DNA from: Deltaproteobacteria bacterium
GTDB taxonomy: Bacteria; Desulfobacterota; Dissulfuribacteria; Dissulfuribacterales; UBA3076
NCBI GenBank assembly: GCA_003194485.1
Contig: PQXD01000001.1
Location: forward strand, 1 to 35,216
Length of the DNA: 35,216 nt
Reading direction: 5' to 3'
Part shown: piece by piece, positions 1 through 35,216 of the stretch
How the letters are laid out: each line of letters opens with the position of its first letter
Position numbering within the stretch: the first letter of the stretch is position 1
Translations under genes and position numbers: made by a program
The notes under the pieces: model-generated
Seen by the model: the letters and a program-made list of their open reading frames with translations, nothing else
Database searches by the model: none
What the model was told of the DNA's origin: nothing

Positions 1-101
1 GGCTCTTTACCACAGCAGCTTGAGGCGGTTTGAAGCCTGCTCCTGCAAGCCGGCTTCGAGGGGCCAAACCCTCATCTTCTGTGCAGTTGCGCACATCTCA
101 A

Positions 102-920
102 CTATATCGAGTGTGCTCGTGGCGCACGGTCATCCGCATACCTTACCAATGTCCCCTTTATCCCTGACAAGGCAAACATCTTGTCAAAGGAGTGCAGGTA
201 AATATTGGCAAGAAGAGGTGATATCACTCCTCCCCGGGGTGTCCCTGTGCCATCTGGTGCGTGAAAGGTTCCTTGGTCCAGAACTCCGGCCTTGAGCCAG
301 TCCCGTATTAATCTCAGTACTCGGGGATCGCTTATGCGGCGCTCAACCAGGTTCATCAGTAGGTCGTGCCGTATGTTGTCGAAATATCCCTTGATGTCCG
401 CATCTATTACCTCCCTGCAGCCCTCAAAGGTTATCTCTCGACGTATCTTGTCTATGGCGTCGTGGCAATCCTTACCTGGACGAAACCCATAGGAACAGGG
501 TAAAAAGTTCGTCTCAAATATAGGCTCGATCACCAGCTTGGTCGCCATCTGGACTACTCGATCCTTTAGTACCGGAATACCGAGGGGCCGTTTCTCAGGT
601 TTCCCAGGCTTGTCTATCCAACAACGGAGTACTGGCTGAGGGCGGTAGGTACGTCTGTGTAATTCCTCCTGTATCTCTTTGAGAAACTCCATCTCCCCTA
701 CCACCTCTTTCACATAGTCAATACTCACGTCGTCCACGCCTGGAGCACCCTTGTTGGACCTTACCCGCTTCCAGGCCATCCAAAGTACGTCTGAACGGTA
801 TATCTTGTCGTACAACGCTCCGAATCTTCTATCCAGCGACTGTTTCGCTGCATGGGACAGTCTGGCCTGCAACTCAGGCACTTTATTACGCACGTTCATA
901 GCTCCTTCTGGAGCACTCAT
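102..920 (-). pseudogene. ltrA: Truncated group II intron reverse transcriptase/maturase
   Basis: This encodes the N-terminal 272 residues of a group II intron-encoded protein, which copies intron RNA into DNA and helps it fold and splice. RT subdomains 0-5 are visible: SNKGAPGVD (about 55-63), [14 protein letters not shown] (111-124), [14 protein letters not shown] (143-156), the first catalytic Asp in DADIKGYFD (173-181), [18 protein letters not shown] (226-243) and the catalytic YADD (261-264). The frame then runs into an unrelated RAPRAHSI tail and a stop, so the thumb, maturase X and any endonuclease domain (normally another 150-300 residues) are absent. No other frame downstream of YADD resumes an RT sequence. 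An inner ATG at 899 is an equally good start. Minus-strand position behind a structured leader fits the usual intron layout. Family call is firm; the protein cannot be active as encoded here. Confidence 0.85.
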
Positions 921-1439
921 GCTCCCTTATTACAAGACAGACACGATCGAAGTGTGGCCTTACGCTCAGACAAGGTTATGCTGTCCTTTCTTCATCACTT
1001 CAGGGCCACTCCGACTTCCCTACGTCCATTACAGTGCCTTACGGAGCTTATCCCGCTTGTGCGCTGCTTACTGCAGGTCGGAGTCCTGCAGAGACGCTGG
1101 GATCTCAGGTCCTACCTCCGTAATCTCGCACCGCATGCCACTGGCCTTACCCCGGGTCCCCCGCAGGTGCTCTCACCCTTTACTTCCCTGCGGACAATGG
1201 CCTTCTCCATAAACGTAGAAGATCGGCGTATAGCCTGTTGTAAACAGGTTTATCCCGCACCCGGACTCTCCCAGCTATATCCGTCCGGGGTGAGCTTACG
1301 GGGCTGCACCATTCGCTTTATGCTGCGACCTGCGGCTTTGGCCGGCATCCCTGACTGGGTAAAACCAATGCCTCTAATACAATGGCAAAGGCCGTCTCGA
1401 CACCGTGTCGGGGCAAGTTCAGCCCGTGCGTTACCGCAC
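921..1439 (-). ncRNA. Probable 5' RNA domains of the group II intron
   Basis: About 520 bp upstream of the RT start has no convincing ORF and is rich in short GC-paired segments, as expected for intron domain I-III RNA preceding the ORF in domain IV. On the minus strand a GTGCG motif at about 1439, followed by the hairpin GTGCGGTAACGCAC, resembles the conserved GUGYG 5' splice end. The boundary is a guess from this motif; I could not fold the RNA or see domains V and VI, which would lie beyond the RT and outside the window. Confidence 0.45.
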
Positions 1440-1647
1440 GAACCCGCCCCCAGCCTACATATCCAAAAGGGCAACTGATATGATAACCTCCTTTCAGGTT
1501 ATTAGATTACGAGCTCGAGACCTCGTACACGACTGAGATAACCTGCCCGCCGCTGAATCTACCGATTAACTTCTTGGCGGCTACCAGCTTGAATCCACCA
1601 CAAAAATCGCCGACGAGTTGCGGGTCAGGTTAATTGATTTGATATGC
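1440..1647. other. Short non-coding stretch with two hairpins
   Basis: Between the putative intron end and the DUF4145 remnant I see no gene. Two inverted repeats stand out: ATAACCT/AGGTTAT (1483-1502) and TACGAG/CTCGTA (1508-1527). They could be part of the intron insertion site or a decayed terminator. Nothing else is recognised. Confidence 0.3.
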
Positions 1648-1896
1648 TTATTTTTTCATTTCGTTTTCATATGACTCGGCCAATAATTGATTTTCAATGG
1701 CATTGATCGTTAAACGAAGAAGTGCCTTCAAGTCAGAAATGTCTTTATTTTCCCATTTACGGTAGTAATGCGTTTCATCATTACCGAGCCAAGTTGCTCG
1801 CTCTGCAACTGATTTGGTCATTGGGTCTTTTATGTAATTGTTAATACATGTCGATAGAAAGCTTTTTGTTGTATGTCCAATTAAATTAAAAACCAC
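1648..1896 (-). pseudogene. C-terminal fragment of a DUF4145 (HEPN-like) protein
   Basis: The 82-residue frame carries WLGNDETHYYRKWENKDISD (about 36-55) followed by LKALLRLTINAIENQLLAE. From memory this matches the C-terminal end of DUF4145-type proteins, which have a WLGN-(D/E)-xTHYxRKWE motif followed by an amphipathic helix; the domain often occurs in mobile and defence-linked proteins. Normal family members carry 100 or more extra residues ahead of this. The frame is open only back to about 1896, where the IS21-type repeat begins, and the apparent first codon is a GTG inside that repeat with no ribosome binding site. I read it as a gene whose 5' part was removed by the insertion. No function can be assigned to the remnant. 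Confidence 0.55.
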
Positions 1897-2018
1897 CGCC
1901 TGAAATTGCCTGAATATTCCACCGGTGAACTACCGGAAAAGGTGGGGGAAACAGAAAATGCTCCCTCTTTGTCAGCGGCCACCTGAAATTACCTCTAATC
2001 TGACCATCTGAAATTGTC
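1894..2018. repeat. Three direct repeats typical of an IS21-type left end
   Basis: CTGAAATT occurs three times, at about 1900, 1983 and 2008, each preceded by a CACCGC, CACC or CCAT block. Multiple internal repeats near the ends are a known property of IS21-family elements, where they bind the transposase. The repeats sit directly upstream of the small gene at 2144, which I associate with IS21-like elements. No istA or istB follows, so this is an orphan end. Confidence 0.5.
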
Positions 2019-2143
2019 TATTTTCTTCCTCCTTTTTCTTCCCAAAAAATAAAAAATCATTTCTTCTCTCTTCTTCTGTTCTTCCATTTTCTTCCATCAT
2101 TTCTTCTTGTAAGTCGATCATCCTCGTGTGGAGGTCATGATCG

Positions 2144-2590
2144 ATGGCACAAAGATTCCGAAAGCGTAAATGCCGGAACTGTGGTGATTTTTTCATACCA
2201 GACCCACGCAACATCCGGAAACAGAAATACTGCGGAAAACCAGAATGCCGGAAAGCAAGTAAGGCCACTGCTCAGGCCCGTTGGTTGACCAAAAAAGAGA
2301 ACAAAAATTACTTTCGCGGCCCGGAAAATGTCTGCCGTGTCCAAGAATGGCGTAAACACAATCCTGGGTACTGGCGGCGCAAGGGTAATGCGTTACAAGA
2401 TCACTCAAACGAGAAAACCCTGGGAAAACAGTATGTTGTGAAGCAATTAACGAAAGATGCGTTACAAGATCTCTTAATGACGCAACATACTGTTTTAGTG
2501 GGTTTAATCGCTCATTTAACCGGGACTGCGTTACAAGATGACATAGCCAACACCACCCGCCGCCGTTTAAGGGCTTTGAATTACAGATAA
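2144..2590 (+). CDS. Cys-rich IS21-associated accessory protein
   Basis: A 148-residue basic protein. The N-terminus has a compact zinc-finger-like set, CRNCGDFF (10-17) and KYCGKPECRKASKA (about 29-42), followed by RWLTKKENKNYFRGPENV and VQEWRKHNPGYWRR. From memory, proteins with this KYC-x3-ECRKASKA...YFRGPENV...VQEWR...GYWRR layout sit between the left end and istA of IS21-like elements in deltaproteobacteria; their role is unknown, with DNA binding the obvious guess. Oddly, the C-terminal half contains the tetrapeptide ALQD three times, each from the same GCGTTACAAGAT word, at about 2391, 2459 and 2528. Start ATG at 2144 has a weak GGAGG-like stretch about 10 nt upstream. The transposase genes are missing, so this is probably a relic that kept its frame. 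Confidence 0.55.
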   Translation: MAQRFRKRKCRNCGDFFIPDPRNIRKQKYCGKPECRKASKATAQARWLTKKENKNYFRGPENVCRVQEWRKHNPGYWRRKGNALQDHSNEKTLGKQYVVKQLTKDALQDLLMTQHTVLVGLIAHLTGTALQDDIANTTRRRLRALNYR

Positions 2591-2685
2591 AATAATAAGA
2601 AATTTCAATGTAACCAAAAAGAAAGTGCGGCAAAGAAAAGGCGGTCGGGTGCAGTGATTTGATACTCATTTATCGGTCGCTGTCC

Positions 2686-3051
2686 CTATTTATTCCCAAA
2701 TCCTCGTCTTACCCATGGGATAGCGAAAAGCAGGCCATAAATAAAAAGCCATCCGCCAAAAACCATGGAGAGAACGGATAAGATCTTAATTCTCGGTTCA
2801 AACGAAACAGAGAAGTAAGGATTCCTGCGCAAGATCCTTGACACGGTCTTCGCAGGCAACATTTCTTTGCATTCGGTTTCAAAATAACTGACGAAATATA
2901 AATCCTTGAACTGCTGGTCTTCTGGGAACGGATTAGCGAGAGACTACCTAGCATAGCGAAACTCTTGTACGGTGAAAAGCAGAACTCCTATCGCCCAAAA
3001 AACTGAGAGAATGATACCTAAACGCTGCCAACCACTCAACGACAATTTCAT
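2686..3051 (-). pseudogene. Small membrane protein in a cassette, with in-frame TAG
   Basis: Reading from ATG 3051, the frame gives 35 codons (MKLSLSGWQR start, one membrane helix at about 11-28), then a TAG at 2946-2944, then 85 more codons in the same frame with a second membrane helix near the C-terminus (LSVLSMVFGGWLFIYGLLFA) before a final TAG at 2686. Both halves look like one protein of about 121 residues: helix, polar middle with a Cys, helix, basic tail. The start is set by GGAGG ending 7 nt upstream. The ORF begins 21 nt after an attC-like site, as integron cassette genes do. The family resembles small two-helix membrane proteins common in cassettes; function unknown. The TAG is most simply a nonsense mutation, since TAG also ends this frame and several neighbouring genes. 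Confidence 0.55.
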
Positions 3052-3071
3052 TATCATACCTCCTACCGTCC

Positions 3072-3128
3072 ACCTAACGAAATAAGAGTTTTTGCGGCGC
3101 GAAGCCGACGCCAAAACTCATGTTGAAC
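3072..3128 (-). other. Candidate integron attC recombination site
   Basis: On the minus strand a 57-bp segment starts with GTTCAAC (fits the R'' core RYYYAAC) and ends with GTTAGGT (fits the R' core GTTRRRY). Between them lies an imperfect palindrome: GAGTTTT pairs with AAAACTC, then GGCG and CGGC blocks, around a TTC loop, with unpaired bases on one side. This is the architecture of an attC site near the smallest known size. The gene at 2686-3051 begins 21 nt past R' with its own ribosome binding site, the expected cassette spacing. The R'' box is shared with the inverted end of the neighbouring IS91-type element. No integron integrase gene is in the window. Confidence 0.55.
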
Positions 3129-3136
3129 TGAACCGC
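3120..3136. repeat. Left inverted end of the IS91-type element
   Basis: ATGTTGAACTGAACCGC. It matches the inverted copy at 5485-5501 with one mismatch. The GTTGAAC inside it is also the R'' box of the attC-like site. Confidence 0.55.
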
Positions 3137-3403
3137 CATGGTCGGGGTCATCTTGGAATTTTCTCGACGCCGTTCGGCCGCTTGCAGTATTCTATGACGG
3201 TATTTGGCAGGGAGTCAAGAAGGTAATGCCTGGTTTCCGGCGCAATATAGACTGGTTCTTCGCAGGCACCGGCTGGATTTTTTGTTGGAGCAGCTGAAGT
3301 TGAGGGATATATCCGGTATGTGGACGCACGTGGAGGATGCCGCAGAGACTGCGGCTATCTTGTTCATATAGTGCGCGGGAGCACGGCTTGACGACTGTGG
3401 AAT

Positions 3404-4497
3404 TCATGGAGGAGCCCTCCGTTTTGGGGAGAGAATCGATACCAGGACCATGTAGCCAGTGTGGCAGCAAGGGCACCGAAGGCGGGCGATGCGGGTTGTG
3501 GCCTTGGCTGTCTCGGCTATCTCCTCATTCTCGGTGTCGCTTTCGACAGATGGCTTCAGCTCTTCCTGTAATCGTTTGAGCTTCTCTGGGTGGAGCAGGC
3601 CGAAATGGCGGACCTTGTGGAAGCCCTTGGGAAGGACGTGCTGAAGGAAGCGACGCATGAACTCAGCAGCGGGAAGAGTCATGGTCCGCCATCTGTGCTC
3701 CTTGGAGTCTTTGTAGCAGAAGGTCACGTCGCCATTTTGGAAGGAGAGGATACGGTTGTTCGTGATTGCGATACGGTGGACGTAGCGGGCAAGATACGTA
3801 AGGACCTTGTCAGCGCCTTGTGCGGCAGGTTTGCTATAGACAACCCAATCGGTCTTCCAGACGGACTCCGGGAAGGTGATATCAGGGAGGGCCTTTCTTG
3901 CCAGGGACATGAACTTGCCCGGAAGATCCTTGACAGCGCGGCCACGGGGACAAGATAGTTCCTCCCTGCAGGGAACCTGCTTTGTCCGTCCTTCGAAAGA
4001 CCAATGCCTGGCACGAGACAGTGGATATGCGGATGCCAGATCATGGCCCTTGTCCATGTGTGGAGAACGCAGAGCAGCCCGATCTGTCCACCAACGTATT
4101 TTTCGTCAGCAGCAAGTTTCATGAGTGATCGGGCCGCAGCCAGAAATAAGACATTAAAGAGGATTCTTTGGTGTGAACGGACGATATGGCCTAGTTCTTT
4201 CGGGAGGGTGAACACCACGTGGAAGTAGGTGACAGGAAGAAGATCTCTCCGTCGTCTGCTGAGCCATCTGTCAGTATCGGTTCTATGACATTTTGGACAG
4301 CTTCGGTTTCTACAGGAATGATAGGAATAACGAAGATGGGCGCAGTGGCTGCACTGGGCAAGGTGTCCGCCCAGGGCCTCTGTCCGGCACTCAGTAATAC
4401 TGCAAAGTGCATGCCGATGGCTGGGAAGAACCCTGCCGCCGAAGCGCTCCAGATACTCGACCCCGTGACGCCTGAAGACGTCCGCCAATTCGGCCAT
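3404..4497 (-). pseudogene. tnpA: IS91-family transposase, frameshifted
   Basis: Two overlapping frames together give one transposase of about 365 residues. The first (from ATG 4497) has a zinc-binding segment CSHCAHLRYSYHSCRNRSCPKC (about 48-69, four CxxC-type cysteine positions), then YFHVVFTLPKEL and the HUH-like WHPHIHCLVPG (about 154-164). It reads through NYLVPVAALSRIFR and then loses frame. The second frame resumes with GKFMSLARKALP and carries the YLARYVHRIAITNNRI block that holds the catalytic Tyr region. Joining them needs one extra G in the GGG run at 3918-3920 (minus strand), so a single-base deletion explains the break. The family nicks and transfers single-stranded DNA. The start lies 13 bp after the recombinase stop with an AGGG just upstream. 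Confidence 0.8.
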
Positions 4498-4510
4498 CGC
4501 CCTGAAGTGA

Positions 4511-5353
4511 CTATAGGTCGGCTACCAGACTGCTTAATGCGGCGTTCAGTCTATCGAAGCTCTTCTCGGTAAGATGGGTATAGATGGTTGTGGTCCTTAG
4601 ATACTTGTGGCCTAAAAGGTCCTTGATAATCCTGAGATCTACACCGTCCTCCAGAAGGTGCGTAGCAAAAGAGTGACGCAAGCTATGTACGGAGGCCTTC
4701 TTTGGGATATTGCTTTGGGTAAGCGCGGCCTTGAAGGTCTTTTGAAGCGTACTTTTTGAGATGTGACCAAGCCCCGTGCCGGCTGAGAAGATATAGGGCT
4801 TAGGGCCTTTGGTTACCCAATAGGAACGTAGCAGCTCAAGGGTCCTTTGGGGCAGAGGAACGTAGCGGTCTTTACCCCCCTTTCCATTCTCTACCCGAAC
4901 TAACCTTCTTTCTCCGTCAATATCGGAAACCTTTAGGCAAACAGCCTCACCAAGACGCAGCCCGCATGAATAGATCAAGGTCAAAGCCGTGCGAGAAACA
5001 GGCTTCCTGACCAGGCCCAATATCTGCCGCACTTCCTGTCTCGAAAGCACCACCGGCAACTTCTGTCTTTTCTTTGAACGAATTACATCAAGAACCGGCC
5101 ACTGCCGTCTGAGCGTGGTTTGATAGAAAAACTTGATCCCATAGAGATACACCCGTAGCGTACTGCATGCAGCTTTCTTCTCATTGACGAGATACAGAAA
5201 GAACTCCCGGAGTTCTTCCTTGCTAATCTGGTCGGAAGACCGATCAAAATGCCTTGCAAGACCTCTCACCGCTGCCGCATAACAGTGCTGCGTCTTCTCC
5301 GAGAAACCGTGCAACTGCATGTCTTCGATCATCCGGCGTCTGAGCTGAGTCAT
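4511..5353 (-). CDS. Tyrosine recombinase of the IS91-type element
   Basis: A 280-residue site-specific recombinase. The N-terminal SAM-like DNA-binding domain covers about 1-90, and the catalytic domain carries the full set: R133 in SCGLRLGEAVCL, K159/K161 in GKGGKD, H223 and R226 in HSLRHSFATHLLE, H249 in LLGH, and nucleophile Y258 in TTIYTHL. It lacks the extra block between GKGGKDR and HSLRHS that marks integron integrases, so it is not IntI. Short XerC/D-like enzymes of this type are known to accompany IS91-like transposases, where they may resolve or circularise transfer products. The start is fixed by GGAGG 5 nt upstream of ATG 5353. A strong terminator on the same strand just upstream shields it from outside transcription. 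Confidence 0.85.
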   Translation of the reverse strand: MTQLRRRMIEDMQLHGFSEKTQHCYAAAVRGLARHFDRSSDQISKEELREFFLYLVNEKKAACSTLRVYLYGIKFFYQTTLRRQWPVLDVIRSKKRQKLPVVLSRQEVRQILGLVRKPVSRTALTLIYSCGLRLGEAVCLKVSDIDGERRLVRVENGKGGKDRYVPLPQRTLELLRSYWVTKGPKPYIFSAGTGLGHISKSTLQKTFKAALTQSNIPKKASVHSLRHSFATHLLEDGVDLRIIKDLLGHKYLRTTTIYTHLTEKSFDRLNAALSSLVADL

Positions 5354-5440
5354 GACATCCTCCTTTCTCGTTAAGGGTTACGATCTATCTATCGATCATA
5401 ACAAAGGAGAACTCATGTCCCGGCCTCTTGATACGCCAGA

Positions 5441-5467
5441 TGAAAAAGGCAGCCTGAGTGGCTGCCT
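5441..5467 (-). terminator. Rho-independent terminator upstream of the recombinase
   Basis: A perfect 8-bp stem, AGGCAGCC/GGCTGCCT (5447-5467), with a 5-nt loop is followed on the minus strand by a T run (5443-5447). Minus-strand transcription entering from outside would stop here, about 90 bp before the recombinase start. Insulating terminators inside element ends are a common way to limit read-in expression. Confidence 0.65.
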
Positions 5468-5476
5468 CAATAGGCT

Positions 5477-5501
5477 ACCGCGAAGCGGTTTAGTTCAACA
5501 T
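5477..5501. repeat. Right inverted end of the IS91-type element, with hairpin
   Basis: GCGGTTTAGTTCAACAT at 5485-5501 is the inverted partner of 3120-3136. It overlaps a perfect hairpin, ACCGC-GAA-GCGGT, at 5477-5489. Subterminal hairpins are typical of ends recognised by HUH transposases. Confidence 0.5.
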
Positions 5502-6051
5502 TATATATTAAGCAGACTCTACTTTTTTAAGAATACCGCAAATCACAAAATCCATACACGGATTCAATGAAAAAATCAAGAAAACGGTCTTTTTTGATTA
5601 ATATTAGGCCGATACGGCCGATAAAGTCAGAGAGGGCATATGCTTTTTGAAGGCGTGCTTTTTATAAATGAAGCCCGGAAGTCTGCTTTTTCATGCTTAT
5701 TTGGGTATTATGCAGAGTCTGTATAATTATGGGGATTTGTTATTTTGAGGGGTACAGTGGAACATTTCAGAAGAGCTTGGTGTGAGTCCCCAGGCTGTTT
5801 ATGCAGCTTCTGGGGGATCGGACGCAGAAGCCCTGGGCGCCGCCTCCAGTTTTGCATCGTCCAGATGCTCCCGCACAGAGCCGCCCGCGCCCGCTCCAGA
5901 CGCTCCATGATCTCCGGCCAGTAGCCCGTTCTATCCAGGCTGTCCACCAGGGCGGAGGAGTTCCGGGCGCATTTCGTTTTTGTTGATAGACTTAACCTGC
6001 TGCCAAAGCGGCTCGATGAAAGTTGCTGAAACACAGTTTCCATCAGGGGCA
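5502..6051. other. Gene-free spacer between the IS element and lon
   Basis: About 550 bp without a credible gene. 5502-5700 is AT-rich, with a near-palindrome GGCCGATACGGCC at about 5608. From 5760 to 6050 the minus strand has coding-like stretches in shifting frames (for example a segment reading LVDSLDRTGYWPEIMERLER, then VREHLDDAKLEAA in another frame), which suggests a decayed gene I cannot identify. Confidence 0.3.
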
Positions 6052-6137
6052 TTCGCCTTCTGCGGGGATTCGATCGCGGGCAAAATGCACTATCTTTTAG
6101 TATGGCAATGAAGTAACTTTGAAATCCGAAAAAGATG
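6052..6137. repeat. Dispersed ~87-bp repeat, copy 1 (upstream of lon)
   Basis: About 86 bp align with 13108-13195 in the same orientation at roughly 70-75% identity by eye. The shared blocks include ATCGCGGGC, TGCACT, GCAATGA, CTTTGAAA and CCGAAAAAG. The two loci are non-coding and 7 kb apart, so this is a dispersed element rather than a gene duplication. TGCACT and GCAATGA flank a short non-conserved centre. Confidence 0.6.
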
Positions 6138-6240
6138 TCTCCTTCCATAGCTGGGCTGGGTTTTCCTGCTTGAGATGAAGAGATCTTTCTGGTAACAGCA
6201 CTTATTGAGATGTTACCAAAGAAGGAGTAACCAAGTCAAA

Positions 6241-8645
6241 ATGGACATAGAAGATACTGCTACAAATCTGCTTGAGATAGATGATCAGGAGTCTATAGAA
6301 ATACCTGAAGTCCTTCCCCTGATGCCAGTCAGGGACGTAATAGTCTTTCCTTCAATGATTATTCCCCTTTTCGTCGGGAGAGAAGCATCCGTGGCAGCAA
6401 TAAACGAGGCCCTGGCCTCTGACAGGTTGATTTTTCTGGTTACACAGAAAGACGCCTCAGAAGATAATCCATCCGTGGAAGGACTGTATAAGACCGGTGT
6501 TGTGGCCATGATAATGAGGACCCTTCAGCTTCCTGACGGGCGCATCAAGATCCTCGGCCAGGCGCTTGTAAAAGGGACTATACTGGAAATCATGCAGGAG
6601 AAACCCTGGTTCAGGGTACGAATAGAGACTGTCAAGGAAGAAGAGCCTGACGAGATATCCGTAGAGGCAGAGGCCTTGATTCGAAATGTGAGAGATCAGG
6701 CAGAAAAATTGTTTAACCTCAGGGGCGTATTTACTGCCGAGATGGGGGCCATTTTGAACGGTATTGAAGAACCGGGCAGGCTGGCAGACATCGTGGCTTC
6801 CAATCTCAATTTGAAATCCCTTGAAGCACAACGTTTGCTCGAAATGACAGATTCCCTGGCGCGTTTACAGGAAGTTAATAACCTGCTTTCAAGGGAGCTT
6901 GAGGTTTCCACTGTCCAAGCCAAAATCCAGTCACAAGCCAAAAAGGAGATGACCAGAACCCAGAGGGAATATTTCCTTCGGGAGCAGTTGATGGCAATAA
7001 GGCGGGAGCTAGGCGAAATCGACGAAAAATCCGAAGAATTGGCAGAGCTGAGGGAAAAGGTCCGCAAGGCCAGGATACCCAAGGAGGCCGAGAAGGAAAC
7101 CCTTAAACAGATCCAGAGGCTTGAGTCTATGCACCCCGAAGCCTCTGAAGCGTCCATTGTGAGGACATATATCGACTGGCTGTTGAGGTTCCGTGGTCAA
7201 AGAGCACAAAGGACAAGCTGGATGTGCGCAAGGCACAGAAGATCCTGGATGAGGACCACTATGACCTGGAAAAGGTTAAGGAGCGCATAGTTGAATATAT
7301 TGCTGTCAAGAAGCTCAATCCTTCGGCAAAGGGACCGATCTTGTGCTTTGTGGGTCCGCCCGGTGTCGGCAAGACCTCTCTGGGCCGTTCTGTGGCTCGA
7401 AGCATAGGCAAAAAATTTATCAGGATATCGCTGGGAGGTATCAAGGATGAGGCAGAGATTCGAGGCCACCGCAGGACCTATATCGGCGCCCTTCCGGGGA
7501 GGATCATCCAGGGACTCAAAAGGGCCGGGAGCAACAATCCTGTCTTTATGATGGATGAGGTGGACAAGATAGGGGCCGACTTCAGAGGGGATCCGGCTGC
7601 CGCCCTTCTGGAGGTCCTCGATCCTGAGCAGAACAATACTTTTACTGATCATTACCTGGATCTGCCCTTTGATCTTTCAAAGGTACTGTTCATCCTTACC
7701 GCCAATGTATCTGATACCATTCCATCCGCCCTTCTTGACCGGCTGGAGGTGATCCACCTATCCGGCTATACCAGTGAGGAGAAAAAGGCCATTGCAAAGA
7801 AATACCTGATCCCCAGACAGCTCAAGGAACACGGGCTCTCGGAGAAGGTCCTGAAGATCTCAGATACCACCCTCACAAGGATAATCTCAGATTATACCCA
7901 GGAAGCAGGACTTCGTGAGCTTGAGAGGCAGATCGGAGCAATTTGCAGAAAGGCGGCAAGACGGATTGCCGAGGGAGAGAAAGGGACCTTTAAAATCACC
8001 AGTGCCAATATTCAACATTATCTTGGTATACCGAAGTATGAGACGGAACTGGCACAGGAAGAGAGCCAGGTGGGGGTTGCAACAGGGCTTGCATGGACTC
8101 CTTTCGGAGGAGAAATCCTCCGGGTTGAGGCCAGCCTTATGAAGGGTAAGGGGAATCTTACCTTGACAGGACTCATGGGAGAGGTCATGAAAGAGTCGGC
8201 CAAGGCCGCCTTAAGTTACTCAAGATCTAGGGCAGAAGAGCTTGGCATTGACCCAGATGTCTTTGAGGAAAAGGACATACACGTCCATGTGCCGGCAGGG
8301 GCCATACCCAAGGACGGGCCTTCCGCTGGCATTACACTTGCCACGGCCCTGGTCTCGGCCCTGGTGCACAGGCCGGTGGACAAGGATGTGGTCATGACCG
8401 GGGAGATAACCTTGCGTGGCCGGGTCCTTCCTGTCGGAGGGATCAAGGAAAAGGTCCTGGCAGCACTGAGGGCCGGCATATATACCGTTGTAATTCCTGA
8501 GAAAAACCTGATGGACCTGGAAGAGATACCGGCAAATATCCGCAGGCAGCTTGATTTCAAACCGGTTCGTCACATGGGCGAGGTTCTGGATATTGCTATC
8601 GGTCCCCACCCCTGGATAGATGAGGAAAAAACAAGATGCGCATAA
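6241..8645 (+). pseudogene. lon: ATP-dependent Lon protease, frameshifted as given
   Basis: Lon degrades misfolded and regulatory proteins in the cytoplasm. Joined, the two frames give about 801 residues, normal for Lon: LAN substrate-binding domain from about 24 (VLPLMPVRDVIVFP), AAA+ domain with Walker A GPPGVGKT (372-379) and Walker B FMMDEVDK, and protease domain with catalytic S695 ([10 protein letters not shown]) and K738 (GGIKEKV). The first frame ends its Lon match at YIDWLL (315 codons). The expected EVPWSK resumes one base out, so one G is missing near 7185-7187 (TTGAGG for TTGGAGG). Either lon is broken or the base was lost in sequencing. ATG 6241 is preferred to the in-frame TTG at 6205; AAGGAG lies 13 nt upstream, rather far. 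It overlaps the next gene by 10 nt. Confidence 0.88.
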
Positions 8646-9793
8646 GAATTGATCGCGATCGCCTGGCTGACACCTTCAGGCAACTTGTCCAGATGGATAG
8701 TCCTTCAAGAGAGGAGGGGGCTGTTGCAGACTGGATCAAAAGGACCCTGAAAAAAGAGGTAGGAGCGGACGTGATAGAAGATCAATCACGTAACCAGACC
8801 GGCTCTGAGAGCGGTAATATCATAGTCCGTATCCCAGGAACGGAAAAGGTGACCCCGCTCTTTTTCAATGCCCACCTGGATACCGTGGAGCCAGGGCGAG
8901 GAATCAAGGTCATTTTTAAGGACGGTGTTTTCCAGAGTGACGGGACAACGGTCCTGGGTGGTGATGACAAGGCGGCTGTAGCCATACTCATTGAGGTGGC
9001 CAGGCTATTAAAGGAGCACAAGGTCTCTCATGGTCCCATCGAATTCCTGTTCACTGTGTGCGAGGAGATAGGCCTGCTGGGAGCCAAGTCACTGGACCCT
9101 GCCCTGCTTGAGGCAAAGGCCGGGTATGCTCTTGATTCAAGTGACCCGGAAATTTTGATAAATCAGGCCCCTTGTGCCGTTCGTTTTAAGATCCGGGTTG
9201 TCGGCAGGGCCGCCCATGCAGGTCTTAATCCGGAACTGGGAATAAACGCCATACAGGTTGCAGCCAGGGCCTTGGCAGAAGTACCTCTGGGCCGTATTGA
9301 TGAATTGACTACTGCAAATGTCGGGTTGATACGCGGTGGCAAGGCCACCAACATAGTACCTGAAGAAGTGGAGCTGGAGGGCGAGGTCCGCAGCCATAAC
9401 CCCCGGAAATTACGGGAAGTCAGGGACCAGATCCTTGAGATTTTTCATAGAGTTGCCCAGGACTTTGGGCCGGTGGAAAATGCCGGATTACCCTTGATCA
9501 AGGCAGAAGTTGTCGACGACTACCCCCTGATGTCGGTATCTGAAGAACATCCTCTGGTTGCAACTGCTGAAAAAGTGGCAAAAGAACTTGGAAGGAAACT
9601 CAGACCGGGTATGACCGGAGGGGGAAGCGATGCCAACATTTTCAACGCCAAAGGCCTTGCTACAGTGATTATGGGAATCGGCATGCAGAATGTCCACACC
9701 ACCTCAGAGCGTATCAGTCTTGATGACATGGTGGCCAGCGCAGAGTTTGTACTGGAGATAATAGGGAAGTGGGGGAAGGCTGACGGGCGCTGA
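8636..9793 (+). CDS. M20-family metallopeptidase (peptidase T-like)
   Basis: A 385-residue zinc-dependent cytoplasmic exopeptidase of the M20 clan. The metal site is visible: H80 and D82 in [13 protein letters not shown]110/D111 in [10 protein letters not shown], the acidic pair E143/E144 in [12 protein letters not shown]167-D170 in ALDSSDPEI, and a late His in [11 protein letters not shown]. The dimerisation lid follows at about 180-290 ([19 protein letters not shown]). Length and motif spacing fit the PepT-like M20 group, which trims di- and tripeptides, though related members act on other amide substrates. Its ATG lies inside the last codons of lon, so the two are translationally coupled; a protease feeding peptides to a peptidase is a sensible pair, by inference. 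Confidence 0.85.
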
Positions 9794-9822
9794 GTTGTTT
9801 TTGCATTGGATAAACTGCTGAA

Positions 9823-10028
9823 AAGATGAACATCGAACATCGAACGTCGAACGTCCAACATCGAATGAAAAACGAATATCCAATACCGAACATTCAACGG
9901 TACACGCTGAATGAGTTTTAACCATCTCCGGGTCTCCCTAAGTTCCTCTAATGAGATACGAAGCCTATAAAGTTCTTTTTTTACATTCAACATTCGATGT
10001 TGGACGTTCGATGTTCGATGTTCATCTT
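9823..10028. repeat. Inverted 7-nt word array A (GAACATC type)
   Basis: The left arm from 9828 is built of consecutive heptamers (GAACATC, GAACATC, GAACGTC, GAACGTC, CAACATC, GAATGAA). The right arm, read on the minus strand from 10023, repeats the scheme (GAACATC, GAACATC, GAACGTC, CAACATC, GAATGTT). Both arms are preceded by AAGAT. About 110 bp lies between them, including a gene relic. The array fills the gap between the convergent peptidase gene and the YHS-like gene. A related copy is at 32712-32875. Confidence 0.8.
9902..9993 (-). pseudogene. Relic of a four-helix-bundle (23S rRNA IVS-type) gene
   Basis: About 30 residues on the minus strand, KKELYRLRISLEELRETR then RWLKLIQR, resemble the C-terminal helix of the four-helix-bundle protein family linked to 23S rRNA intervening sequences (TIGR02436 type: ...ISLKE.RET..WL.L). 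The normal protein is about 115-125 residues; no N-terminal part is present. The fragment is enclosed by the heptamer arms of array A. The call rests on remembered motif similarity. Confidence 0.45.
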
Positions 10029-10037
10029 TAATTGGTA

Positions 10038-10337
10038 TTACAGGTTATTTTTTTGCTCACGAAACTCCTGCCTGCACTTGTCGCTGCAGAAGTAGTAAGT
10101 CTTTCCCTGCCGATTAAGGGATAAGGCATCCCTTTTAGGGCAATAGACGCCACATACCGGATCCCGTACCAGTTCGTCCGTTATGGGCGGCGGTTGCCTG
10201 GAGGTAGTTCTTGTTCTTTTCCCGGCCTGTCCCGAACCGGCTTTCAAGGCACTTCGCAGTTTGAGGCCTTTGAAAAAGCCCTTTATGACATAGTAAAGTG
10301 CCAGGAAAAGGACGGAGAGCAGGATAAGGCGCAGCAT
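10038..10337 (-). CDS. Membrane-anchored YHS/TRASH-like small protein
   Basis: 99 residues: one N-terminal membrane helix (LILLSVLFLALYYVIKGF, about 4-21), a basic linker, then a Cys pair module DPVCGVYCPKRDA (about 59-71) and YYFCSDKCRQEF (about 81-92). The VCGxYC...YYFCSxKC layout is that of YHS/TRASH-type treble-clef metal-binding domains; membrane proteins of this design are annotated as the PP0621 family. Role unknown, possibly metal sensing or chaperoning. ATG 10337 lies 3 nt past the folK stop with AAGGG about 8 nt upstream, so it is the last gene of the folK operon. Confidence 0.65.
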   Translation of the reverse strand: MLRLILLSVLFLALYYVIKGFFKGLKLRSALKAGSGQAGKRTRTTSRQPPPITDELVRDPVCGVYCPKRDALSLNRQGKTYYFCSDKCRQEFREQKNNL

Positions 10338-10340
10338 GGG

Positions 10341-10877
10341 CTAGCCCTTCCGGGTTTCTTTGCGGTTCAATTTTCGGACTTTTGGGCCGTCTTCAGGGAG
10401 TCCGGCCAGGAGTTCCGAAACGGTTCTATTCCATGGTGCAAGAAAGAGATCAGGGGCAAGCTCAGCCCACGGGATAAGTACGAACCGCCTGCCGGAAAGA
10501 CGCGGATGGGGGACCTGAATTTGGTGATTGAAAGTCCGCATGAATACTCCTTCCATGAAAAGCAGGTCCAGGTCAATGGGCCTGTCTCCTGTCTTCTGGC
10601 GATCCCGGCCCAAGGCCTTTTCGATTGCCAGCAAATTGGCGAGCAGGTCTTCCGGCCCAAGGGCTGTAATCATTTCTGCCACTGCATTTATAAACCATCG
10701 GGATGTGTCTATTTCCACAGGCTCTGTCTCATACCATCGGGAACAGCGTAATACCTCTATTTCAGGATGGCCGGACAAAAGACCAAGGGCCTTAATACAG
10801 TTCTCGATCCTGTTCCCAAGATTGGCTCCCAGGCCAATGTACGTCCTTTTCCAGTGCAAAAAATCGGCCTGCTTCAT
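10341..10877 (-). CDS. folK: 6-hydroxymethyl-dihydropterin pyrophosphokinase
   Basis: FolK transfers pyrophosphate from ATP to 6-hydroxymethyl-7,8-dihydropterin in folate synthesis (cytoplasm). Family hallmarks: TYIGLGANLGNRIENC near the N-terminus, SRWYETEPV, FINAVAEM, the loop LLAIEKALGRDR, the signature RPIDLDLLFM with its metal-binding Asp pair, and VPHPRLSGRRFVLIPWAELAPD. About 178 residues, slightly longer than usual at both ends. ATG 10877 is chosen; a TTG at 10889 is possible but neither has a clear ribosome binding site. It lies between dapL and the small YHS-like gene on the same strand, 80 bp after dapL. No other folate gene is adjacent. Confidence 0.92.
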   Translation of the reverse strand: MKQADFLHWKRTYIGLGANLGNRIENCIKALGLLSGHPEIEVLRCSRWYETEPVEIDTSRWFINAVAEMITALGPEDLLANLLAIEKALGRDRQKTGDRPIDLDLLFMEGVFMRTFNHQIQVPHPRLSGRRFVLIPWAELAPDLFLAPWNRTVSELLAGLPEDGPKVRKLNRKETRKG

Positions 10878-10959
10878 TGCAAGGCGCAAATTGCACCCGG
10901 GGTGCCGTGTTGATATAACAAGGAACCGGATTTTGTTTTATCTCCAATCCTTAATTCCA

Positions 10960-12123
10960 TTAAAGGATCTTCTTCAGCCTTTCGACAACTTCTTTCATGC
11001 GCTCCTTTGAAACGGTTAATGCCATGCGCACATAGCCTTCACCTGGATCGCCAAAGCCGCTCCCAGGCGTGCATACTATCCCGGCCTTTTCAAGAAGCAT
11101 GGTGCAGAAATCCCGGGATGTATAACCTTGAGGCACCGGGGTCCAAATATAAAAGGTGGCTTTTGGGAAAGGGGTGTCAAGGCCCATGTCCCGAAGGCCT
11201 GAGACCAGTATATCCCTGCGCTCAGTATATATTTTCTGCATTTCACGGACACAGGACTGGTCACTTTCAAGGGCTGCAATGCCGGCTTCCTGGACGGCCT
11301 CGAATTGTCCGGAGTCTATATTGGACTTTACCTGTGCCAGCGCAGCGATCAGGTCCGGGTTTCCCACGGCAAATCCTATGCGCCAGCCGGTCATGTTGTA
11401 GGTCTTTGACATTGAATAAAACTCCAGTCCCACGTCCCTGGCACCCGGGGTGTCGAGGAAGCTCGGGGCAATGTATCCGTCGTATGTCATCTCGCTGTAA
11501 GCATTATCGTGACACACGATAATATTATTTTCCCGTGCCAAATCCACAACCCTGGCAAAGAACTCCGGAGGGGCCACTGCCGCGGTGGGATTGTTCGGAT
11601 AATTGATCCACAGGATTTTTGTCCTTTTCAGAATATCGCCGGGTATGGAATCGAGATCCGGCAGGAAGCCGTTTTCAGCAGTTAACGGCATATAGCAGGT
11701 CTCGCCGCCGGCAAATAATGTGCCGATATGATAAACAGGATAACCCGGCGTAGGGACCAGCACTGCATCACCGGGCTCTACAAAGGCGAGTGGAAAGTGT
11801 GCTATTGCCTCTTTTGATCCTATAAGGGCGGTCACCTCGCTGGCAGGATCAATGGACAGATCAAACCGCCTTGCGCACCAGTCGGCTGCTGCCCTGCGGA
11901 AGGCGGGCATGCCGTAAGATGAGGGGTAGCGGTGATACCGCACCTTTTGAACAGCAGCTATCATCCGTTCGACAATAAACTTGGGTGTGGGAAGGTCCGG
12001 ATCACCAATGCCTAAATCAATAATATCTACACCTTTCTCCTGGGCCTCGGCCTTTATTCGATCAAGCTCCACGAAAAGATAAGGCGGGAGCCGTTGCAAT
12101 CTATTAGATTTTGTATAAACCAT
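10960..12123 (-). CDS. dapL: LL-diaminopimelate aminotransferase (DapL)
   Basis: A fold-type I PLP aminotransferase of 387 residues. DapL converts tetrahydrodipicolinate to LL-diaminopimelate in one step, bypassing the succinyl or acetyl branches. Visible are the N-terminal IIDLGIGDPDLPTP (34-47), the cofactor pocket YPNNPT (175-180), NAY near 207-209, and the Schiff-base Lys K240 in SMSKTYNMTGWRIGF. ATG 12123 is supported by AGGA 7 nt upstream; an ATG 13 codons earlier (12162) has none and would abut dapB. Membership in a dapA-dapB-dapL run is strong support for this assignment over a generic alanine or aspartate aminotransferase. Confidence 0.88.
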   Translation of the reverse strand: MVYTKSNRLQRLPPYLFVELDRIKAEAQEKGVDIIDLGIGDPDLPTPKFIVERMIAAVQKVRYHRYPSSYGMPAFRRAAADWCARRFDLSIDPASEVTALIGSKEAIAHFPLAFVEPGDAVLVPTPGYPVYHIGTLFAGGETCYMPLTAENGFLPDLDSIPGDILKRTKILWINYPNNPTAAVAPPEFFARVVDLARENNIIVCHDNAYSEMTYDGYIAPSFLDTPGARDVGLEFYSMSKTYNMTGWRIGFAVGNPDLIAALAQVKSNIDSGQFEAVQEAGIAALESDQSCVREMQKIYTERRDILVSGLRDMGLDTPFPKATFYIWTPVPQGYTSRDFCTMLLEKAGIVCTPGSGFGDPGEGYVRMALTVSKERMKEVVERLKKIL

Positions 12124-12162
12124 TGATGAATCCTGCCTGTCGCATACTGTCCGGGTCGGCAA

Positions 12163-12966
12163 TTACTTGAGACCCAAGACATCCTGCATGTCATAGAACC
12201 CGGCGGGCTGTTCGACGATCCAGAGGGCCGCCCTCACCGCTCCTTTCGCAAAGGTATCCCGGCTTGAGGCCCTATGAACGATCTCAATACGTTCACCTGT
12301 GCCGCCGAAAAGCACTGTATGCTCGCCGACAATATCACCTGCTCGAACGGTCTGGATACCGATTTCCTTTTTGCTCCGCTCACCAATGAACCCGTGTCTT
12401 TCAAGCACACTTACTTTGTCGAAATCCCTGCCAAGGGAAGCGGCAACGACCCTTCCTAACTGCAGAGCAGTGCCGCTTGGGGCATCTTTTTTCATTCTGT
12501 GATGTGCCTCAACAATTTCAACATCATAGTCATCACCAAGGACCTTTGCAGCAGTATCGACCAGCTTGTAAAGAAGATTTACTCCGACGCTCATGTTGGG
12601 AGCAAGCACACAGGGGAAATCCTTTGCCAGTTGCCTGATCTCGTCGAGTTCCTCCCGGGCCAACCCGGTGGTGCCTATTACTATCGGCTTCCTGTGAGAG
12701 GCGGCGGTACGGGCGTGCTTCAGGCTGGCCTCACTGGTAGTGAAATCTATGACCACATCTCCCTGGTCTATTACGGAATCAATACTGTCCGCCACTGTTA
12801 CTCCCAATACCTCGAGACCTGCAACCGGCCCGGCATCCTGCCCGACGGCAGGGCTGTCCGGGTGTTCAAATGCTGCACTCAAAGCGATACCTTCAGTTTC
12901 ATGAATCATGTTTATAATGCGGCTGCCCATACGGCCGCCTGCACCGGATACTATGGCTCGGATCAT
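12163..12966 (-). CDS. dapB: 4-hydroxy-tetrahydrodipicolinate reductase
   Basis: DapB reduces 4-hydroxy-tetrahydrodipicolinate with NAD(P)H, the second dedicated step towards diaminopimelate and lysine. Features: Rossmann motif SGAGGRMG near the N-terminus, DFTTSEASLKHA, GTTGL, the conserved APNMSVGVNLL, the catalytic EAHHRMKKDAPSGTAL, and the C-terminal AVRAALWIVEQPAGFYDMQDVLGL. About 267 residues, as usual. ATG 12966 is chosen because AGGAG sits 5 nt upstream; the longer GTG start at 12972 would overlap that site. The dapL start follows about 40 bp after the dapB stop, so one transcript is likely. Confidence 0.95.
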   Translation of the reverse strand: MIRAIVSGAGGRMGSRIINMIHETEGIALSAAFEHPDSPAVGQDAGPVAGLEVLGVTVADSIDSVIDQGDVVIDFTTSEASLKHARTAASHRKPIVIGTTGLAREELDEIRQLAKDFPCVLAPNMSVGVNLLYKLVDTAAKVLGDDYDVEIVEAHHRMKKDAPSGTALQLGRVVAASLGRDFDKVSVLERHGFIGERSKKEIGIQTVRAGDIVGEHTVLFGGTGERIEIVHRASSRDTFAKGAVRAALWIVEQPAGFYDMQDVLGLK

Positions 12967-13107
12967 ATTCACTCCTGGAAATTAACGCCCTTTCGGGCGA
13001 GTTTTTAGTTAATAAGCTATTGAGCTGCTCGATTATTGGCTGTAAATATTTTTATGAACCCGTGGTCCACTGTGGGAGTTGCCATCCGTGCCTTGCCGCA
13101 GAAGCGG
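12967..13107. other. Spacer upstream of dapB
   Basis: No gene is seen. A short hairpin, AACGCCC-TTTC-GGGCGAGTT (about 12983-13007), could act in minus-strand transcript processing or termination ahead of dapB. The rest of the dapA-dapB gap is taken by the repeat and palindrome listed next. Confidence 0.35.
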
Positions 13108-13195
13108 TTTGCCTTTTGCAGGGTTTCAATCGCGGGCCGGATTGCACTGCCTCTTTCGGTCTGCAATGAGTGAGCTTTGAAACCCGAAAAAGGTA
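13108..13195. repeat. Dispersed ~87-bp repeat, copy 2 (dapA-dapB gap)
   Basis: Aligns with 6052-6137 in the same orientation and shares ATCGCGGGC, TTGCACT, TGCAATGA, CTTTGAAA and CCGAAAAAG. The minus strand is open here and could read GFKAHSLQTERGSAIRPAIE, but copy 1 has a gap and a changed frame relative to it, so coding constraint is not evident. Confidence 0.6.
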
Positions 13196-13249
13196 ACCGC
13201 TTCAAGGCAGGATATAACAGGCTCATAAGAATATTTACCATTAACTTTC

Positions 13250-13442
13250 GTAACCGATCACAGGGTGCTTCTTCTTCCAACATGCTCTCGCCCCTTGTTT
13301 TCTTAAGGCCTTTGCAGCATGGGACCCTCCCCGTTCTCCTTCGCTGCGCTCCGGAGCCGGGGTCTCCCATGCTGCAAAGGCCAAGAAAACTTGCGGGGCT
13401 AACGCAAATCGTTTCCAGAAGGAGCACCCTGGGATCGGTTAC
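13250..13442. repeat. 193-bp imperfect palindrome in the dapA-dapB gap
   Basis: Outer arms GTAACCGATC-x-CAGGGTGCT (from 13250) and their complement ending at 13442 match with a mismatch every 8-10 bases. Inner arms at about 13292-13326 and 13366-13402 pair again (GGCCTTTGCAGCATGGGA against its complement), and the centre is a GC-rich pair around CTTCGCTGCG. The whole unit can fold into one long hairpin, the design of a MITE or a REP/BIME-like insertion. It separates dapA from dapB by almost 500 bp, while the other dap genes are tightly packed. Confidence 0.7.
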
Positions 13443-13458
13443 TAACTCTCCGCTTATC

Positions 13459-14391
13459 TTACTCGACCAGCTTGAGGTCTTTAAGCACCCCCTTCAGCCG
13501 CTCCTTATTGGTCTCACTCATTGAGGCAAGGGGAAGGCGGACCTCATCTGTTGGAATTTTGCCCATCATTGCAAGGGCCGTCTTGGCGGGGACGGGATTT
13601 GTCTCATAGAAAAGGGCACCAAACAACGGGAAGAGCTTAAAATGCAACTGACGTGCCTTTGTGAGGTTGCCCTTTTCAAATGCATTCATCATGGCAGCCA
13701 TTTCCTTCGGCATCACGTTGGATGCAACCGAGATGACACCCTTGCCTCCGATGGCCATGATAGGGAAGGCTGTAAAGTCGTCCCCAGAGAGCACTATGAA
13801 GTTTTTAGAACACAACCTGATTACATCTGTTACCTGCTTCAGACTGCCTGTAGCCTCCTTGATTCCAATAACATACCTGTTTTTGGCACAGCGTGCTACT
13901 GTCTCGGGAAGCATGTTCACCCCTGTACGTCCGGGTACGTTATAGAGGACCATAGGAAACTTGCATTCATCAGCTACGGCCATAAAGTGCTGGTATAATC
14001 CCTCCTGGCTGGGTTTGTTGTAATAGGGTGTAATCACCAGGGCTGCATCTGCTCCGGCCTCTTTTGCATGCCTGGTAAGCATGATGGTCTCTTCAGTGGA
14101 GTTGGAGCCTGTTCCGGCGATTACCGGTATGCGTCCCCTCGTGGTCTCTATGGTGATCTCGACCACTCTCATGTGCTCTTCATGGCTGAGGGTGGCTGAC
14201 TCACCAGTGGTACCGCAGGGTACTATACAATGGGTCCCGGCCTTTATGTGCCAATTTATAAGGGCCTCGAGAGATTCCTTATCCAGGCTTCCGTTCTTAA
14301 AGGGCGTTACTATGGCAACAATGGCCCCGCCAATCCGCCTTTTTCCCTCTTTGCCTTTTCCTTCTCTGCCTGCTTTGGTCTTGCTCGCCAT
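13459..14391 (-). CDS. dapA: 4-hydroxy-tetrahydrodipicolinate synthase
   Basis: DapA condenses pyruvate with aspartate semialdehyde, the first committed step to diaminopimelate and lysine. A TIM barrel with GAIVAIVTPF (22-31), GTTGESATLSHEEH (60-73), AGTGSNSTEETI, VITPYYNKPSQEGL, Y150 and the PGRT motif in LYNVPGRTGVNM, Schiff-base K178 in GIKEATGS and LSGDD. 310 residues. It has an 18-20 residue Lys/Arg/Gly-rich N-terminal extension ahead of the usual start of the barrel; the ATG at 14391 has GGAGG 9 nt upstream and no good inner start exists, so the extension is probably real. First gene of the dap set, separated from dapB by a palindromic insertion. I saw no lysine riboswitch upstream. Confidence 0.95.
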   Translation of the reverse strand: MASKTKAGREGKGKEGKRRIGGAIVAIVTPFKNGSLDKESLEALINWHIKAGTHCIVPCGTTGESATLSHEEHMRVVEITIETTRGRIPVIAGTGSNSTEETIMLTRHAKEAGADAALVITPYYNKPSQEGLYQHFMAVADECKFPMVLYNVPGRTGVNMLPETVARCAKNRYVIGIKEATGSLKQVTDVIRLCSKNFIVLSGDDFTAFPIMAIGGKGVISVASNVMPKEMAAMMNAFEKGNLTKARQLHFKLFPLFGALFYETNPVPAKTALAMMGKIPTDEVRLPLASMSETNKERLKGVLKDLKLVE

Positions 14392-14599
14392 AATCCTGAC
14401 CCTCCACTAGAATATTTTTTTAGGTTCTCCCTGTATTAAAAATATCTGTTATTCATTATATAGATTATTAAAGGTTTTATACACTGACGGCAAGTGCTGG
14501 ATCAATCAATTCTATAAGGATGTCCATTACCATGTCGGTGCATATTACTACATTCCGGTCACGCATGCCGCAGTTTCGCCTCTGGAGATCTCCGGGCCT
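14392..14599. other. Spacer between marC and dapA
   Basis: AT-rich near dapA (14410-14480), which should hold the dapA promoter on the minus strand, though no clean -35/-10 pair was fixed. A 29-codon minus-strand ORF (ATG at about 14564, reading MRDRNVVICTDMVMDILIEL) ends in the same area; no ribosome binding site, so I do not call it. Confidence 0.3.
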
Positions 14600-15223
14600 C
14601 TAATCGAAACTCTTGAATCCGCTCATCATGAACTGGACTGCTATGACTGCAAGCAATAGTCCCATAAGCCGCGTAATCACCCGGATACCGCCCATTCCCA
14701 TCACCCGGATGATCCATACTCCAAAGTAGAAAACAAGGTAAACGATTATACAGGCTATTATGATCGCAGCAGGCAACAGGACAGTATTAACAGAGCTGTC
14801 CATAGTCTGCTGCCATACCAAAACAGCGGTTATGGCACCGGGACCGGCCAGTAACGGCGTTGCCAACGGCACAAGAGCAACATGCTCTTTTTCAACGCCT
14901 TCTTGTTCTTCTTCCGAGGTAGTCTTCAGGCCGCTTGGGAACAGACACAGCATCTGCAAGGCGTAAATGAAAAAGATAAAACCGCCGGCCAATTGAAAGG
15001 CCGGCAGGCCGATCCCAAAAAAGCGCAAAACAGAATCACCTGTGATATCAAAAAAAATAAGGATAATGCAGGCCGCAAAGGAGGAGATAGCAGCCACTTT
15101 GCGCTGCTCTGAAGGAGTTATCTTTTCTGTAAAAAGGAGGAAAAACGGCAAGTTGCCCAAAGGGTCCATGATGATCACCAATGGAATCAAAATCGTAATC
15201 AAGGATTCTAATATGTGCGTCAT
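14600..15223 (-). CDS. MarC-family integral membrane protein
   Basis: About 207 residues with six predicted membrane helices and the MarC/UPF0056 signatures: VIIMDPLGNLPFFLLFTE at the N-terminus (the DPxGNxP motif), LPLATPLLAGPGAI-like segment in VPLATPLLAGPGAITAVLV at mid-protein, and a C-terminal VITRLMGLLLAVIAVQFMM. The inner-membrane family was once linked to multiple antibiotic resistance, but that was withdrawn and the substrate is unknown. ATG 15223 is preferred over a GTG two codons earlier; both have weak ribosome binding sites. It stands alone between a repeat and dapA, on the same strand as both neighbours. Confidence 0.85.
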   Translation of the reverse strand: MTHILESLITILIPLVIIMDPLGNLPFFLLFTEKITPSEQRKVAAISSFAACIILIFFDITGDSVLRFFGIGLPAFQLAGGFIFFIYALQMLCLFPSGLKTTSEEEQEGVEKEHVALVPLATPLLAGPGAITAVLVWQQTMDSSVNTVLLPAAIIIACIIVYLVFYFGVWIIRVMGMGGIRVITRLMGLLLAVIAVQFMMSGFKSFD

Positions 15224-15248
15224 GATCACTCAATTGTATCTAATTTGA

Positions 15249-15377
15249 GCGATTAGCTGTTAGCCATCAGCGTTTAGCTTTGAAAGATCAAGATATTACG
15301 TTAACAGGGTGAAAGTTTATAATAGCAAAACATCCTGTAATCATTAAACTAATAGCTAACCGCTAAGGGCTAACCGC
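15249..15377. repeat. Inverted 7-nt word array B (GCGGTTA type)
   Basis: Left arm from 15249: GCGATTA, GCTGTTA, GCCATCA, GCGTTTA, GCTTTGA in exact 7-nt phase. Right arm on the minus strand from 15377: GCGGTTA, GCCCTTA, GCGGTTA, GCTATTA. The outer edge of the right arm covers the last codons and the stop of lpxK. The inner part next to the right arm is duplicated at 34281-34336. Confidence 0.8.
15309..15364. repeat. 56-bp dispersed module, copy 1
   Basis: Identical to 34281-34336 at 53 of 56 positions. It runs from GTGAAAGTTT through AAAACATCCTGTAATC to the first words of the right arm of array B. Such a match between non-coding sites 19 kb apart indicates a recently mobile or gene-converted sequence. 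Confidence 0.8.
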
Positions 15378-16446
15378 TCAATTTAGCTTCAAGCATATTC
15401 CAAAGCCCTTCCTCAGGCCTGGCCTCTATCTCCAGCATCCAGACGGGAAGGGGCTCTTCACCACTGACTGCAAGCTCATGCCAGATCGGTTTTATCTTCA
15501 CGCTGTCCTTATGTGTAGTCACGAGGGCTCTTGCTCCCTGTTTTCTGGCCTGTGCCATCAATTTGCTCAGATCATTCCTTTTATATGAGTAGTGGTCAGG
15601 GAACGCTGCTTTGCCTCTCAAATCAGTATCCAGTTCCTCCAGGATTGCAAAAAAGGATTCAGGGCCGGCAAGGGCACAAACAGCGAATAATGGCTCACTC
15701 GCCAGCATTTCAAGCGCTTTAACTTCCCCTTTCATTGAAATGCATCTCGTGGCCCGCATCTCACTCAGGAATACAGGCCGGCCCGGGACCATTGTCTGGA
15801 TCTCCCGCCTGCCTATCTCCCGGTCAGATGAAGATAGTGCCTCCGCCCTGGTCAGTAGAATCGCTGTCGCCCTGGAAAGAGCTGATACAGGTTCTCTCAG
15901 GTCACCGCCCGGGAACACCCATCGCGTCCCAAAAAAGTTTACCGCAGGCAGCAACACGAGATCAACGTCCCGGAAAAGGGCCATATGCTGGAAACCGTCA
16001 TCAAGGACTATCGCTTGGGCACCAAAGCGCTCAACAGCAAGCCTTCCACCAGCATACCTGTCCGAACCGACCACGACAGGAATATCCGAAAGGGCCTCGG
16101 CCATCATCACAGGCTCATCCCCGGCATCCCGATAAGAAACCAGCACACTCGTACCATCAGAGGCCACGAGGGGGCCGCGTCCAGCCCTTCCCCCATATCC
16201 ACGGCTCACAACAGCCGGACGGATCCCCCGGCTCTTCAGCCAATTGGCTATAGCCAGGGCATGAGGGGTCTTTCCCGTCCCGCCAAGGGAAAGATTGCCT
16301 ATGCTTATCACAGGACAAGAGAGTCTCCTTGTGGAAAGATATCCGTTTCTGTAGGCCCATGCCCTGGCCTTCATCAGAGTGCTGTATGCAGGTGAAAGAG
16401 GCCTGCCGAGGGTCAGGAGCAGCGATAAGGTACTATCCCTCAACAT
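15370..16446 (-). CDS. lpxK: Tetraacyldisaccharide 4'-kinase (lipid A synthesis)
   Basis: LpxK phosphorylates the 4' position of the lipid A disaccharide at the inner membrane. 358 residues: an N-terminal hydrophobic anchor, ISIGNLSLGGTGKTP (48-61) with the P-loop, VVSRGYGG, DAGDEPVMMA, VVVGSDRY, VLDDGFQHMALFRDVDLVLL, a C-terminal FPDHYSY and LVTTHKDSVKI. All are standard for the family. The final codons and TAG lie inside repeat array B. It follows waaA by 76 bp on the same strand, a common pairing of Kdo and lipid A genes. The start ATG 16446 is the only one ahead of the conserved N-terminus. Confidence 0.95.
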   Translation of the reverse strand: MLRDSTLSLLLTLGRPLSPAYSTLMKARAWAYRNGYLSTRRLSCPVISIGNLSLGGTGKTPHALAIANWLKSRGIRPAVVSRGYGGRAGRGPLVASDGTSVLVSYRDAGDEPVMMAEALSDIPVVVGSDRYAGGRLAVERFGAQAIVLDDGFQHMALFRDVDLVLLPAVNFFGTRWVFPGGDLREPVSALSRATAILLTRAEALSSSDREIGRREIQTMVPGRPVFLSEMRATRCISMKGEVKALEMLASEPLFAVCALAGPESFFAILEELDTDLRGKAAFPDHYSYKRNDLSKLMAQARKQGARALVTTHKDSVKIKPIWHELAVSGEEPLPVWMLEIEARPEEGLWNMLEAKLSG

Positions 16447-16522
16447 ACATCATCCAGGCAATAATCAGCCGCAGACCCAACACGGACAGATAAATAACGT
16501 AGATCGTTCACAGTCCACATTT

Positions 16523-17833
16523 TCACCGGACCCTTCCAAGCGCATCCGCCACAAGGTCCAGATACCTGGAGACAGCACCCCGGTTTTTTTGCAAAAGGTC
16601 CTTTGCCTTATCACCCATGTTTTTACGCTCAGAAGAGCCATTCAAGAGCCTGGTTAAAACACTTTCCAATTCTCCTTTTCCTGACACACGCTCGCCTCCT
16701 CCACAGGCCAAAAGATCTTCTGCTATTGTACGCACACTTTCCGCGTAGGGACCGAATACCACCGGCACTCCGTATGCAGCAGGCTCAAGGAGATTATGGC
16801 CCCCTATATTATTCACCAGGGTTCCTCCCACGAATGCTATATCACAGAGGCTGTAGCACTTTAGAAGCTCTCCGAGGGTATCCAAAATCACTACATCTGC
16901 GTCACCGGGCTTCTCAGCCGCTCTGCGCCTTACGGCCTTAAATCCCATCTCCCTTGCCAGGGATTCCAGTTCCGGCCCGCGTTCCGGGTTCCTTGGGGCC
17001 AGGAGCAGTTGCAGCCACGGGAATATGCCTTTAAGGCCCTTATGGGCAGCAAGTATCAGTTCCTCCTCTCCGGGGTGCGTGCTTCCTGCCACCCAAAGCG
17101 GTGCCGCGGGCTTAAGGCCTAAAGCCTTTCCGAAAAGCACTCTTTCAGCTTGATCAATTTGTGGCACTTTAAGATCATATTTCAGGTTTCCGGGGGCGCT
17201 CACTCTGTCCCGGGGGAAACCAAGCCCCAAGAGCCGTTCCCTGTCGTCCGGCGACTGCATGGCGAGCAGGTCAAAGCCCCCGTACAGTAAATCCTTTACC
17301 GGCCCCAGATGTGAAAGCCTTTCTGATGAACGGGAAGACAGGCTCCCGTTTACCAGCATTGTGGGGATTCCTGACTGTCGCATGTTCCATACCCAGTTGG
17401 GCCAGACATCCGTCTCAACAAGAATAAAACAGTCGGGTGAAATCTCCCGTATCACCTTGTTTACAATGGGCAGCAGATCAAAAGGGGACGTGATGATCAC
17501 ATGGGCGGTACGGCCCAGCTTTTTTTTTAAGGCAGTAAGCCCAGTGGCTGTGGTGGCGGAGCAGATTATCCCTGCCTCCTGCCATCTTTGAGAGATGGCT
17601 GTCACCAGGGCCGCTGCCGCATTCACTTCCCCGACTGACAAGGCATGGACCCATATCCTGGGGAACCGTCCTTTTAAGGGAGACAGGCCGGGAAGCCTTC
17701 CGAGCCTTCCTGCCAGGTGGGCCCGGTACTTTGACCTGGAAAGAAGATACAGAAGGGCCGGGGGCCCCAGCCACGGCAGGGCCGCAATCTGGAGCAGATT
17801 ATATATTATCAGTATCAAGCGATTCAGCGCCAT
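16523..17833 (-). CDS. waaA: Kdo transferase
   Basis: WaaA (KdtA) transfers Kdo residues from CMP-Kdo to lipid IVA on the cytoplasmic face of the inner membrane. 436 residues (GT30): N-terminal membrane anchor, RLGRLPG, IWVHALSVGEVNAA (about 60-73), the acceptor loop segment CFILVETDVWPNW, LVNGSLSSRS, VAGSTHPGEEE, and the nucleotide-sugar site FVGGTLVNNIGGHNLLEPA followed by VVFGPY. ATG 17833 overlaps the end of cbiET by 10 nt, so the gene is read in the same transcript. Downstream lies lpxK. No sign of damage. Confidence 0.95.
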   Translation of the reverse strand: MALNRLILIIYNLLQIAALPWLGPPALLYLLSRSKYRAHLAGRLGRLPGLSPLKGRFPRIWVHALSVGEVNAAAALVTAISQRWQEAGIICSATTATGLTALKKKLGRTAHVIITSPFDLLPIVNKVIREISPDCFILVETDVWPNWVWNMRQSGIPTMLVNGSLSSRSSERLSHLGPVKDLLYGGFDLLAMQSPDDRERLLGLGFPRDRVSAPGNLKYDLKVPQIDQAERVLFGKALGLKPAAPLWVAGSTHPGEEELILAAHKGLKGIFPWLQLLLAPRNPERGPELESLAREMGFKAVRRRAAEKPGDADVVILDTLGELLKCYSLCDIAFVGGTLVNNIGGHNLLEPAAYGVPVVFGPYAESVRTIAEDLLACGGGERVSGKGELESVLTRLLNGSSERKNMGDKAKDLLQKNRGAVSRYLDLVADALGRVR

Positions 17834-19020
17834 GCCTTTATCACAAATACAGGATTTTGAGCCGAGAGGATCTGGCCCCGGCCCAGGGGCTTCAACCTGG
17901 ATACCTGCACTTGACTTACTTCAATCCGGAAACCATCCTGTCCCAGATTATCTGACAGGAGCATCAGTGATTCCAGGGTAATGGCCGTGGCGACTACAGG
18001 TCCCCGCCCCTTAAGGCGACGAACAGCTTCTTTCAAAATGGGTTGGAGATCGCTTCCCCCTCCGCCTATAAATACCCTGTCAGGTTCGGGGAACCCGTCC
18101 AGTACCTCCGGAGCGTTCCCCTTTATCGGTTCCACGTTTAAGGCTTGATACCTGCGGATATTGGCCTTTATGTCCTCGACGCGTTCTCTGTCCTTTTCAA
18201 CAGCAATGATTCTGAGTCCTGGGGCAAGCCCCGCAACCTCAATCGAGACGGACCCGCTGCCGGCGCCAATGTCCCACATGACGCCCCTTGAAGGGATCTC
18301 AAGGAAGCCGATGACTATTGAGCGGACCTCGGCCTTTGTAATCAGGCCTCCCCTGTGGTGATATGCATCCTCACTGCGGCCGAATCCACCTCCTGCCCAC
18401 TTGATCTTTCCGGTAAGGACCACGACGTTCAGAGGATGAAAGTCCATGGAAGAGGCCTGTTCTAAAGAGTAGGACCCGGTTTTTTGAGAGCTGCCGCCCA
18501 AGTCCTCTGCTATATGGATTGTAAGTCCTTCCAGCCCTGCGTCCAGCAGGACCTGTGCAATTTTCCTGGGGGTATTAACAGGATCGGTCAGCAAGGCGAT
18601 CTTTATACTGTCCTGGCTTTTCAGGTAGGGATAGAGCTCTGCAACAATGCCGGAATTTTTTCCATGAAGGCTCAGACTGATCATATCGTCCCAGGGTATC
18701 TTGAACTCTGAGCACGCAGATTGAACACTGGTAACGGATGGCATAAAGAAAAGCCGTTCAAAAGGAAGCTCTCTCAGCAGCACTCGTCCGATCCCGAAAA
18801 ACAGGGGGTCACCCGAGGCAAGGACCACGCTATCTCCCGGCCCTGAACAGGCCTTTAGATTCTCAAGAAGTTTTTCAACAGGCGTAACAGGTCTTAAGGG
18901 CTTATCCTCAGGCACTAAAAAATCAAAACGCTCTGCACCGAATACTGCAGAAGCCCTATGCAGGCACTCTTCCCCTGAAGGAGAGAGGCCTTCCGGGCCG
19001 ACCCCCAACACATATATCAT
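17824..19020 (-). CDS. cbiET: Fused precorrin-6Y methyltransferase CbiE-CbiT
   Basis: A two-domain enzyme of about 398 residues. The N-terminal tetrapyrrole methylase domain (CbiE; VLGVGPEGLSPSGEECL, then LASGDPLFFGIGR) methylates C5. The C-terminal SAM-dependent domain (CbiT; MWDIGAGSGSVSIEVA, then IAVEKDRERVEDIKANI and RVFIGGGG) methylates C15 and decarboxylates ring C's acetate chain during cobalamin synthesis. The fused form is also called CobL. Start is uncertain: ATG 19020 begins the conserved domain behind a very close GGGAGG; ATG 19044 and a longer frame from 19086 are alternatives. It overlaps waaA by 10 nt, an odd pairing of cobalamin and lipid A genes. No other cobalamin gene is in view. 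Confidence 0.9.
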   Translation of the reverse strand: MIYVLGVGPEGLSPSGEECLHRASAVFGAERFDFLVPEDKPLRPVTPVEKLLENLKACSGPGDSVVLASGDPLFFGIGRVLLRELPFERLFFMPSVTSVQSACSEFKIPWDDMISLSLHGKNSGIVAELYPYLKSQDSIKIALLTDPVNTPRKIAQVLLDAGLEGLTIHIAEDLGGSSQKTGSYSLEQASSMDFHPLNVVVLTGKIKWAGGGFGRSEDAYHHRGGLITKAEVRSIVIGFLEIPSRGVMWDIGAGSGSVSIEVAGLAPGLRIIAVEKDRERVEDIKANIRRYQALNVEPIKGNAPEVLDGFPEPDRVFIGGGGSDLQPILKEAVRRLKGRGPVVATAITLESLMLLSDNLGQDGFRIEVSQVQVSRLKPLGRGQILSAQNPVFVIKAWR

Positions 19021-19060
19021 TCCCTCCCGTCTTTCTTCTTTCATGGTCTTCCGGGTGGAT

Positions 19061-19291
19061 TTAATTCCTATTCGGGAAACTCTCAACTACCTTCCCGGAA
19101 TATGATACGAGATGGATCATCAGATCCTTATCAGGCCGAAGAACCGGCTTCAGTCTTCTGAAGGCCTCGTAACAGACCGCCCCTGTCATTTTGTCTCTCT
19201 CAGCACCCGGATCTTTCATCAAAATAAAGATTTCCCTTACGGTATTTGCACCTGAAATGGGTTCAAAAGAGACATCCGGAACGAGAGAAGT
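19061..19291 (-). pseudogene. Unrecognised gene remnant upstream of cbiET
   Basis: A 76-codon open frame with protein-like composition (for example TVREIFILMKDPGAERDK, then GAVCYEAFRRLKPVLRPDK and LMIHLVSYSGKVVESFPN) ends in TAA 16-40 nt before the possible cbiET starts. It is opened by a stop at 19294, with no good start or ribosome binding site; the first ATG would leave about 58 codons. Neighbouring frames just upstream also look coding (ETPISAGAPGESVVQAELL), so a frameshift may have split a longer gene. I do not recognise the family. Its position suggests it was once co-transcribed with cbiET. Confidence 0.35.
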
Positions 19292-19517
19292 TCAGCTTGG
19301 ACCACTGACTCGCCAGGTGCACCTGCCGAAATGGGCGTTTCGAGACCTCTTTTAAAGAAAATATTATATAATCTCCCATAGACACGTATTCATCATTACT
19401 CCATACCCGGTAACACTCGGCATATCCATAATAAATTGTCAGGATCTATCAGCGCAAGGTCTGGCTGGCGACAATTACTTTTACAACGGCCGGGTATTTT
19501 CAAAGTAAAATGATCCG
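19292..19517. other. Spacer upstream of the gene remnant
   Basis: About 225 bp with no further gene. The part next to the remnant (19292-19340) may be the decayed 5' end of that gene; the rest is AT-rich and featureless to me. Confidence 0.3.
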
Positions 19518-20102
19518 TCACGGCAGCTTAAGTGTATACTTATACAAAAGGCTGTCCTTCCAATACGACTGTGCCGGATCTGAAAAAAACCTCTTAAAAA
19601 GCGCCAGACTTTCTTTTCTCTTAATTCCTCCCAGTATTTCGATGCGGCTTCCGGCATAGAGATTATCACTTTTAATATCAAAGAAACTACCGGCTGGCCC
19701 GGCCGCACCGGTCAGTGGCTCTGAAAAATCCAGACCCGTTGCCCCGCCCATGACATCTTCGTAAGCATAAACTATCCTCTTGATGCCGTTGAGGATAAGG
19801 GCCCCAAGACACATAAGACATGGCTCGAGATTGCAGTATGCGGTGATGTCTGCCGCACCATCCATGTGCCGGGCAGGATATCCCCTTTCCATCCAGTCCC
19901 TCAAGGCAGATACCTCGGCATGATCAAGCTCGTTCATATCCCCTGGCCTGGTATGCGATCTGATTCCGGACCCGACAATCATATCGCCGGAGACTAAAAC
20001 GCACCCTACCGGAAAGTCACCCCTTGACAGGGCAATTGAAGCCAGATCCAATGCCTCAGACATCCATCTTTCGTGATTCAGATTCCCTTGTTCCTCAGCC
20101 AC
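19518..20102 (-). CDS. Zinc-dependent nucleoside/nucleobase deaminase
   Basis: A 194-residue member of the cytidine deaminase-like fold. The zinc site is complete: H61-A-E63 in LDHAEVSAL and P94-C95-L-M-C98 in LEPCLMCLGALI, with E63 as proton shuttle. GDFPVGCVLV (28-37) is the usual first strand. It resembles the TadA/guanine deaminase group, but TadA usually has TLEPCxMC and is about 150-165 residues; this one has a longer C-terminus, so the substrate (tRNA adenosine, guanine or another base) is open. It overlaps the gene upstream by 25 nt and is the last gene of a two-gene unit divergent from purM. Confidence 0.8.
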   Translation of the reverse strand: MAEEQGNLNHERWMSEALDLASIALSRGDFPVGCVLVSGDMIVGSGIRSHTRPGDMNELDHAEVSALRDWMERGYPARHMDGAADITAYCNLEPCLMCLGALILNGIKRIVYAYEDVMGGATGLDFSEPLTGAAGPAGSFFDIKSDNLYAGSRIEILGGIKRKESLALFKRFFSDPAQSYWKDSLLYKYTLKLP

Positions 20103-20611
20103 TTTTTGATGCTCACTTCAAGGGCAAAGCCCGCGTCCGTCTCCTGTATTATTTTTTTCTGCAGCAACCTTAGATCCTTTCTCTCAAGCTTACTATCAAG
20201 TCGTCTACAGATATAATTTACGCAGAGAACGTGCCTGGCAGGAATCCTGCAGCCCCGTTCCCCAAGAAACCAGCAGCCTGTCTCATCCCAGGGTGATAAA
20301 GGGAGACGACAACCCATCAGGAGGTTAATCAGAAGCAGAACCACGTCAAAGCGGTCCTCTACACCCTTTCCGCAACAGCTCCCGCCATCATTGACGGCGC
20401 AGTCGGTACACTCGGCAACGACTCCCGCCCTCTTCATCTGTATCCATGACTGCTGAATAGCCTGCCGATAAGTCTCAAGCAAAGGCCTGACTGCCTTATC
20501 GGTCAATAACTCCTGACCACAGACATGAAAAAGCCTCTCTGCACACCGGATCTTTTCAAGGATCGGATAGTCAGTACCTATAAGCAGCTTTACAGGATAT
20601 CTGTCAATCAT
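20078..20611 (-). CDS. Cys-rich protein, possible metal-cluster binder
   Basis: 177 residues with 12 or more cysteines in clusters: CTDCAVNDGGSCC (about 68-80), GCR near 100, GCWFL and GCRIP (about 112-122), and CVNYICRR (about 129-136). The CxxC...CC...C...C spacing recalls the putative zinc- or iron-chelating YkgJ-type domain, but I cannot assign it firmly. No membrane segment or signal. It is the first gene of the pair with the deaminase (25-nt overlap) and is divergently placed from purM across about 150 bp that must hold both promoters. Role unknown. Confidence 0.6.
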   Translation of the reverse strand: MIDRYPVKLLIGTDYPILEKIRCAERLFHVCGQELLTDKAVRPLLETYRQAIQQSWIQMKRAGVVAECTDCAVNDGGSCCGKGVEDRFDVVLLLINLLMGCRLPLSPWDETGCWFLGERGCRIPARHVLCVNYICRRLDSKLERKDLRLLQKKIIQETDAGFALEVSIKKWLRNKGI

Positions 20612-20763
20612 TTGCCCTTCCTGCTATCTTCATAAATAACTTAATCACTACACAGCCAATCGGACAAGGGCAACCGATCATACCAGAGCATCCGACGACC
20701 CGTCCTTTATTGACTTCCTTGGATAGGCAGTATAAAAACACCCTTAAGCAAGAGGAGAGTGCC

Positions 20764-21813
20764 GTGAAAGATGAATCACTATATGCCCAGGCTGGCGTGG
20801 ATATAGATAAGGCCAATGAATTAGTTGAAAAAATACGGCCGATGGTCGCCTCTACCTTTACGCGTGGAGTACTTACTGAGATCGGCGGTTTTGCCGGCCT
20901 TTTTGCCCTTGAGCTTGATCGCTACCGCGAGCCTGTCCTGGTTTCCTCAACCGATGGCGTAGGGACCAAAATCAAGATCGCCACCCTGTGCAACATGCAC
21001 AAGACCATCGGGATCGACCTCGTTGCAATGTGTGTCAACGACATACTGGTATGCGGGGCCAAACCTCTGTTTTTCCTGGACTACTTTGCTACAGGCAAGC
21101 TGGATCCCGAAAAAGCGGCGGATGTCATAAGGGGCATTACTGATGGATGCAAAGAGGCAAACTGTTCCCTTATCGGCGGTGAGACTGCTGAAATGCCCGG
21201 GTTATATGCAGAAAATGACTATGACCTTGCAGGATTCGTTGTCGGGGTCGTTGACAGGGACAATATCATCGACGGGTCAGAAATAGGTGTGGGCCATATG
21301 ATAATAGGCCTGTCTTCAACCGGACTCCATAGCAACGGTTTTTCCCTGGTGAGAAAGATCTGTTTTGAAAAACTCGGGCTTACCGTCTCCGATAGATTGC
21401 CAGAGACCGGAGAACTGAACCTGGGAGAGGTCTTATTGACACCCACGAAGATATATTATAGTACAGTCAACCACCTGCTCAAGAAGCAACGAATCACCGG
21501 CATGGTGCACATCACCGGTGGTGCTTTTCTGGAAAACATACCCAGGATACTGCCCAAATCCTGCAGGGCAGTGATCAAAAAGGGCAGTTGGCCAATCCCC
21601 CCCATCTTTCATTTTTTACAGGAAAAGGGCAACATATCTGAAGAAGAGATGTTCAGAACATTCAACTGCGGTATCGGCATGGTACTCATAGCGCCTGAGG
21701 CAGAAATAAAGGACCTGCTTTTTCAGACCAAGGCGCTTAACGAACAGGCCTTTATTATCGGCCATATAGAAAAGAGAGAGTCTGAAGATCCGCCTGTGGT
21801 CTTTCAGGCATGA
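20764..21813 (+). CDS. purM: Phosphoribosylformylglycinamidine cyclo-ligase (AIR synthetase)
   Basis: PurM closes the imidazole ring (FGAM + ATP to AIR), step 5 of purine synthesis, in the cytoplasm. About 349 residues: YAQAGVDIDKANELVEKI at the N-terminus, STDGVGTKIKIA, the GIDLVAMCVNDILVCGAKPLFFLDY block, GCKEANCSLIGGETAEMPG, GLSSTGLHSNGFSLVRKI, ITGGAFLENIPRILP and FNCGIGMVLI. GTG 20764 is chosen over the ATG 18 codons earlier because AGGAG lies 6 nt before it and the family starts there. Its stop overlaps the next start by 4 nt (ATGA). Confidence 0.95.
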   Translation: MKDESLYAQAGVDIDKANELVEKIRPMVASTFTRGVLTEIGGFAGLFALELDRYREPVLVSSTDGVGTKIKIATLCNMHKTIGIDLVAMCVNDILVCGAKPLFFLDYFATGKLDPEKAADVIRGITDGCKEANCSLIGGETAEMPGLYAENDYDLAGFVVGVVDRDNIIDGSEIGVGHMIIGLSSTGLHSNGFSLVRKICFEKLGLTVSDRLPETGELNLGEVLLTPTKIYYSTVNHLLKKQRITGMVHITGGAFLENIPRILPKSCRAVIKKGSWPIPPIFHFLQEKGNISEEEMFRTFNCGIGMVLIAPEAEIKDLLFQTKALNEQAFIIGHIEKRESEDPPVVFQA

Positions 21814-22253
21814 TTACATTTCAAGACAGGACGTTTTCAGAGCGGAATCGCATGGTGCTGGTGAGCGCCTGCCTGATAGGACTATCCTGTCGGTATGACG
21901 GAAAAAGCAATCGTGATATCCGCTTAATTGATAAGCTCAGAGGAGCAAATGTCCTGCCCGTTTGCCCGGAGCAGCTTGGCGGCCTTACGACCCCGAGACC
22001 TGCTGCTGATATTTATTATGGAAACGGTATAGACGTATTAAATGGTCGGGCAAAGGTCTTGAATGTAAACGGACAAGACGTCACAGAGGCATTTAAGCGG
22101 GGTGCTGAGCAAACGGCCTTCCTGGCAAAGGCATTGGGCGTGAACCAGTGCTTTCTGAAAGCAGGGAGTCCTTCTTGTGGCATCACTGCACAAATCGGGG
22201 TTACAGCGGCAAAATTACTCTTAAAGGGATTTGACATTAAAGAAATAAGGTAA
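21810..22253 (+). CDS. DUF523 family protein
   Basis: 147 residues with the DUF523 hallmarks: LVSACLIGLSCRYDGKSN (17-34), PVCPEQLGGLTTPRPAADI (about 50-68), VTEAFKRGAEQTA and KAGSPSCGI (about 117-125). The three conserved Cys (in ACL, VCPE, SCG) fit the 4Fe-4S site of the related thiouracil desulfidase TudS, so a desulfidase or sulfur-handling role is plausible but unproven. The ATG overlapping purM (ATGA) suggests coupling; ATG 21852 (MVLVSACL) is the other candidate and matches the usual family start better. It is convergent with the IHF/HU gene 13 bp away, with no terminator between. Confidence 0.8.
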   Translation: MITFQDRTFSERNRMVLVSACLIGLSCRYDGKSNRDIRLIDKLRGANVLPVCPEQLGGLTTPRPAADIYYGNGIDVLNGRAKVLNVNGQDVTEAFKRGAEQTAFLAKALGVNQCFLKAGSPSCGITAQIGVTAAKLLLKGFDIKEIR

Positions 22254-22266
22254 ACAGCCCGGAAGA

Positions 22267-22563
22267 CTATTTAATTCCCTGCCCCACCTTGTCTATCACC
22301 CTTTCGCGCAATTCCTTCCCAACCTTGAAGAACGGCAACTTTTTCGGTGATACTGAAATATTTTTACCGGTCTTGGGATTTCTGCCAATGTAAGAATCAT
22401 ATTTTCTCACTGTGAAACTACCGAAGCCGCGAATCTCCACCCCTTCTCCCTTTACCAAGGCCTCAGTCATGGCATTAAAAACCTCGTCCACCACGAATTC
22501 GGCTAATCGAATATTCAATCCGGTCTCTTTGGCAAGGACTTCTATAAGATCTGACTTATTCAC
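22267..22563 (-). CDS. IHF/HU-family DNA-bending protein
   Basis: 98 residues. N-terminal dimer helices (MNKSDLIEVLAKETG), the hinge VEIRGFGSFTVRKYDSYIGR, and the DNA-inserting arm with NPKTGKNISVSPKKLPFF and KVGKELRERV. The RNPKTG arm and PFFKxGKELRERV tail are closest to the IHF beta type, but HU versus IHF cannot be settled by eye. It compacts and bends chromosomal DNA and assists recombination and transcription. Start codon GTG (22563) with GAGGG 5 nt upstream. Confidence 0.9.
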   Translation of the reverse strand: MNKSDLIEVLAKETGLNIRLAEFVVDEVFNAMTEALVKGEGVEIRGFGSFTVRKYDSYIGRNPKTGKNISVSPKKLPFFKVGKELRERVIDKVGQGIK

Positions 22564-22848
22564 CTGAACCCTCTTCTTTCCTTGTAAAGCAGCCTACAAA
22601 AACCCAAATATTATTAAGGAACAGAATGGCCATCGTGCAACCCTGGAGACCTCCATGAGAAAATCACAGGATGGAAGCCCTCCTGGATGGAAAAAAATAA
22701 TGTCCGGATAAGTGCCCCGAAGACCAAAATAACATTTTTTGCTTTGTTCCTGGGAAGTTGTTATTAAATACAGATACGTTAATATCAGATTAAAGTTCCT
22801 TTTGGCAAGTCCTAAAAGGCAAAATTTTTATTTCTATCAAAAATCGCC
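22564..22848. other. Divergent control region between IHF/HU and ftsY
   Basis: No gene. It must contain both promoters; none is clean. A hairpin CCTTTT/AAAAGG (22798-22819) followed by ATTTTTATTT sits just before ftsY and looks like a weak terminator or attenuator. Confidence 0.35.
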
Positions 22849-23949
22849 ATGTTCAAAAAATGGATCAAAAAAATAGGTGGACAAGAAGAAGAACCAAAAG
22901 GGTCTTCCCCCCATGAGCCTGTGGAGCAGATAGAGGCTGAAGAACAGGCACTTAATTCTTCTGCCCGGGGATCTTCAGAACCATCCGGCCAATCGGGCCC
23001 TGTTAAGGGAAACGAAACAGGGGCCGGGACGCCACGGCCCGGTCTCTTTAAACGCCTTAAGGAGCGGATGGGAAAGACCAGAGACGGGTTTATCCGACAG
23101 ATGGACCAGCTCCTTCTCGGACGGCAAGAAATAGATCCCGGACTCCTGGACGAACTGGAAGAACTCCTTGTTATGGCAGATATAGGGGTAAACACCGTCC
23201 AGGATATCTTTGAGAAGCTGCGCATTGAAGTCAAAAAAAAAGGGCTTAAGGACCCTTTGGCCCTGAGAAAACGATTAAAGGAACAAATTGCGGATCTGCT
23301 TAAAGTGCCTTCGGGTCAAATTACATGGACGCCCAGCCCATTTGTAGTCCTGGTAATCGGGGTAAATGGCGTTGGCAAGACCACTACCATTGCCAAACTT
23401 GCTTACAGGCTGAAGCAGGAGGGTAAGGGCGTCCTTCTCGTGGCAGCAGATACATTCAGGGCCGCTGCAGCAGAACAGCTTGAGACCTGGGGAAAGCGCA
23501 TCGATGTACCGGTTATAAAGCACAGTGCCGGATCTGACCCGTCCGCAGTAACTTTTGACGGCATGGAAGCCGCCATCAAGCGGGGTGTCGATGTAGTGAT
23601 CGTAGATACGGCAGGCAGGTTACATACAAAGGTCAACCTGATGGAAGAGCTTAAAAAAATCAGCAGGGTAATCTCCAAAAAGATCCGGGGAGCCCCTCAT
23701 GAGGTCCTGATAGTGCTGGACGCAACCACGGGTCAAAATGCCGTCTCCCAGGCCAGGCTTTTTAGTGAGGCTGTCGGAGTCACTGGGATAGTCCTCACTA
23801 AGCTGGACGGCACGGCAAAGGGCGGGATTGTCGTGAGCATTGCCGACCAGATGCAGATTCCTATCCGGTTCATAGGTATTGGTGAAAAGATGGATGACCT
23901 TAGACAATTTGACCCGGAAGAGTTTGTGGAGGCTATATTTGCTGAATAA
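22849..23949 (+). CDS. ftsY: Signal recognition particle receptor FtsY
   Basis: FtsY docks ribosome-SRP complexes at the inner membrane. 366 residues: a short acidic/polar A domain (about 1-65, with a basic tip [10 protein letters not shown]), N domain helices (about 66-160), then the GTPase G domain: G1 [10 protein letters not shown] (171-180), [16 protein letters not shown]3 DTAGRLHT, G4 [10 protein letters not shown], and a C-terminal [25 protein letters not shown] 22849 has no strong ribosome binding site, but no other start keeps the N-terminus. Ffh is not nearby. Confidence 0.95.
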
Positions 23950-24060
23950 AAATAAGGGATATTCAGGGGATGCCCCGGATTACGTTAAGCCGCTCCAGGA
24001 AATACCCCCTGTATGGCTGATTCAGCACGTTGATTTTTTCTTTCCGTCTTCTATGGATAA

Positions 24061-24903
24061 ATGTTTATGGAACAATATGTTGCAGCAGTCGAGGAGACTG
24101 TAGATTTTTTTCAGAGAGAGTTGCCCTGGACCCCGGATGTATGTCTGATGCTGGGCACAGGCATGGGAGGTGTAGCCCAGGCAATGGATGTGGCATGGGC
24201 GGCCTTCTATGGTGATATTCCCAACTTTCCGGTATCCACTTCTCCTGAACACACCGGGAAGCTCCTGCTGGGTGAGATCGGGAATGCCAGGGTTGCGCTG
24301 TTTCAGGGAAGATTTCACTTCTATGAGGGCTACAGGACAAGGGAGCTTACATTACCCGTTCGGGTAATGGCCGGCCTGGGGGCAAAGGTGCTGATCGGGT
24401 GTAACGCTGCAGGGGGCCTTAATCTGGATTTTTCCTCAGGGGATCTGATGCTGATCAGGGATCATATAAACCTTATCCCGGATAATCCGTTGAGGGGGGC
24501 CAATATGGACAGATGGGGCCCGAGATTCCCTGACCTTTCAAAGGCGTATTCTGTCACACTCAGGAAAAAGATGGTTCAAGTGGCCGGGAATCTGGGGATG
24601 ACATTGAGGGATGGTGTATTTGTGGCTGTTCCAGGCCCCAGCCTGGAGACCCCTGCAGAGACCAGAGCTCTCAGGATGATTGGTGCGGATGCCGTGGCCA
24701 TGTCCCTGGTGCCGGAGGTAATCGTTGCTGTTCATGCAGGGATGGAAGTGCTTGGAATCTCGGTTATTGCCAATATAAACGATCCGGACAATTTCCAACC
24801 CATCCTTATAGAGGACGTTATAGCTCAGGCACATGAGGCGGAGCACCTGCTCGAACGTCTTCTGGTGGCTTTTCTAAAGGAGTTCTTTGAGTGGAGTCAG
24901 TAG
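24061..24903 (+). CDS. Purine nucleoside phosphorylase
   Basis: A 280-residue trimeric-type PNP/MTA phosphorylase. Conserved segments: LMLGTGMGGVA, FQGRFHFYEGY (phosphate and base pocket), CNAAGGLNLDFSSGDLMLIRDHIN, VPGPSLETPAETRALRMIGADAVAMSLVPEVI, and NDP. It cleaves purine (deoxy)ribonucleosides with phosphate; MSxVPE with a following V rather than T is typical of the PNP subtype, but MTA phosphorylase cannot be excluded. Its end overlaps the SAH/MTA deaminase start by 13 nt: deamination of S-adenosylhomocysteine or methylthioadenosine to the inosine form, then phosphorolysis, would be a coherent two-step salvage unit (inference). Confidence 0.85.
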   Translation: MFMEQYVAAVEETVDFFQRELPWTPDVCLMLGTGMGGVAQAMDVAWAAFYGDIPNFPVSTSPEHTGKLLLGEIGNARVALFQGRFHFYEGYRTRELTLPVRVMAGLGAKVLIGCNAAGGLNLDFSSGDLMLIRDHINLIPDNPLRGANMDRWGPRFPDLSKAYSVTLRKKMVQVAGNLGMTLRDGVFVAVPGPSLETPAETRALRMIGADAVAMSLVPEVIVAVHAGMEVLGISVIANINDPDNFQPILIEDVIAQAHEAEHLLERLLVAFLKEFFEWSQ

Positions 24904-26198
24904 ATTTTCTGATATGTGGTGAAATTCTCATATCTCACCCGGATGATTCCCCAATCCCTGGTGGAGCTGTTGCCGTGAGAGATGATACTATCGTTGCAGC
25001 CGGTCCCTTGTCTGAACTTGCAAAAAGTTATGTTGCAAAGAAGACGATAGACAGGCCCTGCGGACTCATACTGCCGGGACTCATAAATTCCCATACCCAT
25101 GCAGCCATGATCCTCTTCAGGGGCCTTGCCGATGACCTCCCTCTTAAAACATGGCTGGAGGACCACATATTCCCTGCCGAGGCCAGGCTGACTTCGGAAC
25201 TTGTAGCCCTTGGGACCGAGCTCGCCTGTGCAGAAATGATACGGTGCGGAACCACGGGCTTTGTGGACATGTACCTGTTTGAAGACAGCGTTGCCTCGGT
25301 GACTGACAGGGTAGGGCTCAGGGCCTGGCTTGGAGAGGGAGTGTTTGATTTTCCGTCGCCAGCGTTTCCCTCAGGGGAAGAGGCCCTTAAAGAGACGGAA
25401 CGCTTAATGGACAAATGGAAGGGGCATCCGAGGATCACTATAACCGTAGACCCTCATACTCCATATACCTGCAGACCTGAACTGCTCCGGCGCTCACAGA
25501 AATTGGCAGAGGCCGGGGACACACCGATAGTAATCCACCTTGCCGAGACAGAATGGGAGAACGCGGAGATACGAAGACTTCATGGAATTTCTCCTGTAAA
25601 GTATCTGGACAGGCTCGGCCTTCTTGGAGATCGACTGCTTGCCATCCATTGCATGAGCTTGAGCAAAGATGACATATCGCTTCTGGCACGGAGAGATGTA
25701 CGGGTGGTTCATTGCCCGGAGAGTAATCTCAAACTGGCCTCCGGGATCGCGCCTGTGCCGGAACTCCTTGAAGCCGGTGTGGTAGTGACCTTGGGGACGG
25801 ACGGGGCTGCCAGCAACAATGACCTTGATCTCATGAGTGAGATGGATACTGCCGCAAAGCTGCATAAGGGAATCAGAAAAGATCCAACCCTGATATCTGC
25901 CACTGAGGCCTTTTCCATGGCCACTACCTGGGCCGCAAAGGCCTTACACAGGGAGGACCTTGGATGCCTGCGCGAAGGGGCAATGGCAGACCTGGTGGTG
26001 GTGGACATGAATCAGGTTCACCTCCGGCCTTGCTACAATCCGGTATCCCATCTGGTCTATGTGGCAAGGAGCGGAGACGTGCAGGATGTCATGGTGGCAG
26101 GCCGTATGCTCATGAAAGACAGGGTGCTTACTACCATTGACGAAAAGAGACTGCTTGAGAAACTTTCAAAGGCTGTGAGGGAATTAGGGCTAAATTAG
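24891..26198 (+). CDS. mtaD: SAH/5'-methylthioadenosine deaminase (amidohydrolase)
   Basis: 435 residues of the amidohydrolase superfamily, MtaD/SsnA type. Metal ligands: H68 and H70 in INSHTHAAM, H216 in VIHLAETEWE, H253 in AIHCMSL and D304 in GTDGAASNNDLDLM; the E-x2 catalytic acid follows H216. The N- and C-terminal beta-sandwich strands flank the barrel as usual. The enzyme deaminates S-adenosylhomocysteine or methylthioadenosine to the inosyl form, relieving product inhibition of methyltransferases. GTG start 24891 lies inside the last codons of the upstream PNP gene, so the two are coupled. Confidence 0.85.
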   Translation: MESVDFLICGEILISHPDDSPIPGGAVAVRDDTIVAAGPLSELAKSYVAKKTIDRPCGLILPGLINSHTHAAMILFRGLADDLPLKTWLEDHIFPAEARLTSELVALGTELACAEMIRCGTTGFVDMYLFEDSVASVTDRVGLRAWLGEGVFDFPSPAFPSGEEALKETERLMDKWKGHPRITITVDPHTPYTCRPELLRRSQKLAEAGDTPIVIHLAETEWENAEIRRLHGISPVKYLDRLGLLGDRLLAIHCMSLSKDDISLLARRDVRVVHCPESNLKLASGIAPVPELLEAGVVVTLGTDGAASNNDLDLMSEMDTAAKLHKGIRKDPTLISATEAFSMATTWAAKALHREDLGCLREGAMADLVVVDMNQVHLRPCYNPVSHLVYVARSGDVQDVMVAGRMLMKDRVLTTIDEKRLLEKLSKAVRELGLN

Positions 26199-26242
26199 GA
26201 AACTACACGGTAATTTCTTACTCCCCGTTTGGCAGAAGGAAT

Positions 26243-26509
26243 GTTAATCCCAAATTATGCACTTCAAACACCGAACAATAAGGAACAAATAGAAAAATCA
26301 GTAAATTATGGTGTATTGTCCAGTTTGGAATGTTCACCCAAAAGGTGCATTCCACCGGAGTTAAAAATTGTTCGGTATTTGAAGCCACAAGGGGCAGCCA
26401 ATTTTACTAAATCTGCTTTGTTGTCAGGCACTTGAAGTACAAAAGTACGTCTGCGTGCCTTCCGCCTCGCATCTTTGGCAAACTTGGCTGCTGCATAATT
26501 CGGGTTAAT
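26243..26509. mobile_element. MITE-like nested palindrome after mtaD
   Basis: Outer inverted arms: GTTAATCCCAAATTATGC (26243-26260) against GCATAATTCGGGTTAATA near 26493-26509. Inner arms match at 17 of 18 (26262-26279 and 26367-26384, ending in CCGAACAAT and ATTGTTCGG). The core is a further hairpin TGGAATG-TTCACC/GGTGCATTCCA (26326-26354). The unit has no ORF of its own and fills the gap between convergent genes. The left 27 bp recur next to the helicase at 32660. No transposase is associated. Confidence 0.55.
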
Positions 26510-26513
26510 AGTG

Positions 26514-26964
26514 CTATGGCAACAGGGCAAATGCCTTTTCCACCGCCTCTTTTGCCGACTTGACATAGTGAACGTCTGAGAGATGCTTCCAGGTCTTGAG
26601 GCCAACGACAGGCTTCCACATCTTGAGTGCAAGGGCTATTTCGGACAAGGTACCATGCGAACCTGATATCGCTATCAGCACGTCACAGCTCCTGACGAGT
26701 ATGACGTTTCTGGCGTGCCCCATGCCGGTGACCACAGGGATCTGGATATACGGATTGGCATCTGTGGCCTTGACTCCAGGAAGAATACCAACAGTGAGAC
26801 CACCTGCTTCGACGGCCCCTTTGGCTGATGCCTCCATTACTCCTCCAAGGCCGCCGCAGTAAAGGATGGCCTTATGTTCAGCAACTCTCCGGCCGACCTC
26901 CTCTGCCAATGCACTCAATCCAGGGTCACACAGACCTGCCTCCTATAATCCCGACCCTTGTCAT
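26514..26964 (-). pseudogene. LOG-like protein (TIGR00725 type), frameshifted
   Basis: The main frame gives the Rossmann-like core of the lysine-decarboxylase-like/LOG superfamily: CGGLGGVMEASAKGAVEAGG, VGILPG, NPYIQIPVVTGMGHARNV and the signature GSHGTLSEIALALKMWKPV. The family is about 155-165 residues, and many members are nucleotide-binding proteins of unknown function (not all are cytokinin-type phosphoribohydrolases). The frame is opened upstream only by a TTG at 26918, giving 134 residues. Just before it another frame carries the missing start, ATG 26964 followed by TRVGIIGG, and the joined sequence IGG..CDPGLSALAEEVG restores the family. One extra base near 26937 accounts for the break. 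The ATG lacks a clear ribosome binding site. Confidence 0.7.
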
Positions 26965-26972
26965 TTGTGAGC

Positions 26973-27115
26973 GTTTACAGGTTCAGGGTTCAGCATTAGA
27001 GTCGTTTTTTTCCTTTTTCATGCCTTCTCCATTCAGAACTCACGAATCAACGGTTCAGATTTTCGTTAAACCCTGAACCCTGAACCCTGAACCTCTGAAC
27101 CTCTGAACGTTTACC
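26973..27115. repeat. Inverted word array C (GGTTCAG type)
   Basis: Left arm: GTTTACA, GGTTCAG, GGTTCAG, CATTAGA in 7-nt phase (26973-27000). Right arm on the minus strand from 27115: GTAAAC, then two 8-nt GGTTCAGA words, then three GGTTCAG words. The array lies exactly between the pcm stop and the start of the LOG-like gene, with about 70 bp of unrelated sequence inside. Confidence 0.75.
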
Positions 27116-27120
27116 CTGCC

Positions 27121-27792
27121 TTATGCCTTCCAACCATGATCTCCCACAAGTTTCACAAAGCGGACACCGCCCATATCTTTCTGATGGATTTTACCGCCGG
27201 ACTTTGTAACCTTTATGAGTGTCTGCGAGTATTCATCCCCGACAGGAATGATTAAAATACCTGGGTCATGAAGCTGATCGATAAGCGGCTGAGGCACTGA
27301 GGGTGAACCTGCGGTTACGATTATGGCATCAAAAGGCGCCTCGTCCCGCCAACCCCATGTGCCATCGTCTAACTTGAGGATAACATTTGTGTATTTGAGT
27401 TTTTCCAGAATATTCCTGGCCCTTGTCAGCAAAGCAGGAATGCGTTCCACGCCGTATACAACCCGGGAAAGCTCGGCCAGAACAGCTGCCTGATAGCCCG
27501 AACCTGTTCCCACCTCCAGCACTTTTTCATCACCCTTCAGTTCCAACTGCTGGGTCATCAGGGCCACAATATAAGGTTGGGAGATGGTCTGTCCGCTCCC
27601 GATTGGAAGGGGAAAGTCCCCATATGCCTGGTCCCAGAGCGCCTCGTCTACAAAAAGGTGCCGGGGTACATTGCGCATTGCCTTCAGCACATTGGGATCC
27701 TTGATTCCCCTTCGTTCAATTTGATGGGCAACCATTCTGTCCCTGGCTATCCTGAATTGATTATTGGACTTTGTTTTGGAGGCCCCTAACAT
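27121..27792 (-). CDS. pcm: Protein-L-isoaspartate O-methyltransferase
   Basis: Pcm repairs damaged proteins by methylating isoaspartyl residues with SAM. 223 residues: RMVAHQIERRGIKDPNVLKAM (19-39), PRHLFVDEALWDQAYGD, PIGSGQTISQPYIVALM (the substrate loop), SAM motif VLEVGTGSGYQAAVLAEL, then GVERIPALLTRAR, DGTWGWRDEAPFDAIIVTAG and a closing GGVRFVKL. All family blocks are present. It overlaps the lipoprotein gene upstream by 32 nt, so the two are co-transcribed, and it ends at array C. The first 18 residues are variable; the ATG at about 27735 is an alternative start. Confidence 0.95.
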   Translation of the reverse strand: MLGASKTKSNNQFRIARDRMVAHQIERRGIKDPNVLKAMRNVPRHLFVDEALWDQAYGDFPLPIGSGQTISQPYIVALMTQQLELKGDEKVLEVGTGSGYQAAVLAELSRVVYGVERIPALLTRARNILEKLKYTNVILKLDDGTWGWRDEAPFDAIIVTAGSPSVPQPLIDQLHDPGILIIPVGDEYSQTLIKVTKSGGKIHQKDMGGVRFVKLVGDHGWKA

Positions 27793-28123
27793 AGTATACA
27801 GCTTTGATTACATGTCCTGATTCCATGACAATCTGCAGGCACTCCACTTTTTCTCTCCCCAGATAACGCCCCAGAAAGGGTATACGCTGCCAGAAGTGCC
27901 GGTGGACATCGTAGTAGTACCATTCTTCCTGGCCGGTCTGGTTTGTTCTTTCTGCATTTGGAGGACCAAAGAGATCGGATATCTCGGCCTTGGACTGACC
28001 CTGTTTCACCAGTGAGGCATCTACTGCAAGATATTTTCTGTGCGTGCCTGCGCAGGATGCAAGAAATAACATCAAAGTTCCGATAAGAAAAACTACAGGC
28101 AAGTTATTTTGTCTTATTTTCAT
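27761..28123 (-). CDS. BamE/SmpA-like outer-membrane lipoprotein
   Basis: 120 residues: signal peptide with hydrophobic core (PVVFLIGTLMLF) and lipobox LASC with acylated C24, then a compact domain: SLVKQGQSKAEISDLFGPPN, EEWYYYDV and VECLQIVMESGHVIKAVYY. The VKxGxSxxEIxxLFGPPN..WYY...L.V.F...G.V pattern is that of BamE/OmlA-like (SmpA) lipoproteins, which help outer membrane protein assembly. Whether it is the true BamE is uncertain because small paralogues are common. The ATG at 28123 has only a weak ribosome binding site. Overlap with pcm (32 nt) suggests a shared envelope or stress unit. Confidence 0.7.
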   Translation of the reverse strand: MKIRQNNLPVVFLIGTLMLFLASCAGTHRKYLAVDASLVKQGQSKAEISDLFGPPNAERTNQTGQEEWYYYDVHRHFWQRIPFLGRYLGREKVECLQIVMESGHVIKAVYYVRGLQNKVQ

Positions 28124-28203
28124 TATTTTTTCAGCTTTTAGGCAACTTTATTAAACCATATACAATGTCACAAATCTTTTCAAATAAAAAAAGGATGTAA
28201 TTT

Positions 28204-28566
28204 ATGAGATGCCCGAAGTGCGGAAGAATAAGCTTTGATTATCTTGAGAATTGCCCAAATTGCGGACAGGATCTGAGGGAAATTGCTGCGGGACTTGGAG
28301 GCTTTGCAAAACCGGACCCCGAACTCGTCTGGTTCAGCGAGGATTCCGAGGCAGATAGCATCGGGACCGGGGCCGAAGTCCTTCTTGAAGAGCAAGAAGC
28401 CGGAAATCCAGCGGAACTCTCAAAAATTGATGTCTCCGACCTGGTGGATGCTTCTGACAAAGGCACTAAAACTGGTGTAGAGGAAATTGACTCCGGCGAT
28501 CTTAAGGCTGTGGCTGATGACGAAAGTTTTCAGCAGGCCTTGGATCAGGTCCTGAAAAATGAATGA
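28204..28566 (+). CDS. Zinc-ribbon protein with acidic C-terminus
   Basis: 120 residues. The N-terminus is a rubredoxin-like zinc ribbon, MRCPKCGRISFDYLENCPNCG, that is CxxC-x11-CxxC (residues 3-6 and 18-21). The rest is a low-complexity, strongly acidic tail (many Asp, Glu, Ser) with no membrane segment, ending QQALDQVLKNE. No enzymatic motif. AAGGA lies 8 nt before the ATG. It is divergent from the lipoprotein-pcm pair across 80 bp. A regulatory or scaffold role is possible but unproven. Confidence 0.65.
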   Translation: MRCPKCGRISFDYLENCPNCGQDLREIAAGLGGFAKPDPELVWFSEDSEADSIGTGAEVLLEEQEAGNPAELSKIDVSDLVDASDKGTKTGVEEIDSGDLKAVADDESFQQALDQVLKNE

Positions 28567-28653
28567 CAGATTATAGTCCTGCCCTGATTATACTGCGAAA
28601 AGTCCTGAAACAGGATTCCGCTCAAAATGCTCCGGATGCAGGGCGCTGGAATT

Positions 28654-28710
28654 AGCTCAAAGCTCAAAGACCTATCGTAATCAACCACTTTCAGCTTCAG
28701 GCTTTCAGCT
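28654..28710. repeat. Inverted 7-nt word array D (AGCTGAA type)
   Basis: Left arm: AGCTCAA, AGCTCAA, AGACCTA (28654-28674). Right arm on the minus strand from 28710: AGCTGAA, AGCCTGA, AGCTGAA, AGTGGTT. Each arm is in strict 7-nt phase and the gap between them is about 8 bp, so this is the most compact of the arrays. It lies between the zinc-ribbon gene and tRNA-Val. Confidence 0.7.
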
Positions 28711-28753
28711 CTTATGCAACGCAGTAGATGGGGTATTTTCAGCGGAATCATAC

Positions 28754-28782
28754 TTGAAATAACTGTACTAATAGGCTAAATA
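28754..28782 (+). promoter_or_regulatory. Likely tRNA-Val promoter
   Basis: TTGAAA (28754-28759) and TAAATA (28777-28782) are separated by 17 bp, and the -10 ends about 10 bp before the mature tRNA 5' end. The -35 is near consensus; the -10 is weak. Confidence 0.4.
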
Positions 28783-28792
28783 GTTTTGGCAT

Positions 28793-28868
28793 GGGCGGTT
28801 AACTCAGTGGTTAGAGTGCCATCCTCACACGGTGGAAGTCACTGGTTCAAATCCAGTACCGCCTACCA
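28793..28868 (+). tRNA. tRNA-Val, anticodon CAC
   Basis: A full cloverleaf of 73 nt plus encoded CCA: acceptor GGGCGGT/ACCGCCT (first pair G-U), D-arm, anticodon stem CCATC/GGTGG around loop CTCACAC with anticodon CAC (reads GUG), T-stem ACTGG/CCAGT with loop TTCAAAT, discriminator A, CCA at 28866-28868. Confidence 0.93.
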
Positions 28869-28878
28869 ATAAAATTAG

Positions 28879-28912
28879 AGAGTTATGATGCTTTTTGTCG
28901 TAACTCTTTTTT
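28879..28912 (+). terminator. Rho-independent terminator of tRNA-Val
   Basis: AGAGTTA (28879-28885) and TAACTCT (28901-28907) form the stem around a 15-nt loop, with T run to 28912. It follows the CCA end by about 10 nt. Confidence 0.7.
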
Positions 28913-28989
28913 GTTTCTGCTACCATTTTGCTATCGCCTTGCCTCAAAAACAGTATTTTCAAGCTTGCGCCGATTCCTGATTGGTTTCT

Positions 28990-29335
28990 TTCATCAAGTG
29001 GATAAACATTTTGCTTCCCGGTATGCCGGTAATATGTGGCACGCGGGATGCTTAAAGCCTCACAGGCCGCCTTTCTCCCAACATCACAACTCAACTCGGT
29101 AACAGCACTCATCAGCTCTTCTCTACGCCTGGTTGGGGAATGCCCGGGATCTCTGAGATTTTTTTTGAACCTCGATAATGGTCTCAGCTTGCCTGAGTTT
29201 TTCGTTCAGCCTTCTGTTCTCCCGTTCCAGCTGGGCAACGACTTGGCAAGCGGGTTGACCTCCTTGGCCTTACGACCCCGCTTCTTGGGAGCAAGGCCTT
29301 GCAACTCCCCCTTATATACTCCCTGCTTCGCAAGG
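28990..29335 (-). pseudogene. Degenerate IS3-family transposase remnant
   Basis: Pieces of an OrfA/OrfB pair are spread over different frames. Frame 1 (about 29335-29245) reads SLAKQGVYKGELQGLAPKKR followed by GRKAKEVNPLAK. Frame 2 (about 29245-29130) reads QLERENRRLNEKLRQAETII followed by EVQKKSQ. A separate ATG at 29112 opens with SAVTELSCDVGRKAACEALS then IPRATYYRH. KKRGRK...ENxxL...AExIIEVQKK and AACxALxxPRATYYR are typical of the helix-turn-helix part of IS3-type transposases. Several shifts and loss of the catalytic DDE part make it dead. The 3' end fades before the tRNA terminator. Confidence 0.6.
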
Positions 29336-29621
29336 GATGATCTTTGGATCCTGTTGCGCCCTGTTCATTCCTGTAGCCTATGTCATGGAGGTACACGGCA
29401 TAGAGGAGGATAAATACCTCGGCGGGCTTGAGCTTTTCCTTGAACTCGTCCGGAATGAGGCGGTCCAGGTAACCTTCCAGCCTTCCTGAATGATCTATGC
29501 CGTTCTTTTCTATGCCTTCAAGCCAACTCGGGGCTTCTTCCCTGACTCTTGAGATATGATCATGGAAATCTATCCCGCCGTCTGTTGTCTTCTCCTCTAT
29601 GAGTCTGTCATCAAGGCGCAT
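29310..29621 (-). pseudogene. N-terminal fragment of an HD-domain protein
   Basis: Starts at ATG 29621 with GGGAGG 6 nt upstream, a strong signal that a real gene began here. About 104 residues can be read: GIDFHDHISRVREEAPSWL, IDHSGRLEGYLDRLIP, then LLYAVYLHDIGYRNE with the HD pair and DHPLRSREYI, the layout of metal-dependent HD phosphohydrolase domains (catalytic H...HD). After SREYI the frame continues as IS3-remnant sequence, so the downstream half (with the final Asp) has been lost to the insertion. The full protein would have been at least 300 residues. Its substrate cannot be judged. Confidence 0.6.
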
Positions 29622-29761
29622 CCAAAACCTCCCTGCTCAAGCCGCAAAGCACGGGGCTTCTGTCGTGGATAGTAACCGGGAAGATAGTAAACTAAAATCT
29701 TCTGTAAGTATACTCTACACGGCTATAAACTACTTTTGGCTTGCTATGTAAGGATGCGGAA
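29622..29761. other. Spacer between the helicase and the HD fragment
   Basis: 140 bp with no gene. AT-rich with no clear repeat or strong hairpin. Confidence 0.3.
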
Positions 29762-32659
29762 TCAGCGTATCAGAAAATTCCGGCTCCAGTCCACTGGAAT
29801 ACGTACTACTTTTCCGGCCTTGTTCCTGAAAAGCAGATAACCTTTTTTATATCCGTAAAGGAATAAATCCCTGGTAATGGCCACGTCCTTATTGCAGTAT
29901 TCGAGGATTTCCTTGATTTTTCCCTGCTTCCACCACTTGAGGGCCTGAATGCCATCAGCGGTCTTCTTCGTGCCGAGGGTGACGCCTGCCAGGTGATTCA
30001 GGGAAAGCCTGTAGCCAAGTCTTCTGTAAACATCTTCCAGAATGTCCAGGGTGGGAAGGCTCCAAAAATCCAGATCGCTGTAGGCAGAGAGCACCTTGTA
30101 ATCAAAACGTTTCAGATTGAAGCCTATAATCAGATCCAATTCGGATAAGCGATCAATCAGCTCCGGGATTTCAGGCTCCCGGAACTCCAGAAAAGCGTCC
30201 CTGCCGGAGTCAAAGAGAACGGCACAGCTTACCCTCATCAGATCCGCCCTGTGCCACCCTCCGACCTCCTGGGCGGAGAGCTGGGTCTCAAGGTCAAAGA
30301 CACCAAAGCGGGGAATTGAATCGGGATTATTTTTATACTTTTGCCTCTCGACCTCAGCAGCATAAGGCCTGTCTTTCCCGGATCGAAAGAATACCTCCCT
30401 GCTTCCTGTTATGCCCTTTAATACAAAGACAGCGGCCCTCTTGTCTATCGGCCGGTTGCCGGAGCCGCACTTGGGGGAATGTACGCAGGAAGGACACCCC
30501 AGCTCACATGGGCAACTCTCGATGACCTTCAGGGTCTTCTGTAAAAACTCTTCTGCTTTTTCAAAGGTCTGGCGGCTGAGGCCCACTCCTCCGGGTATCC
30601 CATCGTAAACAAAGACCGCGGCTTTGCGAACCTGCGGGTGATAAGGAGTGGATATGCCGCCAAGATCGTTCCTGTCGGTCAGGACCATAAGAGGTAATAT
30701 TCCAATAGTAGCGTGCTCCAATGCATGGATTCCGCCCATGAAATGCATGCAGGCATTTTCCGTTGCCCTCCGGACTTCATCCGGGATCTCTACCCAGAGG
30801 CCCTCTGTCTCAAAGACCTGGGGCGGAAGATCCAGGGAGACAATGTTCAAGAGACGCTGTCCCCTTACATGCCTTTTCTCATATCCGGTGATCCGGTCTG
30901 TAATCCTGAGCCGTCCCAGAGATATACTGGTGGCATATACCCTCTTTTTCCCTAATACCTCCAGTATCTCAGTGGTCTTATTGCCCCTTACCCGTGTAAA
31001 ATAATCCACCCTGGCTGGTGACACCTCTACGGTGCGGGTCTCTATGTCAAGCCGGTCAACTACGTAACTTTCACCCATGTGCAGATAGACCGCGCCGGGA
31101 TGGGTCTCGCGATAGGCCCTGAACCCGTCGATTGCCCCTATGGTGCGGCCGTCATTCCCGGAGACTATCTGATAAGTCCGGCCAACGCCTCTCAGATTAA
31201 TACCCCTTTGGGGGAATTTGCGGGCGGAATAGAGCTCTTTTCCATCTTCGCTCCTCAGGAGCTTTCCCTCTGACTCAAGCTTGGATATGACCCTTGAGAC
31301 CTCTCTTTCCTTGAGCCATGGTTCATCTGTTCGTATTGTGATCTCTGATGCCGCACATACCAGGTGCCTGCCCATAATCACCGGATTTTCCGGATTTAAT
31401 ACTGCTGGCTCAGGAGACCGCCTGAGAAAATCTCCGGGATTTCGCATGAAGTACTGGTCAAGGGCGTCCTCCTGGGCGATGAGCACAAGGGCCGAATCCT
31501 GCAGGCTGCGGCCTACCCTGCCTCCCCTTTGCCATGTAGCCATGACCGTGCCAGGATAACCAACGAGCAGACAGAGATCCAGCGAGCCTATGTCAATACC
31601 CAGCTCAAGCGCACTCGTAGAGATCACTGCCAGCAGCTCGCCGCTTGAGAGCCTCCTTTCAATCTCTCTCCTCTCCTCCGGCAGATAACCGGCCCTGTAT
31701 GTGCTTATGCGCCCGGCCATGGAACCTGCCCTCTGGCTGACCCAGATGTTGATCAGCTCGGCAAGCTTCCTGGACTGGGTGTAGACTATGGTCCTGAGGC
31801 CACGGGAGAGGGCGGCCCGGAGCAGTTTAATCGCGGTCTGCGCGGCCCCGTCTTCCGGATTAATGAAAAGCATATGTCTCCTGCCGTGAGGGGCACTGTT
31901 TTTGGCCACGGCCTGCACGTCAAGTCCGGTGAGTCCGGAAGTGAGCTCGGCAGGATTGCCGACTGTGGCTGAGCAGAACACAAATGTGGGACTGACCCCG
32001 TAATGGGCGCAGACCCTGTTCATCCTGCGAAATACCCAGGCCATGTGGGAGCCCATGACACCCCTGTATGTATGAACTTCGTCTATTATCACGTGGGTAA
32101 GGCCCTGCCAGAAGGAGGCCCACTTTTCATGATAGGCCAGAAGAGAGAGGTGGAGCATCTCCGGATTGGTCAAAAGCACATTCGGGGGCAGCTCCCTTAA
32201 TCGCTTTCTTTTCCAGGCAGAAGTATCACCATCATAGGTGGCGCAGGTGGGAGCACGTTCCCTGTCAAGGCAGGCAGTCAATTCTCCGAATGCCTTCATC
32301 TGATCCTGGGCCAAGGCCTTTAAGGGAAAAAGATACAGGGCGCGGCTTAACGGATCTTTCAGGATCTGCTCGATCACCGGGAGGTTATATACCAAGGTCT
32401 TCCCGCTGGCCGTCGGTGTGGATACCACTACATGCCGGCCTGAGCGCACGAGATCAATGCCTGAGACCTGGTGGGAATAGAGGCGGGATATGCCGCTGCC
32501 CTTAAGAAGCGCTCGCATCTCATCCGGCCAGGGCCTTGCAGGACTGCCGAAACAGGCCTCTGTGGCAGGCAGCTCTTTGTGAAACACCACCTGGCGTCCC
32601 AGTCCGGGAGATGCCTTGAGGGACCTGACATAGTCTCCTATACTGTTTTGGCACTTCAT
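29762..32659 (-). CDS. MrfA-like helicase fused to MrfB-like exonuclease
   Basis: A 965-residue protein that joins two repair activities. N-terminal DEAD/DEAH helicase of the YprA/Hrq1 type: Walker A TPTASGKT (81-88), DEVH box (193-196), SATVGNPAEL, and a motif V/VI region in STSALELGIDIG and QRGGRVGRS. The accessory region (MZB/DUF1998) ends with five cysteines, C716, C718, C722, C725 and C731 in SCPCELGCPSCVHSPKCG. After a linker, residues 784-965 form an RNase H-like 3'-5' exonuclease: D789-L-E791, F852-D853 and Y921-x3-D925, a DEDDy pattern. In Bacillus the two halves are adjacent genes yprA/yprB (mrfA/mrfB) repairing mitomycin lesions. ATG 32659 directly abuts a dispersed repeat and lacks a proper ribosome binding site. 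Confidence 0.85.
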   Translation of the reverse strand: MKCQNSIGDYVRSLKASPGLGRQVVFHKELPATEACFGSPARPWPDEMRALLKGSGISRLYSHQVSGIDLVRSGRHVVVSTPTASGKTLVYNLPVIEQILKDPLSRALYLFPLKALAQDQMKAFGELTACLDRERAPTCATYDGDTSAWKRKRLRELPPNVLLTNPEMLHLSLLAYHEKWASFWQGLTHVIIDEVHTYRGVMGSHMAWVFRRMNRVCAHYGVSPTFVFCSATVGNPAELTSGLTGLDVQAVAKNSAPHGRRHMLFINPEDGAAQTAIKLLRAALSRGLRTIVYTQSRKLAELINIWVSQRAGSMAGRISTYRAGYLPEERREIERRLSSGELLAVISTSALELGIDIGSLDLCLLVGYPGTVMATWQRGGRVGRSLQDSALVLIAQEDALDQYFMRNPGDFLRRSPEPAVLNPENPVIMGRHLVCAASEITIRTDEPWLKEREVSRVISKLESEGKLLRSEDGKELYSARKFPQRGINLRGVGRTYQIVSGNDGRTIGAIDGFRAYRETHPGAVYLHMGESYVVDRLDIETRTVEVSPARVDYFTRVRGNKTTEILEVLGKKRVYATSISLGRLRITDRITGYEKRHVRGQRLLNIVSLDLPPQVFETEGLWVEIPDEVRRATENACMHFMGGIHALEHATIGILPLMVLTDRNDLGGISTPYHPQVRKAAVFVYDGIPGGVGLSRQTFEKAEEFLQKTLKVIESCPCELGCPSCVHSPKCGSGNRPIDKRAAVFVLKGITGSREVFFRSGKDRPYAAEVERQKYKNNPDSIPRFGVFDLETQLSAQEVGGWHRADLMRVSCAVLFDSGRDAFLEFREPEIPELIDRLSELDLIIGFNLKRFDYKVLSAYSDLDFWSLPTLDILEDVYRRLGYRLSLNHLAGVTLGTKKTADGIQALKWWKQGKIKEILEYCNKDVAITRDLFLYGYKKGYLLFRNKAGKVVRIPVDWSRNFLIR

Positions 32660-32686
32660 CCCAGATTATGCACTTCAAATGCCGAA
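32660..32686. repeat. 27-bp repeat abutting the helicase start
   Basis: Matches 26249-26275, part of the MITE-like element, at 24 of 27 positions (CCCA..TTATGCACTTCAAA then GCCGAA). Only this end is present. It directly adjoins the helicase start codon, so it supplies the 5' leader. Confidence 0.6.
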
Positions 32687-32711
32687 AAAAGATTTTTGTT
32701 TTTAGAAAGAT

Positions 32712-32875
32712 GAACATCGAACATCGAACATCGAACGTTCAACGTCGAATGAAAAAAATACCCAATACCGACGCGCAGCGCAGGCGCTTGCGCCGCGTGA
32801 CATTCAATGGCTATTTCTGTTTCTTCATCTTTTCCCATTCAATATTCGATGTTGGACGTTCGATGTTCGATGTTC
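32712..32875. repeat. Inverted 7-nt word array E (GAACATC type)
   Basis: Left arm from 32712: GAACATC three times, GAACGTT, CAACGTC, GAATGAA. Right arm on the minus strand from 32875: GAACATC, GAACATC, GAACGTC, CAACATC, GAATATT. Arms match those of array A, including a conserved CCAATACCGA block inside the left arm. A GC-rich hairpin (about 32772-32798, GCGCAGGCGCTTGCGCC) sits in the spacer; no four-helix gene remains. Confidence 0.8.
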
Positions 32876-33050
32876 ATTAGTCCATCCGGTGCAAAAATAA
32901 CTTGGTACTTATGGGTCTGTCTCTCGGATTGCTCTCCTCTTGCATGCAATTAAGAAGGGAACTATCATTCTTACATTTCAGTATACCACGACATAAAAAA
33001 TTGTCTCTCTGCGAACTCTGCGGTGAACGGTAACAAGAGGGAAAAAACCA

Positions 33051-34172
33051 ATGATCATAATCTTAAAACCGGATGTCGGCCCTGATAGCGCTGAAGTATC
33101 TCAACTCATGAACTATGTTCGCCAGTTTCCAGATATCAAACCCAGGATTTCAGAAATAAAGGGCGCCATCCGGAAAGTGACGGAAGTTTACCTGATCGGT
33201 CCTACTCATGATCTGCCGTTTGAGACCATGGAGCGTATGCCCGGAGTGGAAAAAGTAATAAGGGTATCGAGTAAATATCGCTTGATAGGCCGCCATGGAG
33301 GACAGTTGGGCCAGATCGGCTTTGAGTATAACGGGATTGCATTCAACCAGGACTGCCTTCATACCTTTATCGGGCTCTGTGCCGTGGATACCCCTGAGCA
33401 CGTAGAAATAGTCTTCAGAAACCTTCAGAGGCTGAATATTACCACCGCCCGCATGGGTGCCTACAAGTCCCGGACCAGTCCTTACGACTTTCAAGGTCAT
33501 GGGAAATCATGCCTGCCCTGGGTCTTTGAGCTGGCTGGTAAATACGGGATCAAGGTAATAGCCATGGAGGTGCTCAGGGCAATACATATCGAAGAAATCA
33601 GGGATGCTCTGGAACAGGCAGGGTACCCCACAGGAGTGATACTGCAGACAGGTACAAGAAATGCTCAGAACTTTGAGCTTCTTAAGGCAGTGGGATCTCA
33701 GCATGAATTCCCCGTACTGTACAAACGGGGCATGGGACTCAGCCTGGAAGAGTCACTAAACGCCTGCGAGTATATTGCCAGCGAGGGGAACCGCAATATC
33801 GTTATATGTTTGCGGGGGATTAAGACCAGGATGGGAGAACCCCATCGTAACCTTGTGGACTTTATACATGTCCCGGTCGTGAAGAGACTGACCAGGCTCC
33901 CTGTGTGTATTGACCCTACACATTCCGTGGGTTCCAAGGACCGTGCACCTGACGGCCTGCTCGACATCTTTCACGCCACGGCCCAGGGCGTGATTGCCGG
34001 GGCGAACATGATTCTGGTGGAATGCCATCCCAGGCCGGAAGTCGCCCTGTGCGACGGACCACAGGCACTGACAATGCAGGAGATAGATCACTTTGTGGCA
34101 GATGTGAATATTGCACGGCGTGCTTACGAGGAAAGAAAGGCCCTTGCTGAAAAGGATCGGGGGATAAAATAA
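33051..34172 (+). CDS. aroF: 3-deoxy-7-phosphoheptulonate synthase (type I beta)
   Basis: First enzyme of the shikimate pathway: phosphoenolpyruvate plus erythrose 4-phosphate to DAHP. 373 residues. An N-terminal ferredoxin-like regulatory domain (about 1-70, MIIILKPDVGPDSAEVSQLM) precedes the TIM barrel: FIGLCAVDTPEHV, ARMGAYKSRTSPYDFQG (the phosphate/PEP loop, with Arg and Lys), VIAMEVL, LQTGTRNAQNFELLKAVG, VLYKRGMGLS, NIVICLRGIKT, IDPTHSVGSKD (metal His) and MILVECHPRPEVALCDGPQAL. This is the IB class seen in Bacillus and Thermotoga; the N-terminal domain often mediates feedback by aromatic amino acids. Note GLCAVD replaces the usual GPC(A/S)VE. ATG 33051 has AGAGGG about 9 nt upstream. 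Confidence 0.92.
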   Translation: MIIILKPDVGPDSAEVSQLMNYVRQFPDIKPRISEIKGAIRKVTEVYLIGPTHDLPFETMERMPGVEKVIRVSSKYRLIGRHGGQLGQIGFEYNGIAFNQDCLHTFIGLCAVDTPEHVEIVFRNLQRLNITTARMGAYKSRTSPYDFQGHGKSCLPWVFELAGKYGIKVIAMEVLRAIHIEEIRDALEQAGYPTGVILQTGTRNAQNFELLKAVGSQHEFPVLYKRGMGLSLEESLNACEYIASEGNRNIVICLRGIKTRMGEPHRNLVDFIHVPVVKRLTRLPVCIDPTHSVGSKDRAPDGLLDIFHATAQGVIAGANMILVECHPRPEVALCDGPQALTMQEIDHFVADVNIARRAYEERKALAEKDRGIK

Positions 34173-34188
34173 AAATAACCATTCATCC

Positions 34189-34223
34189 ATGTGCCATGAA
34201 ATGGTGCAAAACACCAGGCACAT
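34189..34223 (+). other. Nested hairpin after aroF
   Basis: ATGTGCC/GGCACAT stem with an inner GGTG/CACC pair. It follows the aroF stop by 17 nt but lacks a T run, so it may be a transcript-end stabiliser or weak terminator. Confidence 0.4.
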
Positions 34224-34280
34224 CTGATGTGTCCACCCCGTTGAATCCCCAAAGGGGGTAGCGAAGCCGCATTCAACAGA

Positions 34281-34336
34281 GTGAAAGTTTGTAATAGTAA
34301 AACATCCTGTAATCATTAAACTAATAGCTAATCGCT
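34281..34336. repeat. 56-bp dispersed module, copy 2, with partial array F
   Basis: 53 of 56 identical with 15309-15364. On the minus strand its outer end reads GCGATTA, GCTATTA, the word type of array B, but the opposite arm is missing here. It lies between aroF and the toxin-antitoxin genes, next to an inverted GTTGAAT/ATTCAAC pair at 34240-34277. Confidence 0.75.
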
Positions 34337-34436
34337 CAGTTTAGGTTTAAATAAATTGGCGATGTTCCTTATGTCCTGTCTTGACAACCATCATTGTGAG
34401 GCATATTTTGAATTAAATTGAGTCAAGAGGTGACTT

Positions 34437-34694
34437 ATGGCACAGATTACTTTACGCGGTATGGACTCGGAAACGGAACAGGAAATACGTAGAATGGCTC
34501 AAAAGAACGGTAAGTCCTTGAACCGTGTCATTTTGGACATAATCTACCAGCATACCGGATTTAAAAAAAAGGAGAAAAAATCCCTGTCAGAATCATTAAG
34601 AAAACTAGCTGGAGGCTGGAGTGAAGAGGATGCTTCTGAGTTTATGGAGTCCATAAAAGCATGTGAACAAATTGATGAGGAAATGTGGAAATGA
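34437..34694 (+). CDS. Ribbon-helix-helix antitoxin
   Basis: 85 residues. The N-terminal MAQITLRGMDSETEQEIRRM followed by AQKNGKSLNRVILDII fits a FitA/RHH antitoxin: a beta strand, then two helices with the KSLNR turn. The C-terminal acidic tail (about 50-85) would bind the toxin. AGAGG lies about 6 nt before the ATG. Its stop overlaps the toxin start by 4 nt (ATGA), the usual design in which antitoxin is translated first and the complex represses its own promoter (family knowledge). Confidence 0.75.
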   Translation: MAQITLRGMDSETEQEIRRMAQKNGKSLNRVILDIIYQHTGFKKKEKKSLSESLRKLAGGWSEEDASEFMESIKACEQIDEEMWK

Positions 34695-35080
34695 AGTTCC
34701 TGCTGGATACCAGCGCCTATGTGGGGTTCAAGCGTAATTTGGTTAAAGTAGTTGAAGTCATTATTAAAGCTGAATTGATTTTATTTTCCCCGGTTGTTTT
34801 GGGAGAGTTAATGTTCGGGTTTCGTAACGGTACGAAATTTGAGAAAAACATGGATGACCTTAATAAGTTTTTACAACATGAAATTGTGAAGTTTGTACAA
34901 ATTGGGAAAATTACTTCCGACCGTTATTCGAGAATCTCTGCCCAACTCAAACGCCAAGGAACCCCAATCCCTACAAATGATATTTGGATTGCAGCACAAA
35001 CAATGGAATATGGAGCGGAACTCATCACGTTGGACAAACACTTCGAGACAATTAATGGACTGGTCTGTACAATCCTCTGA
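34691..35080 (+). CDS. PIN-domain toxin (VapC type)
   Basis: 129 residues of the PIN ribonuclease fold. Acidic metal ligands are visible: D7 in FLLDTSAYVGF, E in VVLGELMFGF, D97 in TNDIWIAAQTMEYG and D in LITLDKHFE. Length and motif order match VapC/FitB toxins that cleave tRNA or rRNA. ATG 34691 overlaps the antitoxin stop; an ATG two codons earlier (34685) is in frame but less well placed. The pair lies behind aroF next to repeats, and may be horizontally acquired. Confidence 0.8.
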   Translation: MKFLLDTSAYVGFKRNLVKVVEVIIKAELILFSPVVLGELMFGFRNGTKFEKNMDDLNKFLQHEIVKFVQIGKITSDRYSRISAQLKRQGTPIPTNDIWIAAQTMEYGAELITLDKHFETINGLVCTIL

Positions 35081-35216
35081 TATGGAAAGGCTATAGAGCG
35101 TGTCCCGTAAATCATATCAGCCGAAGATTTCGATTCGGCCAAATTTTGGCCTTATGCCCCTCTGGACTTTCTGGAAATGCTGATTATTGAGATTCATTGT
35201 CATAAGAGCCTTATTC
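35081..35216. other. Window end, no gene seen
   Basis: 136 bp with no credible gene. A palindrome GGCCAAATTTTGGCC lies at about 35138-35152. Confidence 0.3.

What the first reader, a model, noticed from the sequence alone, without database searches (positions are those of the whole stretch)
2686..3128. attC-like site and cassette gene without an integron integrase
A 57-bp site with R'' and R' core boxes and a palindromic interior sits 21 nt ahead of a small membrane-protein gene with a well-placed ribosome binding site. This is the layout of a mobile gene cassette (a CALIN-type cluster lacking integrase). The site is joined directly to the end of an IS91-type element.
Basis: partly seen in the sequence, partly recalled or inferred. 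Interest (0 to 1): 0.65.

Follow-up and report, generated by a model that had tools for sequence, protein, structure and literature searches.

The report
Transposon end mimicking an integron site
The hairpin that looked like an integron cassette site is mostly the end of a transposon that carries its own tyrosine recombinase and has landed exactly at the insertion point of a decayed integron, and its relatives also land at recombinase crossover sites, which hints at a second natural system that moves DNA through folded single strands.

Summary
The site exists, but about 50 of its 57 bases are the 3' end of an IS91-type element (3079-5499, minus strand) that encodes a Y2 transposase and a tyrosine recombinase (TyrRec). 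The same hairpin sits at the same end of relatives in other genomes. An attC covariance model does not find it. The "R''" box is the element's inverted repeat. Only the "R'" box (GTTAGGT) belongs to the target.

That target is an integron. Beyond the element's other end (5500-5770) lies a repeat copied elsewhere in this genome and in congeners. I read it as attI with the first codons of intI. Joining the flanks restores attI|GTTAGGT + gene, so the gene is a first-position cassette. It is broken by an in-frame TAG.

Relatives behave alike. One splits an attC in an in-phylum genome and one splits an attC in Salinivibrio; others lie beside cassettes or intI. Six on rhizobial, Herpetosiphon and Legionella plasmids split dif-like sites (CATAA-N6|TTATG). 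The joined ends fold like attC.

Best reading: an IS91+TyrRec family that inserts at tyrosine-recombinase crossover sites, possibly through a folded single strand. Anatomy and targeting are shown by sequence; catalysis is inferred. A 2025 paper reported attC sites at ISCR28 ends but read them as cassette shuffling.

The parts
3079..5499 (-). IS91-type element with a tyrosine recombinase (2421 bp), from its 5' (ter) end at 5499 to its 3' (ori) end at 3079; single copy in this genome
   Evidence: Inverted repeats at the ends; ends conserved in relatives and fixed by pairs of copies; one copy only
4511..5353 (-). Tyrosine recombinase (280 aa), Xer/integron-integrase-like but below the integron-integrase cut-off (201.9 vs 265 bits) and without model positions ~175-234
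3404..4497 (-). IS91-type Y2 (HUH) transposase, broken: two overlapping frames (4497-3724 and 4057-3404), with a shift/deletion around 3877-3915
   Evidence: Zn_Tnp_IS91 and Y2_Tnp matched in two frames
3122..3136 (-). Element's right inverted repeat GCGGTTCAGTTCAAC; its last 7 nt were read as the attC R'' box
   Evidence: complement of the left repeat at 5485-5499
3086..3119 (-). Terminal hairpin of the element (read as attC L''/L'), followed by a 7-nt tail TTATTTC (3085-3079)
   Evidence: same layout (AAC, hairpin, 4-8-nt tail, target) in 12 relatives
5485..5499 (-). Element's left inverted repeat GTTGAACTAAACCGC (ter end)
3072..3078 (-). GTTAGGT: cassette 5' boundary / insertion target (read as R' box)
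   Evidence: GTTAGG also precedes the homologous gene in L012
2689..3051 (-). Cassette gene: small membrane protein, 120 codons, broken by TAG at 2944-2946; homologue in L012
2640..2666 (-). Remnant that resembles the 5' half of the cassette's own attC (TATCAAATCACTGCACCCGACCGCC), cut off by other DNA
   Evidence: (repeat D5); tentative
5500..5744 (-). attI region of the decayed integron, ending ..CTTAATATATAAT directly at the element's ter end
   Evidence: Copies in own genome and congeners, each followed by GTT + a different gene or by the same IS; L138 carries attI-cassette-attC
5745..5771 (+). Remnant of the divergent intI start (MRGTVEHFR..), truncated
   Evidence: L140 copy continues into an N-terminal domain homologous to full IntI of congeners

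Best explanation
The attC-like site is the 3' terminal hairpin (ori end) of an IS91-family element that also encodes a Xer-like tyrosine recombinase. The element has inserted, without target duplication, exactly at the crossover point of an integron's attI (..TATATAAT|GTTAGGT). It now separates attI from a first-position cassette whose gene is also broken by a stop codon. How it most likely works: the Y2 transposase makes a single-stranded circle of the element. In the circle the two inverted repeats pair around the terminal hairpin and form a two-armed folded site like attC or the CTXphi attachment site. The element's own recombinase then joins this folded site to double-stranded tyrosine-recombinase crossover sites: attI and attC in integron-bearing hosts, dif-like sites on rhizobial, Herpetosiphon and Legionella plasmids. 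Shown by sequence: the element ends, the hairpin as part of the element, the reconstructed attI, attC and dif-like targets, and the fold of the joined ends (predicted). Inferred: the single-stranded circle, catalysis by the element's recombinase, and which strand reacts. My estimates: hairpin is the element's end 0.95; window target is attI 0.88; family inserts at tyrosine-recombinase crossover sites 0.75; own recombinase acting on the folded strand 0.45.
For: Hairpin belongs to the element: 86% identity over the site with a relative's end, against 66% in the transposase gene. Two copies in G161 and two in G132 share their terminal hairpins up to the target, with different flanks. The same layout, with different stem sequences, occurs in 12 relatives. 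The inverted repeats co-vary (GTTCAAC/GTTGAAC here, GTGCAAC/GTTGCAC in L029, CTTGAAC/GTTCAAG in L036). No attC model hit. Target is attI: copies of 5500-5770 in own genome and congeners end at ATATATAAN, mostly followed by GTT and different genes. One copy runs into the N-terminus of an intI-like gene. L138 carries attI-gene-attC (27.1 bits)-next gene. L139 in a congener has an internally deleted copy of the same element at the same attI point. Family targets: L036 splits a perfect attC (GCCTAAC..|..GTTAGGC; 20 proximal pairs, 7/7 box pairs). L169 in Salinivibrio splits an attC. attC hits of 28-41 bits within 1.5 kb of the ori end in L030, L034 and L041. IntI fragment 176 bp from L029. Element next to intI and two cassettes in L101. 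dif-like CATAA/CATAG/GATAA-N6|TTAT sites in L045, L046, L047, L049, L050 (N5), L167; arm matching 54, against 40.2 +/- 2.6 for mispaired flanks, 0 of 5000 as high. The joined ends fold into outer arm, asymmetric loop and inner arm in four elements.
Against: Several copies sit at plain GTT without a recognisable recombinase site (L032, L037, L038), and L120 not even at GTT. A transposase preference for GTT could therefore explain part of the pattern. L036 and L101 lie on the strand opposite to normal cassette insertion. No circle, excision product or activity has been observed; the transposase in the window is broken. The arm-matching test includes junctions that I set by eye after seeing the pattern. 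Identification of attI rests on homology of an N-terminal domain (33% identity) and on context, not on an assay.
Confidence: 0.75

Rival explanations
1. Genuine integron attC site in front of a gene cassette (CALIN), with an IS91-type element that happens to end beside it.
For: R''/R' boxes, stem, cassette-like spacing; the gene's homologue does follow an attC elsewhere.
Against: No attC-model hit; the hairpin travels with the element in unrelated genomes and different loci; the true upstream integron site, attI, is on the other side of the element.
Confidence: 0.05
2. The element is an IS91 transposon whose transposase alone chooses a GTT-type target (as IS91 is known to use GTTC/CTTG); integron R boxes and dif-like arms are hit because they contain GTT/TTAT, and the recombinase is a passenger or a resolvase.
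For: GTT at nearly every in-phylum junction; some copies at plain GTT (L032, L037, L038).
Against: GTT is far too common to give precise attI, attC and dif-like hits in so many copies; the junctions outside the phylum show matched arms with a 6-nt spacer; the recombinase is kept upstream of the transposase in the window's phylum, Chloroflexota, rhizobia, Legionella and Salinivibrio.
Confidence: 0.3
3. The element is moved by integron integrases as if it were a cassette, its hairpin serving as attC (the reading given for ISCR28 in PMC12772301).
For: In the window it occupies exactly the place of a first cassette: attI|element|cassette; the joined ends fold like attC; a published report of attC sites at ISCR28 ends (PMC12772301).
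Against: Ends do not score as attC; L036 and L101 are inserted at R'' in the opposite orientation, which bottom-strand IntI recombination does not give; relatives in dif-like sites without a nearby integron need another enzyme.
Confidence: 0.2

Closest known systems
IS91 family / ISCR elements (Y2 HUH, rolling-circle)
   Same: Zinc-binding and Y2_Tnp domains, hairpin at the transposase 3' end (oriIS-like), no target duplication, GTT-containing target
   Different: Carries an upstream Xer-like tyrosine recombinase; two good inverted repeats; targets are recombinase crossover sites
ISCR28 with 'attC at its end' (PMC12772301)
   Same: IS91-like element beside integrons with an attC-like site at the ori end
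   Different: There read as a real attC and cassette shuffling (data not shown); here the hairpin is shown to be the element's own end in relatives that are not beside integrons
IS1111-attC group (Tetu & Holmes 2008; Post & Hall 2009; see PMC11187229)
   Same: Insertion sequences that target integron attC sites
   Different: DEDD transposase guided by seekRNA, unrelated to HUH/TyrRec; not reported at attI or dif-like sites as far as I know
Integron cassette attC and CTXphi folded attP
   Same: Single-stranded two-armed hairpin with an unpaired spacer joined to a double-stranded TyrRec site (attI/dif)
   Different: CTXphi borrows XerCD and integrons use IntI; this element appears to bring its own recombinase plus a transposase that could make the single strand (inferred)
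Group IIC-attC introns and IMEX elements
   Same: Mobile DNA exploiting attC or dif as landing sites
   Different: Different enzymes (reverse transcriptase; host Xer)

Membership tests
Integron attC site | R'' RYYYAAC and R' GTTRRRY boxes with a stem between | tested here: met
   GTTCAAC / GTTAGGT, z -2.6 to -3.0
Integron attC site | Match to an attC covariance model (L boxes, pairing, spacing) | tested here: not met
   Model R1 finds arrays of true attC but nothing here with filters off, E<=10
Integron attC site | Belongs to the 3' end of a gene cassette | tested here: not met
   Belongs to the 3' end of the IS91+TyrRec element
IS91 family | Y2 (HUH) transposase with zinc-binding N-terminus | tested here: met
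   PF14319 and PF04986, in two frames
IS91 family | Ori-end hairpin, no target duplication | tested here: met
   (attI flank and GTTAGGT each once)
IS91 family | Tetranucleotide target GTTC/CTTG at the ori end | tested here: inconclusive
   GTTA here; GTTN in most in-phylum copies, TTAT in others
Integron integrase (for the element's recombinase) | TIGR02249 above cut-off, full length | tested here: not met
   201.9 < 265 bits, positions 175-234 missing
Integron (the target) | attI with divergent intI | tested here: met
   attI repeat and truncated intI start; full-length intI only elsewhere
Integron (the target) | attI/attC recombination activity | not testable with these tools
   Needs an assay
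IS1111-attC group | DEDD transposase | tested here: not met
   Transposase is Y2 HUH

The most novel reading that the evidence does not exclude
IS91+TyrRec elements are a self-contained system for single-stranded hairpin integration: an HUH transposase makes the strand, and the element's own tyrosine recombinase joins a folded attC-like junction to attI, attC or dif-like sites. That would be an analogue of cassette integration independent of integrons, and a candidate intermediate for how integrons came to recombine folded single strands.
Probability: 0.4. Interest if true: 0.82.

Novelty: new variant of a known kind. Interest (0 to 1): 0.62.

Why it matters
Escudero et al. 2016 (PMC4792948) name CTXphi as the only reaction known to resemble cassette recombination, and note that it lacks its own integrase. 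A widespread element with a transposase, a recombinase and a folded junction would be a second and complete case, open to direct test. In practice, box-and-stem scans can read the ends of such elements as attC sites and report false CALINs, as happened here. Reports of attC at ISCR ends (PMC12772301) should be rechecked. The elements also disconnect cassettes from attI, which is one way integrons decay.

Tried and rejected
Box-plus-stem scanning alone: gives several other sites in the window, not discriminating. Pattern search for more copies of the site in the genome: I set the spacer wrongly, so it is uninformative. The idea that cassettes dock onto the element's hairpin (because attC signals were lacking beyond the ter end): dropped for the window once the ter flank proved to be attI. 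The dispersed repeat at 5500-5770 as a MITE or an over-long attC: rejected because one copy runs into intI and another heads an attI-cassette-attC array. Searching plasmids, phages and 395 in-phylum genomes for the cassette protein: no further homologue. In-phylum integron loci for attC training gave few arrays, so plasmid integrons were added. The class-level search was limited to 46 genomes and found only the window's own copy. Structure prediction was not used; the argument does not need it.

Full report
WHAT IS AT THE SITE. The 57-nt site is on the minus strand, 3128->3072, as read by the first stage. It folds better than shuffles (z about -2.6 to -3.0). The gene behind it starts at 3051 and encodes a 120-codon small membrane protein, but codon 36 is TAG, so it is broken. 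Sites with the same boxes and some stem occur elsewhere in the window, so the motif by itself proves little.

THE HAIRPIN IS THE TRANSPOSON'S END. Upstream lies an element with a tyrosine recombinase (4511-5353) and an IS91-type Y2 transposase split over two frames. Its ends are a 17-nt inverted repeat, 3120-3136 and 5485-5501, and the supposed R'' box is part of it. Relatives were taken from other genomes of the phylum. In L029 the stretch 3073-3136 is 86% identical although the transposase DNA is only 66% identical. Two copies in one genome (L037/L038, 99.8%) and two in another (L032/L033, 89%) carry their terminal hairpin inside the shared block while the flanks differ. Twelve relatives share one layout: inverted repeat ending in AAC (AT-C in one), a hairpin with varying stem sequence, a 4-8-nt tail, then the target. 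The inverted repeats co-vary between the two ends (GTTCAAC/GTTGAAC, GTGCAAC/GTTGCAC, CTTGAAC/GTTCAAG).

attC MODEL. I built a covariance model from 13 real attC sites of plasmid and phylum integrons. It recovers arrays of attC in other loci, including three of the same order. With filters off it gives no match at 3072-3128. It does match the site directly in front of the gene's only homologue, in a Desulfobacteraceae MAG contig (L012 4013-4069, 20.5 bits, E 0.0026). That homologue, 63% identical, also begins behind GTTAGG. So the gene is a cassette gene, but the window site is not its attC.

THE TARGET IS attI. The element's other flank, 5500-5770, is a repeat with copies in the same genome and in congeners. 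Each copy ends ..TTAATATAT(AAN) and most are then followed by GTT and a different gene. One copy (L140) continues into a frame whose protein is homologous (33%, E 2e-7) to the N-terminal part of full integron integrases of the same genus and family. The window keeps about nine codons of that start. Another copy (L138) heads a small array: attI, GTTAACC, small membrane gene, attC (27.1 bits), GTTGTAC, next gene. Joining the flanks of the element in the window therefore gives attI|GTTAGGT + cassette gene. A congener has an internally deleted copy of the same element at the same point of an attI in another place (L139). The genome also has an intact intI on contig 3 and a broken one on contig 61.

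THE FAMILY'S TARGETS. L036 sits exactly inside an attC of a three-attC array; the joined flanks give GCCTAAC-hairpin-GTTAGGC with all seven box pairs. L169, on a Salinivibrio plasmid, splits an attC-like site whose joined flanks fold end to end. L030, L034 and L041 have attC hits of 41, 28.5 and 29.7 bits 0.5-1.4 kb beyond the ori end. L029 lies 176 bp from an integron-integrase fragment (227.7 bits). L101 abuts a cassette next to an intI. On rhizobial, Herpetosiphon and Legionella plasmids the joined flanks read CATAA, CATAG or GATAA, six bases (five in L050), then TTAT: a dif-like site cut at the edge of its central region. Arm matching at these junctions is 54, against 40.2 +/- 2.6 for mispaired flanks (0 of 5000), with the caution that I placed the junctions after seeing the pattern. 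L032, L037 and L038 show no such site, and L120 not even GTT.

MECHANISM. When the two ends are joined, the inverted repeats pair around the terminal hairpin and leave an unpaired spacer, giving outer arm, spacer, inner arm and loop in the window element, L029, L036 and L047. This is the plan of attC and of the folded CTXphi site. The proposal that the transposase makes the single strand and the element's own recombinase joins the fold to attI, attC or dif-like sites is inference. The recombinase is Xer-like and fails the integron-integrase cut-off. Alternatives are a plain GTT preference of the transposase, or shuffling by IntI as suggested for ISCR28 (PMC12772301).

LITERATURE. Targeting of attC is known for the unrelated IS1111-attC group (cited in PMC11187229) and for group IIC introns (PMC7923331). 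PMC12772301 reports attC sites at ISCR28 ends (data not shown). PMC4792948 states that only CTXphi resembles cassette recombination. I found no report in the open-access library of IS91-type elements at attI or dif-like sites; subscription papers are mostly missing. The GTTC/CTTG target of IS91 is from my own knowledge.

Noticed in passing
window 1-920 (minus strand): A group II intron reverse transcriptase is cut right behind its YADD motif by what looks like the 5' end of a second group II intron (GTGCGCC at about 92; Rfam RF01999 match 73-1): a nested intron pair at the contig end.
   Followed up: partly
window 1525-1647 (minus strand): Best attC-model hit of the window (22.1 bits, E 0.006): a 12-bp L''/L'-type stem with poor R boxes, ending where the outer group II intron appears to begin, in the same orientation. 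PMC7923331 describes a group IIB intron just downstream of an attC.
   Followed up: partly
G000 C3:1-2324 (L009): The genome's intact intI with a HigBA toxin-antitoxin cassette and two attC-like sites running towards the contig end.
   Followed up: partly
G000 C59 (L135), C38 (L136), C10 (L137); congeners L138-L145: Several dispersed attI copies per genome, each with its own downstream gene and mostly decayed intI: many small integron relics in one genus.
   Followed up: partly
window about 6052-6133: A ~80-nt repeat with about 25 copies (73-78%) across the genome.
   Followed up: no
L009 11818-11959 and L010 1219-1362: Very strong ~140-nt palindromes with ACTTAAC..GTTAAAC ends, similar to each other, in two contigs of the genome.
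   Followed up: no
window 2388-2546 (plus strand): Three 21-nt repeats (ATGCGTTACAAGAT..) spaced 69 nt inside a 148-aa frame of unknown function.
   Followed up: no
L041 start: The end of a second element copy lies about 30 bp upstream of the ter end: tandem copies, as rolling-circle transposition might leave.
   Followed up: no
L047, L164: Rhizobial copies lie directly beside three-integrase clusters (recombinase-in-trio type).
   Followed up: no
L171 (Acinetobacter pittii plasmid): A related recombinase stands beside tet(X5), without the transposase in the stretch shown; may be the 'xerD' of tet(X)-ISCR2 regions (from memory).
   Followed up: no

Follow-up and report, generated by a model that had tools for sequence, protein, structure and literature searches.

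Inverted arrays of 7-nt words in a Desulfobacterota genome as probable ends of S23 (IVP) mobile elements

A stretch of 35,216 nt from a Desulfobacterota genome (the window) carries five arrays of short tandem words, each arranged as two inverted arms around a spacer, which raises the question of what produces the same layout with different words. All five arrays of the preliminary description were recovered at their places with differing strength: A, C and E had a strict period of 7, and B and D were weaker. The features are listed below.

9823–10028, no strand assigned: array A, an internally deleted S23 element of the GAACATC family with convergent genes on both sides
9825–9867, plus strand: left arm of A, 7-mers GAACATC/GAACGTC/CAACATC
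9899–9964, minus strand: remnant of an S23 (PF05635) ORF between the arms of A; its 66 nt are 88% identical to the S23 gene of loci L084/L085
9984–10026, minus strand: right arm of A, the left-arm word inverted
15249–15377, no strand assigned: array B, words TTAGCGG/TTAGCTG, without an ORF; arms similar to the end of L079, an S23 element
26973–27115, no strand assigned: array C, word GGTTCAG and 8-mer GGTTCAGA; the word set is that of the arms of S23 element L082
28654–28710, no strand assigned: array D, words AGCTCAA/AGCTGAA, weak, within a larger dispersed repeat (28585–28752)
32712–32875, no strand assigned: array E, GAACATC family; an internal deletion joins the start of the S23 gene to its end
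32811–32828, minus strand: deleted-S23 junction in E, first codons fused to last codons

Twenty first-order Markov shuffles averaged 0.10 strict period-7 runs, whereas the window had five (two in A, one in C, and two in E). Array B showed up in the strict scan at period 14 alone (TRF score 34), and D, with a TRF score of 32 and 2.3 copies on its left side, failed it. Array C was a mix of 7-mers (AACCCTG) and 8-mers (AACCTCTG). The arrays sit between protein genes and outside the 23S rRNA gene; by the ORF list they are intergenic as described, the one exception being the right arm of B, into which the final 8 bases of ORF 15370–16446 extend.

The same signal was found across the source genome. 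A sample of 834,330 of its 2,549,842 bases, chosen partly around known hits, contained 102 period-7 and 42 period-8 arrays versus 2 and 2 in shuffled sequence, a clear excess at both periods. The unselected part of the sample (C1 and C3 minus the window) held 31 period-7 and 21 period-8 arrays; other periods, multiples of 7 excluded, gave 2–22 arrays, with 1–3 in shuffles. Words are thus 7 nt long and at times 8 or 9: the proposed 7-nt rule stands as a period excess, but the layout is shared by 8-mers and some 9-mers, which the preliminary description missed. The pattern GAACATCGAACATCGAAC occurred 138 times in the genome and its backward control 0 times (up to 2 mismatches allowed, overlapping hits included). 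Chance and low complexity are ruled out by the shuffles of the window and of the genome sample.

In complete GAACATC-family copies (L084/L085), the arms enclose a gene whose protein matches PF05635 at 51 bits (cut-off 33.8), the four-helix protein of 23S rRNA intervening sequences (S23/IVP). The spacers of A and E hold remnants of this gene; both arrays derive by internal deletion from an S23 element that carried it, a point missed by the preliminary description. These two arrays belong to one family, and different words are found in B, C and D. The arms of B match L079 over 29 nt at 90% (E 2.5e-4) and 20 nt at 95% (E 1e-3). Arrays B and C are probably copies that lost the gene and kept the arms. 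For D, no match was found among the S23 loci of the source genome.

Ten PF05635 matches were present in the source genome, corresponding to eight S23 loci (one split into two matches) and one accessory protein (bAvd) of a diversity-generating retroelement (DGR). By inspection, 8/8 S23 loci were flanked by inverted arms of 7- or 8-mers with differing words, the right arm of L083 being weak; with a stricter word script, five of the seven loci supplied passed. The copies that we read were about 0.4–0.65 kb long, and the S23 protein was their sole gene.

Comparison with relatives revealed sites that were empty, inverted or occupied by another family. The site of B contained an array of a different family in G003. 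At the site of C, the interior was inverted in G001, another family was present in G006, no array in G005, and a 41-nt gap in G007. An inverted interior could be plain recombination between the arms. Internal-deletion junctions were shared among loci (d1 at six, d2b at three, d3 at two, and d4 at two); E carries d1, found at six sample loci, and A carries the inner junction d2b, found at three. Junction d1 joins a short repeat, and the deletion could therefore have recurred. We failed to see a constant target duplication at the sites compared: of two reciprocal empty sites, one showed a repeated ATG, and neither the second nor the site of A had a clear duplication. Further out, many GAACATC copies share another inverted repeat (CATAAGCGCTAAGTT...), which other copies lack or have in truncated form; it may belong to the element itself or represent a nested target. 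The loop of a dispersed repeat contains array D, and in G004/G005 the site of A has, by eye, a terminator-like hairpin; this is at most suggestive of insertion into hairpin loops, as in rRNA helices.

A gene whose presence follows the arrays, as had been envisaged, was found in PF05635. Its proteins are widespread, being encoded in 66 of 118 genomes. An array of period 7–9 was present in a flank of 116 of 144 S23 loci (65 in both flanks) from many phyla, assigned partly from MAG titles, compared with 23 of 696 control windows from the same loci; the remaining 28 of 144 had no such array at the threshold. Loci with short flanks were dropped (5/29 in the phylum set, 6/80 in the named set, and 3/40 among later loci), L246 was left out of the counts as a copy of L245, and 10 of 27 plasmid records were covered. 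In the named set (74 loci) period 7 was found in 45 and period 8 in seven, periods 4–6 and 9–13 in at most one each. The inverted-repeat score of the flanks exceeded the 95% point of mismatched pairs at 57 of 74 named and 32 of 37 later loci, and the ends are therefore able to form a stem. An S23 gene lies between such arms in many phyla. A search of 50,697 phage records with one S23 query gave no match at E 1e-5.

Slippage and template switching might produce tandem words in hairpin stems everywhere, S23 genes merely tolerating them. In an earlier survey, as related in PMC4679880, heptanucleotides outnumbered the other repeat classes in most genomes rich in repeats. In our comparison, some arrays were also present in genomes lacking S23. 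In 14–40 kb sampled per genome, few-contig genomes being preferred, ten S23-positive genomes contained 18 period-7 and 14 period-8 arrays, and ten S23-negative genomes five and one, six in total; two positive genomes (G102 and G110) had none. Since periods 6, 9 and 12 were no commoner in S23-positive genomes while 7 and 8 were, and control windows of the same loci so rarely held arrays, this account is highly unlikely; the covariation of word and protein described below already disfavours it.

Paired arrays could also be binding sites of a chromosomal, IHF/HU-like protein, adjacent to S23 by chance. The same layout has been so annotated in Geobacter metallireducens, where "global regulator binding sites" of classes 1–3 and GGACCGG elements are multicopy tandem octa- or heptanucleotides, those of classes 1–3 lying mostly in opposite-strand pairs as do the arms of our arrays (PMC2700814, available part). 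That part of the source, unlike the present loci, gives no link to S23. The class 3 consensus MTYCTGA is, however, the reverse complement of TCAGRAK and fits the words of one S23 clade (TCAGAAG, TCAGAAT, TCAGGAG). The enrichment at S23 genes, the S23 remnants between arms and the site polymorphism also argue against such a reading, and we consider it extremely improbable.

The word was found to follow the protein. Among 26 protein pairs at 60–80% identity, drawn from few clades and not independent, 65% shared the word (at least 6 of 7 letters); with new loci the share was 79% of 19 pairs, and under 50% identity it was 0–6%. Third codon positions were near saturation in this comparison. None of 2000 permutations reached the observed covariation, which also held in a second test setting the later loci against one another and against the first set. 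Locus L244 of a Nostoc plasmid shared 72% protein identity and 7/7 letters of the word with loci of the Desulfobacterota sample. Seven of the 16 rows with 8-mers formed one clade in a tree count without a shuffled control. Counterexamples were L247, 74% identical to L300 with a different word, and L194/L239 (62% identity, 3/7 letters). Word and word length track the protein clade, sites are polymorphic, and the same deletion derivatives recur at several loci.

Different words accompany different S23 families, and a single ancestral repeat for all arrays is rejected, as the preliminary description suggested. Its idea of one cause behind the layout is supported. The idea of a protein reading 7-nt steps fits the covariation, which suggests that the S23 protein may read its word.

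Alternatively, the arms could work at the RNA level, pairing into a stem like that of 23S rRNA intervening sequences (IVS), where an RNase III cut makes insertion into a transcript tolerable; S23 would bind RNA or do little, and the words would be by-products of slippage in the stem. The stem of the Coxiella burnetii IVS is cut by RNase III, and the number of heptamers before its S23p ORF varies among strains (PMC4990558). Two Nostoc elements lie at stop/start junctions of an operon, and other elements between cas genes. At the same time, five 23S motifs scanned at 144 loci (L241–L250 and L290–L329 excluded) gave one hit (L092), where Rfam found no rRNA, and slippage alone fails to explain how word and length track the protein between phyla when third codon positions are almost saturated. 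We regard this alternative as possible but rather unlikely.

Regarding a catalyst, no transposase family was found in the five S23 proteins scanned: all matched PF05635, and two also matched bAvd below the cut-off. The S23 protein, as a relative of bAvd, might recruit in trans a reverse transcriptase copying the element RNA. The bAvd family (PF22296) is a related four-helix family; L079 matched it at E 8.8e-5, under the curated cut-off, the DGR bAvd of the source genome weakly matched PF05635, and in three sample genomes a reverse transcriptase match lay 0.15–1.2 kb from an S23 gene. However, the bAvd locus of the source genome (L088) has TR/VR and lacks arms, and none of the five PF00078 matches in this genome is close to an S23 locus, unlike in a DGR with a reverse transcriptase beside the Avd-type gene. 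Several genomes rich in S23 had no PF00078 match (G043 with 14 S23 matches, G049 with ten, G051 with eight, and G057 and G061 with six each), although PF00078 misses some reverse transcriptases and G043 and G049 are 84–85% complete. A reverse transcriptase partner is thus unsupported by presence and absence of PF00078 against S23, and retro-mobility seems quite unlikely. Templated copying of words, also put forward for these arrays, finds no support in elements that encode only the S23 protein or in the S23-rich genomes lacking a PF00078 match.

Our analysis indicates that the arrays are probably ends of S23 (IVP) mobile elements, with a word predicted to be recognised by S23, and that gene-less derivatives spread in a MITE-like manner. 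The element would consist of one PF05635 four-helix gene between two inverted arms of tandem 7-nt words, some families using 8- or 9-nt words and each S23 family having its own word and word length; gene-less copies keeping the arms would spread like MITEs. An S23 oligomer may bind the word in register along each arm, either as duplex DNA or as an RNA or single-stranded DNA hairpin that the arms could form. The protein would bring the ends together and mark the element, which would then be copied or excised by enzymes that it does not itself encode. Slippage and exchange between arms would keep the arms alike and flip the interior.

Parts of such a system, missed by the preliminary description, are in print. 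The Coxiella burnetii IVS, called selfish, similarly has a PF05635-type gene between complementary ends and heptamers (GACAGAT) before the ORF (PMC4990558); the present loci differ in lying outside rRNA, in word arrays in both arms, in a word that tracks the protein, and in gene-less derivatives. The abundant TAACTGA repeats of Beggiatoaceae, Cyanobacteria and Bacteroidetes are likewise intergenic 7-nt tandem repeats, but they are direct arrays (one inverted repeat among 170 sets in the main genome) read as translation sites, and the available part of PMC4679880 holds no link to S23.

In REPIN/RAYT systems and MITEs, gene-less palindromic copies outnumber gene-bearing ones. Our elements resemble them in this and differ in that no transposase was found in those read and word arrays replace a fixed palindrome. 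Cyanobacterial STRR heptanucleotides are intergenic 7-nt tandem repeats as well, for which we infer a link to S23 elements from the cyanobacterial plasmid loci. To our knowledge, heptanucleotide repeats have no agreed cause. We found no paper joining the known pieces (rRNA IVS, Coxiella heptamers, and Geobacter paired repeats).

More broadly, and tentatively, S23 elements could form a separate class of mobile elements across many phyla, whose sole protein would be an oligomeric four-helix bundle reading a 7- or 8-letter word. Protein and word would evolve as lock and key in dozens of word families, and many bacterial heptanucleotide arrays (STRR, the Geobacter sites, and perhaps TAACTGA) would be their footprints; we hold this wider proposal to be just short of probable. 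No function is known for PF05635 proteins, and for more than 25 years neither the role nor the origin of rRNA IVS has been clear (PMC4990558). One model would join PF05635 function, the origin of rRNA IVS and heptanucleotide repeats, and it predicts the bound word for each S23 protein. If true, this would be a mobile element that lacks any recognisable catalyst, and nature would supply many protein–word pairs as a set.

Inverted arrays A (9823–10028), B (15249–15377), C (26973–27115), D (28654–28710), and E (32712–32875) were all found in the window where the preliminary description had placed them, D being weak. Five strict period-7 runs were present in the window versus a mean of 0.10 in shuffled sequences. 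A and E both belong to one family, and B, C, and D have other words. An excess over shuffles was also evident beyond the window: 102 period-7 and 42 period-8 arrays versus 2 and 2, respectively, in 834,330 bases of this genome (GCA_003194485.1), partly picked around known hits; the unselected part of this sample contained 31 and 21 arrays. Their words formed many families. Hits to the GAACATC pattern (at most one mismatch) numbered between 1 and 71 per genome in all eight members of the genus and 0 in each of 33 genomes outside it.

A full-length GAACATC copy contained an ORF of 119 aa (L049:18233–18592), identified as PF05635 (23S_rRNA_IVP, a four-helix protein, hereafter S23). The spacer of A was a fragment of the GAACATC-family S23 gene, and the spacer of E was the start of this gene fused to its end. 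Identical deletion junctions recurred at several loci (six of the E type, three of the A type, and two and two of others), whereas the full GAACATC-family ORF was found at two loci of the genome sample. These S23 pieces and recurring junctions indicate that A and E are gene-less copies of an S23 element, a type of copy that seems to have spread. An outer inverted repeat, CATAAGCGCTAAGTTRTTTTTG, flanked many GAACATC copies of this genome and was missing or cut in others.

The ten PF05635 matches of this genome represented eight S23 loci and one bAvd gene of a diversity-generating retroelement; L086 and L087 were a single S23 gene interrupted by another ORF. By inspection, inverted 7- or 8-mer arms surrounded all eight S23 loci and were absent from the bAvd locus. 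A stricter word script passed five of seven loci of this genome; L079 and L080 failed. The arm words of the S23 loci were as follows:

L079: TTAGCTG, as in array B
L080: AGGTCAG
L081: CTCGATG
L082: GGTTCAG/GAACCTCT, as in array C
L083: GAATCGTT, right arm weak
L084 and L085: GAACATC
L086/L087: TTATTGG

To the left of the S23 gene of L080, the left arm itself was present in several tandem copies, with a unit length of about 84 nt. The inserted ORF splitting L086/L087 (contig C16:2222–2818) presumably resembles a GIY-YIG nuclease, judging by its motif. The retroelement cassette (L088:575–1972, contig C26) comprised the bAvd gene, VR, and TR; 21 of 22 VR–TR differences fell at TR adenines, and its target was FGE-like by eye.

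Two further repeats were seen in the window. Among the matches listed, a dispersed repeat of about 400 bp with two halves (13041–13442) occurred dozens of times in this genome and a few times in relatives. Another, of about 210 bp (26300–26511), had at least 11 near-full copies in the genome with 98–100% identity and looks to have spread recently.

PF05635 was above the cut-off in 8/8 genus genomes and 66/118 phylum-sample genomes. Flanks of 24 phylum-sample S23 loci had period 7 in 24/48 and period 8 in 5/48 cases (controls: 4/96 and 0/96). The named scan yielded 80 S23 loci, with titles from Bacteroidota, Acidobacteriota, Chloroflexota, Planctomycetota, Verrucomicrobiota, Elusimicrobia, Proteobacteria, and others. 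Among the 74 with full flanks, period 7 occurred in at least one flank at 45 and in both at 27, and period 8 at 7 (controls: 6/279 and 0/279). A plasmid set added 10 cyanobacterial loci, covering 10 of 27 plasmid records. Under a single rule for all sets, a period 7–9 array was present in at least one flank at 116/144 S23 loci (both flanks at 65) and in 23/696 control windows. A gene tracking the arrays, as had been sought, was thus found: ten S23-positive genomes (374 kb) contained 18 period-7 and 14 period-8 arrays, versus 5 and 1 in ten S23-negative genomes (367 kb; one-sided p = 0.026 between genomes). Respective counts for other periods were 9 v 19 (period 6), 14 v 17 (period 9), and 16 v 18 (period 12).

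Two S23 elements were located in CRISPR clusters of cyanobacterial plasmids: L247 (Picosynechococcus) between cas10 and a cmr3-like gene, and L241 (Pseudanabaena) between cas6 and cas4. At L114:1483–3042, no stop separated an S23 frame from a following frame that is PilW-like by eye, apparently an insertion that left the frame open.

Filled and empty sites, whose comparison in relatives had been suggested, were both encountered within the genus (G001–G007):

Site A: filled in this genome and G007; also filled in G003 and G006, where the interior has the opposite orientation; in G001 and G002 shortened to a small remainder of the right arm; absent from G004 and G005
Site B: array of a different family in G003; G004 and G005 uninformative because the left neighbour differs
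Site C: interior reversed in G001; TTAGC-family array in G006; different sequence without array in G005; 41-nt gap in G007
Site D: entire repeat missing in G005; G001 and G007 have the repeat, but its loop differs in sequence
Site E: G003 and G006 carry other derivatives

Two Nostoc plasmids with the same operon carried S23 elements with different words in neighbouring gaps, each gap being empty in the other plasmid; the positions were stop/start junctions.

Both arms had the same word (within two letters) at 64/119 loci. Word sharing between pairs of 7-mer loci (at least 6/7 letters on the same strand) was 2% at protein identity below 0.3 (n = 172), 3% at 0.3–0.4 (n = 345), 6% at 0.4–0.5 (n = 682), 19% at 0.5–0.6 (n = 205), and 65% at 0.6–0.8 (n = 26); the wrong-strand control gave 1–8%. 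With words shuffled among loci, the observed mean was reached 0 times in 2000 trials for each of three cut-offs. In pairs of at least 0.6 identity, leaving out the identical pair L084/L085, third codon positions agreed by 28–50%, the all-pair mean being 31%; most words have thus persisted in DNA that is close to saturation. Among the later loci, 37 had full flanks, and a flank showed period 7 at 24 of these and period 8 at 7; in their 19 pairs of 0.6–0.8 identity, among themselves and against the first set, the word was shared in 79% (wrong strand, 11%). The TCAGCTA/T clade included titles from Methylobacillus, Geothrix, Blastocatellia, Dehalococcoidia, Planctomycetota, and others, and TCAGAAG was common to phylum-sample loci and a Nostoc plasmid (72% identity, word 7/7). 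In the S23 tree, built from just 106 columns and with numerous forks open, 7 of 16 8-mer entries formed a single clade (SH-aLRT 94), and the period changed 10 times. Counter-cases to the covariation were L247 and L194/L239.

A search by title and abstract start, in a corpus with few subscription journals and no preprints, yielded no link between S23 genes outside rRNA and tandem words. The Geobacter class 3 consensus, given as MTYCTGA in PMC2700814, is the reverse complement of TCAGRAK; in our reading, three words from a single S23 clade agree with it.

Judged by the presence or absence of PF00078, a reverse transcriptase is not required. No PF00078 match was found on the contig of the L088 cassette. 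Reverse transcriptase matches were located 0.15–1.2 kb from an S23 gene at G086:C134, G118:C27, and G135:C51, all in phylum-sample genomes. In the window itself, the contig end (102–920) carries a reverse transcriptase frame, group II intron-like by eye, with a PF00078 match at C1:129–617.

The S23 protein was the sole encoded factor seen in the elements. Five chains are present in each of the solved homologues, 2gsc and 2rld, and the Xanthomonas protein is described as a pentamer in PMC4990558. The arms are probably the ends of the S23 element, and a putative S23 oligomer may bind them, as duplex DNA, a hairpin, or RNA, at one word per step along the arm.
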